Shown: positions 1-64,000 of the stretch, piece after piece
Numbering within the stretch: the stretch's first letter is position 1
Layout: every line of letters starts with the position of its first letter
From: Olivibacter sp. SDN3
Lineage (GTDB): Bacteria; Bacteroidota; Bacteroidia; Sphingobacteriales; Sphingobacteriaceae
Length of the DNA stretch: 64,000 nucleotides
Assembly (NCBI RefSeq): GCF_014334135.1
Contig: NZ_CP060497.1
Location: 1,178,001-1,242,000 of the forward strand
Direction: 5' to 3'
Made by a program: the position numbers and the translations under genes
The notes under the pieces: model-generated
What the model was told of the DNA's origin: nothing
The model's input: only the letters and a program-made list of their open reading frames with translations
The model's database searches: none

Positions 1-60
1 GAGTTTAAAGAGGGGCAGGCCGGAACAGCAAAAGATGATGCTAAAGAAGAACAGCAATAA
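1..60 (+). CDS. C-terminal end of an upstream gene (possibly TatA)
   Basis: Nineteen codons in frame 1 followed by TAA at 58-60 form the tail of a gene that begins before the window. The residues are very hydrophilic, rich in Lys, Glu, Asp and Gln. The opening EFKEG resembles the end of the amphipathic helix and the charged tail of TatA twin-arginine translocase subunits, but this is only a resemblance. A hairpin terminator follows at 97-137, which agrees with a transcript ending here. Coding status is likely; identity is a guess. Confidence 0.5.
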   Translation, partial: EFKEGQAGTAKDDAKEEQQ

Positions 61-96
61 GGCGATCTCTTTCTTTACATACAAAAAAGAAATTTG

Positions 97-137
97 AAGC
101 CACTAAAGGACAACAAATGTTTGTTCTTTAGTGGCTT
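97..137 (+). terminator. Intrinsic terminator
   Basis: An inverted repeat pairs GCCACTAAAG and adjoining bases on the left with CTTTAGTGGC on the right (right arm about 126-135), and the right arm runs into TTTTA. It lies about 40 bases after the stop codon at 58-60 and ends that transcript before the lytic transglycosylase gene. Confidence 0.75.
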
Positions 138-316
138 TTACTCTTTAACTTTAAAAAAAAACACCGAAACATAATAATATGTAAAGGTTAAGCGTTGTTT
201 AAATTAATGTATCAACATCTAACAAGTGCTTAGCAAGCAGCATTTTAACCTTGTAAGCAAGTGTTTATAGACGTAAAAAAAATTGGTTTGAAATCAACAA
301 CCTATACTAAAAAGAC

Positions 317-1699
317 ATGATATTAAAAAAAGTATCGGCTCTTGCCGTTAGTGTATTGTTTTGTGTTCAATTAACACAGGCAAACAGTCTTTCAAATAGG
401 GACGGAAAGAATTATTCGGCTGCTGAAAAAGACAGTATAGAAAAAGAAACCGCGGTTATACGCGATCCTTCATGGCATCTCTCTCCACAGAATATCAGAA
501 AGAATTTAGACACTTTACAAACGGTCGTCCCGCTCACCTATAATAACTTTGTGCAATCTTATATCGACGCTTACACCTCACAACGTTATAAGAACCATCT
601 TTCAAAAATGATGGGTTTAGCGCAATATTATTTCCCAATATATGAACGCGTATTTGCAGAGGTTGACTTACCTACAGAAATAAAATATTTATCCATTATT
701 GAGTCGGCACTTAATCCGCATGCCGTTTCCCGCGTTGGCGCCACAGGCCCATGGCAGTTCATGTTTGCAACCGCAAAATCCTTTAACTTAAATATAGACA
801 ATTATGTCGATGAGCGGAAAGACCCGTATGCAGCTTCCTATGCCGCGGCAGCTTACCTGAAAGATGCATACGAGGAGTTTGGAGACTGGCAACTGGCAAT
901 TGCGTCCTATAATTGCGGGAAAGGAAACGTTGCACGAGCTATACAACGTTCGGGTCTAAGTAAACCAGACTTTTGGTCGATCAGAAATTACTTGCCTCGG
1001 GAAACCAGAAATTATGTCCCTGCTTATATCGCAATGACTTATGTACTGAGCAATGCCGAGGCACTTGGTCTGGCCCCCTATGCAGCAGATTTTCTCGCAG
1101 ATAAGGAAGGTACCGACGTTATTTTAATTGATAAATTCATCCCTTTAGCTGGTGTGGCAGAAGCATTGGAACTCGATCTAAACACCTTGGCAACATTAAA
1201 CCCGGCTTATAAAAAGAATATTATCAATGGCAGTCCTGATTCTCCTAAACGTTTAATTGTTCCCGCTGTAGATAAAACGGCTTATGCAAGCTTATATGCT
1301 GCGTTAAACAACCCTACAAATGCGCCAGTCCGGGTAATGACAGCATCAAACACCGATTCAAAACCCATCTATCATACTGTCCGCAGAGGAGAAAGTTTGG
1401 GCCTTATAGCGAACAAATATCGGGTAGAGATCCAAGACTTGCGGGTTTGGAACCAGTTAAAAAAGAACACTATCGTTCCCGGACAGCGATTGAAAATATC
1501 CCAACCAAATCAAAATTCCTCACAATCACCTAGAAAATCGACTGTTAATTACGTTACTTATAAAGTAAAACGAGGAGACACACTTTCAGGTATAGCCAAA
1601 AAGCATAGAGGCGCAACTGTGCAAAACATAAAAGCGATGAATAACATCAGAACGAGTTCCATTAAACCCGGAATGACATTAAAGATAAACCAACTTTAG
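317..1699 (+). CDS. mltD: Membrane-bound lytic murein transglycosylase, MltD-like, with LysM repeats
   Basis: Cleaves glycan strands of peptidoglycan in the periplasm. The 460-residue product has a signal peptide (about 1-22). A family-1 SLT domain spans about 110-230, with the catalytic Glu in IIESALNP at about residue 129 and the typical GATGPWQFM and SYNCGKGNVARA blocks. Two clear LysM peptidoglycan-binding repeats follow at about 353-396 (YHTVRRGESL) and 413-457 (YKVKRGDTL). The stretch at about 270-315 resembles a further degenerate repeat. Length and domain order fit the MltD family. It appears to be transcribed alone between two terminators. No lipobox is visible, so membrane anchoring as in E. 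coli MltD is not supported. Confidence 0.9.
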   Translation: MILKKVSALAVSVLFCVQLTQANSLSNRDGKNYSAAEKDSIEKETAVIRDPSWHLSPQNIRKNLDTLQTVVPLTYNNFVQSYIDAYTSQRYKNHLSKMMGLAQYYFPIYERVFAEVDLPTEIKYLSIIESALNPHAVSRVGATGPWQFMFATAKSFNLNIDNYVDERKDPYAASYAAAAYLKDAYEEFGDWQLAIASYNCGKGNVARAIQRSGLSKPDFWSIRNYLPRETRNYVPAYIAMTYVLSNAEALGLAPYAADFLADKEGTDVILIDKFIPLAGVAEALELDLNTLATLNPAYKKNIINGSPDSPKRLIVPAVDKTAYASLYAALNNPTNAPVRVMTASNTDSKPIYHTVRRGESLGLIANKYRVEIQDLRVWNQLKKNTIVPGQRLKISQPNQNSSQSPRKSTVNYVTYKVKRGDTLSGIAKKHRGATVQNIKAMNNIRTSSIKPGMTLKINQL

Positions 1700-1711
1700 G
1701 CTTAGAAAAGT

Positions 1712-1762
1712 AAAGCATTAGATTTTAACAGATTGGTTATTGACTGTAAAATCTAATGCTTT
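1712..1762. terminator. Terminator between convergent genes
   Basis: A perfect 16-bp inverted repeat (AAAGCATTAGATTTTA at 1712-1727 and its complement at 1747-1762) lies between the convergent transglycosylase and phosphoribosyltransferase genes. A-rich and T-rich flanks would let it work in both directions. Confidence 0.8.
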
Positions 1763-1795
1763 GTGTTTCAAGAAAAATACAAGGATTTTTTTCTA

Positions 1796-2311
1796 TTAAT
1801 GCAGGTATGTCGCGTCCCCTTCGTCTTTAAAGCCCTCTAGGGTAACCGATACATGTTCATTTAATATCGTTGACAGCTTCAATCCGGAATAATCGCTCAC
1901 CACTGGAAATTTATGATGGCTCCGGTCTATTAAAACTGCTGTGCGCATTTTCTTCAGAGGAACGTTTAGAAATACGCCTAATCCGTATGCCAATGTGCGA
2001 CCGCTGTTAAGGACGTCGTCCACTAAAACGACGACTTTATTAGCCGCATTCGAGACAGGAATATCTGTTTCTGCGGTTAAAGTAGAACTTACTTTATCTA
2101 AGGCAATTTTTATCAAGGTAACCTTTAAATCCGAGGCTATTTCTCCTAAAACACTTTTTAAACGCCCCGCCAGAACATACCCTCGTTCAGCTACTCCTGC
2201 AAGCACCAATTCCGACTCCTCAAAGTTATCTTCTAATATCTGATAAGCAATACGTGTAATTTTTTCCTTTATTTGATCCTTATTTAGAATCAACACCCTA
2301 TCTGTTGTCAT
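1796..2311 (-). CDS. Phosphoribosyltransferase family protein (PyrR-like)
   Basis: A 171-residue type I phosphoribosyltransferase. The PRPP-binding loop VVVLVDDVLNSGRT lies at about 93-106, with the paired Asp residues of the family signature. Such enzymes transfer a base to PRPP, or act as PyrR-type regulators. The length and the LAGVAERG segment recall Bacteroidetes proteins annotated as PyrR or uracil phosphoribosyltransferase. No pyrimidine gene is adjacent, so substrate and regulatory role are unknown. It starts with ATG at 2311 and stands alone, converging on the transglycosylase gene. Confidence 0.8.
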   Translation of the reverse strand: MTTDRVLILNKDQIKEKITRIAYQILEDNFEESELVLAGVAERGYVLAGRLKSVLGEIASDLKVTLIKIALDKVSSTLTAETDIPVSNAANKVVVLVDDVLNSGRTLAYGLGVFLNVPLKKMRTAVLIDRSHHKFPVVSDYSGLKLSTILNEHVSVTLEGFKDEGDATYLH

Positions 2312-2570
2312 AATATAATCTCGATTATAAAAATAGGAAATATTTAGCTATGGTAAAAATTAGTGACTGATAAACTTAATTGATTTTGTTGTACGATGGT
2401 ATATAATATAGAACGGGCTAGGTTAGTGGGTTAGGTTATATAGGAAACGGCATCTAAAATCTACAAGGTATTGATTCATATTATTTTTTCTCCAAAGACG
2501 GAAAAGAGCTTCAGTAAATTCGTTATAAAAGAACAGATAAAATGCGTGTCTTGGATTATTAGTCCAACTA

Positions 2571-3143
2571 TTAATTCAGGTGCAACACTTCGTTCTCTTC
2601 CTGGCTTTCATTATGAGCTTTCAGCATGCGTCCGCCATTAAAATAATAACGTTTCCAGTAAGCTTCCTCCAAGTTACTGATCATAACTCCCCTACTGGTA
2701 GATGCATGAGCAAATTTTTTATCACCCAAATAGACGCCTACGTGTGTGACCGATCTACTCCTTATTTTAAAAAAAACCAGATCGCCAGGCTTAAGATCAT
2801 TTTTATTTATTGGATCAACCTGCGTATAAATGTTTCGGGAGTTATTTCCAATAGATGTATTGAAAACTGTTTCATACAATTCATATGCAAATTTCGAGCA
2901 ATCAATACCTTTCTTCGTTTTACCCCCCAGACGATAAGGTGTTCCTATCCAATCATAAACAAACTGATACAGTTTAGTATTCGTGGTTGCCGATGCCGCT
3001 ACTCCCATAATCTGGGAAAAGTATTCTTTAGCTAAATTATCAGGATCTTCAGGTGAGTTGATTTTTTCAGTTGCGGTTTGTGCCTTTACTTTTAGCGACA
3101 GACCACCCAGCAGTAAACATACTACCAAAAGTTTTCTTTTCAT
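2571..3143 (-). CDS. NlpC/P60 family cell-wall hydrolase
   Basis: Secreted gamma-D-glutamyl/L-diamino-acid type endopeptidase acting on peptidoglycan stem peptides. Counting from the ATG at 3143, the 190-residue protein has a signal peptide (MKRKLLVVCLLLGG, ending at KAQ) and one NlpC/P60 domain. The nucleophile Cys is in IDCSKFAYELY (about 82), the first His in THVGVYLG (about 134) and the second in FAHAS (about 146). A start 30 bases upstream at 3173 is open, but it would put ten polar residues before the signal peptide, so 3143 is preferred. A good promoter lies at 3266-3296. Length and motifs match single-domain Bacteroidetes hydrolases related to Spr. Confidence 0.9.
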   Translation of the reverse strand: MKRKLLVVCLLLGGLSLKVKAQTATEKINSPEDPDNLAKEYFSQIMGVAASATTNTKLYQFVYDWIGTPYRLGGKTKKGIDCSKFAYELYETVFNTSIGNNSRNIYTQVDPINKNDLKPGDLVFFKIRSRSVTHVGVYLGDKKFAHASTSRGVMISNLEEAYWKRYYFNGGRMLKAHNESQEENEVLHLN

Positions 3144-3265
3144 TCGAGTCAATTTACTTTTTGGAACCAGCATTGTTACTTTTATTAATGCTATATCCTG
3201 ATAAAGTTAATAAAATGCGTATTTAGCGTAAAGTTTTAATCATATGCAACTGGTAGGTTGAGAGA

Positions 3266-3296
3266 CAAAACTAAAGTAAAAGTTTTAGTTTGTCAA
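3266..3296 (-). promoter_or_regulatory. Bacteroidetes-type promoter for the NlpC/P60 gene
   Basis: Read on the minus strand, TTG (3296-3294), a 20-base spacer and TAGTTTTG (3273-3266) match the Bacteroidetes consensus TTG-N19-21-TAnnTTTG. Transcription would start near 3260 and leave a leader of about 115 bases. The rest of the divergent stretch 3144-3475 is AT-rich. It also holds TAGATTTG at 3434-3441, a possible -7 element for pdhA without a clear -33 partner. Confidence 0.6.
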
Positions 3297-3475
3297 AAAA
3301 ACTAAACATATTTTTAACTTTTCCTTGACAAATGTACTATTTAGCATACAGTCTTACATGGCATTTGGCCCAAAATATGAATAAATAATGTACTTTCTGC
3401 CCCTTTCATTCTGTGAATATCACAACAATTGATTAGATTTGCCTTCCAGTAAATCAAGTACACGAACAGAAAGCA

Positions 3476-4471
3476 ATGAGTTCAACAGCAATTACAAAAG
3501 AAACATATTTAGAGTGGTATAAGTCGATGTTACTTATGCGTAAGTTTGAAGAAAAAGCAGGCCAACTTTATGGTCAACAAAAAATTAGAGGTTTTTGTCA
3601 TCTATATATAGGCCAGGAGGCTGTTGTAGCTGGGGCGATGTCTGTATTACGCAAAGAAGATTCTATGATAACCGCTTACCGTGATCATGCTCATGCGATT
3701 GCCAAAGGTATGGACCCGAATGCTGCTATGGCAGAATTGTTCGGTAAAGTAACAGGTTGTTCCAAAGGTAAAGGTGGATCTATGCACTTTTTCGATAAGG
3801 AAAACAACTTTGCCGGGGGCCACGGTATTGTTGGGGGTCAGATTCCGCTAGGAGCCGGACTTGCATTTGCTGAGAAATACAATGGCACCGACAATGTTTG
3901 CGTCTGTTATATGGGGGACGGTGCTGTGCGTCAAGGTTCTTTAAATGAAACATTCAATATGGCCATGTTGTGGAAGTTACCTGTAGTGTTTGTCTGTGAG
4001 AACAACGGATACGCCATGGGTACTTCAGTAAAACGCACCACCAACATGATTGATATTTACAAAATGGGCTTAGGCTTCGATATGCCATGCGCACCTGTAG
4101 ACGGCATGGATGTGGTGGCTGTGCACAATGCGATGGATGAAGCGGTAGAGCGAGCGCGTACAGGTGAAGGCCCTACCTTTCTGGAAATCCGCACGTACCG
4201 CTACAAAGGGCACTCGATGTCTGACCCAGCAAAATACCGCACTAAAGAGGAACTTGAACAATATAAGGAACGCGACCCAATTGCAGCAGTTAAGCATGCC
4301 ATTTTAGAGAACAAGTATGCAGATGAGAAATGGTTTGAGCAAGAAGAAGCCGAGATTAAACGTATAGTAGATGAAGCGGTAAAATTTGCTGAAGCGTCTG
4401 ATTATCCAAAAGCCGAAGAGCTCTACACAGATGTATACGTACAAGATGATTATCCTTATGTAGTGGATTAA
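3476..4471 (+). CDS. pdhA: Pyruvate dehydrogenase E1 component, alpha subunit
   Basis: Thiamine-diphosphate-dependent decarboxylation of pyruvate in the pyruvate dehydrogenase complex. The 331-residue protein shows YRDHAHA (about 68-74), the ThDP motif opening with GDG (about 147) and closing with ENN (about 175-177), and YRYKGHSMSDPAKYR near residue 240, all typical of E1-alpha. E2 follows on the same strand after 55 bases, so the two are probably co-transcribed. The beta subunit that should pair with it is not in the window. Confidence 0.95.
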   Translation: MSSTAITKETYLEWYKSMLLMRKFEEKAGQLYGQQKIRGFCHLYIGQEAVVAGAMSVLRKEDSMITAYRDHAHAIAKGMDPNAAMAELFGKVTGCSKGKGGSMHFFDKENNFAGGHGIVGGQIPLGAGLAFAEKYNGTDNVCVCYMGDGAVRQGSLNETFNMAMLWKLPVVFVCENNGYAMGTSVKRTTNMIDIYKMGLGFDMPCAPVDGMDVVAVHNAMDEAVERARTGEGPTFLEIRTYRYKGHSMSDPAKYRTKEELEQYKERDPIAAVKHAILENKYADEKWFEQEEAEIKRIVDEAVKFAEASDYPKAEELYTDVYVQDDYPYVVD

Positions 4472-4526
4472 ACTACACAATCAAAACATTAATTTTAATT
4501 GATAATATATAACCCAAAATAATATT

Positions 4527-6170
4527 ATGGCTGAAGTAGTTCGAATGCCTAAAATGAGTGACACCATGACCGAAGGTGTTATTGCTAAATGGCATAAAAA
4601 GGTAGGCGATAAAGTTAGTTCAGGCGATTTAGTTGCTGAGGTGGAAACAGACAAGGCTACCATGGATTTTGAATCCTATCAGGAAGGTACGTTGTTATAC
4701 ATAGGCCCTAAAGAAGGTGAAGCCGTACCTGTTGATGCTGTGATTGCTGTATTAGGAGAAGAAGGCGAAGACTATAAGGCACTGCTAGAAGGCGGAAACG
4801 ATAAGGCATCCGACAACGACCAGACAGAAAATACCGATAAAGAAGAGACGTCGCCGGAAGACGACGATGATAGTGTCACTGCGGAATCTTTAGGCGCTAC
4901 GGTTATTACCATGCCACTTCTAAGCGACACCATGACAGAGGGGGTGATCGCAGAATGGAACTTCAAAGTAGGCGATAAAATTAAAAGTGATGATGTGATT
5001 GCTGATGTAGAAACAGATAAGGCCACTATGGAGGTAACTGCTTATGCTGAAGGCACACTATTACATATTGGCGTAGAGAAAGGGCAGGCCGCCAAGGTGA
5101 ACGATATTATAGCTATCGTAGGAGAGGAAGGCACCGATATCACTCCTTTACTCAAAAAGAAGAGCAGTAAGCCTGCTCAAAAAGAAAAAGAAGAGCCTGC
5201 TCAAGAAAACGAGGCGGCTCCTGTAGAAACTTCAGCTGCAAGCAAGGCACAAGAAGGCGGTGATGCTACCGATTCAAGAGTAAAAGCCTCTCCTCTTGCT
5301 AGAAAAATAGCAAAAGAAAAAGGAATAGACATTAGCGAAATTAAAGGATCTGCAGAAAACGGCAGAATCATTAAGAAAGATGTAGAGGCTTACACGCCGG
5401 CATCGAAAGCCGAGGTTTCCGCCGCAGCTGCAGTAACTACGGACAAGGGCTCTACTGCCGCAGTCACCATACCGCAGTTCATTGGGGAAGAAAGTTATAC
5501 TGAAAAGCCTGTAACGCAAATGCGTAAAACTATTGCCAAGCGCCTTTCAGAGAGCCTCTTTACTGCTCCGCATTTCTACGTAACTGTAAAGGTTGATATG
5601 GATAGTGCCATAGCTGCCAGAGCAAAAATTAACGAAGTAGCTCCGGTAAAAGTTTCTTTTAACGATATCGTTATCAAGGCCGTCGCTGTAGCATTAAAGC
5701 AACATCCCAACGTTAACTCCTCATGGCTGGGAGATAAAATACGCTACAATGAACACGTAAATATAGGTGTGGCCATAGCGGTAGACGAAGGTCTTTTAGT
5801 TCCTGTCGTGCGTTTTGCCGATGGTAAAACATTGTCGCATATTTCAGCAGAAGTTAAAGACTATGCTCAACGTGCCAAAGCCAAAAAATTGCAACCTAAA
5901 GATTGGGAAGGGTCTACCTTTACTGTATCAAACCTGGGTATGTTTGGTGTAGACGAGTTTACCGCGATTATTAATCCGCCAGACGCATGTATTTTAGCTG
6001 TTGGAGGTATACAACAAGTACCAGTGGTTAAAAATGGTGCAATTGTCCCTGGTAATGTAATGAAATTGACGCTAAGCTGCGACCATCGTGTGGTTGACGG
6101 CGCTACGGGTGCCGCTTTCTTACAAACAGTTAAATCACTGTTGGAAGAACCCGTGAGACTACTTGTTTAA
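4527..6170 (+). CDS. pdhC: Dihydrolipoamide acetyltransferase, E2 of pyruvate dehydrogenase
   Basis: Transfers acetyl groups from lipoamide to CoA and forms the core of the complex. The 547 residues contain two lipoyl domains (about 1-80 and 125-205), each with the lipoylated Lys in ETDKATM (Lys43 and Lys165). These are followed by an Ala/Glu/Pro-rich linker, a peripheral-subunit-binding domain (about 253-289, ASPLARKIAKEKGID) and the catalytic domain (about 320-547) with the active-site His in SCDHRVVDG. The near-identical lipoyl domains suggest internal duplication. It follows pdhA closely and ends at a strong terminator. Confidence 0.95.
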   Translation: MAEVVRMPKMSDTMTEGVIAKWHKKVGDKVSSGDLVAEVETDKATMDFESYQEGTLLYIGPKEGEAVPVDAVIAVLGEEGEDYKALLEGGNDKASDNDQTENTDKEETSPEDDDDSVTAESLGATVITMPLLSDTMTEGVIAEWNFKVGDKIKSDDVIADVETDKATMEVTAYAEGTLLHIGVEKGQAAKVNDIIAIVGEEGTDITPLLKKKSSKPAQKEKEEPAQENEAAPVETSAASKAQEGGDATDSRVKASPLARKIAKEKGIDISEIKGSAENGRIIKKDVEAYTPASKAEVSAAAAVTTDKGSTAAVTIPQFIGEESYTEKPVTQMRKTIAKRLSESLFTAPHFYVTVKVDMDSAIAARAKINEVAPVKVSFNDIVIKAVAVALKQHPNVNSSWLGDKIRYNEHVNIGVAIAVDEGLLVPVVRFADGKTLSHISAEVKDYAQRAKAKKLQPKDWEGSTFTVSNLGMFGVDEFTAIINPPDACILAVGGIQQVPVVKNGAIVPGNVMKLTLSCDHRVVDGATGAAFLQTVKSLLEEPVRLLV

Positions 6171-6191
6171 AAATGCTTATCAAAGGCATAA

Positions 6192-6230
6192 CGAAAAAGG
6201 CATCCGCTCCCTGAGTGGATGCCTTTTTCG
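6192..6230. terminator. Terminator after the pdh operon
   Basis: A 17-bp inverted repeat with one G-T wobble, CGAAAAAGGCATCCGCT against AGTGGATGCCTTTTTCG, has a 5-base loop and T-rich right arm. It starts 21 bases after the E2 stop codon. Confidence 0.9.
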
Positions 6231-6311
6231 ATTGGAAAACACTAATATAACAGAAAAGTCACACATATTTTCCCTTTTAATTACGAAGTTTGAACCAACA
6301 AAATTATTCAT

Positions 6312-7967
6312 ATGAACCTTAGACACCTTTTAATCTTATGCTATTGCTTCGGTATATTCGTTAGCCAAGCGAAAACCAACGAAACGGAACATGTAGAACG
6401 TCCCAAGCTCATGGTGGGTATTATGGTAGATCAGATGCGGTGGGATTACCTGTATCGGTATTTCGACAGGTATTCTGACGGAGGATTTAAACGGCTATTA
6501 AATCAAGGCTATACTTGTGAGAACACCTATATAAACTATATTCCGACTGTTACCGCTATCGGACACAGCTCCGTTTATACAGGTTCGACCCCAGCTATTC
6601 ACGGCATGGCTGGAAATGATTTCATCATACAGGCCACCGGACAGCAGATGTATTGTGCACAAGACGACGAAGTAAGTGGTCTCGGGGTTGCCGCAGACAA
6701 TAAAGCCGGCAAGATGTCGCCAAAGAATCTACTTGCGTCGACGATTACCGACGAACTGAAGTTAGCAACTAATTTTCGATCTAAAGTGATTGGAATTGCT
6801 ATCAAAGATAGAGGAGGCATTCTCCCCGCAGGTCACTTTGCAGACGCCGCTTATTGGTTCAATAATGGAAACTGGATCAGTAGCACCTACTACATGGACA
6901 AACTACCTCAATGGGTAGTAGACTTCAACAACCAACAGCTTGCAGAAAAATACCTAAAGCAAGATTGGAATACGCTGTATCCCATTGAAACCTATAAACA
7001 GAGTATCGCTGATGATAATCCTTACGAAGGTAAATTCAAGGGAACGGAAAAGGCTACTTTTCCTATTAAAACTTCACAGCTCATGAAGGAAAATGGATTA
7101 GGACTGGTCAGTTCTACACCTTATGGCAATACCTTGACACTTGACCTGGCAAAAGCGGCTATCAACCATGAGCAGATGGGAAAAAACTCAGAAGGCGTTA
7201 CAGACTTTTTAGCGGTCAGCCTGTCATCACCTGACTACATCGGGCACCAGTTTAGCGTAAACTCGGTTGAAGTTGAAGACAACTATTTACGCTTGGATAA
7301 GGATCTGGAAGATTTTTTCCGTTATCTCGATGCTGAAATTGGCGAAGGTCAATATACCATCTTTTTGACCGCCGACCATGGAGCGGCACACAACCCGCAA
7401 TTTTTTATGGACCAAAAGGGAAATGGGGGCTACTTCAATGGAAAAGCGGCGCAACAAGGCTTGAATGAACGATTAAGTCAAAAGTTTGGTGAAGAAAAAA
7501 TTGTTATCAGTCTTGCTAACTATCAAGTACATTTAGACAATCAATTAATTAAGGAAAAGGCCTTGGATGAGTCGGCAATCAGAATAGAAGCCGTGAAATA
7601 CCTCCGCGACCTGGACGGCGTTGCGTTTGCTACCGAAATGGACAAAGCAGCTGATGCTGCTATCCCGGAAAGAATTAAAGAGCGCATTATCAATGGTTAT
7701 AACTACAAAAGAAGTGGTGCTATACAAATAGTTTTAGAACCTCAATGGTTCAGTGGAAGCCCCGGGTCTACGGGAACAACGCACGGCACCTGGAATCCTT
7801 ATGACTCGCATATTCCTCTGGTTTGGATGGGATGGGGTATCAAACAAGGAGCAACCAACCGTGTCACAAATATGACAGACATTGCAGCCACCGTAGCCGG
7901 CCTCTTACATATCCAAGAGCCCAATGGTTGCATAGGCTCTCCTATTGTCGAAGTGTTAAATCAATAA
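6312..7967 (+). CDS. pafA: Alkaline phosphatase PafA-like, secreted
   Basis: Periplasmic phosphate-monoester hydrolase of the alkaline phosphatase superfamily, needing two zinc ions. The 551-residue protein has a signal peptide (about 1-20). The metal ligand Asp40 lies in GIMVDQMRW. The nucleophile Thr79 is in YIPTVTAIGHSSVYTG, and an Asn follows in MAGNDF (about 102). Lys165 and Arg167 are in IKDRGG, matching the Lys/Arg pair that separates PafA from E. coli PhoA. Further metal ligands appear in LTADHGAAH and in the late GTTHGTW block. The gene stands alone. A phosphodiesterase of the same superfamily is the main alternative, but the Lys-x-Arg pair argues for PafA. Confidence 0.85.
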   Translation: MNLRHLLILCYCFGIFVSQAKTNETEHVERPKLMVGIMVDQMRWDYLYRYFDRYSDGGFKRLLNQGYTCENTYINYIPTVTAIGHSSVYTGSTPAIHGMAGNDFIIQATGQQMYCAQDDEVSGLGVAADNKAGKMSPKNLLASTITDELKLATNFRSKVIGIAIKDRGGILPAGHFADAAYWFNNGNWISSTYYMDKLPQWVVDFNNQQLAEKYLKQDWNTLYPIETYKQSIADDNPYEGKFKGTEKATFPIKTSQLMKENGLGLVSSTPYGNTLTLDLAKAAINHEQMGKNSEGVTDFLAVSLSSPDYIGHQFSVNSVEVEDNYLRLDKDLEDFFRYLDAEIGEGQYTIFLTADHGAAHNPQFFMDQKGNGGYFNGKAAQQGLNERLSQKFGEEKIVISLANYQVHLDNQLIKEKALDESAIRIEAVKYLRDLDGVAFATEMDKAADAAIPERIKERIINGYNYKRSGAIQIVLEPQWFSGSPGSTGTTHGTWNPYDSHIPLVWMGWGIKQGATNRVTNMTDIAATVAGLLHIQEPNGCIGSPIVEVLNQ

Positions 7968-7986
7968 AGAAATAGCACTATTGACC

Positions 7987-8033
7987 GAAACTAATGTGCT
8001 GATTCGAGCGGTAACAATTGGCACATTAGTTTC
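7987..8033. terminator. Perfect 13-bp inverted repeat after the phosphatase gene
   Basis: GAAACTAATGTGC at 7987-7999 is mirrored exactly at 8021-8033 with a 21-base loop. It starts 19 bases after the phosphatase stop. There is only a short T run, so termination is likely but not certain. Confidence 0.5.
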
Positions 8034-8113
8034 TTCAAGCTACCGTCAACCGGAAGACCATACCCTATTTGGCTATTCATATAATAGCAAATCAATACAA
8101 AACTGTTCGAAAA

Positions 8114-8686
8114 ATGTCATCCCATCACGTCGTAAAAGAGAAGCAGGAGCCTGCACTTATTGTTGATAACATCGATGTTATCAATCGATTTCATTTAGAA
8201 CAATTACTTGAATGGACGCCGACGGTACTCACGAACAATCGAAGTGCTCTTAAATTAATGCGTGACGGCACAAAGGTAGATATTGTTTTTACCACGGAAG
8301 AAATACAATCGATGCAAGATGGCGTGGAATTCGTTCCACTAAAAGATCAAGAATTTATGGAAGCCGCGCTATGCTACCTTGTTAAGAAAGAGTACCCCGC
8401 AGCAAATCTCATTTCAGGTAATGTTGATTTGAACGGAATAGCATTTTTTTTAGATAAGATCAATTTGGTAATTATTCATCACAATAAAAAGACATTTCCC
8501 ATAAAAACAGGTTTCAAAAAATGGCAAACTCAGGGTGAAATTATTGAGTTTAACTATGAAGAAATTCCAGTAAACACCTCAGGTCTCAAAAAACTCGATC
8601 ATAAGCGTTTTCAAACTACCAGAGATGGCTTTTACGAAATCTTTTTCGACGATAGTCGCTACCTATTTATCACAGAAAACCTATAG
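8114..8686 (+). CDS. Thiamine pyrophosphokinase-like protein
   Basis: From the ATG at 8114 the product has 190 residues and begins MSSHHVVKEKQEPALIV, a start I associate with Bacteroidetes proteins annotated as thiamine pyrophosphokinase. The N-terminal half looks like the nucleotide-binding Rossmann-like part (TVLTNNRSALKLMRDGTKVDIVF at about 36-58, the longest motif split here only for position). The C-terminal half is beta-rich, as in the thiamin-binding domain. Catalytic residues cannot be confirmed by eye. An in-frame start at 8069 would add 15 residues. If correct it makes the ThDP used by the pyruvate dehydrogenase E1 encoded nearby, but co-regulation is not shown. Confidence 0.55.
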   Translation: MSSHHVVKEKQEPALIVDNIDVINRFHLEQLLEWTPTVLTNNRSALKLMRDGTKVDIVFTTEEIQSMQDGVEFVPLKDQEFMEAALCYLVKKEYPAANLISGNVDLNGIAFFLDKINLVIIHHNKKTFPIKTGFKKWQTQGEIIEFNYEEIPVNTSGLKKLDHKRFQTTRDGFYEIFFDDSRYLFITENL

Positions 8687-8695
8687 CCAGCGTTT

Positions 8696-10015
8696 CTATT
8701 TGTTAAGTTGTACCTGGGGTATTCTAGACGGTGTATCTTTGCCGGCTATAATTGACCGGGTACCCAATGCGACCGCACGGATAGATGAAATAATATTTTT
8801 GACATCGAGTGTTTTCAATTCATCGTGTACTGTATGATAATACTTATCTTTATCGATTTGTACGGTTGATACTGTATGAGCAGGAACTCCCAATGCTGCT
8901 AGCGTAGCATTATCACTTCGATAGAATAAATTTTGTTCCGGGTACGGATCAGGATGGAAAGTAAAACCAGTTTTCTCCACATTAGTCTGTAAAATCTTTC
9001 CCAGATCAGATTTTTCATAGCCTGTTAAGTATACGGAATTGGGTCCAAATTTGGCATCTTTACCTATCATCTCCATATTTATCATGGCCACTATTTTTTC
9101 CGGATCCAATTGCTTAGAGAAAAATTGTGAGCCGTATCCTCCGGACTCTTCAGCAGTAAAAGCAGCAAAAATCAAAGATCGTTCATTATCATGTTCCTTG
9201 GCGAATAACTTAGCCAAACTAATAACCGCTGTTACCCCGGAGGCGTCATCATCCGCTCCATTGGCAATAGAATCTTTTCCAACAGGCTCTATCACGCCTA
9301 AATGATCGTAATGTGCTGAAAATATTACGTATTCATCTGGTCTTGATTTTCCTTTTAACATACCGACCACATTAAAAAGCTGCTGTCTGCTAACAGTTCC
9401 TGAGTAATTTACTCGAAAAGAACTTGATCCATTGTTTTTTAAGACAAATACCGATGATCCACGTTCTTCTTCCTCATCTACCGGAATGATTCTCCCGGCT
9501 TGAATGTATTGTCTTAACGAAGCAAATTCAGCAGCAAAACTCTCATCTACGTAAGCTAATACATCTTTACCTTTGGATACTATTTCTCGATAAACTTGCT
9601 TAAAATCACTCCCTTTTGGTATAGTTATCACTTCCACCTCTGGGTTAGCATTCCAATTAACACCAGCCTGATCACTTATTACAAAAGCATTCTTGTCTGC
9701 TATCAATTCTCCGTCGATTGTGATTTCGCAGGTAGACGGCTGCACCTGTATGACGTCAAACGTTTGGCGATACCCTCCTCCTTTCGTATTCAGAAAGCTT
9801 TCAGCAAGCCCTGCTTGCTGAAACGCTGATGAAATATAATCCGCGGCTTGTTCAATTCCCTCTGTAAATACCGCTCGTCCTTGCATGCTATCGTCCGCCA
9901 AAGCAGCAATCACCTGATAAACTTCTGTCTCATTTAGGGGCACGCGATACTGCCTTTGTGCCGTGCATGCTCCTAACAGAAAGCAACCAATCAGTACGTA
10001 TAGATATTTTTTCAT
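8696..10015 (-). CDS. M28 family zinc aminopeptidase, lipoprotein
   Basis: Secreted di-zinc exopeptidase. From the ATG at 10015 the 439 residues start with a lipoprotein signal, MKKYLYVLIGCFLLGAC, with the lipobox Cys at 17. The upstream in-frame start at 10054 would bury this signal. The M28 domain fills the C-terminal half: the first zinc ligands in FSAHYDHLG, the bridging Asp in NGADDDASGV, the catalytic Glu pair in AFTAEESGGYGS, a further Asp in MINMEMIGKD and the last His in TVHDE. The N-terminal half (about 20-215) matches the variable region, possibly PA-like, that precedes M28 domains. Its 3' end lies 10 bases from the convergent gene. Confidence 0.9.
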   Translation of the reverse strand: MKKYLYVLIGCFLLGACTAQRQYRVPLNETEVYQVIAALADDSMQGRAVFTEGIEQAADYISSAFQQAGLAESFLNTKGGGYRQTFDVIQVQPSTCEITIDGELIADKNAFVISDQAGVNWNANPEVEVITIPKGSDFKQVYREIVSKGKDVLAYVDESFAAEFASLRQYIQAGRIIPVDEEEERGSSVFVLKNNGSSSFRVNYSGTVSRQQLFNVVGMLKGKSRPDEYVIFSAHYDHLGVIEPVGKDSIANGADDDASGVTAVISLAKLFAKEHDNERSLIFAAFTAEESGGYGSQFFSKQLDPEKIVAMINMEMIGKDAKFGPNSVYLTGYEKSDLGKILQTNVEKTGFTFHPDPYPEQNLFYRSDNATLAALGVPAHTVSTVQIDKDKYYHTVHDELKTLDVKNIISSIRAVALGTRSIIAGKDTPSRIPQVQLNK

Positions 10016-10274
10016 CTTATTCAATTTTAATCCATTAATGATCGTGTTATTCAAGAGGCATGTCTAAATCAAAATCAATCCTTTACCGATCGGTTTGGGA
10101 CAAACAAATTCATTTATTCAAATAAGCCTTTGACAAGTAGGATTTTATATACAATCTATGTAAATTGCGCAATAATTTTAAAAACTTATTTAGGCACGGG
10201 ATAACGGATGAATGCGTTAAAATCAATTGATCTTAGTTTGACATATTACTAGCGATAAAGTTAAACAAAATCCA

Positions 10275-10282
10275 TAGCTTTG
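10275..10282 (+). promoter_or_regulatory. Possible -7 element for the rhodanese gene
   Basis: TAGCTTTG matches the Bacteroidetes -7 consensus TAnnTTTG and lies 33 bases before the ATG at 10316. No TTG sits at the expected distance upstream; TTTGACA at 10237 is too far. The rest of the 300-base divergent region 10016-10315 shows nothing else recognisable. Confidence 0.4.
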
Positions 10283-10315
10283 GCACAATAAAAAGAACCT
10301 TTTAAATATTCTACA

Positions 10316-10630
10316 ATGAAAGAAATAACTGTTGAAGAACTAAAACAGAAAATCGATCAGCAAGAAGATTTTCAGCTAATAGATGTACGCGAAGAATTTG
10401 AGTATGAAACATCAAATCTCGATGGTTTAAACATTCCCTTGGCAGAAGTATTACTTGAAAAAGATAAAATCAGCAAAGAAAAACCCGTAATCGTTCACTG
10501 TAGAAGTGGTAAGCGCAGTGCACAGGCAATATTGCTTTTAGAGCGAGAAGGATACACGAACCTCGCAAATTTACAGGGTGGTATATTAGCCTGGAGAGAA
10601 GCTTTTGATCCAAATATGCCCGTGTATTAA
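10316..10630 (+). CDS. Rhodanese-like domain protein
   Basis: A single-domain cytoplasmic rhodanese of 104 residues. The active-site loop HCRSGKR has the catalytic Cys at 62, and LIDVREEFEY near residue 21 is the CH2A-type motif. Such proteins carry persulfide sulfur, but the acceptor is unknown. There is no signal peptide. A small membrane-protein gene starts two bases after its stop codon, so the pair is probably translated from one message. Confidence 0.9.
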   Translation: MKEITVEELKQKIDQQEDFQLIDVREEFEYETSNLDGLNIPLAEVLLEKDKISKEKPVIVHCRSGKRSAQAILLLEREGYTNLANLQGGILAWREAFDPNMPVY

Positions 10631-10632
10631 TT

Positions 10633-10833
10633 ATGACCAAACATATTTTATACAATATATTCCTCAATATCGGGATACTGGTACTTGCCTATTGTAGTAT
10701 AGCTGCCTACAATGAGAAACAATTTTTTATCCTGGGTGGATGTATAATCGGTATCGCACTTTTAGTCTACTTAAAAGTAAGGTTAGCAAAAAAAGTCAGA
10801 CAACATATTAAACAAGGTAAACAGGGAAAATAG
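10633..10833 (+). CDS. Small two-helix membrane protein of unknown function
   Basis: A 66-residue protein with two predicted membrane segments (about 7-25 and 30-48) and a Lys-rich cytoplasmic tail. The ATG is only two bases after the rhodanese stop codon, which suggests translational coupling and possibly a shared task. No family is securely recognised. A real gene is supported by the spacing, the hydropathy pattern and the clean ATG. Confidence 0.65.
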   Translation: MTKHILYNIFLNIGILVLAYCSIAAYNEKQFFILGGCIIGIALLVYLKVRLAKKVRQHIKQGKQGK

Positions 10834-11044
10834 CAAAAAAGGGGGTGATTGTACTATATTTAAGTCAATATGGTCGTTATATTAGACATTCTCTTTGTAT
10901 CAAAACCAAAGGTTTATCTATTTTTTCTGACTTTTTTTCTAATATTTTTATTAATTAACCACGAAAACAATACATACACAAAGAGCTTAAAAACAGCTAA
11001 TTACAATGCATAATAATAGGTAATAATGCTCAAAAAGACAATTC

Positions 11045-11073
11045 AAAACACATACAGGGGGTGTTTTTTTTTT
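11045..11073 (+). terminator. Terminator-like hairpin with long T run
   Basis: AAAACAC at 11045-11051 pairs with GTGTTTT at 11061-11067 around a 9-base loop and is followed by several more T residues. It lies about 210 bases after the rhodanese/membrane-protein genes and just before the next promoter, so it may end their transcript or that of an unannotated small RNA. Confidence 0.5.
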
Positions 11074-11093
11074 TGGAATAGTATTTGCTGATA

Positions 11094-11123
11094 TTGCATG
11101 AATAAAACTAATAACTATTTTTG
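11094..11123 (+). promoter_or_regulatory. Bacteroidetes-type promoter for the OmpA-family gene
   Basis: TTG at 11094-11096, a 19-base spacer and TATTTTTG at 11116-11123 fit TTG-N19-21-TAnnTTTG. The predicted transcription start near 11128-11130 leaves an AT-rich leader of about 45 bases. Confidence 0.7.
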
Positions 11124-11173
11124 TATTTAAATTATACAATTAAAAACTGTTTAACCTTTAAAGAAAACGAAGT

Positions 11174-12565
11174 ATGAACTATTCTACAATCAAAAAAGCA
11201 GTTACTTGCTCTTTGATTGCCGCCTTAGGTTTCACTGGGGCAGCTCAAGCACAAGACACTAAAGTATTTGGCGGAAGAAGCCAATACAGAACTTGGTCCA
11301 TTGGTGTCAATGGAGGTATAACTTCTCCTAACGTATTGGTTGGGGGATCCAACTCTTTCGGCAGACAAGTTGGCCTATTTGAACATCCTGTAAGAGAATA
11401 CTACGGAATTAATGTTCGTAAGCAATTCTCTAGCTGGTTTGGTTTGCAATTAGATGCGAACAGAGGTCGTATCTTCGCTCACAACCAAGATGGTCTTACA
11501 GAGACTGCTTCTTGGCCTGCTGCAGGTGCTGACCCAAATCAAACTTACCAATCGGCCGAGACAGATGTACAGTATGCCGTTAGCTTAAATGGCGTATTCC
11601 AATTCGCAACAATTGACTTCTTAAGAAGAGAAAACGCCGTTAACTTCTACGCAAGCGTAGGTTTTGGTTTGATGGCTTTCAATCCAGTAATGTATGCGAA
11701 CAACGACGCTACAGGTACTGCTTGGGACAACAAAGGCAATTGGGGTCAAGATCCTTTCAACAGAGACTTCCAAGGAGATAAAGACTATAGCAGAACGTCT
11801 TTTGTTCCTGTTGGTTTAGGTCTTAAATTTAAGCTCTCAGATCGCGTAGCGCTAGATTTGGGTTACACGATGAACTTTACTGACAGCAGAAGTTTATTCG
11901 GACCAGTTGTTGGAAACACGTCAAGCGACAAATTCTCTTACACTCATGCAGGTCTTGAATTCTCATTGGGAAGCAGAGACAAAGAAGACTTAACTTGGGC
12001 TAACCCAGTTGCAACGCTTTATGATGAGTTGAAAGATCCTGAATTGAGAAACGAGGTTGATGCATTAAAGCAACGTGTAAGTGCATTAGAATCTACTGTT
12101 GAAGCATTAAGCACTGACTCTGATGGTGACGGTGTGGCTGACAAGTTTGACAAATGTCCTAACACACCTGCTGGTACACAAGTTGACGGTTCTGGATGTC
12201 CTATCAAATTCCCTGAGCCAGATACAGCATCTCTTTCAACAGGTTCTTATCCAAACATTCAGTTTGAATTTGATAGCTCTGTATTAAAAACTAGCTCTTA
12301 CCCAACGTTAGATCAAGTATCTGCTGACTTACGTGAAAGTGGTGCTACACTTACTTTAGAAGGTAATGCTTCTGAAGAAGGTACAGAAGATTACAACTAC
12401 CAGTTAGGTTTAGATCGCGCTAACTCTGTAAAAAATTACTTAGTTAACTCTGGTGTTGCGGCTGATCAAGTTAACGTTGTAAGTAACGGTGAATTAAAAC
12501 CAGTTGCTTCTAACGCAACAGAAGAAGGTCGTCAATTGAACCGTAACGTACAATTCAAAAAATAA
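11174..12565 (+). CDS. OmpA-family outer membrane protein with TSP3-type calcium repeats
   Basis: Structural outer-membrane protein linking the membrane to peptidoglycan. The 463 residues comprise a signal peptide (about 1-26, ending AQAQ), an N-terminal beta-barrel (about 35-275), a short coiled linker (about 290-315), a thrombospondin type 3-like Asp-rich segment DSDGDGVADKFDKCP (about 317-331), and a C-terminal OmpA peptidoglycan-binding domain (about 355-463) with the NRNVQF ending. Repeated use of a few codons for Asn, Thr and Val suggests high expression, as expected for a major OMP. It has its own promoter and a very strong terminator. Confidence 0.95.
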   Translation: MNYSTIKKAVTCSLIAALGFTGAAQAQDTKVFGGRSQYRTWSIGVNGGITSPNVLVGGSNSFGRQVGLFEHPVREYYGINVRKQFSSWFGLQLDANRGRIFAHNQDGLTETASWPAAGADPNQTYQSAETDVQYAVSLNGVFQFATIDFLRRENAVNFYASVGFGLMAFNPVMYANNDATGTAWDNKGNWGQDPFNRDFQGDKDYSRTSFVPVGLGLKFKLSDRVALDLGYTMNFTDSRSLFGPVVGNTSSDKFSYTHAGLEFSLGSRDKEDLTWANPVATLYDELKDPELRNEVDALKQRVSALESTVEALSTDSDGDGVADKFDKCPNTPAGTQVDGSGCPIKFPEPDTASLSTGSYPNIQFEFDSSVLKTSSYPTLDQVSADLRESGATLTLEGNASEEGTEDYNYQLGLDRANSVKNYLVNSGVAADQVNVVSNGELKPVASNATEEGRQLNRNVQFKK

Positions 12566-12593
12566 TTCTGTCTATATAAGCAGTTTATTATAA

Positions 12594-12625
12594 AAAGCCC
12601 TCGGAGTATATACTCCGAGGGCTTT
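12594..12625. terminator. Strong terminator after the OmpA-family gene
   Basis: A perfect 32-base palindrome, AAAGCCCTCGGAGTAT and its exact complement, starts 28 bases after the stop codon and runs into CTTTTAT. It is the strongest hairpin seen in the window. Confidence 0.9.
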
Positions 12626-12667
12626 CTTTTATTTCCTATAATGTGTGCTTTGAAATATCAGCAATCC

Positions 12668-12823
12668 ATGCTAACTTCGTACATGCGCTCCTCTCAAAAA
12701 AAAGATCAAAGAACTATGCCTAAAAGCTTTAACTTAAGGGTGATGCACACCATAAATAAAATAGCCATTACCATCTTTATTTTAGGAGTATTATATAAAA
12801 TTATCGATTGGTTATTTTTCTAA
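12668..12823 (+). CDS. Small tail-anchored membrane protein (DUF6728-like)
   Basis: About 51 residues from the ATG at 12668 (other in-frame ATGs at 12641, 12683 and 12716). The core FNLRVMHTINKIAI is followed by one membrane segment at the C terminus (FILGVLYKIIDWLFF). The block KxFNLRVMHxINKI resembles the short Bacteroidetes family I know as DUF6728, but no search was possible. The function is unknown. It lies between the OmpA terminator and ridA. Confidence 0.5.
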   Translation: MLTSYMRSSQKKDQRTMPKSFNLRVMHTINKIAITIFILGVLYKIIDWLFF

Positions 12824-12895
12824 TAGAGATTACAACCAATTACAATAGTCATCAACAGATTTTTATCGGTAAGTACTTAAACAAAAATCATACAA

Positions 12896-13276
12896 ATGAA
12901 AGAAATAATTAATACCATACATGCGCCAGCACCTATAGGCCCCTATAATCAAGCAATCAGGGCTGGAAACACCTTATATATCTCTGGACAGATTGCACTT
13001 TCTCCAGAAAGCGGCGAACTTGTTTCCGGAGGAATTGCCGACGAGGCTAAACAGGTCCTGGAGAATATACGTGCCATACTCAAAGAGGCGGATTACTCAC
13101 TAGCAGATGTGGTTAAGACAAGTATTTTTTTAACGGATATGGCAAATTTCTCTATAGTTAACGACGTCTATGCCGAATATTTCACGGAAAACGCTCCTGC
13201 ACGTGAAACAGTGGCTGTTAGCGCTCTACCTAAAGGTGTTAATGTAGAAATATCCTTGATTGCTTGGAAAGACTAG
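12896..13276 (+). CDS. ridA: RidA family enamine/imine deaminase
   Basis: Hydrolyses reactive 2-aminoacrylate-type enamines released by PLP enzymes. The 126-residue length is standard. The N-terminal APIGPYNQAIRAG, the central ISGQIALSPESGELV and the C-terminal PARETVAVSALPKG with the catalytic Arg (about 104) are all present. It is cytosolic. recG begins 36 bases downstream on the same strand, so a shared transcript is possible. Confidence 0.95.
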   Translation: MKEIINTIHAPAPIGPYNQAIRAGNTLYISGQIALSPESGELVSGGIADEAKQVLENIRAILKEADYSLADVVKTSIFLTDMANFSIVNDVYAEYFTENAPARETVAVSALPKGVNVEISLIAWKD

Positions 13277-13311
13277 CGAAACAAGCTTTAGTGAAAAAAA
13301 CATAATCCATC

Positions 13312-15417
13312 GTGATTGAGCATTCGTTTCATACTCCTATTGAATACCTAAAAGGCGTAGGACCGCAACGAGCTGATATAATAAAGAAAGAACTCAATAT
13401 ATTTACTTTCGGCGATCTCATCAGCTACTATCCTTTTCGCTATATAGACCGAACGCGCTTTTATAAGATCAATCAACTTCAGCCAGACCTTCCCTCAGTG
13501 CAGGTCATTGGCCGTTTACTGCATGTTGAGACGGTGGGACAAAAGCGAGCTAAAAGATTAGTTGCACAGTTCAAAGACGAAACCGGAACCATGGAACTTG
13601 TTTGGTTTCAGGGTATACGGTGGCTGGAAAAAGGACTAAAGGTTGGTGCTGTCTATATAATTTTTGGCAAACCGACCCTATTTAAAGGACTTCTTTCTAT
13701 GACTCATCCGGAAATGGAACTTTACAACCCTACAGCAAAGAAAACCGGAAACCCTAGTTTACAGCCCGTTTACCGATCAACAGAAAAACTTAAGCAATTC
13801 TCATTAGATTCCAAAGGAATACAGCGCTTACAGGAGAACCTCATCACATGGGCCATAAAAAAAGTGGAAGAGAATATCCCTGAATATATATTAAAAAAAC
13901 ATCACTTACTTGAAAAGGGAGCAGCACTTCTAAGTATTCATTTTCCGTCTAACCAGCAAGACTTACAAGCTGCTCAGAAACGTCTGAAGTTTGAAGAACT
14001 GTTTTTTATTCAACTCAAACTCCTCAAGAATAAGCTTTTACAAACACAAAAATTCAAGGGGCATCTCTTCGATCGTGTAGGAGCCTCTTTTAATCTCTTC
14101 TATAAGGACCGTCTACCTTTTCCCTTAACAAACGCGCAGAAACGAGTGCTCAAAGAAATCAGACATGATACGCATACGGGTGCACAAATGAACCGTTTAT
14201 TGCAAGGTGACGTCGGCAGCGGCAAAACCGTTGTAGCACTAATGACGATGCTTCTAGCAGTAGATAATGGGTGCCAAGCATGTATGATGGCTCCGACAGA
14301 GATTTTGGCACAGCAACACTATAATAACCTTGCCGAGTTGTTGAAAGATCTACCGGTGTCTTTAAAATTGCTGACTGGCTCCACTCCTAAGAAAGAGCGT
14401 CTATTAATGCATCAGAGCCTTGAAAGTGGTGATCTCAACATTTTGGTCGGCACTCATGCGCTTATTGAAGATGTCGTCAAGTTTAAAAACCTTGGGATAG
14501 TCGTTATAGATGAACAGCACCGCTTTGGTGTTGAACAACGAGCCAAATTATGGCGAAAAAATGCTATTCCTCCACATATGCTGGTTATGACTGCCACGCC
14601 GATCCCCCGCACCTTAGCGATGACGCTCTACGGCGATCTGGACGTTTCTGTTATTGATGAACTACCCGCCGGCAGAAAGCCGATCAAAACACTCCATCTA
14701 TTTGAGAACAGCCGTTTACGGATGTTCGGCTTTATGCGGGAAGAAATTGCTAAAGGAAGGCAGGTATACATCGTTTACCCCTTAATAAAAGAAAGCGAAA
14801 AGCTAGACCTTATGCACCTCGAAGCCGGAATCGAAGCCCTTATAAGGGAGTTTCCCTTACCTGATTTCAGGATAAGTGTTGTGCATGGCAAGATGACTCC
14901 CAAAGACAAAGAATTTGAGATGCAGCGTTTCATTAAGGGTGAAACACAGCTAATGGTGGCCACAACAGTGATTGAGGTAGGTGTTAATGTACCGAATGCG
15001 ACGGTTATGATCATCGAAAATGCTGAGCGATTTGGATTATCACAACTGCACCAGCTAAGGGGTCGGGTTGGTAGAGGTGGAGAGCAGTCTTTCTGTATTT
15101 TGATGTCGTCGAAAAAATTAAGCAAGGAAGGTAAACTACGGTTAGAAACGATGGTTCGTACCAATGACGGTTTCGAAATTGCTGAGACCGACTTGAAGCT
15201 TAGGGGGCCGGGAGACATCGCAGGAACCCAGCAAAGTGGCATATTAGACTTAAAACTCGCAGATCTAAGCACAGACCAAACGATTTTGCTAGAAGCGCGT
15301 AACTTAGTGATCAATATCTTCAAAAATGATCCAAATTTAGCTGCTCCGCAAAACCTATTATTGCGAAAATACTTATTCAAGCAAAACCCGGGTATCAGCT
15401 GGGAGAAAATATCATAA
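13312..15417 (+). CDS. recG: ATP-dependent DNA helicase RecG
   Basis: Branch-migrating helicase that remodels stalled replication forks and recombination intermediates. The 701 residues contain the N-terminal wedge/OB domain (about 1-240, starting with the PIEYLKGVGPQRA helix-hairpin-like element). Helicase motifs follow: Walker A GDVGSGKT (about 300), the DEQH box in VIDEQHRFGVEQR (about 398), MTATPIPRT and the C-terminal QLRGRVGRG motif. The start is GTG at 13312; no in-frame ATG fits the conserved N terminus. Confidence 0.95.
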   Translation: MIEHSFHTPIEYLKGVGPQRADIIKKELNIFTFGDLISYYPFRYIDRTRFYKINQLQPDLPSVQVIGRLLHVETVGQKRAKRLVAQFKDETGTMELVWFQGIRWLEKGLKVGAVYIIFGKPTLFKGLLSMTHPEMELYNPTAKKTGNPSLQPVYRSTEKLKQFSLDSKGIQRLQENLITWAIKKVEENIPEYILKKHHLLEKGAALLSIHFPSNQQDLQAAQKRLKFEELFFIQLKLLKNKLLQTQKFKGHLFDRVGASFNLFYKDRLPFPLTNAQKRVLKEIRHDTHTGAQMNRLLQGDVGSGKTVVALMTMLLAVDNGCQACMMAPTEILAQQHYNNLAELLKDLPVSLKLLTGSTPKKERLLMHQSLESGDLNILVGTHALIEDVVKFKNLGIVVIDEQHRFGVEQRAKLWRKNAIPPHMLVMTATPIPRTLAMTLYGDLDVSVIDELPAGRKPIKTLHLFENSRLRMFGFMREEIAKGRQVYIVYPLIKESEKLDLMHLEAGIEALIREFPLPDFRISVVHGKMTPKDKEFEMQRFIKGETQLMVATTVIEVGVNVPNATVMIIENAERFGLSQLHQLRGRVGRGGEQSFCILMSSKKLSKEGKLRLETMVRTNDGFEIAETDLKLRGPGDIAGTQQSGILDLKLADLSTDQTILLEARNLVINIFKNDPNLAAPQNLLLRKYLFKQNPGISWEKIS

Positions 15418-15911
15418 TGATAATATTTTTTATCTATTAAAATTTTCGTACCTTTGCCACTCTTTATCTAATTTCATTAAAAGACTTAAAAACAATCAAC
15501 AGTCATGTACATGTAATATCCATAATCCACGCATCGCCGCATAGAATTCATTAACGAGTTGCGATAGGCAGAACACGACCTGGTTCCTAGCCAAGATTTG
15601 GGTAATCTATTTACAGTATCTTTTTTCAACAAGCTATTGGCAACATATTTCATTCGAAAATAGTTTGTCTTCAAAAGACCTCATGGAACCTACATTTTCA
15701 TCATGTTTTACATATAGTGCTAACGTAGCAGGTTTCCTCTATAAACAGCATCGCAATGGCAGAGGAGAAATCGGTAATAAGCCACTTCTGTAAACTGCGA
15801 AGTATTCGTGAATGCAGAGCATTTTATCTAAGTTTGATTTCTATTTGAGCGGCAGTAAAATTGTTTCGTACTAAATATTTAGTACTTTTATTTACCTTTA
15901 AAAAAGCATAT
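15418..15911. other. Long non-coding interval between recG and hflX
   Basis: A stretch of 494 bases without a convincing gene. TACCTTTG at 15449-15456 matches a -7 element and could start a transcript inside the interval. TAAGTTTG at 15829-15836 is a likely -7 element for hflX. Short inverted repeats are visible at about 15733-15770 (TTTCCTCT against AGAGGAGAAA, imperfect) and 15784-15803 (ACTTC/GAAGT). A minus-strand open frame at 15486-15674 (62 residues) shows no family resemblance. A small RNA or a decayed gene are the main possibilities. Confidence 0.5.
15829..15836 (+). promoter_or_regulatory. Possible -7 element for the hflX operon
   Basis: TAAGTTTG fits TAnnTTTG and is embedded in TTTATCTAAGTTTG, the same sequence seen before gcvT and the class V aminotransferase gene. 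The -33 TTG is not clear. Transcription would start near 15841, giving a leader of about 70 bases before the ATG at 15912. Confidence 0.45.
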
Positions 15912-17120
15912 ATGGCCATTAAAAAATATTTTGATACCGCTATAAAAGCCGAACAGGCTGTTCTAGTAGGCATCATCACCCCTAACGAAACCGAAGATCA
16001 AGAAAAGGAATATTTGGAAGAATTAGCCTTCTTAGTTGAAACTGCCGGAGGAGAAACCTTACAAATATTCACTCAAAAGATGCCAAAAACAGACCGTGCG
16101 ACCTTTGTTGGTAGTGGTAAGCTTGACGAGATAAAAGCTTACGTAAATGCTGAAGAAGCAGATATGGTGGTATTTGACGATGAGTTATCGCCTTCTCAGC
16201 TTCGAAATATAGAGAACGAATTAAAGGTCAAGATCCTAGATCGGAGTAATCTCATTTTAGATATTTTCGCAAACAGAGCTCAAACCGCACAAGCTAAAAC
16301 GCAAGTAGAGTTAGCTCAGCTACAATACCTATTGCCAAGGCTAACCCGTATGTGGACCCATTTAGAACGACAAAAAGGAGGAATTGGTATGAGAGGTCCC
16401 GGTGAAACACAGATTGAAAGTGACCGCAGGATGATCTTAAATAAGATATCCTTATTAAAAGAGAAGCTCAAACAAATCGACAAGCAAAACGAAACGCAAA
16501 GGAAGAACCGCGGGCAACTCATTCGCGTCGCTTTAGTAGGCTATACCAATGTTGGAAAATCAACGATTATGAACATGTTGTCAAAATCTGAGGTATTTGC
16601 CGAAAATAAGCTTTTTGCAACACTCGACACTACCGTAAGAAAAGTAGTTATCGAGAATCTTCCATTTTTGTTATCAGACACGGTAGGATTTATTCGTAAG
16701 TTACCACATCATCTCGTAGAATGTTTCAAATCTACATTGGATGAAGTAAGAGAGGCAGACATCTTGGTACATGTAGTTGATATATCACATCCGAATTTTG
16801 AAGATCATATCAACACGGTCAATGAAACGTTAAAAGACCTCGGTGCTATCGATAAACCCGTCATAACCGTATTTAATAAAATCGACGCTTACAAACCCTC
16901 TGCTACGGATATGCAGGGTGGTGAAGGGGATGACGAACAATCTCCAAGGGCGATCACCATTGAGGATTTCAGCAATAGTTGGATGGCCAAACATCGCAGT
17001 CCAGCTGTTTTTATTTCGGCAACAGGAAAAGATAACATTGAAGCCTTTAAACAAATATTGTATGATAAAATAATTAAGATTCATACAGCCCGTTATCCTT
17101 ATAACAATTTATTATATTAA
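15912..17120 (+). CDS. hflX: Ribosome-associated GTPase HflX
   Basis: GTPase that splits stalled 70S ribosomes. From the ATG at 15912 the product has 402 residues; the in-frame TTG at 15861 is an unlikely start. The N-terminal HflX domain shows FVGSGKLDEIK (about 65-75) and the glycine-rich GGIGMRGPGETQIE segment (about 155-170). The G domain has GYTNVGKST (about 209-217), DTVGFIRKLP and NKID. An acidic insert (about 335-345, GGEGDDEQ) before the C-terminal helix is the only oddity. It heads a run with rbfA, aat and the TRIC gene. Confidence 0.95.
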   Translation: MAIKKYFDTAIKAEQAVLVGIITPNETEDQEKEYLEELAFLVETAGGETLQIFTQKMPKTDRATFVGSGKLDEIKAYVNAEEADMVVFDDELSPSQLRNIENELKVKILDRSNLILDIFANRAQTAQAKTQVELAQLQYLLPRLTRMWTHLERQKGGIGMRGPGETQIESDRRMILNKISLLKEKLKQIDKQNETQRKNRGQLIRVALVGYTNVGKSTIMNMLSKSEVFAENKLFATLDTTVRKVVIENLPFLLSDTVGFIRKLPHHLVECFKSTLDEVREADILVHVVDISHPNFEDHINTVNETLKDLGAIDKPVITVFNKIDAYKPSATDMQGGEGDDEQSPRAITIEDFSNSWMAKHRSPAVFISATGKDNIEAFKQILYDKIIKIHTARYPYNNLLY

Positions 17121-17156
17121 AAATTTTAACCTAACAGCTAAAAAATCTTATATATT

Positions 17157-17531
17157 ATGGCCACAGAAAGTAAAAGACAACAGCGGTTTGCGAGCGTTAT
17201 ACAACAAGATTTAGCGGATATTTTTCAACGTGAAGGCAGTGTATGGGCGCCAGACACATTGGTAACAGTAACAAGGGTAAGGGTAACACCAGATTTGGCC
17301 ATTGCCCGGATATACTTAAGTTTTCTTAACGCGAAGAACACGCAATTAACCATAGCCAACATTAAAAGTCATGCCGGCGAAATACGGTATAAACTGGGTG
17401 CTAAAATTAAGAATCAGGCGAGGATTGTTCCGCAATTGGAGTTCTTTGTAGACGACACCAATGAATATGTGGAACACATGGATAAATTGTTTGATAAAAT
17501 CAGTAAAGAACCCAGGCAAGAGGAAGATTAG
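17157..17531 (+). CDS. rbfA: Ribosome-binding factor A
   Basis: KH-like factor for late 16S rRNA processing and 30S maturation. The 124-residue protein begins MATESKRQQRFASVIQQDLADIF, and VTRVRVTPDLAIARIYLSF (about 40-58, the KH core) is followed by the IRYKLGAKIKNQARIVPQLEFF helix-strand. It starts 36 bases after hflX, so two ribosome-related genes share a transcript. Confidence 0.93.
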   Translation: MATESKRQQRFASVIQQDLADIFQREGSVWAPDTLVTVTRVRVTPDLAIARIYLSFLNAKNTQLTIANIKSHAGEIRYKLGAKIKNQARIVPQLEFFVDDTNEYVEHMDKLFDKISKEPRQEED

Positions 17532-17579
17532 CTTATTCTGCCCTTAGGCTGCAACAAGCCTAAAATCGACCGCTATAAT

Positions 17580-18221
17580 ATGATTTTCCAGTTGGATAGA
17601 CATGAAATATGGTTTCCCGACCCATCACTTGCAGAAGATGATGGGTTGCTTGCTCTTGGAGGTGACCTTCGCACAGAGCGTTTGGTGATGGCTTACGCAA
17701 ACGGTATTTTCCCGTGGTACAGCGAAGAGACTCCTATCTTATGGTATGCACCTAAACAGCGCTTCGTGCTGCTTCCGGAAGAATTAAAAATCAGCAAGAA
17801 TATGCGTAAGTTTATTCGCACTTCGAGCTATACGATTACCTATGACGAAGCATTTGCAGATGTTATCAAAAACTGCGCAAGCATACCGCGTCCTAATCAA
17901 GACGACACTTGGATTACGCCTGCTATGCAAAGTGCATATATCGAACTTCATGCAAAAGGTTTAGCTTCTTCCGTCGAAATATGGCATAAAGAGCAGCTAT
18001 GCGGTGGATTATATGGGGTTATTTGTGGAAAGCGAAAACATATTTTCTGTGGGGAAAGTATGTTTTCTATCCAGCCAAACACTAGTAAACTAGCCTTAAT
18101 ATCACTTTGTTTGTCAAAAAAGTTTGAGCTTATCGATTGTCAAATAGAAAGTGAGCACCTAAAATCGATGGGAGCGAAGCTAATTAGCAACAAGGATTAT
18201 TTAAACATTTTAAATACCTGA
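17580..18221 (+). CDS. aat: Leucyl/phenylalanyl-tRNA-protein transferase
   Basis: Adds Leu or Phe from aminoacyl-tRNA to N-terminal Lys or Arg, feeding proteins into the Leu/N-degron pathway. The 213-residue length is normal. Diagnostic blocks are FPDPSLAEDDGLLALGGDL (about 13-31), YANGIFPWY, LWYAPKQRFVL, DDTWITPAMQSAYIELH, GGLYGV and FCGESMFS. It lies 48 bases after rbfA. The ClpS/ClpA partners are not in the window. Confidence 0.95.
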   Translation: MIFQLDRHEIWFPDPSLAEDDGLLALGGDLRTERLVMAYANGIFPWYSEETPILWYAPKQRFVLLPEELKISKNMRKFIRTSSYTITYDEAFADVIKNCASIPRPNQDDTWITPAMQSAYIELHAKGLASSVEIWHKEQLCGGLYGVICGKRKHIFCGESMFSIQPNTSKLALISLCLSKKFELIDCQIESEHLKSMGAKLISNKDYLNILNT

Positions 18222-18281
18222 TTGTTTTTTGTTAATTGATATTGTCCGTTACCCAAAGTTCGTATCATTAAGCCTGCATAT

Positions 18282-18884
18282 ATGGAATCACTTTACATTA
18301 TTGATTTGGTTGGCGTTCTAGTTTTTGCAATATCTGGAGCACTCGCTGCAGCCGATAGAGATATTGATGTATTTGGAGCCGCTTTCACCGGTTTTGTAAC
18401 AGCTATTGGTGGGGGTAGTTTACGGGACGTATTTCTGAACACCCGACCGGTATGGGTTGACGACGGTAATTATCTGTTGGCAATTCTAGCCGGAGTTATA
18501 ATAGCCATTACTTGTCGCGGGCTACTAAACCAGCTTCGACGCACGCTATTTCTTTTTGACGCTATTGGGATCAGTTTTTTCACAATTGTAGGAGTACAGA
18601 AATCGCTGGCTATTGACAGCCATGAAAGTGCTGCCGTTGTACTGGGAATGTTTTCGGCAGTAATGGGAGGCGTTACCCGCGATACACTAATGAATGAAAC
18701 ACCCCTTATCTTTAGAAAGGAGGTCTACGCCACAGCGTGCCTATCGGGAGCAGTACTTTTTATTTTACTGGTACGTTTAGGAGTCAACGATAATATCAAC
18801 GCCTTTGTAAGTGCATCTTTGATTTTTTTGATTCGCATCTTGTCGGTTCGTTATAAATTATCGCTCCCTATTGTTGGCGGATAG
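18282..18884 (+). CDS. TRIC-like cation channel family protein (UPF0126/YicG type)
   Basis: An inner-membrane protein of 200 residues with about seven hydrophobic segments. It is built from two repeats, each with a glycine-rich motif: TAIGGGSLRD (about 45-54) and SAVMGGVTRD (about 125-134). Each GG-xx-RD element is the hallmark of bacterial TRIC-type channels. Ion selectivity cannot be read from sequence. It follows aat by 60 bases, and its stop lies one base from the end of the convergent def gene. Confidence 0.88.
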   Translation: MESLYIIDLVGVLVFAISGALAAADRDIDVFGAAFTGFVTAIGGGSLRDVFLNTRPVWVDDGNYLLAILAGVIIAITCRGLLNQLRRTLFLFDAIGISFFTIVGVQKSLAIDSHESAAVVLGMFSAVMGGVTRDTLMNETPLIFRKEVYATACLSGAVLFILLVRLGVNDNINAFVSASLIFLIRILSVRYKLSLPIVGG

Positions 18885-18885
18885 T

Positions 18886-19458
18886 CTATTTTCTTTTTTT
18901 AGTTGAAGGAAATTTCATCTTATAGTCGACCTTCACCTGCCCTTTAGTTATGGCATCTAATTTAGATTTCAGCATAGCCTTACGCAGCACGCTTAATCTA
19001 TCGGTAAACAATTTTCCCTCAATATGATCATATTCATGTTGTATTACCCTAGCCGCTAAACCAGTATACGTATCTTCGTGCGCTACCCAATTTTCATCAA
19101 AATAACGGATACTGATGGTGCTTGGTCTACTTACATCCTCTCTTATGTCAGGAATACTTAAACAGCCTTCATTAAAATCCCACTTATCACCTTCCTCCTG
19201 AAAAATCTCCGCGTTGATAAAAATTTTCTTAAAATCTTTGAGCTCCGGAGAATCATCTTCAGCAAAAGGAGACGCGTCAATGACAAACAATCTTATGGAT
19301 AATCCAACCTGAGGCGCAGCTATACCTACACCATGCGCTGCATACATGGTTTCAAACATGTTGTCGATGAGTACATTCAATTCAGGGTAATCTCGATCTA
19401 TATCGGCGGCTTTTCGTTTAAGAACAGGGTCTCCGTAAGCTACTATAGGTAATTTCAT
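18886..19458 (-). CDS. def: Peptide deformylase
   Basis: Removes the formyl group from nascent N-terminal Met. The 190 residues carry all three motifs: GVGIAAPQVG (about 43-52), EGCLSIP with metal ligand Cys99, and QHEYDH with His141, catalytic Glu142 and His145. The usual order of deformylases is kept, with a Lys/Arg-rich C-terminal tail. The M16 protease gene on the same strand ends 91 bases upstream. Confidence 0.95.
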   Translation of the reverse strand: MKLPIVAYGDPVLKRKAADIDRDYPELNVLIDNMFETMYAAHGVGIAAPQVGLSIRLFVIDASPFAEDDSPELKDFKKIFINAEIFQEEGDKWDFNEGCLSIPDIREDVSRPSTISIRYFDENWVAHEDTYTGLAARVIQHEYDHIEGKLFTDRLSVLRKAMLKSKLDAITKGQVKVDYKMKFPSTKKRK

Positions 19459-19549
19459 TTGTATATCTCTGTTTGCTGGTGCGATTTACAAGCACATCTA
19501 TTTTAAAGCATCAAAATTATAATTATTTACGTCAAAAAGGGAAAAGCCG

Positions 19550-20782
19550 CTATTCTTTTTCCGGCACAAAGCTGAGTTCAGTTAAATCGTTGGGGGCAAA
19601 CACCTCATTAGCTATTTCTAATATCTGTTGGGCACTTACGGCATTAACTTTCTCTACAACCTCTTCCAAACTATTTACTCTATTATAGTCCAATAGATTT
19701 TTAGCCATGGTTATCAGCACGCCTATCCTGTTTTCTTCTCCCAGGGCAATCTGTCCGACAAACTTCTTTTTGGCCTGTTGAAGTTGTATAAGCCCCAACT
19801 TTTGCTCTCGCAGTCTCTTCAACTCCTTCTGGACAAGTACGGCCGCCCGTAGGGATTTCTCTTCGTCAGTGCCGAAGTAAATAGAAAATATCCCCGTATC
19901 CGTATAGGGAGAATAATTAGATTCTATGGTATAGGCAATACCATATTTTTCCCTGATTTGCAGATTTAACCGTGAGCTCATCCCCATTCCACCCAATAGG
20001 TTATTCAGTACCATTAAGCCGGTTTTATTAGGGTGATAAGTATCATAGGCAATATTTCCAATGGTGGTATGTACCTGCCCAATAGGCTTTTCCAAAGCCA
20101 AGCGCTTGGTTTGATAATTGAGTTTATCCGTACGTACACGTTCGTTGGTATTGATGGGCAATTCCCCAAAGATACTGGTAGCTATCCGTTCTATTCTGCT
20201 ATATGAATAATCTCCCGTAATGGCTATAACAATTTCATTGGTACAATAATTTTGTTTTAAAAAATCAAAAACGTCCTGTCGGTTTAAAGCCGTCAAGCTC
20301 TCTTTAGTTCCTAAAATATTATGCCCTAAAGCGTGGCCATTGAAAAGAACATCCTCAAAATCATCCGCAATGGCATCCTCCGGGCTGTCCTGATAAGAGG
20401 CGATCTCATCTAGGATAACATTTTTCTCTTTGTCCATTTCCTCTTCCGGAAAAACCGAATGAAATACGATATCCTCGAACAAATCCAGTACACGCATCAG
20501 ATGTTCTTTCAAAAAAGACGCGTGCAAGCACGTATATTCTTTGGTTGTATAGGCATTTAAGTCTGCCCCAACCAACTCTAACCTATTTAAGATCTGATTG
20601 GTGTTTCTACGTTCGGTCTTTTTGAACAACAGGTGTTCAATAAAATGTGCCATTCCGTACTGGTGCGGCAACTCATCCCGTGACCCTGAATTAATCAAGA
20701 TACATGCGTGCGAAACGATGCTTTTAACAGGCTTGAGCAAAACCCGGATACCATTGGGTAAATTAATAAGTTGATAATCCAT
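19550..20782 (-). CDS. M16 family zinc protease (processing-peptidase type)
   Basis: Zinc metallopeptidase of the pitrilysin/M16 family with 410 residues. The inverted zinc motif HFIEH lies at His46/Glu49/His50 with the distal Glu in EEEMDKEKNVILDEI (about 115-125). It matches the M16B subfamily (single-chain, about 420 residues). It has no signal peptide, so a cytosolic role is likely. The start at 20782 (MDYQLINLPNG) is chosen because the upstream ATG at 20794 falls inside the -7 promoter element at 20792-20799. Confidence 0.9.
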   Translation of the reverse strand: MDYQLINLPNGIRVLLKPVKSIVSHACILINSGSRDELPHQYGMAHFIEHLLFKKTERRNTNQILNRLELVGADLNAYTTKEYTCLHASFLKEHLMRVLDLFEDIVFHSVFPEEEMDKEKNVILDEIASYQDSPEDAIADDFEDVLFNGHALGHNILGTKESLTALNRQDVFDFLKQNYCTNEIVIAITGDYSYSRIERIATSIFGELPINTNERVRTDKLNYQTKRLALEKPIGQVHTTIGNIAYDTYHPNKTGLMVLNNLLGGMGMSSRLNLQIREKYGIAYTIESNYSPYTDTGIFSIYFGTDEEKSLRAAVLVQKELKRLREQKLGLIQLQQAKKKFVGQIALGEENRIGVLITMAKNLLDYNRVNSLEEVVEKVNAVSAQQILEIANEVFAPNDLTELSFVPEKE

Positions 20783-20791
20783 TGTGGTGTG

Positions 20792-20822
20792 CAAACTTAG
20801 ATAAAAATGTATTCTGATACAA
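20792..20822 (-). promoter_or_regulatory. Promoter of the M16 protease gene, nearly leaderless
   Basis: On the minus strand TTG (20822-20820), a 20-base spacer and TAAGTTTG (20799-20792) match the Bacteroidetes consensus exactly. The predicted transcription start is only a few bases before the ATG at 20782. Confidence 0.7.
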
Positions 20823-20875
20823 TTAATCAGCGCACACCTTTTCTATAACGGGCATTTTTAACAATGCTATTACCA

Positions 20876-23740
20876 TTAAAAGCCCCCGGGACGACCACCT
20901 GGCCTACCCCCGCCTTCCCAACGGCCACGTTCTCCGTCGTCAAAAGATCCTCCAGACTTGCCAGCAAAGTTTTGAAACCTATACGTAAAGGATAGCATAA
21001 AATATCGCGCGAGTCTGTTCGTTCGGCTATCGGAAATTCTGTTTTCAGTGACACTTCGATTAACATTTACTTGTTGGTTGAATACATCAAACGCTGAAAA
21101 CCTAAGCATTCCATTTTTCGCCTTGAAGAACTGTTTTTCCACGTATCCGTTCATTATCAAAGGATTTGCTTCTACTGAGCTTCCAAAACCATTGTTCGAT
21201 GTCTTCGCTATATCCAATCCCCAAACCCAACCCGGTGCAAAGGTTATGATGCTGTTCCATGTAGCGGCCCATGTGGTGATATTCGTGTTGCGCGAATCTT
21301 GTATGGTGTTGCTGGTTGTATTAAAAATATAAGAGATCCCCGGTCTCAACTCCAACCAGTCTTTTGGATTAATCTGAACGTCTAAACTTTGCTGTAGCAC
21401 CCAGTTCTTTGCTATATTTTCCATAGAATTAGTAAAGGAAACGTTATTTGTATAATTACCTCCCCCCCTTAGGGAAACCACATAACTTCTATTATTAAAA
21501 GGCTTGGAATAGCTATAAAAACCCCTTACATCATAATATCCGTTGGCATTTATGTAATTTGTTTCCTGCACAATGGCTCCAAGTTCTTCCGAATAACTAG
21601 TGGAGCGGTTGCTCACGATCTGATCTTGAATAACGTTTGCCATTAACATAGCAAAAAAAGTATTGCCACTTGTAAAATCAAAGTTTCGATAACGCATTCT
21701 TAAACTATGGTTGAATTGGGCATTCAGATCAGGATTTCCACGCACTAAAAACTGGGGGTTAGAAATATCTAATACGGGTTGAATCTGAGAAAAGCTAGGT
21801 TCCGATGCATTTCCCGAATAGTCTGCCGTAAAAGACTTGGTTCTTGACGCTTTATACTCAAAGCGAGCTACAGGTATAAAATAAAAGCCGGTACGATTAG
21901 AAGTCACTTGCATTCCTCCCAGTACATTTTCACCATTAAGCGATGTAGGCATCACCGCCGCGCCTACCGAATAATTTATTTTTTCCGACCTGAAACGGTA
22001 AGTAAGACCTACTCTATGCGTAGAAAACGTGTACTTAAACTGATTATTTAAATCGGTATATGGAGCAACGACACCAGAACGGTCTACACTATCAACCATT
22101 CTATTATTATCATAATCGGCAAAATTATAGTCATAAGCGAGCTCCAAATTCGCCCGCTCGGAAAGTGGCTCGATATAGGAGACCGAGGCTCCTCCATTCC
22201 AACCTTTATTATCAATATCGACCAGTTGTCTGAGATAGAAATTAACGCTGTCTGGATTTTGCGCATTTGCACTCAAGCTTGTCGAGATTCTGTCTTGATC
22301 TTGTTCCGTTTTACTGGAATTCAAGGAGAAACTCATAAAAATATTTCGCCCTTTATCATTCAATTTATAATTATACAAACCACTTATGCCATAGCTCGCA
22401 TCAAAATTCCGATCATCGTTTATATTCTGTAAAACAGCAATCGTATCGCTCGACGCCAATATCGTCTGCAAAGATTGCCGATCTAAATTGCTGTGTCCGT
22501 TATTCAGGCTAAAGGTAGGAGATAACTTAAAAAAACTGCGGTCATTTGGTTTGTATTCTAGATTCCAGTCAAAACGATGCCTATTGGTTATATTATGCGT
22601 GTTACTATTATCTCTAGTGAACAAAGCGTCCTGCCCAGGGTAAATTTCTTCGATTTCATTCGTGCTAAGGGTAGTATTGTCGCTATGGTTATAACTATAG
22701 TTTCCATAGGTCGAAAGTTTATCATTGAAGTCTTTTCTATAGTTAATTCCAAAAGAATAAGAATCTGTTAAACCATCCGTATTATTTCCAAAGCTGGGTC
22801 CACCCTGTCTTCTGGGACCGCGCCTCGCTCCGCTACCCCTTGTATCAAAGTTAAATGCTTCGTTATTATTATTATTTAAGTTACCCAAAATGGATAACTG
22901 ACTGGAGTTGGTGAATGAATTGAACATTCCCCCCACTTGATAACGATGTTTATCGTCCATATTCTCAGGCTTATTTCCCAACCCTGCTCCAAACTGGCCA
23001 AATGTTCCGTGATTATTTTCTTCGGCAATGGTAATATTTAAAATTTTTTCCGGATCGCCTGTTCTATTACCCGTTAAATTGGCCTGATCTCCATAATCAT
23101 CTATAACCTGAATTTTCTCAATGATGTCTGCAGGAAGATTCTTTGTTGCTGTTTTCACATCTCCCCCAAAGTAATCCTTTCCATTAATCCGAACTCGCGC
23201 TACAGATTCTCCCTGAGCTTGGACATTACCATCTTTATCTACCTCTACACCATCCAACTTCTTGATTAACTCTTCTGTCATAGCATTCTGCCGTACCCTA
23301 TAGTCTTTCGCATTATATTCTACGGTGTCTTCCTTAATCGTAATCAACGTCCCACCCGTAACCGTTACTACATCCAAAAGCCTTGCCTCTGTATCCATCA
23401 CCAGTGGAGACAGATTCAGCTGATTTTCACCTTTTCGGAACGAAAAAGCTTGAGCTACAGGTCTAAACCCCAAACTGGTTATTGTGAGATTAAAGCTGTC
23501 AGCCTTGACATTTTTAAAAGAAAATCTCCCGTCTACATCGGTGCTTATCTGAAGCGTATCTGACGGAGAAGTGAGTTTCACAGAAGCAGCAATCACACTT
23601 AAACCTGTGCTATCCTGTACTATTCCACTAACACTTTTGCCTGTTTGGGTTAAAGCGGGTTCAATGAATGTAATGGTTAAGCATGCAGTCAAAAGTATAG
23701 CATAAAGTTGTTTCGTCTGGAAGGCTTTACGGATGATCAT
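20876..23740 (-). CDS. Large outer-membrane beta-barrel protein with carboxypeptidase-regulatory-like domain and plug-like region
   Basis: The 954-residue product has a signal peptide (about 1-31) and a CarboxypepD-regulatory-like beta-sandwich (about 35-115, GIVQDSTGLSVIAASV). A plug-like region (about 125-250) contains the VTGG and VRINGKDYFGGDVK blocks, followed by a long barrel ending in ARYFMLSFTYRF. This architecture belongs to the TonB-dependent-receptor-like outer membrane beta-barrel family of Bacteroidetes. No TonB box is evident and the substrate is unknown. Unusually, about 30 residues rich in Gly and Arg (GRWEGGGRPGG) follow the last strand, and a second Arg/Gly patch (GARRGPRRQGG) lies near residue 305. 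The CBM9/DOMON-like gene is 38 bases upstream and probably co-transcribed. Confidence 0.85.
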   Translation of the reverse strand: MIIRKAFQTKQLYAILLTACLTITFIEPALTQTGKSVSGIVQDSTGLSVIAASVKLTSPSDTLQISTDVDGRFSFKNVKADSFNLTITSLGFRPVAQAFSFRKGENQLNLSPLVMDTEARLLDVVTVTGGTLITIKEDTVEYNAKDYRVRQNAMTEELIKKLDGVEVDKDGNVQAQGESVARVRINGKDYFGGDVKTATKNLPADIIEKIQVIDDYGDQANLTGNRTGDPEKILNITIAEENNHGTFGQFGAGLGNKPENMDDKHRYQVGGMFNSFTNSSQLSILGNLNNNNNEAFNFDTRGSGARRGPRRQGGPSFGNNTDGLTDSYSFGINYRKDFNDKLSTYGNYSYNHSDNTTLSTNEIEEIYPGQDALFTRDNSNTHNITNRHRFDWNLEYKPNDRSFFKLSPTFSLNNGHSNLDRQSLQTILASSDTIAVLQNINDDRNFDASYGISGLYNYKLNDKGRNIFMSFSLNSSKTEQDQDRISTSLSANAQNPDSVNFYLRQLVDIDNKGWNGGASVSYIEPLSERANLELAYDYNFADYDNNRMVDSVDRSGVVAPYTDLNNQFKYTFSTHRVGLTYRFRSEKINYSVGAAVMPTSLNGENVLGGMQVTSNRTGFYFIPVARFEYKASRTKSFTADYSGNASEPSFSQIQPVLDISNPQFLVRGNPDLNAQFNHSLRMRYRNFDFTSGNTFFAMLMANVIQDQIVSNRSTSYSEELGAIVQETNYINANGYYDVRGFYSYSKPFNNRSYVVSLRGGGNYTNNVSFTNSMENIAKNWVLQQSLDVQINPKDWLELRPGISYIFNTTSNTIQDSRNTNITTWAATWNSIITFAPGWVWGLDIAKTSNNGFGSSVEANPLIMNGYVEKQFFKAKNGMLRFSAFDVFNQQVNVNRSVTENRISDSRTNRLARYFMLSFTYRFQNFAGKSGGSFDDGERGRWEGGGRPGGRPGGF

Positions 23741-23778
23741 TTAATTATTTGTATGTTTGTTTAGTATCTGTTTAGTAT

Positions 23779-24591
23779 TCAATTAGGTTTGGCCAGTGGC
23801 AATACTACCCATACTCCAGGTTCCTGTCGCGCCTCTTTTCTGCTGAGCTGTGCCCCATAACCGTAAGGGTAACCATAACCGTAACCGCCATATCTATTGT
23901 ATCGATTCGCTGGCATTCCACCGCCTACTGTGCGCATAACAATACCGTTGATTTTGAGGTTAAAAGCCAGTTTATTCTCTATAGTATGGTCTATACCTAG
24001 CCTTTGAAGAGGTATAACAGCTTCATAACATATCGCATCGCTACTGTCAATTGCTACGGCAGTCTTTATTCCATAATTGTTTTCGAGTGATATCGGGCCA
24101 TCTACAACATCATCAAGCCCGCTAACATATATTGCCCGAACAGTGCTCAATATCCCTGTACGCATATCTTCCGGTTTTTCCTCTTCTTCTTTTGCCGCCA
24201 GGCTTCTTAGCGACTCTCTATCAGGTATGGGGAAAGTGACTGCAGCTCCCTCTTTTTTCTTCCCTTCTTTGTTAATCATGAAATTAAACCCTTGATGTAA
24301 CGCTTGCATCTGTTGTGCGCCATCTCGTACACGCATGGCAACATACAGATTATGATCGTCGTTCGCGATTTCGTATTGCAATAGTTGCTTATCATAAATG
24401 AATCGTAACGAATCTCCCCAATCAGACAGATCACCATCCACTTGTACAGAAGACCTGTAGTCTAGTTGAGATGGTGTTACCGACTTAATCTTCTGCCCCC
24501 ATACAGCAATAAAACACAGGGTAAAAAAAATTAGCGCAACAATCCTATTAACCATTTTCATTTTTTCTGACCTGGCCTTTTTTGACTTCAT
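23779..24591 (-). CDS. Secreted protein with CBM9/DOMON-like domain, partner of the barrel protein
   Basis: From the ATG at 24591 the product has 270 residues with a signal peptide (NRIVALIFFTLCFIAVWGQ). An in-frame ATG at 24666 gives 295 residues. The mature part resembles family 9 carbohydrate-binding/DOMON-type beta-sandwiches: VDGDLSDWGDSL, then NDDHNLYVAMRVRD, FNFMINKEGKK, and YEAVIPLQRLG near the end. A Gly/Tyr-rich patch (YGGYGYGYPYGYG) precedes the C terminus. The ligand is unknown. It is followed after 38 bases by the large barrel gene, suggesting a surface pair. Confidence 0.65.
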   Translation of the reverse strand: MKSKKARSEKMKMVNRIVALIFFTLCFIAVWGQKIKSVTPSQLDYRSSVQVDGDLSDWGDSLRFIYDKQLLQYEIANDDHNLYVAMRVRDGAQQMQALHQGFNFMINKEGKKKEGAAVTFPIPDRESLRSLAAKEEEEKPEDMRTGILSTVRAIYVSGLDDVVDGPISLENNYGIKTAVAIDSSDAICYEAVIPLQRLGIDHTIENKLAFNLKINGIVMRTVGGGMPANRYNRYGGYGYGYPYGYGAQLSRKEARQEPGVWVVLPLAKPN

Positions 24592-24675
24592 AATGTTTCC
24601 TGGGTTTAATTGTAACATAAATATTATTTTAACTCTTTTCCGGTTAATGTACAAGCGTTGAGGCATTCTATTTTT

Positions 24676-24697
24676 TACCTTTGATAGCGCAAAGCTA
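24676..24697. promoter_or_regulatory. Overlapping divergent -7 elements
   Basis: TACCTTTG (24676-24683, plus strand, toward rnhB) and TAGCTTTG (24697-24690, minus strand, toward the CBM9-like gene) both match TAnnTTTG and lie six bases apart. The -33 partners are weak. The arrangement suggests that the two divergent promoters compete. Confidence 0.5.
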
Positions 24698-24711
24698 TAA
24701 ATAAAAGAAAA

Positions 24712-25314
24712 ATGTTATTATCCACTTTTCAGGAACAATACCTAGAGGCAGGGTGTGATGAAGCAGGAAGAGGATGTTTAGCCGGGCCTGTTTTTGCCGC
24801 CGCAGTTATTTTCTCTCCAAGTTTTAAGCACGACATATTGAATGACTCCAAAATATTATCTGCTGTGCAGCGTTACACGCTACGTAAAATAATTGAACAA
24901 GAAGCTTTAGCCTTTGCCGTTGCAAGCGCTAGCCCCGAAGAGATTGACCAAATAAACATTCTAAATGCATCTTACTTAGCAATGCATCGTGCCTTAGATA
25001 CTTTAAAGGTACAAGCTGAATACATTCTTGTTGATGGGAATCGATTTAAAACCTATAAGAATATTCCACATCAGTGTATTATTAAAGGCGATGGCAAATA
25101 CCTATCGATCGCCGCAGCCTCTATTCTGGCAAAAACCTATCGCGACGATTATATGGATGCCCTTGCAAACGCACATCCAGAATATGACTGGTTAAGAAAC
25201 AAAGGTTACCCTACAAAAAAGCACCGAGATGCGGTATTGAAACATGGCCTCACGCCCTATCATCGAAAAACATTTAGAATTACTGATCCACAGTTAAAAC
25301 TGGAACTTTCATAA
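24712..25314 (+). CDS. rnhB: Ribonuclease HII
   Basis: Removes RNA from RNA/DNA hybrids and misincorporated ribonucleotides. The 200-residue protein shows the type 2 motif EAGCDEAGRGCLAGPV (about 12-27) with the catalytic Asp-Glu pair, LNDSKILS, LVDGN with another acidic residue, and the late SILAKTYRD with the last Asp. The C-terminal GYPTKKHRDAV block is standard. A promoter-like TACCTTTG lies 29 bases before the ATG. Confidence 0.95.
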   Translation: MLLSTFQEQYLEAGCDEAGRGCLAGPVFAAAVIFSPSFKHDILNDSKILSAVQRYTLRKIIEQEALAFAVASASPEEIDQINILNASYLAMHRALDTLKVQAEYILVDGNRFKTYKNIPHQCIIKGDGKYLSIAAASILAKTYRDDYMDALANAHPEYDWLRNKGYPTKKHRDAVLKHGLTPYHRKTFRITDPQLKLELS

Positions 25315-25382
25315 TACCAAACTTGTGAAATAGATACAACAAACCTCTTGTAAATAAGCTTGATGGTTTATTAAAACAAATA

Positions 25383-25414
25383 GTTGGTCGACAACGCTAT
25401 TTTATCTAAGTTTG
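25383..25414 (+). promoter_or_regulatory. Promoter of gcvT
   Basis: TTG at 25383-25385, a 21-base spacer and TAAGTTTG at 25407-25414 fit the Bacteroidetes consensus. Transcription would start near 25419. This excludes the upstream in-frame start at 25384, which lies inside the promoter, and supports the ATG at 25441. Confidence 0.7.
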
Positions 25415-25440
25415 CGGCGAAGTTTAAAACATTTTATATT

Positions 25441-26520
25441 ATGAAGACTACTGCGCTAACGGATTTGCATATTGCATTAGGGGCTAAAATGGTTCCTTTT
25501 GCTGGCTATAACATGCCTGTTCAGTATACTGGCATCAATGATGAACATGATACAGTTCGTAAAGGTGTGGGTGTATTCGACGTAAGTCATATGGGCGAGT
25601 TTATCCTAAAAGGGGAAAAGGCGGTGGAGTTGGTGCAGAAGATAAGTTCTAATGATGCTTCAAAACTTTACGACGGAAAAATTCAGTATGCATGCATCCC
25701 TAATGAAACCGGTGGCATCATAGATGATTTTTTAGTTTATAAAATTGACACCAACACCTATTTCTTGGTAGTTAATGCTTCCAACATTCAAAAAGATTGG
25801 GATTGGATATCAAAACACAACACTTACGGCGTAGAAATGAAGAATATTTCTGATAACACCTCTCTTTTTGCCGTACAGGGTCCTAAAGCTGCTGAGGCCC
25901 TACAAAGTTTGACCGATATTAATCTTGGTGAAATGGAATATTACACGTTCAAAAAAGGTGTTTTTGCAGGGGTAGATAATGTGTTGGTTTCTGCCACGGG
26001 ATACACAGGAGCAGGGGGTTTTGAAATTTATGTAGAAAATAAAGATGCCAAAAAAGTATGGGAAGCTATTTTCGAATCGGGAGCACCTTTTGGGATTAAG
26101 CCCATCGGCTTAGGCGCTAGAGATACGCTACGTTTAGAAATGGGGTTTTGTCTTTATGGAAATGATATTGATGACACTACCTCTCCTTTGGAAGCTGGCT
26201 TGGGATGGGTTACCAAATTTACCAAAGACTTTGTCAATGCCGATGCGTTGAAAAGACAAAAAGAAGAAGGTGTTACACGTAAATTGGTAGGTTTTGAAAT
26301 GGTTGAACGGGGCATCCCCAGACATGGCTACGAAATTGTTGACGCAAATGATCTGGTTATTGGAAGAGTAACATCTGGCACCCAGTCGCCAACTTTACAA
26401 AAATCTATTGGATTAGGTTATGTTAAAAAGGAGTACAGCAAAGAAGGTACCGATATTTTCATTAAGATTCGGGATAAAAAAGTCAAAGCAACCATAAATA
26501 AACCTCCTTTTATTAAGTAG
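25441..26520 (+). CDS. gcvT: Aminomethyltransferase, T protein of the glycine cleavage system
   Basis: Transfers the methylene group from aminomethyl-lipoyl H protein to tetrahydrofolate and releases ammonia. The 359-residue protein from ATG 25441 shows [23 protein letters not shown] (about 40-52), the folate-binding Asp region [20 protein letters not shown] (about 82-101), [12 protein letters not shown] and the [21 protein letters not shown] block. P and H protein genes are not in the window. The comB-like gene follows in the same reading frame after 36 bases. Confidence 0.95.
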
Positions 26521-26556
26521 TTTATATATTCAGAAACATTAAAATTAATACACGTT

Positions 26557-27279
26557 TTGCTTGATACAACGAGAAATATAGCAGTTTGTCTTAGTCCTGC
26601 TTTACTTCATTTGCATGATGTAAAAAACAGTATAGTAGTAGTCATCGATATATTTAGGGCCTCCTCTTCAATGTGTTATGGTCTTGCGAATGGCGCAGAA
26701 AGTATTATTCCGGTTGCTGAGGTTTCAACGTGCGCAATTTATAAAGATCATGGGTACTTGCTGGCTGCTGAAAGAAATGGTGAGATAGTAGACGGTTTCG
26801 ATTTTGGAAACTCCCCCTTTTCATATACCAGGGAAAAAGTAGCAGGAAGAACTATTGTATTAACTACTACTAATGGAACGAAAGCCATACATTTATCACG
26901 TGAGGCGAAAAGAGTCGTAATAGGATCGTTTTTAAATTTAACTGCTCTTTGTAATTGGCTCGATCAACAGGAAGAAAACGTTCTGCTGGTTTGTGCTGGA
27001 TGGAAAGACAATTTCAATTTAGAGGACACCGCATACGCGGGCGCGATAACAGAAAACTTAGGTGACAAATACCAGAAAGCGGATGATGCTTCGATAATGG
27101 CAGAGAATCTATACAAAACGGTCAAAGAAGACTTATCGGGGTTCCTAGCACAGAGTGCTCATAGCCAGCGATTGAAAAAACTAAATATCCAGCGGGATAT
27201 TGATTTTTGTTTGCAGATAGATACCCTGCAAACCATTCCTATTTTGCAGGGAGACCGATTGGTAGAATTGAAGGATTAA
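26557..27279 (+). CDS. comB: 2-phosphosulfolactate phosphatase-like protein (ComB family)
   Basis: Magnesium-dependent phosphatase family defined by the coenzyme M pathway, where ComB dephosphorylates 2-phosphosulfolactate. The 240 residues show VVVIDIFRASSSMCYGLANGAESIIPVAEV-type N-terminal sequence (seen at about 28-57), RTIVLTTTNGTKA and NFNLEDTAYAGAI, all family blocks. No ATG is available upstream of the conserved N terminus, because the frame runs straight back to the gcvT stop. TTG at 26557 is therefore the best start. The true substrate in this bacterium is unknown; sulfolactate or sulfonolipid metabolism is only a guess. Its end overlaps the convergent phosphatase gene by four bases. 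Confidence 0.82.
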   Translation: MLDTTRNIAVCLSPALLHLHDVKNSIVVVIDIFRASSSMCYGLANGAESIIPVAEVSTCAIYKDHGYLLAAERNGEIVDGFDFGNSPFSYTREKVAGRTIVLTTTNGTKAIHLSREAKRVVIGSFLNLTALCNWLDQQEENVLLVCAGWKDNFNLEDTAYAGAITENLGDKYQKADDASIMAENLYKTVKEDLSGFLAQSAHSQRLKKLNIQRDIDFCLQIDTLQTIPILQGDRLVELKD

Positions 27280-27713
27280 TCCTTCAATTCTTCTATTAGA
27301 ACTTCACATCTAGATGCGACCAGCTGATAAACGGTTTCGAACAAATTATCATCATAGTAGGGGTCTGGCACAATGCCATCTTCTAAAAACAACTTCACCT
27401 TTGTTTTTTCTTCAGCTGTTTTAGCTAAGGCTACTACGTCTCTTAGGTTTTGGCGATCCATTACCAATATATGGTCATACCTTGCAAAATCACGCTCATT
27501 AAATTGTCTTGCCCGTTGTTGGCTAATATCTACTCCATATTTTTTTGCAACAGCAACTGATCGTTTATCTGGGCATTGCCCTATATGCCAATTCCCGGTA
27601 CCTGCAGAATCGATTTCCCAACCAAGTTCTTTTTCCTTGACCATATGCGCAAGTACTCCATGAGCCAAAGGAGATCTACAAATATTACCTAAACAAACCA
27701 TTAATATTTTCAT
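27276..27713 (-). CDS. Low-molecular-weight protein-tyrosine phosphatase
   Basis: A 145-residue LMW-PTP. The P-loop CLGNICRS gives the nucleophile Cys7 and Arg13 right at the N terminus. The catalytic acid Asp sits in VPDPYYDD (about 112-119). Typical targets in bacteria are phosphotyrosine proteins of polysaccharide export or regulation, but no such genes are adjacent. It converges with comB, sharing four bases at the stop codons. Confidence 0.92.
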   Translation of the reverse strand: MKILMVCLGNICRSPLAHGVLAHMVKEKELGWEIDSAGTGNWHIGQCPDKRSVAVAKKYGVDISQQRARQFNERDFARYDHILVMDRQNLRDVVALAKTAEEKTKVKLFLEDGIVPDPYYDDNLFETVYQLVASRCEVLIEELKD

Positions 27714-27761
27714 TCGAATAATTTCTTTTAAATGGCAATGAAGCTTGCATGAGCCGAACTT

Positions 27762-29081
27762 CTAAAATTGCAAGGTAAAAATACTACCTTTTCCTTCTTC
27801 GGAATGGACTGCAATATTCCCCTTATGGACCAACATTATCTGCTTACTTAAGGTCAACCCCACCCCACTCCCACTTTTACGAGTGGTAAAGAAAGGAATA
27901 AAAATATTTTCTAACAAATCCTGAGGTATTCCGCTACCGTTGTCAGTTACTTTAATCTGTGGATTACCATTATTTGCAAGAGCAGCAACACTTATATAAG
28001 GATTCTCCACGCTCTTAACGGCTTCAACAGCATTTAACAACAAATTAATTAACACCTGTTCTATTAAATTGACATCTAAGGCCAGTTGCAATCCAGGATC
28101 TTTAAGGATAATATCGAGTTCAATATTCTTTTGAATCAGTGAAGGTTCCATCAGCTGGTAGAGATTTTCAAATAGATCTGCAGCGTACACTGTTGTAATT
28201 GTAGGCTGCGAAATTTTATTTAAACTGCGATAGGTTTCTGCAAATTTCAATAGACCTTCACTTCTCCGTTTTATGGTTTCGGTTCCCAAACGGATGTCAT
28301 CCAGCTCCTCACCGTTGGGCAATCCTTCCAATCGTTTCTTTAAGGTATCAGCCAGCGAAGAAATAGGAGCTATAGAATTCATAATCTCATGTGTTAGCAC
28401 GCGTAGCAACTTTTGCCAAGCTTGTGATTCGGTTACATCCAATGCCTCGCTGATGTTTTGAAAGGCTACTAGGCGGTAATGACCTTCGGTTGTTTGAAAA
28501 CTGCTCGCAGAAAGCTGTAGTTTCAGCATCCCTCTGGGTGTAGGCACGGTAAACAAATTCGTTTCTCCAGAAGGAATCTGCATAATTTTTTCATAGAGTT
28601 CTGGGTTTCGTTTATGTAATCCCGTAATTTTTGACAAATAAGGTATATTGAAAAGCTCTTTAAAAGCCTCATTCATCCATATTACTTTTTCAGTTCGCTC
28701 ATCGTAGGAAAGGATAGCGGTACTAACAAGTTCCAATATTTTCTGTAAATATTGGTATTGGGTTTCTCGTTCACTACTTATTTTTTTAAATACACCGTTA
28801 ATTTCGTTAAATGCTCCTCTTAAGGGTTTTATTTCCGGACCGGCATGCTGTAACGGGAAAAAGCGTGTAAAATCCCTATAGCGGGCCGCCTCAGCAAATT
28901 CTTCCAATTCTCTGCATGCTCTTAGTTGAGACCGAAAATTTAAAGTTAATATCCATATACAAATTGGGAATAAAAGTAAAGCATAGAGGTAGTGATTACG
29001 CAGTAGTAACCAACAAAATAAAACCACTACAGCAAAAAGGAGCAAGGCCCTAAAAATAATCAAAAGACGTAATCGATTCAT
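27762..29081 (-). CDS. Sensor histidine kinase of an NtrB/NtrY-type two-component system
   Basis: Membrane sensor kinase of 439 residues, partner of the sigma-54 activator encoded just upstream. Two membrane segments (about 7-25 and 30-48) have almost no periplasmic loop between them. A HAMP-like linker, a PAS-like domain (about 115-215), a HisKA helix with the phospho-acceptor His in LTHEIMNS (about 233) and a HATPase domain follow. The last contains NLLLNAVEAV, DNGSGIP and GSGVGLTLSKQI. With so little sequence outside the membrane, the signal is probably sensed within the membrane or cytoplasm. Its ATG overlaps the regulator stop by one base (TGATG), so translation is coupled. Confidence 0.92.
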   Translation of the reverse strand: MNRLRLLIIFRALLLFAVVVLFCWLLLRNHYLYALLLFPICIWILTLNFRSQLRACRELEEFAEAARYRDFTRFFPLQHAGPEIKPLRGAFNEINGVFKKISSERETQYQYLQKILELVSTAILSYDERTEKVIWMNEAFKELFNIPYLSKITGLHKRNPELYEKIMQIPSGETNLFTVPTPRGMLKLQLSASSFQTTEGHYRLVAFQNISEALDVTESQAWQKLLRVLTHEIMNSIAPISSLADTLKKRLEGLPNGEELDDIRLGTETIKRRSEGLLKFAETYRSLNKISQPTITTVYAADLFENLYQLMEPSLIQKNIELDIILKDPGLQLALDVNLIEQVLINLLLNAVEAVKSVENPYISVAALANNGNPQIKVTDNGSGIPQDLLENIFIPFFTTRKSGSGVGLTLSKQIMLVHKGNIAVHSEEGKGSIFTLQF

Positions 29082-30424
29082 CAGATATTATACTTACTCA
29101 AACGTCTGTAAAGGGCGGTACGTGTTAGCCCCAGTTCCTGCGACGCTTTACTGATGTTGCCGTTATGCTTTTCAATCACTTTCATTATCGTATTCTTTTC
29201 CATCTCAACCAAGTTGTACTCGTCCTGTTCATCAATTTTTCCAGGGGCATTTCGTTCGATCGGTGAAAAAATGATATCCTCGGGTGTTAGTGTCTCCCCA
29301 TCGGCCATAATAATAGCTCTTTCTATGCTGTATTGTAGTTCTCGCACGTTTCCCGGATAGTGGTATCGCAACAACTTCTCTTCTGTTTTTCTATCCAGCT
29401 CGGGAACAGATTTAGCATACTTTAGCGCATAACGCTGTACGAAATGCCGAGCTAGTAATAACACATCATCCCCTCTTTCCCGAAGCGGAGGCACTTGTAC
29501 CTCCACGGTATTAATTCTATAAATGAGGTCTTTTCTAAACTGGTTTTCGTTTGCCAGTGCCGAAAGGGGCATATTGGTAGCACATAGTAGGCGAATATCT
29601 ACGGGAATGGATTTGTTGCTTCCCAATGGTATTACCTGTCTGTTCTGCAAGACACTCAGCAATTTGGCTTGCTGTTGCAAGGAGATGTTCCCAATCTCAT
29701 CGAGAAACAAAGTGCCTTTATCTGCAGCTTCAAAGCGCCCTAGGCGATCTTCTCTCGCATCAGTAAAGGCCCCTTTCTTATGTCCAAAAAGCTCACTCTC
29801 AAATAATGTATCAGTCAGCGCTCCTACATCCACTTTCACATATGGCATAGCAGCCCGATGTGATGAACGATGAATCATGTCTGCTATCACGTCTTTTCCT
29901 GTTCCATTTTCGCCCAATATTAAGATGTTGGCATCGGTAGGTGCAATCTTACTGATCTTATGCAAAAGCAATTTCATAACTTCCGACTCTCCGATTAGGT
30001 CGCTGCTCATCATTTTTGAAGGCTCTGGCTTCTTTTTTGACTGCTTTTTATTGAGTATATCGGCAATCACGTTCAAAAGTTGTTCATTTTGCCAAGGTTT
30101 AACAATAAAGTCTGTAGCCCCTTGCTTCAACGATGTAACAGCCAAATCGATGGCGCCGTAGGCAGTGATCATAATGACCGGCATGTCTGGTCGGATTTTT
30201 TTTATTCGATTCAGCCAGAACAATCCTTCATTCCCTGTATTTATAGCACTTTTAAAATTCATATCCAGCAACACCAGATCTATGGCGTCACGTGACAAAA
30301 TTGCCGGAATGTTTTCGGGATTCTTATCTGCAATCACTTCTGTCACCTCTCTTTTCAGTAGAAGCTTAACTGCTGTCAAAACATCCGGGTCATCATCTAC
30401 TATTAGTATACGGGCATGTTTCAT
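29081..30424 (-). CDS. Sigma-54-dependent response regulator, NtrC family
   Basis: Phospho-activated enhancer-binding protein. The 447 residues comprise a receiver domain (about 1-122, phospho-acceptor Asp54 in VLLDMNF and Lys109 in VKPW) and a central AAA+ domain (about 142-370) with Walker A GENGTGKD (171-178), the sigma-54 contact loop GAFTDA (218-223) and Walker B TLFLDEIGN. A C-terminal Fis-type helix-turn-helix ends with LTRTALYRRLSKYNI. The loop reads GAFTDA rather than GAFTGA, a variant that is not rare. Tandem palindromes at 30592-30628, in the divergent region, are the best candidates for its binding sites. Confidence 0.93.
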   Translation of the reverse strand: MKHARILIVDDDPDVLTAVKLLLKREVTEVIADKNPENIPAILSRDAIDLVLLDMNFKSAINTGNEGLFWLNRIKKIRPDMPVIMITAYGAIDLAVTSLKQGATDFIVKPWQNEQLLNVIADILNKKQSKKKPEPSKMMSSDLIGESEVMKLLLHKISKIAPTDANILILGENGTGKDVIADMIHRSSHRAAMPYVKVDVGALTDTLFESELFGHKKGAFTDAREDRLGRFEAADKGTLFLDEIGNISLQQQAKLLSVLQNRQVIPLGSNKSIPVDIRLLCATNMPLSALANENQFRKDLIYRINTVEVQVPPLRERGDDVLLLARHFVQRYALKYAKSVPELDRKTEEKLLRYHYPGNVRELQYSIERAIIMADGETLTPEDIIFSPIERNAPGKIDEQDEYNLVEMEKNTIMKVIEKHNGNISKASQELGLTRTALYRRLSKYNI

Positions 30425-30591
30425 ATTTTCTAGCTTATAGCTCCCGGCAATGGCCGTCGGCCTTTTAATTTATTTCAAATGATCTCTTCTACAGAAATAC
30501 GATTTTATCTCCATCTTGTAAATCTACAATTATACCATTATTAATAAAAGGCTGATAATCAGAAAAGCTTTCATTGACGCAATATTTAATC

Positions 30592-30628
30592 TGTACGCAA
30601 GCGCACATAAAGTGTCCGATATCGAACA
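30592..30628. promoter_or_regulatory. Tandem palindromes, probable enhancer for the NtrC-type regulator
   Basis: Two copies of TGTnCG-N4-CGnACA: TGTACGCAAGCGCACA at 30592-30607 and TGTCCGATATCGAACA at 30613-30628. Both keep every fixed position. Their centres are 21 bp apart, two helical turns, which is typical of enhancer pairs for NtrC-like activators. They lie upstream of the adaptor gene. The same arrangement recurs at 55374-55410 and 61965-62001. Confidence 0.75.
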
Positions 30629-30670
30629 GTGCATCTCGGCCGAAAAAGCTTAATAAGCTGATTATTAAAT

Positions 30671-30686
30671 AGGTATTTTTATGGCA
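30671..30686 (+). promoter_or_regulatory. Candidate sigma-54 promoter of the efflux operon
   Basis: AGGTATTTTTATGGCA has the invariant GG (30672-30673) and GC (30684-30685) separated by exactly ten bases, as at -24/-12 of sigma-54 promoters. It is about 44 bases downstream of the second palindrome and 55 bases before the ATG at 30740. A neighbouring TGGCAC at 30682 with TTG ten bases on is an alternative, but its spacing is one base short. Confidence 0.5.
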
Positions 30687-30739
30687 CAAGCTTGTAGGCT
30701 AAATAGGTAACCGGAAAAACACCTGGTATTAACACGAAA

Positions 30740-31990
30740 ATGGATAGAGCATTACCAAAAAAGAGATGGACAAATAAGCGGATCGCTACCTTAGTAGGGG
30801 TTGTCGGCATAGGAGCGTTAATTTTTTCAAGTTATTATTTTACTTCTGGAAATTCAAGGCTAAATGTGGATGCGGAGCGAATAACTTTATCAGAAGTTTC
30901 GGAAGGCCCCTTTAGAGAGTTCATTCCTGTAAATGGTATGGTGATGCCGATCAGCACGATTTATCTGGACGCTTCTGAAGGGGGGCGTGTAGAAGAAAGA
31001 TTTGTTGAAGATGGAGCAGTTTTAAAAAAGGGAGATCCTATTATGCGCCTATCGAATACCGATTTAGAATTAAGCTTAGTGAATCAAGAGACTCAGGTGC
31101 TCAATCTATTGACCCAAGCGCAGATTTCAGAAACTCAAGCGCAGCAAGCTTCGATCAGTAACAAAAACAGCTTGGCTACCGCAAATAACGGACTAGTGGA
31201 GGCAAAGCGTGTATACGAGCTCAACAAACATCTTTATGAGCAAAAAGCCATTGGAAAACAGGAATATCAAGAGGCTTTGAATGAGTATAATTATCAGAAA
31301 GAGATGTATGAGTTAACCAAGCAAAATGTGATGCAAGACTCGATCATCAACCGCCGTAATATGGAACAAAGTAAACGTACCTATGGTAGTACAAATACAT
31401 CTCTGGAACTAATGCGACGCAAGGTGGACGATCTCATCGTGAGAGCACCTGTTGACGGTCAGCTGACCGCTTTGGATGCAGAGATCGGTCAAAGCAAAGT
31501 ACCGGGAGACCGTTTCGGCCAGATCGATGTCCTAAGCGGCTTTAAAGTGCGCGCCGATATTGATGAGCATTATATTTCACGTATTTATCCGGATCTAGAT
31601 GGTGAGGTGGTCTTGTCTGGCAAAGCGTATAAATTGAAGATCAGGAAGGTATATACACAAGTATTAAACGGACGTTTTCAGGTGGATATGGAGTTTGAAG
31701 GTGATGTACCAAAAGGTATCCGTCGGGGGCAAACCTTACAGATTCGTCTGGCTTTGAGTGATGAGACAAAAGCAGTCTTACTGCCTAAGGGAGGATTCTA
31801 TCAGCAAACGGGAGGTAATTGGGTATTTAAATTGAGTGCTGACGGAAAGACGGCCTACAGAGCAGATGTTCAATTAGGAAGACAAAACCCCGATTATTAT
31901 GAAGTAATTCAAGGCTTAGAGCCCGGAGAAAAAGTAGTAACTTCAAGTTATGAAACCTATGATAAGGTACAGGAGTTAAACATTAAATAG
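30740..31990 (+). CDS. Periplasmic adaptor of an ABC efflux system (HlyD/MacA-like)
   Basis: Membrane-fusion protein of 416 residues: one N-terminal membrane anchor (about 15-33), a biotinyl-lipoyl-like half-motif with EGGRVEERFVEDGAVLKKGD (about 85-104), a long coiled-coil hairpin (about 118-225), the second lipoyl half (VRAPVDGQL), then beta-barrel and membrane-proximal domains ending at GLEPGEKVVTS. It bridges an inner-membrane ABC transporter and an outer-membrane channel. The ABC ATPase gene follows after 53 bases. No permease or TolC gene lies in the operon, so partners must be encoded elsewhere. Confidence 0.9.
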   Translation: MDRALPKKRWTNKRIATLVGVVGIGALIFSSYYFTSGNSRLNVDAERITLSEVSEGPFREFIPVNGMVMPISTIYLDASEGGRVEERFVEDGAVLKKGDPIMRLSNTDLELSLVNQETQVLNLLTQAQISETQAQQASISNKNSLATANNGLVEAKRVYELNKHLYEQKAIGKQEYQEALNEYNYQKEMYELTKQNVMQDSIINRRNMEQSKRTYGSTNTSLELMRRKVDDLIVRAPVDGQLTALDAEIGQSKVPGDRFGQIDVLSGFKVRADIDEHYISRIYPDLDGEVVLSGKAYKLKIRKVYTQVLNGRFQVDMEFEGDVPKGIRRGQTLQIRLALSDETKAVLLPKGGFYQQTGGNWVFKLSADGKTAYRADVQLGRQNPDYYEVIQGLEPGEKVVTSSYETYDKVQELNIK

Positions 31991-32043
31991 TGATCCTCAT
32001 CGTGCAGTCGATGAGTTATAAATAAAACGCTTAAGCATAAAAA

Positions 32044-32718
32044 ATGATAAAAATAACTGACCTCCAAAAATTCTACCGTACAGAAGAAGTGGAAACGGTA
32101 GCATTGAACAATCTCAGCATTGAGGTTGAAAAAGGGGAATTTGTTGCGGTGATGGGCCCTTCTGGCTGTGGAAAATCAACGTTACTCAACATCGTAGGTC
32201 TCTTGGACGATCTTGATGAGGGTAGCTATCTTTTTAACGACATTGAAGTAGCCAAGTTCAATGAACGTAAACGTTCCGATCTGCGCAAACATAATATTGG
32301 CTTCGTTTTCCAGAGTTTTAATCTCATCGACGAGTTAACCGTTTTTGAGAATATAGAACTGCCTCTCATATATACCAAGGTGCCATCAGCTGAACGAAAA
32401 AAACGTGTAGAAGAAGTATTGGAAAAAGTACAGATCATGCATCGTCGCAATCATTTTCCTCAGCAGTTATCTGGGGGACAGCAGCAGCGTGTAGCGGTAG
32501 CCCGAGCAGTAGTGAACAACCCAAAGCTAATCCTTGCCGATGAGCCTACCGGTAACCTTGACTCCAATAACGGTAACGAGGTTATGCAGTTGTTAACGGA
32601 ACTTAATGAGCAAGGCACGACTATCGTTATGGTGACACACAGCGAGCATGATGCCCGTTATAGCGACCGCATCATCCGCATGCTGGACGGGCAGGTTGTG
32701 ATGAGCACTGTGGGATAG
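32044..32718 (+). CDS. ABC transporter ATP-binding protein, MacB/LolD type
   Basis: A stand-alone nucleotide-binding subunit of 224 residues. Walker A is GPSGCGKST (38-46), the Q-loop is in [16 protein letters not shown], the signature LSGGQQQR lies near 142, Walker B is [13 protein letters not shown] and the switch His is in [14 protein letters not shown]. It belongs to the MacB/LolD/FtsE group, which works with FtsX-type permeases. Two permeases of this type are encoded 23 and 30 kb downstream and carry the same upstream palindromes. Confidence 0.95.
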
Positions 32719-32788
32719 TTTTGTAAAACATTGTTATTTTATGCAACGTTTATTTCCATCTAGCGTCTTATAGATAAACACCAATGAT

Positions 32789-33775
32789 ATGAACAAAACT
32801 TTCCTTTTCTTTATTGCCTTTTGCAGCAGCTGTTTTTTGGCAATAGCCCAAGACTCAGGCACTCCCCATATCAATCAATCGCTTAGCGATGCTAATATCC
32901 GGTCGGTTGACCTGCAAACATCTGGTGGCAGTTTAACCGTTACTGGTGTAGCTGATGGAGAAGCCCGCCTGGAAGTATATGTGAATAGTAACAACGGTAA
33001 TAAGCACTTAAGTAAAGACGAGATTGAAAAGAAGTTAGCTGCTGATTACGATCTGAAGATCAGTTCCAATGGCGGTCAACTAATTGCTCATGCAAAACCT
33101 AAAAGAGGTTTTAAAAACTGGAACAATACCCTCTCGATTTCTTTCAAGGCCTATGTGCCTAAGGCATCTACAGCAACACTGAAGACCAGCGGTGGAAGTT
33201 TAATGCTAGAAGGTATTGAAGGCACCGTGGATGGTGCAACTTCTGGTGGTAGCATTAAGGCAAAAAACCTAAAAAACAACGTAAGCTTAAAAACCAGTGG
33301 CGGCAGTATACTTGCTGAAAACTCCACGGGAGAATTAACCTTGTTAACCTCTGGCGGATCTATCAACTTGAGCGATCTGAAAGGCAAAATAACTGCTAAA
33401 ACCAGTGGAGGGAGTATTCAAGCGGTTGGCATAACAGGAGAACTTATCGCTGGTACATCTGGGGGCAGCATCCATGCCGACCGTATCGACGGCAGTATAG
33501 ATGTTGGCACCAGCGCGGGCAGTGCCACAGTAAATATGCTTACTGTCGATAAATACGTAAAGGTGAATGTTTCCACCGGACAGGTCCAGCTTCAATTACC
33601 GATGGATAAGGGATTAGATCTTAACTTGAGTGCAAGCAGAGTAAACCTACCTAACCTCGGTGACTTCAGTGGTAGCCGCGAAAAAAATCGGGTACAGGGC
33701 AAACTAAATGGTGGTGGTGCCAAGGTAGATGTCGCTGTCAGCATGGGAAATCTGACCTTAAGTGCTTTAAATTAA
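32789..33775 (+). CDS. DUF4097-type beta-strand-repeat protein, exported
   Basis: A 328-residue protein with a signal peptide (about 1-20). From about 45 to 245 it consists of repeats about 18-20 residues long, each with the core TSGGS (eight copies, the last TSAGS), alternating with hydrophobic strands. This suggests a beta-solenoid. Bacteroidetes proteins of this kind fall under DUF4097 and have no assigned enzymatic role. It lies 70 bases after the ABC ATPase and before a terminator, so it is the third gene of the efflux operon. It may be a surface or periplasmic accessory of the exporter or simply co-regulated. Confidence 0.82.
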   Translation: MNKTFLFFIAFCSSCFLAIAQDSGTPHINQSLSDANIRSVDLQTSGGSLTVTGVADGEARLEVYVNSNNGNKHLSKDEIEKKLAADYDLKISSNGGQLIAHAKPKRGFKNWNNTLSISFKAYVPKASTATLKTSGGSLMLEGIEGTVDGATSGGSIKAKNLKNNVSLKTSGGSILAENSTGELTLLTSGGSINLSDLKGKITAKTSGGSIQAVGITGELIAGTSGGSIHADRIDGSIDVGTSAGSATVNMLTVDKYVKVNVSTGQVQLQLPMDKGLDLNLSASRVNLPNLGDFSGSREKNRVQGKLNGGGAKVDVAVSMGNLTLSALN

Positions 33776-33810
33776 CCTTACATAGTAGGTCTCTTCTTTT
33801 TATTTTCAAG

Positions 33811-33839
33811 AACACGGCTATTACAGCCGTGTTTTTTTT
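33811..33839 (+). terminator. Terminator of the efflux operon
   Basis: AACACGGCT at 33811-33819 and AGCCGTGTT at 33825-33833 form a perfect 9-bp stem with a 5-base loop followed by a run of T. It separates the DUF4097 gene from the galactonate-type operon. Confidence 0.9.
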
Positions 33840-33910
33840 CTTCTCTTCATTCCATTGCTTTTCTTCTCAGAAAATTATTATATTCAACGCATAAACCATA
33901 CAACGGACAT

Positions 33911-34552
33911 ATGACTGCCCTTGAGCATTTACTAACCCATCGTTTAATTTGCATTATTCGCGGAAATTTTTCAGAAGAAGCCGTTCTTGCCATTGCCAAA
34001 ACGCTTTATCAAGCGGGTATACGGACATTAGAGATCACACTTAATTCGCCAGGAGCATTGTCCTTTATAGAAAAACTTAGCGACACCTATGAAAACCGCT
34101 TGCTCATCGGTGCAGGAACTGTTTTGAGTAAAAAAAGTGTACAAGAAGCTGTCCATGCAGGAGCACAATTTATGCTGTCGCCAAATGTCGATGTTGGCGT
34201 CATTGAAACCACTAAACAGCTGGGCAAAGCAAGTATTCCGGGAGGTTTTACCGCAACAGAAATTCAATTCGCGCATCACGTTGGCGGAGATATTATCAAG
34301 GTTTTTCCGGCACGGTTAGGCGCTACCTATATCGCTGATATCCAAGCCCCTTTGCCACACATTCCTTTACTACCAACCGGAGGTGTTCACTTACAAAACA
34401 TCGCCGACTTCCATCGTGCCGGTGCTGTAGGTTTTGGAATAGGCAGTTCGCTTGTACCTTCGGACTTCAGCACCACGGACAGCAACCTTCACGAACTCGA
34501 ATTAAAAGCCCGGCAATATACCGATCTTTTGCATAAACTTGGCGCTAAATAA
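33911..34552 (+). CDS. dgoA: KDPG/KDPGal aldolase
   Basis: Class I aldolase cleaving 2-keto-3-deoxy-6-phospho-sugar acids to pyruvate and glyceraldehyde 3-phosphate. The 213 residues show the catalytic Glu in TLEITLNSPGA (about 41), GAGTVLS, FMLSPNVD, the Schiff-base Lys in IIKVFPA (about 130) and LLPTGGVHLQN. Eda and DgoA belong to the same family. The neighbouring sugar-acid importer and DgoK-type kinase favour the galactonate role. The importer gene begins 69 bases downstream. Confidence 0.88.
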   Translation: MTALEHLLTHRLICIIRGNFSEEAVLAIAKTLYQAGIRTLEITLNSPGALSFIEKLSDTYENRLLIGAGTVLSKKSVQEAVHAGAQFMLSPNVDVGVIETTKQLGKASIPGGFTATEIQFAHHVGGDIIKVFPARLGATYIADIQAPLPHIPLLPTGGVHLQNIADFHRAGAVGFGIGSSLVPSDFSTTDSNLHELELKARQYTDLLHKLGAK

Positions 34553-34621
34553 TACCATATTGTGCGCTGCACATATACTGAAGCTTTATGAACCCCGTTA
34601 TGTATAAACAAACCTGAGATT

Positions 34622-35899
34622 ATGACAAAAAATAATGGTAGTGCCAGCCGCATACGTTTTCTTATACTTGCTTTCCTCTTCATCAACGTTGTTATTAATT
34701 ATATGGACCGCAGCAATATTTCGGTAGCTGCACCGATACTGAGCAAGGAGTTAGGGTTCTCTACTGTTGAATTGGGATTAATTTTCTCTGCTTTTGGATG
34801 GAGTTATACCTTACTCCAGATACCCGGTGGATTATTGGTTGATCGCTTTGGACCACGCATGCTTTATACCTTCTCCTTGATCAGCTGGTCTGTTGCGACC
34901 TTATTACAGGGCTTTACCAGAACTTTTCAGGTATTGTTCAGTTTACGCTTATTAACTGGGGCCTTTGAAGCACCTGCCTACCCGATTAACAACCGTATTG
35001 CAACCTCTTGGTTTCCAAACCATGAACGTGCCACGGCTATAGGCATTTATACTTCGGGACAATTTATTGGCTTAGCCTTTCTAACGCCTTTACTCATGGC
35101 TGTTCAACACCTGGCCGGATGGAGGGGGCTCTTTTTTATAACCGGCGCTGTAGGCATTATCTGGGGTGTCTTATGGTATGTCCTGTACCGTGACCCTCAA
35201 AAACATCCATTAGCTAATGACGCCGAACGCGCTTATATCCAAGATGGCGGCGGGCTCATAAATACGGCCAATACCGCTAAAAAAAAGTTCCGGAGAACAG
35301 ACTTTATACAAGTGCTCTCAAGTCGAAAATTATGGGGTATATATTTGGGCCAATTTGCCGTTAATGCAACTTTATGGTTCTTTCTCACGTGGTTCCCCAG
35401 CTATCTGGTCACTTTTAGAGGGCTTGATTTTTTATCATCCGGCTATCTTGCCTCAGCTCCTTTCCTAGCCGCTTTCATCGGAGTTGTCTGCGCCGGATTT
35501 TTCTCAGATTTGCTCATAAGAAAAGGTTATTCTATTGACATAGCAAGAAAGACACCTGTTATTGTTGGGCTCCTATTATCTACACTTATTATCGGTGCAA
35601 ATTTCGTGGACAGCACCTTCTTTGTTATTTTATTTCTCGCATTGGCCTTTTTTGGCAATGGCTTAGCTTCAATCACCTGGGTTTTTGTATCTACATTAGC
35701 ACCTAAAGACTTAATCGGTTTAACGGGAGGCGTATTTAATTTTATTGGAGCAACAGCTTCTATTATCGTTCCACTTGTTATCGGATATTTGGTGCGGGAT
35801 GGAAACTTTGAACCTGCATTAACCTTCGTTGCGGCAATGGCTTTGCTTGGAGCGCTCTCTTATATTTTTTTAGTAGGACGTATAAAAGCAACAGCATGA
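34622..35899 (+). CDS. dgoT: MFS sugar-acid transporter (ACS family, galactonate/hexuronate type)
   Basis: Twelve-helix major-facilitator importer of 425 residues. The family block NYMDRSNISVAAP lies at the end of helix 1 (about 23-35), with LLQIPGGLLVDRFGPR (about 61-76) between helices 2 and 3. The sequence matches the anion:cation symporter family, which takes up galactonate, glucarate or hexuronates with protons. Placement between aldolase and kinase genes points to galactonate. Its stop overlaps the start of the kinase by four bases (ATGA). The gene symbol is by analogy. Confidence 0.82.
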   Translation: MTKNNGSASRIRFLILAFLFINVVINYMDRSNISVAAPILSKELGFSTVELGLIFSAFGWSYTLLQIPGGLLVDRFGPRMLYTFSLISWSVATLLQGFTRTFQVLFSLRLLTGAFEAPAYPINNRIATSWFPNHERATAIGIYTSGQFIGLAFLTPLLMAVQHLAGWRGLFFITGAVGIIWGVLWYVLYRDPQKHPLANDAERAYIQDGGGLINTANTAKKKFRRTDFIQVLSSRKLWGIYLGQFAVNATLWFFLTWFPSYLVTFRGLDFLSSGYLASAPFLAAFIGVVCAGFFSDLLIRKGYSIDIARKTPVIVGLLLSTLIIGANFVDSTFFVILFLALAFFGNGLASITWVFVSTLAPKDLIGLTGGVFNFIGATASIIVPLVIGYLVRDGNFEPALTFVAAMALLGALSYIFLVGRIKATA

Positions 35900-36870
35900 G
35901 CAAAAAGATACTATTTATTAGTTGTGATTGGGGCACCACCAACTTCCGATTAAGGGTCATAGGAACCGAAGACCTGGAGGTTTTAGGCGAAGAGGCCTCA
36001 GATTGGGGTATTCAACGAATCAATATCCAGTGGAAAAAAACGTCAAAATCAGAAAAAAACCGTGAAAAGTTCTTTTGTGATGTATTAATTAAACACTTGG
36101 ATGCGCTGTCAAAAAAACTAAAGCTTGCACTTTATGATGTGCCTATCCTCGTATCAGGTATGGCTTCTGCTAATATTGGATTTAAGCCTATTGATTATAA
36201 ACCGCTTCCTTTCAATATGAATGGAAGCAATTTACTGATCGATCATTTCTCCTATGGTCAACTGAAAGGTTTAGTTATTTCGGGCGTATGTACAGACACT
36301 GACGTTATACGTGGAGAGGAAACACAATTGATGGGAGCTTTTGACACCTTAACCAACAGAGATGGCTTCCATTGCTTCATCATTCCGGGCACCCATTCGA
36401 AGCATATTTTCGTAGAACAGCAAGAGGCCATATCTTTTAAAACGTATCTGACCGGAGAATTTTTTGAACTTTTATCCACTAAAAGTATCCTGCAGCATTC
36501 GCTCAAAACAGCCGAGACCTTTAAACACCTTTCCCATCAATCAAGCTTTCAAAAAGGTGTAAAGCATGGCCTGCATCGCAATTTTCTCCATGAAGTTTTC
36601 CAGGTGCGCACAGCAGACATCTTTCAAAAACACACAAAAGAGGAGAATTATTTTTATCTAAGTGGTCTTGTAATCGGCACCGAATTAAAAGATTTACTGC
36701 AAGTACAACCGTCATGCCAATACCATTTAGTTACTTCTTCAGCATTAGCTCCGTATTATGGATTGGCACTTCAGGAACTAAACATTACTTACACCTTACA
36801 CCATTCGGAGAAAGCCTTAATCAAAGGGCATTACCAAATGTATCAACAATATTATCAAAACTCGTTCTAA
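35896..36870 (+). CDS. dgoK: 2-keto-3-deoxygalactonate kinase (DgoK family)
   Basis: ATP-dependent phosphorylation of 2-keto-3-deoxygalactonate before aldol cleavage. The 324-residue protein begins with the phosphate-1 motif FISCDWGTTNFRLRVI (about 6-21) and has VSGMASANIGF, the Arg/Glu block VIRGEETQLMGA (about 135-146) and IPGTHSKHI, all family features. Translation is coupled to the transporter by a four-base overlap. No dehydratase or dehydrogenase of the pathway lies beside it. Confidence 0.85.
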   Translation: MSKKILFISCDWGTTNFRLRVIGTEDLEVLGEEASDWGIQRINIQWKKTSKSEKNREKFFCDVLIKHLDALSKKLKLALYDVPILVSGMASANIGFKPIDYKPLPFNMNGSNLLIDHFSYGQLKGLVISGVCTDTDVIRGEETQLMGAFDTLTNRDGFHCFIIPGTHSKHIFVEQQEAISFKTYLTGEFFELLSTKSILQHSLKTAETFKHLSHQSSFQKGVKHGLHRNFLHEVFQVRTADIFQKHTKEENYFYLSGLVIGTELKDLLQVQPSCQYHLVTSSALAPYYGLALQELNITYTLHHSEKALIKGHYQMYQQYYQNSF

Positions 36871-36927
36871 ATAAAGATTTCTTGATAAATCTATTTTTTT
36901 GCTTGCTATTATGCTTTTAATAAGCCC

Positions 36928-36935
36928 TATCTTTG
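36928..36935 (+). promoter_or_regulatory. Possible -7 element for cydAB
   Basis: TATCTTTG fits TAnnTTTG and lies 40 bases before the cydA ATG. A TTG at 36903-36905 is 22 bases upstream, one base more than usual. Confidence 0.45.
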
Positions 36936-36974
36936 CCATAATTACTTCTTTTTACTCTTAAAAGAAAAGTCGAT

Positions 36975-38309
36975 ATGGACGATTTCTTAGCCGCTCGCTC
37001 ACAAATGGCCCTTTCCCTAGGCTTTCACATTATTTTTGCCTGTATTGGTATGGTCATGCCGTTCTTCATGGCTATTGCTCATTATAAGTGGTTAAAAACT
37101 AGCGAGCCTGTTTATAAGAATGTCACCAAAGCCTGGAGTAAGGGGGTTGCTATCTTTTTTGCAACCGGAGCGGTATCTGGCACCGTATTGTCTTTTGAAT
37201 TAGGGCTGCTTTGGCCAACTTTCATGGAGCATGCCGGTCCTATATTTGGCATGCCCTTTTCCTTAGAGGGCACAGCATTTTTTATCGAGGCAATTGCCTT
37301 AGGTTTTTTCTTATATGGTTGGGATAAGTTTAATCCCTGGTTTCATTGGTTTACCGGTGTAGTAGTGGGTATAAGCGGTTTAGCTTCCGGTATATTGGTG
37401 GTATCTGCCAACGCATGGATGAACAGTCCGGCAGGATTTGATTACATTAATGGGCAATATCTTAATATAGATCCAATCAAAGCCATGTTTAACGGTGCTT
37501 GGTTTTCACAGGCACTTCATATGACTATCGCGGCTTTTGTAGCTACCGGCTTTGCCGTCGCCGGCGTACACGCGCTCATGATATTAAAAGGTAAGCATAT
37601 CTTATTCCATCAGAAAGCCTTTCGGATTGCTGCCATCTTTGCGACCATTGCGGCAGTTCTTCAACCATTGAGTGGAGATATTTCCGCTAAGGATGTGGCA
37701 AAAAGGCAACCAGCTAAACTAGCTGCTATGGAAGCACATTTTCACACAGAACGTAATGCGCCTTTGATTGTTGGCGGATTGGTTAACGCACAAACCGCTG
37801 AGGTAAAATATGCGGTTAAAATCCCTGGCTTGCTCAGTTGGATGGCGCATGGCGATAGTGATGCAGAAGTGATCGGTTTAGATCGTATTCCGAAGGAACA
37901 TCACCCCCCAATTGCCATTACCCATTATTCCTTTCAAGTAATGGTGGGTTTAGGTATGCTGATGATGGCATTATCCATCATCTATTTTATCGCCTTATGG
38001 AGGCAGAAAAACTGGCTTAAAAGCAGATGGTTATTACACCTTTTTGTTGCGACAATTCCTTTGGGTTTTATCGCTATTGAGGCTGGATGGATGGTCACAG
38101 AAATCGGAAGGCAACCCTGGATTATTAACGGTATTATGCTTACGGTCGATGCGGTAACACCCATGCCAGGTATAGTCTATTCCTTTTATCTGTTTACCAT
38201 GGTTTATATTTCTTTATCGTGTATTGTGGTTTTTTTATTGTATCGGCAGATAAAAATGGTAGGTAAACTATACGATGTTACCGAAGACAAAACACCTCAT
38301 AAATACTAG
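36975..38309 (+). CDS. cydA: Cytochrome bd oxidase subunit I
   Basis: Quinol-oxidising, haem-bearing subunit of the high-affinity terminal oxidase. The 444-residue membrane protein opens MDDFLAARSQMALSLGFHIIFA with the haem b595-type His near residue 19. It has RNAPLIVGG in the periplasmic region and the signature EIGRQPW (about 375-381). The quinol-binding loop is short, as in the non-E. coli-type CydA group. cydB follows after five bases. No cydX or cydCD genes are in the window. Confidence 0.95.
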   Translation: MDDFLAARSQMALSLGFHIIFACIGMVMPFFMAIAHYKWLKTSEPVYKNVTKAWSKGVAIFFATGAVSGTVLSFELGLLWPTFMEHAGPIFGMPFSLEGTAFFIEAIALGFFLYGWDKFNPWFHWFTGVVVGISGLASGILVVSANAWMNSPAGFDYINGQYLNIDPIKAMFNGAWFSQALHMTIAAFVATGFAVAGVHALMILKGKHILFHQKAFRIAAIFATIAAVLQPLSGDISAKDVAKRQPAKLAAMEAHFHTERNAPLIVGGLVNAQTAEVKYAVKIPGLLSWMAHGDSDAEVIGLDRIPKEHHPPIAITHYSFQVMVGLGMLMMALSIIYFIALWRQKNWLKSRWLLHLFVATIPLGFIAIEAGWMVTEIGRQPWIINGIMLTVDAVTPMPGIVYSFYLFTMVYISLSCIVVFLLYRQIKMVGKLYDVTEDKTPHKY

Positions 38310-38314
38310 AAAAA

Positions 38315-39334
38315 ATGCTATATGTAGTAATTGCTTTTCTATGGGCTTCCATCTGGCTTTATCTTCTTTTGGGTGGAGCAGATTTCGGTGCCGGTGTCAT
38401 TGAGTTGGTTACCAACCGTGAAAACCGCACCAAGACCCGATCTACCATGTATCGTGCCATAGGCCCGATTTGGGAGGCCAACCATATGTGGTTGATCATT
38501 GCTATTGTTATTCTATTTGTTGGCTTTCCGAAGATTTACACAACCATGTCTGTTTTTGTGCATATACCGTTAACCGCTATGCTGCTCGGCATCATTGCCC
38601 GCGGAACCGCCTTTGTCTTTCGTAATTACGACGCTGTTGACGATCATATGCAGAACATCTATAATAGGATATTTGTATACTCCAGTGCTATAACTCCCTT
38701 TTTCTTAGGCATCATAGCTGCGAGCACGGTCAGCGGACAAATTGATCCGAATGCAGGCGACTTTCTTTCAGCCTACCTGTACAGTTGGTTGAATAGCTTC
38801 GGTTTGTCTGTAGGTCTCTTCACGGTATGTATTTGTGGTTTTTTGGCAGCTATTTACATCATTGGAGAAGTGAATACTGTGGCCGATAGACAACATTTTA
38901 TCCGTATGTCAAAAAGGATGATTATTGCCGCCTTCTTTTCTGGCGGACTTGTTTTTGCCGCTGCGCAATATGAGGGGATCCCCTTAGTAGAATGGATTTT
39001 TGGTCAATGGGTAGGAAGTATTGCCATTGCGTTAGCGAGTATCTCTTTGCTAGCACTTTGGTTTTCTCTAGACAAAAATAGACCTGTCCTTATCCGGCTA
39101 CTAGCTGGATTTCAAATAAGTATGATTTTATTAGCGGCAACTTATGTACATTTTCCGAATATCGTCTTGCTAAAAGACGATACAGCACTATCCTTATTGG
39201 ATGATGCTGGATTGGATAAAACTATTGAAGCCCTGGCTTGGGCGTTGATGATAGGCAGTGTTTTTATTTTACCGTCACTTTTTTATTTGATTTATAGTTT
39301 CGAAAGGAGGAAAAACCCTGAAGAAATTGCCTGA
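38315..39334 (+). CDS. cydB: Cytochrome bd oxidase subunit II
   Basis: Second subunit of the bd oxidase with 339 residues and about nine membrane helices. Family blocks are LYLLLGGADFGAGVIEL (about 16-32), the RAIGPIWEANHMWLI element (about 47-61) with the conserved Trp-Glu, and FPNIVL near the C terminus. It begins five bases after cydA and ends before a convergent receptor gene. No terminator is obvious in the 64 bases between them. Confidence 0.95.
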   Translation: MLYVVIAFLWASIWLYLLLGGADFGAGVIELVTNRENRTKTRSTMYRAIGPIWEANHMWLIIAIVILFVGFPKIYTTMSVFVHIPLTAMLLGIIARGTAFVFRNYDAVDDHMQNIYNRIFVYSSAITPFFLGIIAASTVSGQIDPNAGDFLSAYLYSWLNSFGLSVGLFTVCICGFLAAIYIIGEVNTVADRQHFIRMSKRMIIAAFFSGGLVFAAAQYEGIPLVEWIFGQWVGSIAIALASISLLALWFSLDKNRPVLIRLLAGFQISMILLAATYVHFPNIVLLKDDTALSLLDDAGLDKTIEALAWALMIGSVFILPSLFYLIYSFERRKNPEEIA

Positions 39335-39398
39335 AGAAATAATAAAGGCCATCAGCATTTCACTGACGACCGTAAAATTAGTATTATCTAAAGACGTT

Positions 39399-41780
39399 TT
39401 AGAAACTATAAGCAACACCTAAGCGATAATTACGTGGCGCTTCGGCCTGCCAATAGTAATAATCTAGATATGGTGTCCCAAGGTATAGGTATTCATCAAG
39501 GATATTGTATACATTAGCGGTTACACGTATATTATTTTTTGTCCAAAATATTCCCCCATCCAATTTAAAATAGTCAGGCAACGGAATAACTCCTTCCGCT
39601 CCATCCCAGCTCCAGGTACGGCGATCTACTTGATATTCAAATCCGCCGGAAATACCAATACCTTTCAATGGTCCTCGTTGAATTTCATAGCCTAACCAAG
39701 CATTTGCTACCTGTTGCGCGTAGCCTGGAACCTTGGTCCCAACTTGCGACTGTATCGGTGCGGTTTCACTCGCCTTAGAAATCTCCGAATTGGTATAAGC
39801 ATAATTCAATATCACATTGAATCCCTCTACAAGTTCTCCCCGTACATCAAACTCAATACCATCGGTTCGGGTCTGTCCGATATCTATTACAAAGCTTTCG
39901 TTTGGATTATTGTTTGGGTCTTGTGTCAGTGTATTATTCTTCAGGATACGATAAGCCGATAAGGTCGTATTAATTTTTCCGTCCAGCCAATCTCTTTTTA
40001 ATCCCAGCTCCATATTATTTCCGGTAATCGGTTTCGGCGCATCTCCACTTCTCATTCTCGCCGCCTGTGGAATAAATGTTTGGTCGTATAAAGCATATGC
40101 TGTTGTCGCTTTGGCAATCGTTGCACTGAGTCCAAATCTAGGTGTGAATTTTTTTTCTGTGATAGGCTCGGCACCATAACTTGATTGCTTAACATAGGTA
40201 TACCGTCCAGCTAATGTCAGGCGTATACGATTTTCGAAAAATCCCAGTTCGTCCTGCACATATATCCCTGAATAACTTTGGTCAATCATTCCGCCGGTTC
40301 CCCGCGATTGCAGAGGTGTATCATAATCAAAATTTGGATAGCCATTTACCGGAGCGCCATATACCGGAGCATTTACATTAAACAGCCCCTCCCCCGCAGA
40401 ATCCAAAGCATGCGACTGCCCCCAATCTGCGATATAATGCTTAGTCCCTAAATCAAGTCCCCCCAGTATACGATGCCGTACTTTACCAGTGGTCACATCC
40501 CCATTTAGGTAAACCTGTCCGAACCTATACTCGCTAGCAGCTTCCCAAACACCAACACTTCTTAAAATGGTACCATCTTCATTCACCTCATCTGGCCACA
40601 GCGATGTACCTTTTTGGTAGTAATTAAAATATGCTCCTTTTGCCGTCAGCTTCCAGTTGCGGTCAATCTGATGATCTAAGGTTACGAAGGCACTGTGATC
40701 ATTGATGATAGTAGGCGGTAGGCCTGGATCGGCCATGGTAAACTCCCGAGGCAGACTTGCATAACCATTATGACCAAAAACATATGCGGAACCAACATCT
40801 GACATCTTCGCATGCTGATAAGTATATTCGGCGGTTAAGGTCGTTTGATCATTGACCTTATACATTAATACTGGCGCAATACTGTAACGATCACTATATT
40901 CATAGGCACGAAACGAGTTTTTCGTTTGTCCCATCAGGTTCAGTCTGTACAATAATTTCCCTGAGTCATTGATCTTACCATCAAGGTCCAAAGTTGTACG
41001 ATAAAGATCGAAACTGCCTAAATTAAAGGTAGCCTCCCCATTAAAATCTCTGCCGGTTGGTTTCTTCGTTACCACATTATAGATACCGCTCGGCTCCCCA
41101 TTGGACATCATAAAACCTGATGGCCCTTTTACAATTTCTATAGCTTCCACGAAACTCATATCTTCTGTCAGCGGCCCCCATGATCCAGTTACATTCATAC
41201 CGTTACGAAATGCAGCTAGGCGTGAACCCCTGGCATTGACATTGGTATATAAGTCGCTCCAATGTTCTTTTCGGATAGCCCCACTGAAATTTCGCAACAC
41301 GCCGTCGCTCATACTGATTACCTGTTGATCCGCTAAGGTTTTCGCTGTGATTACCTGTATGTTCTGAGGAACCTCGATTAATGGCGTATTTAAGCGTAAA
41401 TCGGGAGACAGTGTATCGACTTTATATTGTTTTTTATGAGAAGATACAATTACCTCCTCCAACTGCTCATTCGTCGCATCCACGTAAAAGTCTTCAATAA
41501 CATCGTTTCTTCCTACTAGACGAATGGCCCTTTCTTGTTGCTGCACACCAACTGCGGATAATACTAAGGTGTAATCTCCTTCTTTTAAGCCTGAAATCTC
41601 GTATTTGCCATCAATTTCTGTTTTGGCACCGATTTTAGTACCCTTTATCCAAACAGAAATCCCCGAGATAGGCTCATCTGAGCGATTTCGAACGGTACCC
41701 CTAATGGTAATTCCTGAAACATTTTGTGCATTTGCACTGCTAATGATTAGCAATAGGCTGATAATTAAAAGCTTTTTCAA
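39399..41780 (-). CDS. TonB-dependent siderophore-type receptor
   Basis: Outer-membrane importer. From the TTG at 41780 the product has 793 residues and starts with a typical signal peptide, MKKLLIISLLLIISSANA. A CarboxypepD-regulatory-like domain (about 24-105), a plug (about 125-235; VPQNIQVITAKTL, AFRNGMNVTG, EAIEIVKGPSGFM) and a 22-strand-type barrel ending YRLGVAYSF follow. The plug blocks match TonB siderophore receptors of the FhuA/FpvA group. The longer frame from GTG 41816 starts inside the promoter and is rejected. The upstream palindrome suggests repression, perhaps by iron. No siderophore genes adjoin it. Confidence 0.9.
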   Translation of the reverse strand: MKKLLIISLLLIISSANAQNVSGITIRGTVRNRSDEPISGISVWIKGTKIGAKTEIDGKYEISGLKEGDYTLVLSAVGVQQQERAIRLVGRNDVIEDFYVDATNEQLEEVIVSSHKKQYKVDTLSPDLRLNTPLIEVPQNIQVITAKTLADQQVISMSDGVLRNFSGAIRKEHWSDLYTNVNARGSRLAAFRNGMNVTGSWGPLTEDMSFVEAIEIVKGPSGFMMSNGEPSGIYNVVTKKPTGRDFNGEATFNLGSFDLYRTTLDLDGKINDSGKLLYRLNLMGQTKNSFRAYEYSDRYSIAPVLMYKVNDQTTLTAEYTYQHAKMSDVGSAYVFGHNGYASLPREFTMADPGLPPTIINDHSAFVTLDHQIDRNWKLTAKGAYFNYYQKGTSLWPDEVNEDGTILRSVGVWEAASEYRFGQVYLNGDVTTGKVRHRILGGLDLGTKHYIADWGQSHALDSAGEGLFNVNAPVYGAPVNGYPNFDYDTPLQSRGTGGMIDQSYSGIYVQDELGFFENRIRLTLAGRYTYVKQSSYGAEPITEKKFTPRFGLSATIAKATTAYALYDQTFIPQAARMRSGDAPKPITGNNMELGLKRDWLDGKINTTLSAYRILKNNTLTQDPNNNPNESFVIDIGQTRTDGIEFDVRGELVEGFNVILNYAYTNSEISKASETAPIQSQVGTKVPGYAQQVANAWLGYEIQRGPLKGIGISGGFEYQVDRRTWSWDGAEGVIPLPDYFKLDGGIFWTKNNIRVTANVYNILDEYLYLGTPYLDYYYWQAEAPRNYRLGVAYSF

Positions 41781-41815
41781 TTTATTTAGAATAATTCTTA
41801 TTAAACAGTTTCGCA

Positions 41816-41854
41816 CAAACGTACAATTTGTTCAACAACTTGTCAATAGTTGTT
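41816..41854 (-). promoter_or_regulatory. Promoter and operator-like palindrome of the TonB-dependent receptor
   Basis: Minus-strand TTG (41846-41844), a 20-base spacer and TACGTTTG (41823-41816) match the Bacteroidetes consensus. The inverted repeat AACAACT-N7-AGTTGTT (41834-41854) covers the -33 element, the expected place for a repressor site. Transcription would begin near 41811, with a leader of about 30 bases to the TTG at 41780. Confidence 0.65.
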
Positions 41855-41907
41855 TAGAATTATTTTAAATAAAACAACAAAAGTCTTAACTATTTACGCT
41901 ATGGCTG

Positions 41908-43410
41908 TTATATAAAATCGTCATCGGCGAGGTCATCTGCATCATTATCAAAGCTAGCATTGAACAAACTTCCGAACATGTCAGAAAATCCAAATCCACC
42001 ATTTAGGTAACTTTTATTCAGCTGAGAAAATTCAGCAAGGCCGTGTAACACAAACTCCATCAGTAAAAGTGTTTGATTATCTGTTAGCTTTTTATGGAAC
42101 TCTTTTGTTACACCTTCTAATCCGGGTACGTGTTTCAACAATCGTCCATATTCTCCGTCAGTAACCGCATCCGTAATGTCCAGCCTATTTCCATTGGTAA
42201 ACCAATCGACTATTTCAACATAGGGGTTTGTTGCGTTTTTATTTTTCTTTATTTTCTCCGGATCGGGGAAATACTGCGCAAACACGTTTTTTATTGCGCT
42301 TCCAATGAGCTTATTGGCCACATGAAGAGGTCCCTCCAGTTCGCCTTCATATACCAATTCTATTTTCCCGGTAATAGCTGGAATAATACCTGCTAGGTCT
42401 GCTATTCTCGCTACGGTGCTTTTTTCTTTGTTGATCAGCATCCTTCGCTCAGCCGTACTCACTAGATTTTCGTAAGCAGCGATGGTCAATCGAGCAGAAA
42501 CTCCAGATTTTTGATCGATAAACTCACTTTTCCTTGCTTCAAAGGCCACTTGTTCGATTAAATTCCTTAACAAACCGTCTACCTCAATACTTGCTTTTTG
42601 GGCTGCCGATAATCGTGCTTCCTGCAAAGTGATGCTTTTAGAAGTTTCGATGTCTTTTGGATAATGCGTGAGTATCTGGCTTTCAATTCGATCTTTTAAT
42701 GGAGTTACAATGGACCCCCTATTGGTATAGTCCTCCGGATTAGCGGTAAAAACAAACTCGATGTCCAGAGGTAAGCGTAATTTAAAGCCCCTAATCTGTA
42801 TGTCCCTTTCCTGTAACATATTAAAGAGAGCTACCTGTATGCGAGCCTGTAAATCGGGGAGTTCGTTAATAACAAAAATCCCTCGGTGTGCCCGCGGAAT
42901 CAATCCAAAGTGGATCACGCGCTCATCATTATAGGTCAGTTTTAGCGTTGCGGCTTTTATAGGATCTACATCTCCCACTAAATCAGCCACCGTAACATCC
43001 GGCGTTGCCAGTTTTTCCGTATACCGTTCACTTCTATGCAGCCAGGCAATGGCTGTATTATCACCTTTGTTTTCAATTTCATGCTTGGCGTACCAAGATA
43101 TTGGACTCAACGGATCGTCGAAGATCTCACTTCCCTCGATGTAAGGAACATACTCATCCAATAAATTTACCATTAGTCGTGCTATCCGGGTTTTAGCCTG
43201 CCCACGTAACCCTAATAGCAGTATATTATGGCGAGAGAGAATTGCTGTATGCAACTCAGGTATAACTGTTTCATCGTAACCTAAAACCCCTTCAAAATCC
43301 GCTCTATTCTTTTGTAGTTGTTTAATTAAATTTTCCCTTAACTCGTCTTTTACTGATCGGCTTTTATATCCGGAAGCTTTTAATTCACCTAACGTTTTTA
43401 TTGTTGCCAT
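41908..43410 (-). CDS. MoxR/ChlI-like AAA+ ATPase
   Basis: A 500-residue protein (from ATG 43410) related to magnesium-chelatase ChlI and MoxR ATPases. A Walker A-like loop lies in LLLGLRGQAKTRIARLM (about 62-78) and is atypical, with GLRGQAKT in place of GxxGxGKT. A Walker B-like GIFVINELPDL (about 180-190) also departs from the norm, having Asn-Glu where Asp-Glu is usual. The sensor region FVFTANPEDYTNRGSIVTPLKDR is well kept. A VWA protein gene lies 30 bases upstream, the usual partner. Such pairs act as chaperones for assembling metalloproteins or complexes. The client is unknown. Confidence 0.82.
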   Translation of the reverse strand: MATIKTLGELKASGYKSRSVKDELRENLIKQLQKNRADFEGVLGYDETVIPELHTAILSRHNILLLGLRGQAKTRIARLMVNLLDEYVPYIEGSEIFDDPLSPISWYAKHEIENKGDNTAIAWLHRSERYTEKLATPDVTVADLVGDVDPIKAATLKLTYNDERVIHFGLIPRAHRGIFVINELPDLQARIQVALFNMLQERDIQIRGFKLRLPLDIEFVFTANPEDYTNRGSIVTPLKDRIESQILTHYPKDIETSKSITLQEARLSAAQKASIEVDGLLRNLIEQVAFEARKSEFIDQKSGVSARLTIAAYENLVSTAERRMLINKEKSTVARIADLAGIIPAITGKIELVYEGELEGPLHVANKLIGSAIKNVFAQYFPDPEKIKKNKNATNPYVEIVDWFTNGNRLDITDAVTDGEYGRLLKHVPGLEGVTKEFHKKLTDNQTLLLMEFVLHGLAEFSQLNKSYLNGGFGFSDMFGSLFNASFDNDADDLADDDFI

Positions 43411-43440
43411 AAATATTTTTTTATTCATTTTGCTAACATC

Positions 43441-44538
43441 CTATCGCACTGTCCTTCTTCTATTGCTGATATAGTCTTCAAATATATACTCACCCAACCC
43501 ACTCAAAGAACTATAAAAAGCCTTTCCTCCGTTTACTTGCGTAAACTGTCTAACGAATTGCTGCAAATATGGGTCGCGAGCAATCATAAAAGTAGTGATC
43601 GGAATATTCAAGCGTTTACATTGCGCCGCCATGGTAAGTGTCTTATTTACTACTTTTCTATCTAGGCCCATGCTATTTTTATAATATTTTCCCCCTTCTT
43701 TTAAACAAGTAGGTTTGCCGTCAGTTATCATAAAAATCTGTTTATTATGCGTCTTACGTCGGCGCAACAGATCCGTTGCCAGCTCAAGACCTGCAAAAGT
43801 ATTGGTATGATAAGGCCCTACTTGCAGGTACGGAAGATCTTTTAACGTTATAGGCCAGGCATCATTACCAAAAACAACAATATCCAAGGTATCCTTGGGA
43901 TATCTTGTTTTTATTAACTCGGCCAAGGCCATAGCTACTTTCTTAGCAGGCGTTATCCTATCCTCACCATACAGGATCATGCTGTGTGATATATCAATCA
44001 TGAGTACGGTAGAAGTTAATGTCTTATAATCACGTTCCTCCACTTCCAGGTCACGTTCGGTCAGCGTGAAATTATTCAATCCATGGTTGATCTGCGCATT
44101 ATGAATAGAAGCGGTCATATCAATTTGGTCTAAGCTATCCCCATACTGGTATGCTCTGCGATCTGCATTTTTCTCTTCTCCTATTCCACTACGGTTACTG
44201 TTGTGGTTTCCTTTACCGGATTTCTTAAGCTTACCAAAAATCTCTTCCAAGGCAGCTTGCCGGATGGTTTGTTCCGTCTTTGCGGTAATCTGAAAACTAC
44301 CATCATTAGACTCGGTCGTTAAATACCCTTTATTCTTTAAATCCTCGATAAAGTCTCCCATGCCGTAATCGTCGTTAGTTAGGTTATACTGCTTATCCAA
44401 CTCATTCATCCACGCTAACGCCTCTCCAGCGTCGCCAGCTGTGTAATTCAACAATTGAGTAAAAAGTTTGAACAACGCATCAAAACCACCCTTGGGCATT
44501 TCGTTAGGTTGGAATTCTGTAAAACGGAAACCTCTCAT
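43441..44538 (-). CDS. VWA-domain protein, partner of the MoxR-like ATPase
   Basis: A cytosolic protein of 365 residues. The C-terminal half (about 165-350) is a von Willebrand A domain with MIDAS motif MIDISHSM, the conserved Thr in HTNTFAGLELA and the Asp in ITDGKPT. The N-terminal half is helical and charged, with no recognised fold. It is transcribed just before the ATPase gene. Pairing of ChlI-like and VWA proteins recalls the ChlI-ChlD and MoxR-VWA systems, in which the VWA subunit delivers the ATPase to its client. Confidence 0.85.
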   Translation of the reverse strand: MRGFRFTEFQPNEMPKGGFDALFKLFTQLLNYTAGDAGEALAWMNELDKQYNLTNDDYGMGDFIEDLKNKGYLTTESNDGSFQITAKTEQTIRQAALEEIFGKLKKSGKGNHNSNRSGIGEEKNADRRAYQYGDSLDQIDMTASIHNAQINHGLNNFTLTERDLEVEERDYKTLTSTVLMIDISHSMILYGEDRITPAKKVAMALAELIKTRYPKDTLDIVVFGNDAWPITLKDLPYLQVGPYHTNTFAGLELATDLLRRRKTHNKQIFMITDGKPTCLKEGGKYYKNSMGLDRKVVNKTLTMAAQCKRLNIPITTFMIARDPYLQQFVRQFTQVNGGKAFYSSLSGLGEYIFEDYISNRRRTVR

Positions 44539-44643
44539 TGTACCACCCTCCTATATTTATTAATTCTTAATTCATTAACGAATTACCGAAGATAACTGTT
44601 TAACAAATCATTATTCTAAGCGTGATGTCATTTTCAATCCATG

Positions 44644-45690
44644 CTAAGCGAGTTCGATTACCGCTTTCTGTTCATCACTTGCAATCGCTGCTTCAATGAT
44701 TTTCATTGTCTGTACGCCTTCATCTGGCGTAACCGGCTCGGGTTTATCATCCGTAATAGCCCGAAAAACACCTTCATAAAAATCGATATAGTTACCCTTT
44801 TCGGTAGGCACAAGCTCTTTGAATGCTTCACCTTTTCTTTCTGCATGCAGTATCCCCCTCTCGCTTTCAGGCTCTTCACACCAATCACTATTGTTCGGTT
44901 TTTCACCTGCCAAAAGACGATTTTCCTGTTGATCGGCCCTACTTTTCAAAAACGAACCCTTTTTCCCATGTACAATATAAGAAGGAGCCATTTCACGAGC
45001 TAAAAAGCCTCCCTTTAACCGTACTCTCTTATCCGAATAATACAAAATTAACTCAAAGTAATCGTTTACCCTGGAGTCCGTGCGCATAATGCCCAAGTCC
45101 GCAAATACCGCATTTGGATAGCCAAAAATACAAAGTGCCTGGTCTATCATATGCGGCCCGCGATCACGGATCAAACCAGCTGCTGGCGACGGTTCTTCCA
45201 GATGAGCTTTCGTATTCAACTTCGGAAGATAGGCTTCATAGGAAAACGTAGCCTCTACAATCTCGCCCAACATATCCGATTCCACAACCTTTTTCACGGT
45301 TTTAAAGTCACTATCCCAACGACGGTTCTGAAAGACCGCGAGCTTTAGTCCCTTACTCCCAGCTAATATTGCCAGCTCCTGTGCTTCCGCGGCGGTAATG
45401 GTAAAAGCTTTTTCGACTACAGCATGTTTTCCTGCCTCCAGTACTTTTTTAGTGAATTCATAGTGTGTGCCAGTTGGTGTATTTACAACGACCAGTACAA
45501 TAGACTCATCTTCCAAAACGCTTTCCAAAGAAGGGTAGCTAGTCACTTCCGGATAATCTTTTTGAATGAGCTTTTTGCTCCGCTCCCAGGCCCCTGCAAG
45601 GTCAAAATTCGGATGTAAATCAACAAAAGGCGCGTGGAACACGCTTCCCGACATACCATATGATAATAAAGCTGTTTTTATCTTTTGCAT
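44644..45690 (-). CDS. Gfo/Idh/MocA family oxidoreductase (IolW/YvaA-like)
   Basis: NAD(P)-dependent sugar or inositol dehydrogenase of 348 residues from ATG 45690. The Rossmann start LLSYGMSGSVFHAPF (about 8-22), VVVNTPTGTHYEF, GKHAVVEKAFT with the family EKP-like motif changed to EKA, and the QNRRWDSDF and GLIRDRGPHMIDQALCIFG blocks resemble Bacillus scyllo-inositol dehydrogenase IolW/YvaA. Replacement of the usual Pro in EKP by Ala is a small oddity. It has a divergent neighbour, the molybdenum hydroxylase operon. The substrate is not certain. Confidence 0.83.
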   Translation of the reverse strand: MQKIKTALLSYGMSGSVFHAPFVDLHPNFDLAGAWERSKKLIQKDYPEVTSYPSLESVLEDESIVLVVVNTPTGTHYEFTKKVLEAGKHAVVEKAFTITAAEAQELAILAGSKGLKLAVFQNRRWDSDFKTVKKVVESDMLGEIVEATFSYEAYLPKLNTKAHLEEPSPAAGLIRDRGPHMIDQALCIFGYPNAVFADLGIMRTDSRVNDYFELILYYSDKRVRLKGGFLAREMAPSYIVHGKKGSFLKSRADQQENRLLAGEKPNNSDWCEEPESERGILHAERKGEAFKELVPTEKGNYIDFYEGVFRAITDDKPEPVTPDEGVQTMKIIEAAIASDEQKAVIELA

Positions 45691-45896
45691 TGATAACTTT
45701 TTATTGGTTTCCTTCAAACCTAATCTATTTTTTTGAATTTCTTTAAACGATCATAAAACAAATGTCTTAAAAATCAGTTCTAATTTTATACAAGCTCCTC
45801 ATCATAAATGAAGAGCGGTTGTTTTTCTGTCATCTTATCTTGAGGGGCAGACTTTCTGAACAGAAACCAATAAAATTAGTAATAAATCACCAAAAA

Positions 45897-46367
45897 ATGG
45901 CTATCATCAATTTGCATATCAATGGCAAAGAGGAAGCAATTGATATTGATCCTAGCACACCTTTACTTTATGCCCTCAGAAATAACTTAAGCTTGAACGG
46001 TCCGAAGTTCGGATGTGGTATTGAGCGCTGCGGTTCGTGCATGGTGTTAATGGATGGCGTTGCCATGCCCTCTTGTGTAAGACCTTGCGACTCTTTCGAA
46101 AAAATGAAGATTACTACTTTAGAAGGACTGGGAGACCCTACTAAGCTGCACCCTGTACAGGAAGCATTTATAGAAGAACAGGCAGCGCAATGCGGCTATT
46201 GTTTAAATGGTATGATTATGTCCGCCAGCGCTTTGTTAGAAAAAAATCCGGAACCAGATGAGCATGAGATCAAAATAGCCTTACAGCGTGTGCTTTGCCG
46301 CTGCGGAACTCATGCACGTATGATCCGGGCAGTGAAGCGCGCCTCAAAAAAGATAAAAAGGTTATGA
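45897..46367 (+). CDS. Iron-sulfur subunit of a molybdenum hydroxylase (IorA-like)
   Basis: Electron-transfer subunit of 156 residues binding two [2Fe-2S] clusters. The plant-ferredoxin-type N-terminal domain has Cys in FGCGIERCGSC and a fourth Cys in MPSCVRPC. The helical C-terminal domain has QCGYCLNGM and VLCRCGTH. The ATG at 45897 gives the usual MAIINLHINGK start; a longer frame from 45819 is improbable. It overlaps the next gene by four bases (ATGA), so both subunits are made together. Confidence 0.92.
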   Translation: MAIINLHINGKEEAIDIDPSTPLLYALRNNLSLNGPKFGCGIERCGSCMVLMDGVAMPSCVRPCDSFEKMKITTLEGLGDPTKLHPVQEAFIEEQAAQCGYCLNGMIMSASALLEKNPEPDEHEIKIALQRVLCRCGTHARMIRAVKRASKKIKRL

Positions 46368-48565
46368 ATAGGAAGTCCTTCTTAAAAAGTACAGGTCATT
46401 TGCTACTAGGTTTTAACCTGCTACCCTTTACTTTCTGTACCAGTGGGGCAAGTTCTTCCCGTTCTGCTGTTCAGCAGCTATTTCCTATTGACAGTGACCT
46501 CATTGACGCCTGGATACGCTTAGATACGACAGGTTTTGTCACCATCTTTACGGGCAAGATGGAACTAGGTCAAGGCATTAAGACAGCATTGAAACAAATA
46601 GCCGCCGAGGAACTCGATGTATCCATTGAGCGTGTTCGCATTGTCATTGCAGACACCGGACAAACACCAGACGAACGTTATACAGCTGGCAGTGGATCCA
46701 TCGAAGGTAGCGGTATGGCCATTAGAAAGGCTGCCGCAGAAGCGCGTCAAGTGCTGCTCCATCTAGCAGCTGAGAAACTTAAAAGCCCCATTGAAAAGCT
46801 GGCCATTTACGACGGAAACATACAATTAGCTGATAATGAAAAGCATGCGACCACCTATTGGGATGTTTTGCGAGGCGAGAAGGTGGAGGGAAAGATAACC
46901 GGAAAAGCTCCTCTTAAACACCCGAACACATACAAACTTGTAGGTAAGGCCGAGCCCCGTGATGATTTGATTGCTATGGCCACGGGGACCTCGTTTTATG
47001 TACACGATATGAAGCTTCCTGAAATGTTACATGCCCGAGTAATAAGACCTCCTTCTTATAAAGCAATACTTACGGCCGTACCCGAGGAAACAGTGATGGC
47101 CATGGCCGGTGTAGTTGATCTAGTAAAGAGTGGCAACTTCTTAGCGGTACTTGCTCAGGAAGAATATACTGCTGTAAAAGCCTGGCATTTTCTACGGAAG
47201 GAATGTAAATGGAAGGTAGATGAACCACTTCCGGACCAAGCACGGTTATATGACGACATGTTACAGTATACCGGAGAGCGTAAAGTTGTAGAAGAGCTTT
47301 CGGACAGCAGTGGCAATACAGTTAATCCGTCAAAAAATTACGAAGCACTTTATAAGAGGCCCTATCATATGCACGCTTCTATTGGCCCTTCATGTGCGAT
47401 CGCTCAATGGCAATCAGAACAACTTACTGTATGGACACACAGCCAGGGAGTTTATCCATTAAGAAAAACACTAGCTGATCTACTATCCGTTCCAGAAGAA
47501 AAAATACGGGCTATTGGCGTTCCGGGTTCTGGCTGCTATGGTCACAATGGGGCAGACGACGTTGCAACCGATGCTGCTCTGATAGCGTATCACGTTCCAG
47601 GCAAGCCTATTCGCTTACAATGGATGCGGGAAGATGAACATCAGTGGGAGCCTTATGGCTCTGCTATGATTGTTAAAATACAAGCAGCACTCAAAGAGGA
47701 TGGTAAAATAGATTCCTGGCAAACCAATTTATGGTCTGACACCCACAGTACCCGGCCCAGTGGCAGAGCCACCCATACTCTTACCGGCCAGCAAATGGAC
47801 CCTCCGCGCATACTAAAAGAGGGAGGTATTTCTGGCGGCGCCTACCGCAATGCCACGCCGTATTACGAGATTCCAAACATAAAAATTACCGCGCATGCCT
47901 ATGAAGGCCCTTTACGAACTTCCGCATTGCGTAGTTTAGGAGCATATGCCAATATCTTTGCTTTGGAATCTTTCATAGATGAATTAGCTTTCTTAGCAAA
48001 AAAAGATCCTCTAGATTTCAGGTTGGAACATCTGGCAGACCCTAGAGCCATTGCCGTAATAAAAGCAGTAGCTAAAAAAGTAAATTGGAACGGTTTAATT
48101 AAAAACCCCAAGGTGGGTTATGGGCTTGCATTTGCAAAATATAAAAACCATGCGGCCTATTTTGCAGTTGTTGCCGAAGTGCAAATTGACGAAAAAAAAC
48201 AACATTACAGATTACGTAAATTGACGGGAGCTATTGATGCAGGTCAGGCCATTAATCCCGATGGGTTGAAAAACCAAACAGAAGGGGGCATGATACAATC
48301 GGCTAGCTGGTCAATGTTTGAGCAGGTAAACTATGCTGCCAAAGGGGTTACAAGCGACACCTGGGATACCTACCCCATCATGCGTTTTTCTGACGTACCT
48401 GCATTAGAAGTCATGGTTCTAGACAGACCTGAAGAGCCCCCCTTAGGTGCGGGTGAGGCAGCTCAAGGACCTACGGCAGCCGCGATTGCGAATGCCATCT
48501 ATGATATTACCCATACGAGAATCAGGGAATTACCATTAACTCCCGAAAAAATTAACTGGAGCTAA
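46364..48565 (+). CDS. Molybdopterin-binding subunit of a xanthine-dehydrogenase-family hydroxylase (IorB-like)
   Basis: Large catalytic subunit of 733 residues from ATG 46364. The order matches isoquinoline 1-oxidoreductase beta subunits: GKMELGQGIKTALKQIAAEEL-type block (about 60-80), TAGSGSIEGSG, GSGCYGHNGADD, YRNATPYYEIPN, ALRSLGAYANIF and the late catalytic Glu in LGAGEAAQGP. The N terminus NRKSFLKSTG is a near twin-arginine signal with Arg-Lys, followed by a hydrophobic stretch ending TFC, so export or lipidation is possible. No cytochrome c or molybdenum insertion chaperone gene is adjacent. The substrate, an aldehyde or N-heterocycle, is unknown. Confidence 0.9.
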   Translation: MNRKSFLKSTGHLLLGFNLLPFTFCTSGASSSRSAVQQLFPIDSDLIDAWIRLDTTGFVTIFTGKMELGQGIKTALKQIAAEELDVSIERVRIVIADTGQTPDERYTAGSGSIEGSGMAIRKAAAEARQVLLHLAAEKLKSPIEKLAIYDGNIQLADNEKHATTYWDVLRGEKVEGKITGKAPLKHPNTYKLVGKAEPRDDLIAMATGTSFYVHDMKLPEMLHARVIRPPSYKAILTAVPEETVMAMAGVVDLVKSGNFLAVLAQEEYTAVKAWHFLRKECKWKVDEPLPDQARLYDDMLQYTGERKVVEELSDSSGNTVNPSKNYEALYKRPYHMHASIGPSCAIAQWQSEQLTVWTHSQGVYPLRKTLADLLSVPEEKIRAIGVPGSGCYGHNGADDVATDAALIAYHVPGKPIRLQWMREDEHQWEPYGSAMIVKIQAALKEDGKIDSWQTNLWSDTHSTRPSGRATHTLTGQQMDPPRILKEGGISGGAYRNATPYYEIPNIKITAHAYEGPLRTSALRSLGAYANIFALESFIDELAFLAKKDPLDFRLEHLADPRAIAVIKAVAKKVNWNGLIKNPKVGYGLAFAKYKNHAAYFAVVAEVQIDEKKQHYRLRKLTGAIDAGQAINPDGLKNQTEGGMIQSASWSMFEQVNYAAKGVTSDTWDTYPIMRFSDVPALEVMVLDRPEEPPLGAGEAAQGPTAAAIANAIYDITHTRIRELPLTPEKINWS

Positions 48566-48583
48566 ATACCTTTCTGGCATACC

Positions 48584-48805
48584 TCAATCATTATTAAACG
48601 TGAGCAAGTAAAGGTCTTCTACTTTTTTCCTAGCCCAGGGAGTCCTTCTTAGAAAGGTCAAGCTCGACTTCACTGTCGGATTATTGGCAAAACAATTGAG
48701 GCGTAAAATCTGAGCCAACTCTTTCCATCCATAATGTTCATAGAGTTGTATTACAATCTTTTCTAAGGTTATGCCATGTAAAGGATTATTTGGCTGTGTG
48801 TTCAT
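48584..48805 (-). CDS. VF530-like small protein (DUF2132)
   Basis: A 73-residue soluble helical protein. The sequence [21 protein letters not shown] (about 7-27, split only for position), [25 protein letters not shown] and VEDLY matches the short family called VF530 or DUF2132, for which a DNA-binding role has been suggested from structure. Its function in cells is unknown. It converges with the hydroxylase gene and is 30 bases downstream of the dehydrogenase gene on the same strand. Confidence 0.85.
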
Positions 48806-48835
48806 CAGGTATCCGTGTAATAATTGTTTAGTAGT

Positions 48836-49693
48836 TTAACTTCGCTCCAAGTATTTAATAATGGCCATCACATCCTCATCGCCCAACCCATCATCGAGGG
48901 CCTGCTTATAGGTGTCTGCCAAAGGGCCTGCCAAAGGAAAACTAATCCCCTGTTCCCGTGCCAAGCGTAGGTCCTTTGCCATATGCTTAAGTGCAAAGGC
49001 TGTGGGATATTCGTTCGATGCGATAGTGGGCGTTTTTAGCTTAGTGATCGCACTGCCGCAGGCACCTTCATTTACTATACGCAGCATATCTTCCGCATTT
49101 ATGCCTTGCTGTTTAGCGAAAAGCACTGTTTCTGCCAATCCCTGCAAGGTCAATGCCAGGAAGTAATTGATAGCCAGTTTGGCCGAAGAACCCGCCCCTA
49201 CCGATCCGAGATGAACAGCCATTTTTCCCAACTTCTCAAAAATCGGCTGAGCCGCACGAAAGTCATCTGCCGTCCCACCTACCAAAATGAGTAGTGTTCC
49301 ATCTTCTGCAGGCTTTACACTTCCGGAAACAGGAGCCTCCAAAAAACGGGCACCCACCGCTTCACTCATTTCCTGAAGCTCGGCCGAAGTACGAGGCGAA
49401 ACGGTGCTCATGTTAATAAAAAGCTTACCGCCGACCTTGCCGTTTAACAATCCTCCTTCACCTAAATAAGCCCCTTTTACCGCCTGATCGTCTGACAACA
49501 TAGTAAATATGATGTCACTTTCCTCACATAACACGGGTATACTTTCTGCTAAAACTGCGCCCTCATTAACCAAAGCATCTGCTTTCGAAGAGGTTCTATT
49601 GTACACATAAAGCGAATATCCTCCTTTTAGAAGATTGTTGGCCATAGGGAAACCCATTTTCCCAAGGCCGATCCATCCTATTTTGTTAGACAT
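48836..49693 (-). CDS. NAD(P)-dependent beta-hydroxyacid dehydrogenase family protein
   Basis: A 285-residue member of the 3-hydroxyisobutyrate/tartronate-semialdehyde/glyoxylate reductase family. It has the Rossmann start IGWIGLGKMGFPMANNLL, the substrate block FLEAPVSGSVKPAEDGTL (about 115-132), and the catalytic Lys in GSSAKLAINYF (about 171). In the Rossmann region YNRT follows the second strand, where an Arg favours NADP. It could be a succinic-semialdehyde or glyoxylate reductase; no neighbour settles the choice. Confidence 0.88.
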   Translation of the reverse strand: MSNKIGWIGLGKMGFPMANNLLKGGYSLYVYNRTSSKADALVNEGAVLAESIPVLCEESDIIFTMLSDDQAVKGAYLGEGGLLNGKVGGKLFINMSTVSPRTSAELQEMSEAVGARFLEAPVSGSVKPAEDGTLLILVGGTADDFRAAQPIFEKLGKMAVHLGSVGAGSSAKLAINYFLALTLQGLAETVLFAKQQGINAEDMLRIVNEGACGSAITKLKTPTIASNEYPTAFALKHMAKDLRLAREQGISFPLAGPLADTYKQALDDGLGDEDVMAIIKYLERS

Positions 49694-49790
49694 GATGTGT
49701 TGGCTTAGTAAATAATATATAATCTATCCTTAACAAGCGGTATTTAAAAATGTTTATGGATCATTTCCCGGCAAACTATGATCAGTCGAT

Positions 49791-51020
49791 CTACACTTCG
49801 CAGCTCATGTTATTGCAGTCGATCAACACGTTTTCTTCATCAATTATCGTATTGGAAGAAACCAGGGAAGCCCTGCCAACGGCCCTTTTCCTATTAAAAA
49901 TAAACGCAAAAATCGCCCCGACGAAGGCCATCGCAGCTCCAACAATAGCAGGCCAGGTATAATCAAAGTGAAATACCAAAGGGAGCCCTCCCAAAAAGGC
50001 ACCTAGCGCGTTGCCAATATTGAAGCTCGCCTGGCTAACAGAAGCAGCAATCATTTCAGCGCCTTTGGCTGTATTAATCATCAGCATTTGTATAGGCGCA
50101 GCCAACGCAAAAGCCACAGCTCCCGTAACAAAAGTCATGATCAATGCCATAGTAGGATCGAAAGAGACAAAATGCACGACAATCAATGTTGCTGTCATCA
50201 TCAACAGCAAGGCCACAGAGGCCTTTCCCGGCGAAAATCTATCTGCGAGGTAACCTCCTATTAAATTTCCCACCATCATACCAACACCGGCTAAGATAAG
50301 TATATAGGTTACCGATTCTTCCGCAAAACCCGCTATGGAAGTCATCATAGGAGCAATATAGCTGTACCAGCAAAACAATCCACCGGTACCAATAGAAATC
50401 ATCAGGATAATCAGCCAGGCTTCGGTCTTTTTAAAAAAGCCAAGTTCATTCTTTAAATTACGTTCTTTATTTGCAGATAGCGCCGGAAGCAGGGCCTTCA
50501 AACTAAATATCGTAATCAATCCAACAAATACCACAATAGCGAAAGAAAAACGCCAAGAGAAATGATGTCCGATATAAGTTCCAAGAGGCACACCTGCTAT
50601 ATTTGCAATGGTGAGTCCTAAAAACATCAGCGAAACCGCCTGAGCTTCTTTACCTGGTTTTGCGATCTTACTGGCAACTACTGACCCTACACCAAAAAAT
50701 GCGCCGTGAGGTAATCCGGATAGTAGGCGAGCAATAAACAACGAGTTAAAATCCGGCGCAAAGGCTGAAAATGCATTGAATACGGTAAACATCACCATTA
50801 ATGCAATCAGAATATTTTTAGGCGGATATTTACCGGCAATAGCTACCAATAATGGCGCTCCTATTACGACGCCCAAGGCATAAGCAGAAATCAAATAACC
50901 TGCCTGCGGAATAGAAACCACTAGATCCCGCGCTATATCAGGCAGTAGTCCCATCATTACGAACTCGGTAACCCCTATTCCTAAGCCACCTAATGTTAGT
51001 GGAAGTAGTTTTTTATCCAT
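49791..51020 (-). CDS. MFS transporter, AraJ/YdhP-like drug or sugar efflux type
   Basis: A 409-residue protein with twelve membrane segments. The N-terminal GIGVTEFVMMGLLPDIARDL (about 15-34, split only for position) and the YALGVVIGAPLL segment match the DHA1-type efflux group of AraJ, YdhP and PbuE. The C terminus ends with a soluble tail of about 30 residues. Export of drugs, purines or arabinose-like sugars is possible and cannot be resolved. The gene is divergent from the aminotransferase gene. Confidence 0.88.
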   Translation of the reverse strand: MDKKLLPLTLGGLGIGVTEFVMMGLLPDIARDLVVSIPQAGYLISAYALGVVIGAPLLVAIAGKYPPKNILIALMVMFTVFNAFSAFAPDFNSLFIARLLSGLPHGAFFGVGSVVASKIAKPGKEAQAVSLMFLGLTIANIAGVPLGTYIGHHFSWRFSFAIVVFVGLITIFSLKALLPALSANKERNLKNELGFFKKTEAWLIILMISIGTGGLFCWYSYIAPMMTSIAGFAEESVTYILILAGVGMMVGNLIGGYLADRFSPGKASVALLLMMTATLIVVHFVSFDPTMALIMTFVTGAVAFALAAPIQMLMINTAKGAEMIAASVSQASFNIGNALGAFLGGLPLVFHFDYTWPAIVGAAMAFVGAIFAFIFNRKRAVGRASLVSSNTIIDEENVLIDCNNMSCEV

Positions 51021-51404
51021 ATGTTGCTTAGTGTTTTATATACACTATGCAAAAATAGTTGTTTAATTTTCAAAATTGATACGCTTAATATAATTATTTT
51101 CTTGCTTGACGCATCTTTACACAGGGTAAACAATTCTCGGTATACCCAGTTTACCGGGTTTTATTTTAATGATCTCCCACTGACGTTTGTACTCATGAAA
51201 TCAAATATATTCCCTTTATAAAAGATCCCTTAGTGGCAGAGGAGAAACTGATAAAAAGCGTAGCTTTCATGAACACCTTTAACGTAAATACCAGTAATTA
51301 CTTTTTTCACAACCGTTCTTTTCGATTACGTTCAAGCTAGCTTTGCCGATATGTGCAAACCAATTATATTGCATATAAAAGCAAATTTATCTAAGTTTGA
51401 AAAT
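51021..51404. other. Divergent region between the MFS exporter and aminotransferase genes
   Basis: This 384-base stretch is AT-rich and carries no credible gene. TATTTTTG on the minus strand (51057-51050) may be the -7 element of the exporter gene. TAGCTTTG (51338-51345) and a full promoter (51369-51399) face the aminotransferase gene. A segment near 51210-51259 resembles one at 15734-15783. Confidence 0.5.
51369..51399 (+). promoter_or_regulatory. Promoter of the class V aminotransferase gene, apparently leaderless
   Basis: TTG at 51369-51371, a 20-base spacer and TAAGTTTG at 51392-51399 match the Bacteroidetes consensus. The ATG at 51405 follows six bases later, so the transcript would begin at or next to the start codon. 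A second -7-like TAGCTTTG at 51338-51345 could give a longer leader. Confidence 0.6.
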
Positions 51405-52478
51405 ATGCAACTACACGAGCAATACCCCCCATTAAATAATAGCACCTATCTTAACACACCAACCTCAGGTCTTTTATCGAAAGATATTTTAACGTGGCGA
51501 AGACAACATGATGAGGATTTTTTTCGTAGGGGGTATTTCTTTAGAGATAATTTTGACGGCTTCTTGTACGGTGTGAAAGAAACATTGGCCAACTTCTTTC
51601 AGGCAGATGCTTCGAATACGTTTCTGATACCGAATTTTTCTTTTGGTTTTAATACGCTGTTGGAAGGGTTGTCAAAAGAGGAACGGTTTCTACTGTTACA
51701 GGAAGACTATCCTTCGGTAAACTATCCCGTGGAGAGCAGGGGCTTCACCTGTACACATGTTGCCGTAAGTGAGCACCTCGAACAAGACATTCTTGCACAA
51801 ATTGAAACATTTAAACCAACGGTATTCGCTTTTAGCCTGGTACAATATATTAGTGGAATTGCTATTGATTTAACATTTATCAAGCAATTGAAGGAAACCT
51901 ATCCAGAGCTTTTACTGATAGCCGATGGCACACAATTTTGTGGCACACGGAAATTTGATTTCAGTGCTTCCGGATTAGATGTCCTAGCTGGCAGCGGTTA
52001 CAAATGGATGATGGCAGGCTATGGCAGCGGGTTTATCTTTCTAAAAGCAGCTCTTCTAGAGCGACTATATACGCAAGCACAAAAACATCCTAAACCAATG
52101 GCTCCTTTCCTGAAAGATAAGGGCTTACTGACGCTTCTCTTTGAACCTGGGCATCAAGACACTCTCATTTACGGCACCCTACAGCAAGCTGTTTTGGCGT
52201 TTGAGCGGATAGGGATGCGGGATATTGAACAACATATAAGCTCGCTGGCAGAACAGGCAAAAATTGCCTTTACGGAACGGGGCCTTCTTACCAACGCTGT
52301 CATCAAACGAGAGACACACTCTTCTATATTCAATCTCTCCATTGATGAAACTACTTATCAACGGTTACAGCAAGCCAATATTGTCTGTGTACGCCGGGGG
52401 AGAGGCGTAAGGATAGGGTTCCATTTCTTTAATACAACAGAAGATCTAGCAAAAGCATTAGCGGCCATTGACTATTGA
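51405..52478 (+). CDS. Aminotransferase class V family protein
   Basis: PLP-dependent enzyme of 357 residues, related to the cysteine desulfurase/isopenicillin-N-epimerase group. Blocks are YLNTPTSGLL at the N terminus, the cofactor Asp and nearby residues in LIADGTQFCG (about 178-187), and the Schiff-base Lys in AGSGYKWMMAGYGSGF (about 204). The small domain ends VRRGRGVRIGFHFFNT, with the conserved Arg. The in-frame ATG at 51351 adds 18 residues but is upstream of the best promoter. The substrate is unknown. No SufE or Fe-S genes adjoin it, so a desulfurase role is not supported. Confidence 0.85.
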   Translation: MQLHEQYPPLNNSTYLNTPTSGLLSKDILTWRRQHDEDFFRRGYFFRDNFDGFLYGVKETLANFFQADASNTFLIPNFSFGFNTLLEGLSKEERFLLLQEDYPSVNYPVESRGFTCTHVAVSEHLEQDILAQIETFKPTVFAFSLVQYISGIAIDLTFIKQLKETYPELLLIADGTQFCGTRKFDFSASGLDVLAGSGYKWMMAGYGSGFIFLKAALLERLYTQAQKHPKPMAPFLKDKGLLTLLFEPGHQDTLIYGTLQQAVLAFERIGMRDIEQHISSLAEQAKIAFTERGLLTNAVIKRETHSSIFNLSIDETTYQRLQQANIVCVRRGRGVRIGFHFFNTTEDLAKALAAIDY

Positions 52479-52539
52479 TGTTATCTAACGCGCTCCCCTT
52501 TATATCAATATAAAACTCGTCTTCTCCCTTTCTTAAAGC

Positions 52540-52612
52540 TTTACCATCGATAGAGATCGATGCCTCATCATCATGGTAAACAGATATTTTTAGAAACAAT
52601 TGAAAAATTGTT
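52540..52612 (+). terminator. Hairpins after the aminotransferase gene
   Basis: TTTACCAT (52540-52547) pairs with ATGGTAAA (52573-52580), and AACAATT (52595-52601) pairs with AATTGTT (52606-52612). They lie within the 231-base gap 52479-52709. Neither is followed by a strong T run, so termination is uncertain. TATGTTTG at 52643-52650 may be the -7 element of the next gene. Confidence 0.35.
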
Positions 52613-52709
52613 AAACGGCTTTCTTATCTGCAAAAAATAAATTATGTTTGACCGAGGTAAATGGCGAACCACACATCATTACTTGACTTATAGATGGGGA
52701 TAGGCTTTC

Positions 52710-53981
52710 ATGAAAAACAGCGAATGTCGTAAAAAAGAAGACCTTGTGTGCTTCTCAGTTTATCGTGCTCTATTTGTTTTAATTATCATGTTACCTCTTT
52801 GCAGCTACGGCCAGAGACCGGGATATGAATTAGAGCCATCAAGATCCAAAGCAGACACGACGAGGCAGCGTGATCTCATCGATATTGGGAAAGATATTCT
52901 TAACATCAAGCCCCCGAAGGGGCCGGACAGTAGCGGTAAATCCATTTATTTCTCTTTTCTACCTTTTTCCACCAACGTTCCCGGTGGCGGACATGCGTTG
53001 ATCACATCGACCACGGCCGGGTTTTTCACCGGTAACCGGGAAACCACTTATATGTCGAGAGCTTCGTTTACGCCCTACACAAATTTTAGGGGTCGTTTCG
53101 GTTTACCTATTCGTTCTTATATCTGGTTAAAGAACAATGAGTGGGTTATCATGGGTGATACACGTTTACTGAAATATCCTCAATTTACCTGGGGCCTGGG
53201 CAGGCAACACGAGGAAGACGACAAACTACTCGTTGATTATACGTATATGCGCTTCTACCAGCATGCCTTACGGAAGGTTTGCGATGGTATGTTTGCCGGT
53301 ATAGGGTATAATCTCGATTATCGGGTAAATATAGATACGAAAGAAGCGGGGTTATCCCTTGGAGAATATACCGATTATGCATATGGTACAGACCATTTTG
53401 GCAGAAGTCTGTCTTCGGGTTTAAGCTTCAATTTATTGTATGATACCCGTTCAAACTCCATCAACCCTATGGACGGTTATTATGCGTACTTTCAATACCG
53501 CGTGAATCCTACGTTTCTAGGAAGTGATCATACCTGGCAGTCCATTTATGTAGACATTCGTAAATATATCCGTTTTACCGATGATCCTAACCGTCAGAAT
53601 ATGTTAGGTATCTGGACAAACTATTGGTCGGTATTAAACAGAAGAGTTCCCTATCTTGACCTCCCCAGTATAGGGTGGGACGTTTACAATCGTTCTGGAA
53701 GAGGCTTTGACCAAAACCGTTATCGCGGTCGTCATTTAATGTATTTAGAGGCTGAGTATAGGCGAGATATCACAGCCAATGGCTTATTCGGATTTGTAGT
53801 CTTTACCAATGCGAACTCTGTTGCCGGACCAGACAGCCAATTATTTAAGGATTGGAATCACGCCGTGGGTGCGGGCCTCCGTCTGAAGTTCAATAAAGGA
53901 TCGGGAACGAATATTGCGATTGACTTTGGAAAAAGTAGAGGTTTCTCCGGTTTCCAAATAGGCTTGGATGAAGTGTTTTAA
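52710..53981 (+). CDS. BamA/TamA-family outer-membrane protein (surface antigen D15-like barrel)
   Basis: A 423-residue protein with a signal peptide (about 1-35, ending YGQ) and then essentially one barrel domain. No POTRA domains are present. The sequence shows alternating aromatic strands, the GLSFNLLYDTRSNSINPMDGYYAYFQYRV segment typical of Omp85 barrels (seen near residues 240-268), and YRGRHLMYLEAEYRRDI near the C terminus, equivalent to the conserved (V/I)RGF/Y region. It ends SGFQIGLDEVF, a plausible beta-signal. This matches POTRA-less Omp85 relatives common in Bacteroidetes. Role unknown. Confidence 0.8.
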   Translation: MKNSECRKKEDLVCFSVYRALFVLIIMLPLCSYGQRPGYELEPSRSKADTTRQRDLIDIGKDILNIKPPKGPDSSGKSIYFSFLPFSTNVPGGGHALITSTTAGFFTGNRETTYMSRASFTPYTNFRGRFGLPIRSYIWLKNNEWVIMGDTRLLKYPQFTWGLGRQHEEDDKLLVDYTYMRFYQHALRKVCDGMFAGIGYNLDYRVNIDTKEAGLSLGEYTDYAYGTDHFGRSLSSGLSFNLLYDTRSNSINPMDGYYAYFQYRVNPTFLGSDHTWQSIYVDIRKYIRFTDDPNRQNMLGIWTNYWSVLNRRVPYLDLPSIGWDVYNRSGRGFDQNRYRGRHLMYLEAEYRRDITANGLFGFVVFTNANSVAGPDSQLFKDWNHAVGAGLRLKFNKGSGTNIAIDFGKSRGFSGFQIGLDEVF

Positions 53982-54046
53982 TATGCTTTTTACTTTATGC
54001 TTTCTTTTGTCTATATTGCACATAAATACGCTTTCAATAATTTTTT

Positions 54047-54262
54047 ATGGATAAAAAGGTATACAATCGTATCAAAGCTGTATTAGCAGAACAGGGCAAA
54101 ACCAATAAATGGCTGGCAGAAACACTGGACCGGAACATCAATACGGTTTCCAAATGGAGTACAAACAAAATGCAGCCCACAGTAGAGTCTTTGTTTGAAA
54201 TAGCTGAAGCACTACAGGTGGACGTACGCAGTTTATTAATTTCAACAAAAGGGGGAATCTAA
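54047..54262 (+). CDS. XRE-family helix-turn-helix regulator
   Basis: A 71-residue DNA-binding protein. The five-helix Cro/CI-type HTH spans about 5-65: IKAVLAEQGKTNKWLAETLDRNINTVSKW (about 6-34, recognition helix near NTVSKW) and ESLFEIAEALQVDVRSLL. It is followed after two bases by the DUF2027 gene, so the two are translated together. Targets are unknown. Confidence 0.88.
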   Translation: MDKKVYNRIKAVLAEQGKTNKWLAETLDRNINTVSKWSTNKMQPTVESLFEIAEALQVDVRSLLISTKGGI

Positions 54263-54264
54263 GC

Positions 54265-54921
54265 GTGAATTATAAACTAGGCGATTTTGTACGTTTTGTT
54301 GAGGAAGATTTTGAAGGGCATATTACGAAGATAATCAACGACGAGTTGGTTGCTGTAACTGGCGAGGATGGGTTTGAAATACCCGTTCAGGCATCAAAAA
54401 TCACGAAAGTTTATGGTCAGCAAAATCGAGAAGATATAGCCTTCGATGAGAAAGACAAGAAACCTGTAGTACAAGCAGGTCCTTTTGTTACTGAAGGCAT
54501 TTATTTAGCTATTACCGGCGATCAGAAACAGAACACGGGATTCTTTCATTTGGTAAATGAAACGTCTTATGATCTTTTAGTAAGTTTTAACACAGAAAAA
54601 GCGAAGCAAGTCGTAGGTGAATACGCCGGTATACTTAGGCCCAGAAGCACACAAAAAATTTATACCGTTAAAATTAGTGAAATAAGCGGGTGGCCTCTGT
54701 TTGCCTTTCAGTTTTTGTTCCATGCGGCACAGCTACAGCCGCCCAAAGGGCCTTTGGAAATTGCGAGGCGCATCAAACCATTTGACCTATCGGATTCAAA
54801 AAAACATGTACCATTGTTGAATGAGCGCGCCTGGCTCTTTCGCTTAGATGAAGATGGGACAAAAATTGATGCAGCTAAACTAAAAGAAAGTTTTTTTAGC
54901 CATCGCCCCGACAAAAAATGA
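54265..54921 (+). CDS. DUF2027-type protein lacking the Smr domain
   Basis: A 218-residue protein starting with GTG at 54265, preceded by the G-rich AAAAGGGGG at 54247-54255. The N-terminal 50 residues (KLGDFVRFVEEDFEGHITKI, then VTGEDGFEIPV) match the small beta-barrel at the start of Bacteroidetes DUF2027/Smr proteins. The middle (about 75-195) resembles the DUF2027 domain (GFFHLVNETSYDLLVSF). Relatives usually continue into a C-terminal Smr nuclease-like domain, which is missing here. The closeness to the XRE gene suggests joint function, possibly with nucleic acid, but this is inference. Confidence 0.6.
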   Translation: MNYKLGDFVRFVEEDFEGHITKIINDELVAVTGEDGFEIPVQASKITKVYGQQNREDIAFDEKDKKPVVQAGPFVTEGIYLAITGDQKQNTGFFHLVNETSYDLLVSFNTEKAKQVVGEYAGILRPRSTQKIYTVKISEISGWPLFAFQFLFHAAQLQPPKGPLEIARRIKPFDLSDSKKHVPLLNERAWLFRLDEDGTKIDAAKLKESFFSHRPDKK

Positions 54922-54961
54922 GCTCAATGGCATATCGCTCTTCCTTAAAGTGTCATATAAC

Positions 54962-55369
54962 ATGATAAATTATCAGATAGAAAAAGAATTAAGTTTAGGC
55001 GAATTCCGACAGCTCCTCCTGCGCTCTACTTTGGGAGAACGACGTCCAATTGATGATCTCGACCGTTTAATTCAGATGCTGGAACATGCTAACCTGATCG
55101 TTACCGCACGGGATGAAGACAAGTTAATCGGAATCGCCCGTTCCCTAACAGATTTTGCCTACTGCACTTATTTAGCTGACTTAGCCGTGCACGAAGGTTA
55201 TCAACGTCAGGGAATTGGTAAAGAGTTAATCAAGCAAACTAAGTTAGCTGCTCCTCAGGCAAAACTCATCTTGCTTTCCGCTCCCAAAGCCATAAACTAT
55301 TACCCTAAAATCGGTATGACCAAACATAGTTACTGTTATTTTTTAGATAACCTTACTGATTTAACATAA
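54962..55369 (+). CDS. GNAT family N-acetyltransferase
   Basis: An acetyl-CoA-dependent acyltransferase of 135 residues from ATG 54962 (a GTG at 54950 is possible). The fold signature is clear: strand 4 YLADLAVHEGYQRQGIGKELI (about 76-96) contains the Q/R-x-x-G-x-G/A pyrophosphate loop QRQGIGKEL, followed by LILLSAPKAINYYPKIGM. The acceptor is unknown. Its stop lies just four bases before the first palindrome of the downstream permease gene. Confidence 0.88.
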   Translation: MINYQIEKELSLGEFRQLLLRSTLGERRPIDDLDRLIQMLEHANLIVTARDEDKLIGIARSLTDFAYCTYLADLAVHEGYQRQGIGKELIKQTKLAAPQAKLILLSAPKAINYYPKIGMTKHSYCYFLDNLTDLT

Positions 55370-55373
55370 CTCA

Positions 55374-55410
55374 TGTACGTATGTGTACGCGGAGTGTCCG
55401 TTTCCGTACA
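55374..55410. promoter_or_regulatory. Tandem palindromes upstream of the first FtsX-type permease
   Basis: TGTCCGTTTCCGTACA at 55395-55410 is a full TGTnCG-N4-CGnACA site. TGTACGTATGTGTACG at 55374-55389 keeps the left half exactly and part of the right half. Their centres are 21 bp apart, as in the pair before the efflux adaptor gene at 30592-30628. Confidence 0.65.
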
Positions 55411-55465
55411 GTCTTGCTCTCACACAAAACAAGCAACATGCTGATTTACAGCAAAAAACAAAAGA

Positions 55466-55481
55466 AGGCCTAATTTTGGCG
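55466..55481 (+). promoter_or_regulatory. Candidate sigma-54 promoter of the first FtsX-type permease
   Basis: AGGCCTAATTTTGGCG has GG (55467-55468) and GC (55479-55480) separated by exactly ten bases. Distance to the ATG (54 bases) is almost the same as for the candidate before 30740 (55 bases). The overlapping inverted repeat TTTTGGC-GAG-GCCAAAA (55474-55490) complicates reading. Confidence 0.45.
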
Positions 55482-55533
55482 AGGCCAAAACATGATCATC
55501 AATGATGTTTGATCTTTTTATTGGCTTTAGCTT

Positions 55534-57978
55534 ATGTTTAGGAACTACCTGAAGATCGCTTGGAGAAATCTTCTGAAGCACAAAATGTATTCGATCATTA
55601 AGCTTGGCGGCTTCTCCTTCAGTATTGCTGCCTGCGCCCTGATTGGCCTGTATATTATCCATGAAATCAGTTATGATCAAACGTATCCGGATAAAGAGCG
55701 TATTTTTCGCATTGTAGGGCAAAATATACATAACGGTGAGCTTTCAAGTGGTACGGCGTTTCCAGCGCCGTTGAATGTAGCTATTAAGCAAGACTTTCAG
55801 GAAATAGCACTTTCTGGCCGGTTGATGCCCAATTCACTTTTTTATGGCGCAGGAAGTAATCAAATTACCACAGAACAAAACCCGGAAAGTATCTATGAAG
55901 AGGGGTTTACTTATCTTGACCAAGAGTTGCTCCATATTTTACAGCTACCCTCGGTTTATGGTGATTATGATCATGCGCTGGAGAAACCCAATACGGTCGT
56001 TATCACCGAAAGTAAAGCCAAGAAATTTTTCCCTCATCAAAATCCAGTTGGTCAGATGATCTACCTCAATAATGATCATGGCAATCCTTATACGGTAACA
56101 GCTGTAATAAAAGATTTTCCAACTACTTCGCATCTGCACAATTATGATTTCCTGCTTACTTTATCGGGTGTTATTTTTTATCCTGGAGAGCAGGACAACT
56201 GGAATGCCAGTAACTATGTTGGGTACCTGAAGCTTCACAAAGGTGTAGATCCACGTGCTTTTGAGAAAAAACTGACGAATCAGGTCCTCACAAAATATGT
56301 GATACCGACTATGCGCGCTAACGGAGTAAAGGAGCCCGAAAAAGACGCTAAAGCACTTAGCCTCCGATTGCAGCCCGTAACAGACATCCATCTTTACTCG
56401 GCAGATGTAGATGATTATCATCATGTTGCGCAGGGAGACATTCGTTACGTCACACTCTTCGGAGGAATAGCGATCTTTATTCTATTGATTGCCTGTATCA
56501 ACTTTGTTAATTTATCTACCGCTAAGTCCGCTAACCGTGCGAGGGAAATAGGTCTACGAAGGGTTGTAGGGTCACGGCGCAAGGGACTCATCATCCAGTT
56601 TTTGGCTGAATCTACTCTTTATAGCTTCTTGTCTGTTTTATTTGGTTTGTTGTTAGCATGGCTTTGCCTGCCCCTGTTTAATCAACTTACGGGTAAGACC
56701 ATTACCTTCCCCTGGACGAGCTGGTCGTTATTTCCCATAACCACGTTATCTGCACTAGCTATCGGTTTATTTGCAGGCTTATATCCCGCATTTTATCTTT
56801 CCGGCTTCTCTCCGATCAATGCCTTGAGAGGGAATCTAATCCTCGGCGCTAAGAGCCCTTTGCTACGTAATAGCTTAGTGGTTTTCCAATTTGCCACATC
56901 CATTATACTCATTATTGGAACCATTGTCATCAATGCCCAAATGCAATATGTGTTACGTGAAAAAGTTGGCTTTGACAAGGATCAGGTACTCATTATCCAA
57001 GGCAGTCATACACTTGAAAGACAAATCAACACTTTCAAAGACGAGCTGAAAAAACTGCCAAATGTAATCAATACCTCAATAAGTGATTATCTGCCGGTCA
57101 GACTGGGTGGTGTAAAGCGTAATGGCAATACGTTTTACCAAGAAGGGAGAGTACAGGAAGAGGCCGCTACTCCAGGTCAATTTTGGCAGGTGGATAAAGA
57201 TTACCTTGCAACTTTGGGGATGCGCCTTGCGGAAGGGAGGAATTTTTCAGCAGATTTGCAGACGGACTCACAGGCAGTTATCATCAACCAGACCATGGTC
57301 AAACGTTTGGGATTAAAACAGCCTATTGGCGCACGCCTTTATAATGGCGATACCTTCACGGTCATTGGCGTAGTAGAAGATTTTAATTTCGAATCGTTAA
57401 GAGGCGGGGTCGAACCTATCTGTCTTGCCTTAGGGAATAGTACAACCATGTTATCTGTTAAGATAAAAAGTCAAGAAACAGCGGCTGCAATTGAGGCCAT
57501 TACCACGCTTTGGAAAAAATTTTCTCCCCATCAGTCCCTACGTTATACTTTTCTCGACGAAAGTTATGCGCAAATGTATCAAGATGTGCAACAGACCGGC
57601 AATATATTTGCAAGTTTTGCTGCGCTCGCCATTTTCATTGCTTGCTTGGGTCTATTCGGCCTGGCGGCATTTACCACCGAACAACGCACAAAAGAGATAG
57701 GTATCCGGAAAGTATTGGGCGCAAGTGTAAAGGGTATTGTGCAATTGCTATCGAAAGACTTTATGAAGCTTGTATTCGTTGCCATTGTGATCGCCTTTCC
57801 TCTTGCTTGGTGGGCGATGAATAAATGGCTAACGGATTTTGCTTATCGGATTGAATTGGAATGGTGGATCTTTGCATGTGCAGCGCTGTCAGCCCTGTTG
57901 ATTGCCCTACTGACCATCTGTTTTCAAACGATTAAAGCGGCAATGACTAATCCAACAAAATCATTGCGAAGTGAGTGA
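55534..57978 (+). CDS. ABC transporter permease, FtsX/MacB type (first copy)
   Basis: An 814-residue inner-membrane permease with two FtsX halves. Each has an MacB-like periplasmic domain followed by transmembrane helices. Helix 1 lies at about 20-42, a helix block at about 305-435 (LFGGIAIFILLIACINFVNLSTA, then REIGLRRVVGSRR), an anchor at about 450-470, and the last three helices after about 690 (REIGIRKVLGAS-type coupling helix KEIGIRKVLGASVKG). The two coupling helices contact an ATPase such as that encoded at 32044. No ATPase gene is adjacent. The start NYLKIAWRNLLKHKMYS is nearly identical to the second copy at 62081. Confidence 0.92.
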   Translation: MFRNYLKIAWRNLLKHKMYSIIKLGGFSFSIAACALIGLYIIHEISYDQTYPDKERIFRIVGQNIHNGELSSGTAFPAPLNVAIKQDFQEIALSGRLMPNSLFYGAGSNQITTEQNPESIYEEGFTYLDQELLHILQLPSVYGDYDHALEKPNTVVITESKAKKFFPHQNPVGQMIYLNNDHGNPYTVTAVIKDFPTTSHLHNYDFLLTLSGVIFYPGEQDNWNASNYVGYLKLHKGVDPRAFEKKLTNQVLTKYVIPTMRANGVKEPEKDAKALSLRLQPVTDIHLYSADVDDYHHVAQGDIRYVTLFGGIAIFILLIACINFVNLSTAKSANRAREIGLRRVVGSRRKGLIIQFLAESTLYSFLSVLFGLLLAWLCLPLFNQLTGKTITFPWTSWSLFPITTLSALAIGLFAGLYPAFYLSGFSPINALRGNLILGAKSPLLRNSLVVFQFATSIILIIGTIVINAQMQYVLREKVGFDKDQVLIIQGSHTLERQINTFKDELKKLPNVINTSISDYLPVRLGGVKRNGNTFYQEGRVQEEAATPGQFWQVDKDYLATLGMRLAEGRNFSADLQTDSQAVIINQTMVKRLGLKQPIGARLYNGDTFTVIGVVEDFNFESLRGGVEPICLALGNSTTMLSVKIKSQETAAAIEAITTLWKKFSPHQSLRYTFLDESYAQMYQDVQQTGNIFASFAALAIFIACLGLFGLAAFTTEQRTKEIGIRKVLGASVKGIVQLLSKDFMKLVFVAIVIAFPLAWWAMNKWLTDFAYRIELEWWIFACAALSALLIALLTICFQTIKAAMTNPTKSLRSE

Positions 57979-58016
57979 GTGGATGTTTTTTTAATCATAA
58001 ACCCAGATTCCGCGTT

Positions 58017-59069
58017 TTATTTCAAACCAAATAGTGGTCTTACAAAAGCTATACGCCTAATCACAAATTCATAGGTAATCAGGCAGCCGCTTAGTGTAAA
58101 GAGCAAAACCAGTAGAAACTGTAAAGGGGCACTTATCGGTAAAGGGAAAATAAGCGATGAGCCTAAATATAGAAATATCATATGAATAATATACACCGGA
58201 TAAGCCGCCTCACTTAGATAACTCAAGGTTCTGCTAGAATGGTTCAGATATCGGTGCCCAAAAGCAAACACGGAAATGATCCAGCAAGTGGATTCAACAG
58301 CCAGTAAGTAATTCGGCGCGTAAGGCTGATAGTAAATAAGCCTGGTCACAAAAAGAGCGATGGCAACGGTTAAAAGTAGCCATCGCCATTTTTGGATCAT
58401 CTGCCAAAAAGTATCGCCAGACCGTACAAAGCAAAAGCCAAAGAAAAAAGCCAATAAGCCGATAAAGAAGCCATGACATGTCATGGCATACATTTCAAAA
58501 GGCATAGGGTCAAGCAACAGCACTTCTGTCACGAATGCTCCCACAACCAGAAACAGGCCCAAAGGATGGCTAAATACCCGTTTTATCCATCCCACTAGTT
58601 GCCCATCTTCCTTTCCCTTTAAGTAGAAGAAAAGTGGAGAAAGCACCAAGACATAGATAAAGATATTTCCTAAAAACCATAGATGGCCCGGGCCTGGAAG
58701 ATAGCTAATCTCAAATCCATTATATTTTTGCCAAATATAGATATGGATAGGAACGATAAATACCGAGCCAAAGAGAAAAGGCAGCAAAATCCGTTTACCA
58801 CGTTCGAGAAACAATTGCTTCCAATTCCTTTTCCTACTGGCGAAGTATACGCCCATACCCGACACAAAAAACAGTAAAGGTATACGCCAAACGTTAAGCA
58901 TTGTCATAGGCACCCATAGTGCTTCCCAGCTTTTTTCACTCGTAATAAAAGCAATCATAGCTCCCCAGGGCTGCATGCCTATCGCCACATGGTATATCAA
59001 AAGCAGACCTATAGCAATTACCCGTATCCAATCAATATCGTACCTTCTATCTGGTGTTGACATCTTCAT
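58017..59069 (-). CDS. Acyltransferase 3 family membrane protein
   Basis: A 350-residue integral membrane protein with about ten helices. The N-terminal DIDWIRVIAIGLLLIYHVAIGM (about 10-31, split only for position) contains the Arg and His of the Acyl_transf_3 signature, and FFVSGMGVYFASRKRNW follows at about 63-79. The group includes OpgC and OafA-type enzymes that acylate glycans or lipids. The substrate is unknown. It lies 23 bases after the ankyrin lipoprotein gene, so they are likely co-transcribed. Confidence 0.87.
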   Translation of the reverse strand: MKMSTPDRRYDIDWIRVIAIGLLLIYHVAIGMQPWGAMIAFITSEKSWEALWVPMTMLNVWRIPLLFFVSGMGVYFASRKRNWKQLFLERGKRILLPFLFGSVFIVPIHIYIWQKYNGFEISYLPGPGHLWFLGNIFIYVLVLSPLFFYLKGKEDGQLVGWIKRVFSHPLGLFLVVGAFVTEVLLLDPMPFEMYAMTCHGFFIGLLAFFFGFCFVRSGDTFWQMIQKWRWLLLTVAIALFVTRLIYYQPYAPNYLLAVESTCWIISVFAFGHRYLNHSSRTLSYLSEAAYPVYIIHMIFLYLGSSLIFPLPISAPLQFLLVLLFTLSGCLITYEFVIRRIAFVRPLFGLK

Positions 59070-59092
59070 TTGAATAAAATATTCTGAATATA

Positions 59093-59689
59093 TTATTTTA
59101 ACATTGCAGCTATCTGTGGGCGTATCTTTTCTAGCTGTTTATAATCTAGCTCTAAACCCATTGGCTTCAACAGCTTTCCCATCATATCATAAGTGGACTT
59201 CACCTCATTGAAAGGCGCGGCAGCCGATTCATAGGCCGTTGCTCCAAACTTGTTTTTTATCTTTTTATCAGCCCCCTTCTCCAATAGGATTTTCACGATT
59301 TCAGGCCGACCGAAGAAAGCGGCCGTAATCAATGCTGTAGACCCTTCCTTATTCTGAAAATCAATATCTGCTCCGGCTTCAATTAAGGTTTCAACCATCG
59401 CCGGCTTATCAAATAGCGCAGCCGTTATCAAAGGGCTCGAACCCCCATACGGATCTTTTTTATTAATATCCGTTCCAGCGGCAATATGTTGCTGAAGTGC
59501 TTCCGTGTCTCCACCTACAACCGCCGCGTGAATATCTATTTTTGGTGGTTTGACTTTTTCAGTTTTGTTGGCGGTTCCGTTCTGCTGATCAGAATCTCCT
59601 TGGCCGACACATGCTGTCATTAAAAAAGAAGCAACTAAAAAAGTAATAACTTTCCATGTTTTTGCTACGATTATCTCCTGCGTTTTCAT
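59093..59689 (-). CDS. Ankyrin-repeat lipoprotein
   Basis: A 198-residue protein from ATG 59689 with a lipoprotein signal peptide; the lipobox is LMTAC near residue 27. After a Lys-rich linker there are three ankyrin repeats at about 52-150 (DPYGGSSPLITAALF, NKEGSTALITAAFF and KFGATAYESAA mark the repeat starts). It probably sits in the periplasm on a membrane and binds a protein partner. Relatives often act as accessory or immunity-type proteins, but no toxin gene is adjacent. Confidence 0.85.
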   Translation of the reverse strand: MKTQEIIVAKTWKVITFLVASFLMTACVGQGDSDQQNGTANKTEKVKPPKIDIHAAVVGGDTEALQQHIAAGTDINKKDPYGGSSPLITAALFDKPAMVETLIEAGADIDFQNKEGSTALITAAFFGRPEIVKILLEKGADKKIKNKFGATAYESAAAPFNEVKSTYDMMGKLLKPMGLELDYKQLEKIRPQIAAMLK

Positions 59690-59788
59690 AATGCTTATTA
59701 ATTTAAGTTTATTGTTGTTGTAAAGGTCGATTATTCCGTAAATCAATTGAAACAGTTATGCGGAAAAAACCATCAAGATTAATGGAAA

Positions 59789-59828
59789 CGATATAAAATA
59801 TGACGAAGCGATATAAAATATGATGCAA
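59789..59828. promoter_or_regulatory. Two tandem 20-bp repeats upstream of the AraC/TPR regulator gene
   Basis: CGATATAAAATATGACGAAG (59789-59808) is followed directly by CGATATAAAATATGATGCAA (59809-59828); 17 of 20 bases agree. Direct repeats spaced by two helical turns are typical of AraC-family operators. The possible -7 element TATATTTG (59846-59853) lies just downstream, so the repeats abut the -33 region. Confidence 0.6.
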
Positions 59829-59845
59829 AAGCCTTCATAATTAGG

Positions 59846-59853
59846 TATATTTG
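59846..59853 (+). promoter_or_regulatory. Possible -7 element of the AraC/TPR regulator gene
   Basis: TATATTTG fits TAnnTTTG, 44 bases before the ATG at 59898. There is no TTG at the right distance, which would fit a promoter that needs an activator at the adjoining repeats. Confidence 0.45.
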
Positions 59854-59897
59854 TTCGGAAAAGAAGCAATTATAGATCAAAGCCTGATTCGCATCTG

Positions 59898-61943
59898 ATG
59901 GTTAACGATTTCATACATCAAGTCACTGCAGTAGTTGAGAAAAACCTTTCAAATGAGCAGTTTGGTGTGGCAGAGGTGGCCGATGCCTTAAACATGAGTC
60001 GTTCAAACCTGCTCCGAAAGGTAAAAAAACAAACCAACCTATCGGTAAGCCAATTGATCAGGCAGATCCGATTACAACGAGCAATGGAAATGTTAAGGGA
60101 ATCTTCCCTGAACGTCTCAGAAGTGGCTTACCAAACGGGATTTGGCAGTTCTTCGTATTTCATCAAATGCTTCCGCGAATATTACGGATACCCACCAGGG
60201 GTTGTTCACCATGGTAATGAAGACTTGGAAACGGAAAATGTTTCGAATGTTATCACTCCCACCAGCAGTAAAAGACGTTTTATCATCTTAGCTTTTGCTG
60301 CGCTAACGGTTGCGCTGATCATTGGTTTGTTGCGATACCGTACGCGTTCTCCAGAGGTCAATACACTTGAAAAGTCAATTGCGGTACTTCCCTTCAAAAA
60401 CGATAGTAACGATTCCAGTAATGTCTACCTCATTAATGGATTGATGGATGCAACATTAAATAACCTCCAAAAAATAAAAGATCTCAGGGTTATCAGTAGA
60501 ACATCAGCCGAAAAGTACCGAAATCTATCGAAATCCGTTCCCGAAATGGCTCGTGAGCTGAACGTGAACTATTTTGTAGAAGGAAGTGGCCAAAAGATGG
60601 GCAATCGGATATTATTGAACGTACAATTAATTGAAGCACCAAACGATAAACATCTTTGGAGCAGACAGTACCGACGGGAAGCTACCGATATTTTTCAATT
60701 GCAGCAAGAAGTAGCCAAAGACATTGCAAAAGAGATTCAGGCGATCATCACTCGTGATGAACAAATGAGAATAGAAAAAAAACCAACAGAAAACCTAGCC
60801 GCCTATGATTCATTTATGAAAGGCAGCGATTTGATGCGTAAGGGTGGCCGAAGTAATTTGGAAAAAGCCGTTGATTATTTTAAAAAGGCTATTGATGATG
60901 ACCCTGAATTTGCGCTTGCCTATGCCGTTTCTGCCATAGCCTATTACTACTTGGATCTTTTTCAAGAAAAGAAAATCTATACGTCCGAAATTGGGTATTC
61001 TGCGGACAAAGCCCTTTTATATGACTCCCTATTACCAGAAAGTCTGATCGCAAAAGCCCTATTTTATGCTCATCGAAAAGAATATCAATCGGCTGTTCCC
61101 TACCTTGAAAAAGCTTTGGAGTACAATCCGAATTCCATTTTAGCGGTCAGTTTTTTATCCTATTTTTACAACAGTCATATCCCCAATACCGTCAAATACC
61201 TGGAATATGCTCTCCAAGGGGTTAGGTTAAACGCTGGATCTCAGGATTCCACGACCCTAAGTCATAACTACCTGCATCTTAGCAATGCGCTGGTACAGAC
61301 GGGCTTTGTAGATGAATCGCTGCAATATATCGATCAGTCGATTGCCTACGACACCGAAAATTCTTACGCCTCCTGGGTAAAAGCGGTGGTGCTGTTTGCT
61401 AAAAATGACGATGCAGAACAAACCAAGCAGCTCCTACGCAAAGAGCTGGATAAAGATAGCACGCAACTCCATATTTTACAGGAAATTGGAAAAATATACT
61501 ATTATACAGGCGATTGTAAAACTGCCTATCGCTACTTCAAGCAGTTTATAGAACTTCGTAAAGCCCATCAATTGGATATTTTTGGAAATGTTGACCTGGA
61601 CATTGGCATCGTGCTATCCAAAGTGGGTGTTAAGGAAGAATCGAAGAAATTTATAGCCAGTTTTAAGCATTTTGCGGACAATGACTCATCCATCTACAAG
61701 CATATGCACCAAGCCATATATTATGCTTATCTGGGTGACCGGGTACAAACCGTCTCGCATCTGCAACGCTTTGCAAAAGAAGAAAACTATCAGTACTGGA
61801 TACTTTTATTTGAGAAAGACCCTTTGGTAGATCCTTTTAAAAATGATCCGGCCTTTAAAAAAGTGATGCAAGAAATCAAAGACAAGTTCTGGAAACAACA
61901 TCAGGAAATTAGAAGCTCGCTGGAAGAAAAGGGTTTGCTGTAA
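59898..61943 (+). CDS. Membrane-bound AraC-type regulator with TolB/FlgO-like and TPR domains
   Basis: A 681-residue one-component regulator. The AraC helix-turn-helix pair is at the N terminus (about 8-105; NMSRSNLLRKVK, VAYQTGFGSSSYFIKCFREYYGYPP). A membrane segment follows (about 128-148, FIILAFAALTVALIIGLL). The outer part starts with a TolB-N/FlgO-like domain (about 160-290; SIAVLPFKND, RTSAEKYR, EGSGQKMGNRILLNVQLIEA) and continues with about eight TPR-like helical pairs (about 300-670). HTH in the cytosol and TPR in the periplasm resemble the CadC plan, but with AraC in place of a winged helix. It precedes the second permease gene by 137 bases. Confidence 0.82.
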   Translation: MVNDFIHQVTAVVEKNLSNEQFGVAEVADALNMSRSNLLRKVKKQTNLSVSQLIRQIRLQRAMEMLRESSLNVSEVAYQTGFGSSSYFIKCFREYYGYPPGVVHHGNEDLETENVSNVITPTSSKRRFIILAFAALTVALIIGLLRYRTRSPEVNTLEKSIAVLPFKNDSNDSSNVYLINGLMDATLNNLQKIKDLRVISRTSAEKYRNLSKSVPEMARELNVNYFVEGSGQKMGNRILLNVQLIEAPNDKHLWSRQYRREATDIFQLQQEVAKDIAKEIQAIITRDEQMRIEKKPTENLAAYDSFMKGSDLMRKGGRSNLEKAVDYFKKAIDDDPEFALAYAVSAIAYYYLDLFQEKKIYTSEIGYSADKALLYDSLLPESLIAKALFYAHRKEYQSAVPYLEKALEYNPNSILAVSFLSYFYNSHIPNTVKYLEYALQGVRLNAGSQDSTTLSHNYLHLSNALVQTGFVDESLQYIDQSIAYDTENSYASWVKAVVLFAKNDDAEQTKQLLRKELDKDSTQLHILQEIGKIYYYTGDCKTAYRYFKQFIELRKAHQLDIFGNVDLDIGIVLSKVGVKEESKKFIASFKHFADNDSSIYKHMHQAIYYAYLGDRVQTVSHLQRFAKEENYQYWILLFEKDPLVDPFKNDPAFKKVMQEIKDKFWKQHQEIRSSLEEKGLL

Positions 61944-61964
61944 CCTCCATTTCGAATAGTCTTC

Positions 61965-62001
61965 TGATCAAAAACGTACACCAAGTGTTCGATTTCGAAC
62001 A
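61965..62001. promoter_or_regulatory. Tandem palindromes upstream of the second FtsX-type permease
   Basis: TGTTCGATTTCGAACA at 61986-62001 is a perfect inverted repeat of the TGTnCG-N4-CGnACA type. TGATCAAAAACGTACA at 61965-61980 keeps the right half exactly and part of the left. Centre spacing is again 21 bp. Both lie in the 137-base gap before the permease gene. Confidence 0.7.
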
Positions 62002-62038
62002 ATGATTTAGCATCCCATACTCGTTAGCTGTTCAGAAA

Positions 62039-62072
62039 AGGCATTTTTTTGTGTGGCAATAAACTTGTGCAA
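62039..62072 (+). promoter_or_regulatory. Weak sigma-54-like elements before the second permease
   Basis: TGGCAATAAACTTGTG at 62054-62069 has TGG and TTG at the -24/-12 spacing but GT instead of GC at -12. AGGCATTTTTTTGTG at 62039 resembles the elements at 30671 and 55466 but lacks the GC. Neither is conclusive. No TAnnTTTG element is visible in the gap. Confidence 0.3.
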
Positions 62073-62080
62073 GGCTTTGT

Positions 62081-64000
62081 ATGATAAAGAATTATCTCAA
62101 AATAGCTTGGAGAAACTTAATGAAGAATAAGGTTTATTCCTTCATTAACTTATCAGGTCTCACGATAGGGTTAACCTGCTGCCTCATAATAAGTATTTAT
62201 TTGATAAATGAGCTTAGTTATGATCGATACAACAAAAACGCTGATAATATCTATCGCGTTGAAAGAACCTTTCTGAATGCAGAAAGCAAAAGTGTTTCTT
62301 TAGCTTTGGGTGCCGTAGCCCCGACAATCGCCCCCTTACTTAAAAACGACTTCAGGGAAATTGCCTCTATCACAACCCTTTTGCCTATAGGTGAAGGAAC
62401 GGTTCAATATGAAGATAAAATCTTTAAAGAGCCGGAAATCTATTTTGCAGATGAACAACTGTTCGATCTTTTCGATATTCAGCTCCGCAGTGGCGACGTC
62501 AAAGAAGCTTTAACAGAACCTTATTCTATCCTGCTTACAGAAGAAATGGCCAAAAAGTATTTTGGCAACCAAGATCCGGTTAATAAAATGATCAAGCTCA
62601 ACCAACAGCTACTTTTTAAAGTAACCGGCGTATACGACGCTTTACCTCAAAATGCACACTGGCATCCGAATATGCTGCTGTCCTTTGCTTCCCTAAAAGA
62701 CACCCTGATCTATGGAGAAGAACAGCTCCGGACGAACTGGGGGAATAACGCATTTTATACCTATTTAAAACTCCCAAACGATGGCGTTGCAAAAAAGCTG
62801 GAAGCACAGTTGCCTGATTTTCTAAACAGGCACGTCCCAGGTGCAGATAACAAAGCTTCTGAATGGACGTCATTGTCACTTCGGAAACTGACGGATATCC
62901 ATTTGTATTCGCATAAGGACTCCGAGCTGGAAGAAAACGGCGACATCAAAAGGGTGTACATTTTTTCCGTTATCGGCTTTTTTATTTTGCTCATTGCCTG
63001 TATCAATTATATGAACTTATCTACCGCACGCTCCTCTTTAAGAGCCCGGGAGATCGGTGTGAGAAAAGTAGTAGGCGCCAGCAAAAAAGAACTGATCGCC
63101 CAATTCCTCAGCGAGAGTGTAGTAATCGGTTGGTTAGCGGCTATCCTTGCCTGTATGATAACGTGGTTGGCTCTGCCTGGACTTAACTACGTGTCCGGAC
63201 AATCCCTATCATTGTCCATGTTATGGGAACCACATTTTATCATCCCCCTTTGCTTGTTGCCCTTTGTCGTTGGTATACTGTCCGGAATTTATCCTGCACT
63301 TTTCCTTTCTACTTTTCGACCTGTGACGGTATTAAAAGGTATCTTTAAAAACAGTGAGAAAGCCTTCTCAGCAAGAAAGGTTTTGGTTGTCGTACAATTT
63401 TCAATATCAATCATACTGATCATCAGCACTGTAGTTGTTTTTCAACAATTACAGTATATTCAAAATAAGTCCCTGGGCTTTAAGAAGGAACAAATAGTTG
63501 TTTTAAACAATAATAGCGGATTTCAGCATGCCTTCCAAGCTTTCAGAACATCCTTGCTTGCTAATTCATCAATAGTGGAAGTCGGCCGGTCAAGTCGCAT
63601 TCCCTCTGGTAGATTATTGGATGCGGATGGGTCGCAGATTACTCTCGGAAATTCGCTGGCCCCATCAAAAGCGGATATTAAATATGTAAGGGTAGATGAC
63701 GGTTTTATTCCAACTTACAATATCCCCATTTTGAATGGTAGAAATTTCATGCGGACAAATGGTTCTGACACTTCTTCTTTTATCCTCAACCAAGCAGCGG
63801 TACGCGCTTTGGGGATACAATCGAATGAAGAGGCGATCGGCAAACAATTTAAATATGGCGTCCGCAACGGACAGATTGTGGGTATCATGAACGACTTTAA
63901 CTTCGAATCCTTGCATCAGCGAATCTTACCGCTGGTTTTATTCGTTTCCAAGGAGGAGAATGACTATGGTAGCATTTCCGTTAACATAACGGGCAGCACA
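62081..64000 (+). CDS. ABC transporter permease, FtsX/MacB type (second copy, cut by window end)
   Basis: An open frame of 640 codons from ATG 62081 to the last base, with no stop, so the C-terminal part is outside the window. It begins MIKNYLKIAWRNLMKNKVYS, nearly the same as the first copy at 55534. It has a first helix at about 20-42 and a MacB-like periplasmic domain. A helix block after about 290 (FSVIGFFILLIACINYMNLSTA, then REIGVRKVVGAS) and the start of the second periplasmic domain follow. About 170 residues are probably missing compared with the 814-residue paralogue. The AraC/TPR regulator gene lies directly upstream. Confidence 0.9.
   Translation, partial: MIKNYLKIAWRNLMKNKVYSFINLSGLTIGLTCCLIISIYLINELSYDRYNKNADNIYRVERTFLNAESKSVSLALGAVAPTIAPLLKNDFREIASITTLLPIGEGTVQYEDKIFKEPEIYFADEQLFDLFDIQLRSGDVKEALTEPYSILLTEEMAKKYFGNQDPVNKMIKLNQQLLFKVTGVYDALPQNAHWHPNMLLSFASLKDTLIYGEEQLRTNWGNNAFYTYLKLPNDGVAKKLEAQLPDFLNRHVPGADNKASEWTSLSLRKLTDIHLYSHKDSELEENGDIKRVYIFSVIGFFILLIACINYMNLSTARSSLRAREIGVRKVVGASKKELIAQFLSESVVIGWLAAILACMITWLALPGLNYVSGQSLSLSMLWEPHFIIPLCLLPFVVGILSGIYPALFLSTFRPVTVLKGIFKNSEKAFSARKVLVVVQFSISIILIISTVVVFQQLQYIQNKSLGFKKEQIVVLNNNSGFQHAFQAFRTSLLANSSIVEVGRSSRIPSGRLLDADGSQITLGNSLAPSKADIKYVRVDDGFIPTYNIPILNGRNFMRTNGSDTSSFILNQAAVRALGIQSNEEAIGKQFKYGVRNGQIVGIMNDFNFESLHQRILPLVLFVSKEENDYGSISVNITGST

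Follow-up and report, generated by a model that had tools for sequence, protein, structure and literature searches.

The locus raises the question of whether transport genes that lie far apart are switched on together and, if so, by which promoters and which activator. The window (the whole stretch of 64,000 nucleotides of Olivibacter sp. SDN3 DNA that was analysed) carries three such genes on the forward strand: gene 1 (30740–31990) encodes an HlyD/DarC-like periplasmic adaptor and is adjoined by the gene for a LolD/DarD-like ABC ATPase (32044–32718, forward strand; 95–96% identical in two genomes of the same genus); gene 2 (55534–57978) encodes an ADOP-like duplicated MacB_PCD/FtsX permease with two MacB_PCD and two FtsX stretches; and gene 3 (62081–64000) encodes a MacB_PCD/FtsX permease that runs past the window end, the open frame in the genome comprising 811 codons. 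Upstream of each gene we found two TGTnCG-N4-CGnACA palindromes 21 bp apart, all given here on the forward strand: TGTACGCAAGCGCACA (30592–30607) and TGTCCGATATCGAACA (30613–30628) for gene 1, TGTACGTATGTGTACG (55374–55389) and TGTCCGTTTCCGTACA (55395–55410) for gene 2, and TGATCAAAAACGTACA (61965–61980) and TGTTCGATTTCGAACA (61986–62001) for gene 3, with the first palindrome of genes 2 and 3 being degenerate (2 mismatches each). Genome-wide, 20 exact palindromes were counted versus 4 control matches. For the 290 unique oriented sites of six genomes, partner palindromes with up to 2 mismatches were found 20–22 bp away in 112 cases, 83 of them at 21 bp, versus 4 in total at every other spacing from 14 to 31 bp. 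Such a pair precedes at least 18 units of the genome. Of these, 15 are lead permease genes and one is the adaptor operon, and one gene each encodes an outer-membrane channel and a predicted acyltransferase.

A blind EM motif search on 64 promoters from outside the window, each with a palindrome pair, recovered the motif TTTTGGCA-N6-TTG with a log-likelihood of 273, compared with 58–64 for five shuffled sets. In this set, two rows belong to genes other than permeases and the start of another is wrong, and the counts are not independent since the promoters share ancestry. With the offset defined as the number of bases from the second palindrome to the TGG of the promoter element, the best match lay at 66–71 in 58 of these 64 promoters, and GG-N10-G was present at the expected place in 55/64 as against 0–5/64 at 13 other places of equal width. 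When 57 related promoters with scores of more than 5 bits are compared, the palindrome-to-TGG distance is nearly fixed (10–90% range 68–71), whilst the TGG-to-ATG distance spreads from 40 to 205 (10–90%; median 77). The best match also fell at 66–71 in 16 of 17 scored units of the own genome, including 8/8 of those absent from the training set; one unit, L045, showed no convincing -24/-12 element. The channel (OEP) unit was excluded from automated scoring due to a listed start that is too near, and has TGGC at offset 69 when read by eye. In held-out genomes, 24 of 38 rows facing an ORF had the match at 66–71, versus 3 of 24 rows on the ORF-less side. Regulator-adjacent sites of G001, G004, G002 and G022 were left out of the motif sets or handled apart, two G007 palindrome sites were not included, the MacB_PCD genes at 3459748, 1526667, 1273237 and 3243448 lie outside the examined loci, and the stretch chosen for L054 falls within a gene. 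The blind motif has the TGGC at -24 and the GG-N10-G spacing to a -12 TTG that mark sigma-54 promoters; the GC dinucleotide at -12 is not a general feature, the base after TTG being T in 24, A in 17, C in 9 and G in 8 of 58 matches in the training genomes. The suggestion that sigma-54 promoters of Bacteroidetes may be looser is correct only in part: the -24 side (TTTGGC) is sharply conserved, and the classical TTGC is present in several promoters of the held-out genus G011. A possible bending site (TGATWA) in the enhancer-promoter gap was seen in 7/64 promoters versus 2.1 ± 1.5 in shuffles, which is too weak to claim.

Within the window, gene 3 presents the clearest element: TGGCAATAAACTTGTG (62054–62069, forward strand) has canonical spacing at offset 68, and TGGCAATAAACTTGT at 62054 reaches 11.0 bits, more than the element of either other gene, although the earlier note had credited this gene with weak candidates only. 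Its predicted start at about 62080 would make the transcript nearly leaderless. In case of gene 2, the element proposed earlier, AGGCCTAATTTTGGCG (55466–55481, forward strand; predicted start about 55492), does lie in the expected place with an offset of 71, yet it is weak (5.1 bits). For gene 1 the proposal had been AGGTATTTTTATGGCA (30671–30686, forward strand), and a reading in which transcription starts from exactly this element, with GG-N10-GC as the rule, is one that we regard as exceedingly improbable: both strings exist, share GG-N10-GC and stand downstream of their palindrome pairs as described, and the 4.5 bits at 30671 are the second best score in the gene 1 region, but the offset of 58 is outside 66–71, and the GG (30672–30673) is CC in two same-genus orthologs, in both of which TGGCACAAGCTTGTA just downstream, with its TGGCAC, is identical. 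We therefore rejected 30671–30686 and place the gene 1 element 11 bases further on, at TGGCACAAGCTTGTA (30682–30696, forward strand; offset 69; predicted start about 30708). Its TTG is one base closer than canonical, a spacing usually considered poor for sigma-54, and this short spacing is conserved in relatives. GG-N10-GC itself was rejected as a general rule, being in the expected place in 10/64 promoters versus 55/64 for GG-N10-G; it turns up 314 times when both strands of the window are counted, and is expected by chance between second palindrome and start codon with P of 0.12 (gene 1) and 0.09 (gene 2) in shuffles. That the two strings lie 55 and 54 bases ahead of their start codons carries little meaning given the spread among related promoters. 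It is also very unlikely that the palindromes are the binding sites of a classical repressor or activator, with transcription from housekeeping TTG / TAnnTTTG promoters and the TGGC motif serving as the site of another factor. Contrary to the claim that neither gene 1 nor gene 2 has a TAnnTTTG motif, TAATTTTG (55471–55478, forward strand) matches it upstream of gene 2, overlapping the weak element there, and TAnnTTTG occurs in 8/64 promoters versus 4.3 ± 2.0 in shuffles; for a less strict two-part pattern the figures are 2/64 and 0.5 ± 0.8. The full two-part promoter TTG-N17-20-TAnnTTTG, however, was found in 0/64 and was rejected, whereas the blind motif displays sigma-54 spacing at a near-fixed distance from the palindrome pair.

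Preferring sigma-54 promoters on these grounds, we turn to the factors that would serve them. The genome has one RpoN match (PF04552, 190 bits, above cut-off) and five strong sigma-54 activators (PF00158), one of which is encoded in the window on the reverse strand (29081–30424): this NtrC-type response regulator combines receiver, sigma-54 AAA+ and Fis-type HTH domains (Response_reg, Sigma54_activat, HTH_8). Its loop reads GAFTDA, not GAFTGA, with the D222 column invariant in 20 aligned relatives; GAFTDA is among the loop variants held to retain activity in an excerpt of PMC4641369. The adjacent reverse-strand gene (27762–29081) encodes a histidine kinase with PAS and HATPase_c domains, a homologue of which accompanies the regulator's relatives, at a distance of about 3 kb or less, in 78 of 80 named loci. 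The regulator loci of same-family genomes have all their 15-mers in common with Solitalea longa, Arcticibacter svalbardensis and a Mucilaginibacter MAG, which points to Sphingobacteriaceae as the probable family. From location and co-occurrence, the window regulator is the likely activator of the regulon and is predicted to bind the palindromes. The rival view, that the same promoters and enhancers are served by one or more others of the five activators and that the window regulator is a mere neighbour, we consider unlikely. A likely palindrome pair precedes the regulator itself in 45 of 100 relative loci, where TGGC[AG] is found at offsets of 68–70 (17), 79–81 (16) or elsewhere (11), the first two classes looking as if they were one helical turn apart. 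Palindrome enrichment also tracks the regulator: at least 7 exact palindromes, a threshold picked after the counts were seen, occur in 10/21 genomes with the regulator (at least 50% identity) versus 1/39 without it, with 11 of the 21 regulator-bearing genomes falling below 7 and one of them (G037) showing a control above its count (22 versus 5). In favour of the rival, one genome of the same genus (G003) retains 20 palindromes and fitting promoters, while orthologs of kinase, regulator, adaptor and ATPase are all absent from it; but the surrounding genes are present in order, with truncated copies of the two that meet at the junction, a picture suggestive of recent deletion or of misassembly.

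Taken together, we hold it to be highly probable that genes 1, 2 and 3 are part of one sigma-54 regulon that operates in the following steps. The histidine kinase, probably membrane-bound, would sense a signal and phosphorylate the regulator, as the gene pairing, the domains and a hydrophobic N-terminus suggest. The regulator would then bind the two 16-bp palindromes, whose 21-bp separation corresponds to two helical turns. RNA polymerase with sigma-54 would occupy TTTGGCA-N6-TTG, the geometry of which is read directly from the DNA: a TGG 66–71 bases past the second palindrome places the enhancers at centres of about -87 and -108. The AAA+ ring of the activator should finally open the promoter through ATP hydrolysis, as is established for the family. 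At least 18 units would fall under this regulon, the window contributing the elements at 30682 for gene 1, at 55466 for gene 2 (a weak one) and at 62054 for gene 3. The sigma-54 idea of the earlier note hence stands, carried by the blind motif, the near-fixed enhancer distance, the held-out genomes, the RpoN gene and the neighbouring NtrC-type activator, with one of its two named elements, that of gene 1, misplaced.

The regulon unites many permeases that have no ATPase gene nearby with one adaptor-ATPase operon and one channel (15 lead permease units, one adaptor and one channel were found under the enhancer pair in the genome), which suggests, as a tentative proposal that we rate somewhat below even, that the duplicated permeases may rely jointly on the adaptor encoded at 30740, the ATPase encoded at 32044 and the outer-membrane channel, co-induced by the same activator. 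The window ATPase has matches at E 1e-30 or better in 8 places of the genome, of which only its own position and the one at 1303330 have a lead permease less than 20 kb away; an ABC-signature regex found only 32466 and is weak, as it missed the ATPase at 1303330. At the 18 loci among L213–L243 and L283 that contain both genes, the ATPase is 78–86% and the adaptor 54–68% identical to those of the window; since the ATPase is frequently the better conserved part, this is mild support. A permease gene lies directly 3' of that ATPase gene in two same-genus genomes. A second ATPase (53% identical) sits in the permease cluster and counts against the uniqueness of the engine. If the proposal is true, the regulon identifies the partners that orphan permeases lack, and a single chassis lets the cell exchange one export specificity for another.

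Sigma-54 promoters have been predicted for the COG0577 / FtsX-like permease family, with enrichment in Bacteroidia among other classes (PMC12316311, 2025); the excerpted text of that study does not give activator, enhancer, geometry or regulon for these permeases, and its activator filter, as worded there, kept only GAFTGA, so that a GAFTDA regulator would fall out of the set. Among the literature matches listed, no title or abstract concerns the window activator, the enhancer pair or the regulon. The present analysis points to a common switch for a family of Bacteroidota transporter paralogs whose members are dispersed, offers an explicit grammar of activator, enhancer and promoter that is testable and usable for annotating other genomes, and puts forward a specific candidate for the ATPase and adaptor that orphan duplicated permeases lack. 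The control mechanism itself is of a well-known kind: AtoC, ZraR, GlrR and NtrC have the same domain order as the window regulator, and in their systems the -24/-12 promoter is preceded by paired enhancers, as predicted here. The NCBIfam models for AtoC, ZraR and GlrR match nearly the whole regulator, although it scores under the curated cut-off in each of the 25 models shown; it differs from these proteins in having GAFTDA instead of GAFTGA and in its targets, which are dispersed duplicated permeases. ADOP permeases are marked by a duplicated permease domain and the lack of a neighbouring ATPase, and gene 2 has such a duplication with no ATPase gene found beside it; its match to TIGR03434 (319 bits, E 6e-95) is under the family cut-off of 622.3 bits, and its host is a member of the Bacteroidota. 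Adaptor, ATPase and permease of the window resemble DarC, DarD and DarB of the DarBCD / MacAB-TolC type, with all three models below cut-off (170/450, 304/375 and 133/700, respectively), and the likeness extends to an outer-membrane channel gene under common control elements; unlike in DarBCD and MacAB-TolC, however, there are many permeases per adaptor here, dispersed over the genome.

The palindromes upstream of the exporter genes are real: TGTnCG-N4-CGnACA occurs exactly at 30592, 30613, 55395 and 61986 of the window, a count of four that 2 of 100 shuffles reached when one mismatch was allowed, and the 6.12 Mb genome holds 20 exact copies versus 4 of the reversed pattern. At genes 2 and 3 (permeases, 55534-57978 and 62081-64000) a degenerate partner lies exactly 21 bp upstream. 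Partners with up to two mismatches, counted over 290 unique oriented sites of six genomes, number 9 at 20 bp, 83 at 21 bp and 20 at 22 bp, with 4 in total at the remaining spacings of 14-31 bp.

The earlier note had placed sigma-54-type elements before gene 1 (adaptor, 30740-31990) and gene 2 at two GG-N10-GC strings, and both are indeed present, at 30671-30686 and 55466-55481. The pattern itself is not unusual: it matches 314 times in the window (both strands), and the chance of at least one match in shuffles of the stretch from the second palindrome to the start codon was 0.12 and 0.09. The motif set comprised 64 promoters from six genomes, each with a palindrome pair and a facing ORF and with the window rows left out; facing ORFs were chosen by a loose pattern for an FtsX-permease-like N-terminus (2 of the 64 are non-permeases and one row has a wrong start). 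A blind expectation-maximisation search of the 134 bases after palindrome 2 gave TTTTGGCA-N6-TTG as top motif, with a log-likelihood of 273 versus 58-64 in five shuffled sets. Its best match has the TGG at an offset of 66-71 bases from the start of palindrome 2 in 58/64 promoters, and the median training score is 13.1 bits. GG-N10-G, which is the sigma-54 spacing, was found with its GG at offset 67-72 in 55/64 promoters, against 0-5/64 in 13 other places of equal width. At that offset GG-N10-GC is present in 10 of the 64; the base following the -12 G is T in 24, A in 17, C in 9 and G in 8 training promoters, so the classical -12 C is not kept in the training genomes. In three held-out genomes, none used in training, the best match fell at 66-71 in 13/21 (G003, same genus as the window's genome), 4/4 (G022) and 7/13 (G011) of the ORF-facing rows, compared with 0/11, 1/6 and 2/7 on the ORF-less side; two further G003 rows have offset 72, judging by N-termini, in several of the misses the row is a pair's back side, with an unrelated ORF in front of it, and TTGC was found in several G011 promoters.

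Gene 3, for which only weak candidates had been proposed, turns out to carry the strongest element of the three genes, TGGCAATAAACTTGT (offset 68, 11.0 bits), and its relatives L116 and L150 carry TGGCAATAAAGTTG. Within 62054-62081, the predicted start lies about 1 base before the ATG, and the mRNA would be nearly leaderless; just upstream of this gene, 59898-61943 encodes a protein with an AraC-type HTH and TPR repeats. The gene 1 element is TGGCACAAGCTTGTA (6.6 bits, offset 69); two orthologs from the same genus have it unchanged, with CC in place of the GG proposed earlier. Its TTG is one base closer than canonical, as in several relatives; this TGGCAC-N4-TTG arrangement (window 30682-30696; loci L073, L074, L081, L092 and L229) stands near or divergent from the regulator in several species. 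At gene 2 the proposed string fits by place (offset 71) but is weak, and its 5.1 bits against the median training score make this gene the least certain of the three; three relatives have better elements (TGGCGATATTCTTGG, TGGATATATAATTGG and TGGCGCTGTAATTGG). The statement that gene 2 lacks TAnnTTTG does not hold, as TAATTTTG lies at 55471-55478.

For the whole genome we examined 30 upstream regions: 27 at MacB_PCD loci and one each at the adaptor, at the outer-membrane channel gene OEP (1306606) and at a gene for a predicted acyltransferase (2489249), with four other MacB_PCD genes, which had no locus, outside this set. A pair with at most 4 mismatches in all was found in 18/30. The OEP pair is too close to the listed start for scoring, and 16 of the 17 scored units have the best match of the stretch at 66-71, L045 being the one that does not; 9 of the 17 belonged to the training set, and all 8 outside it fit, including the three window genes. 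The 12 regions without a pair include permeases close behind another permease and shorter genes (416-449 codons); a further one is L054, where the stretch taken falls inside a gene. The acyltransferase (AAT) gene has its pair at L016:1595-1750 with a modest promoter match (6.7 bits, offset 68), and no permease was found beside it.

The candidate activator is the NtrC-type response regulator at 29081-30424, beside the first palindrome pair and adjoined by a kinase; the genome has one RpoN above cut-off and five strong sigma-54 activators. The regulator (at least 50% identity) is present in 21/60 genomes, and at least 7 exact palindromes, a threshold picked after the counts were seen, occur in 10/21 genomes with it versus 1/39 without. 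Of 80 named loci, 78 have a homologue of the kinase within about 3 kb of it, 44 have the adaptor there and 39 the ATPase. A likely pair (at most 5 mismatches in all) was found at 45/100 regulator loci, which share ancestry and include the window and a few duplicates; TGGC[AG] offsets at these 45 are 68-70 in 17, 79-81 in 16 and elsewhere in 11. The two groups of enhancer-to-promoter offsets, near 69 and near 80 in loci L213-L292 and relatives, are 11 bp apart. This is one turn of the helix, the step one would expect of an activator that has to face the polymerase.

G003 is the sole genome of the 60 with many palindromes but no regulator, which might point to another activator. Most neighbouring genes are in the window's order on both sides, while orthologs of kinase, regulator, adaptor and ATPase are missing together; the left neighbour is alignable only from residue 38, and at the other edge lies a 213-residue permease fragment matching a permease C-terminus. 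We read this gap as probably a recent deletion or a misassembly rather than as support for another activator. At the locus itself (L348:4689-5602) the block is absent, both flanking genes are truncated and the target promoters look intact. A LiaG-like gene, which follows the ATPase in the window (32789-33775), comes after two permease genes in G003.

Many duplicated permeases, the adaptor with its ATPase, and the channel share sequence control, and they may form MacAB- or DarBCD-type exporters in which the permeases would share the ATPase and adaptor. Eight genome places match the window's ATPase (32044-32718) at E 1e-30 or better, of which only its own and 1303330 have a lead permease within 20 kb; since this second ATPase (53% identical) sits in the permease cluster, the export engine need not be unique. 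Among the matches listed in our literature searches we found no paper on the activator, enhancer or regulon. The link between sigma-54 and these permeases as such is already in print, as the available text of PMC12316311 (2025) predicts sigma-54 control of COG0577 and of the FtsX-like permease family, with Bacteroidia one of the classes in which it is enriched, and describes this as the first evidence of its kind. The activator filter described there demanded GAFTGA; the window's regulator has GAFTDA, with the D unchanged throughout 20 aligned relatives, and GAFTDA is listed in the available text of PMC4641369 among the variants held to keep activity.
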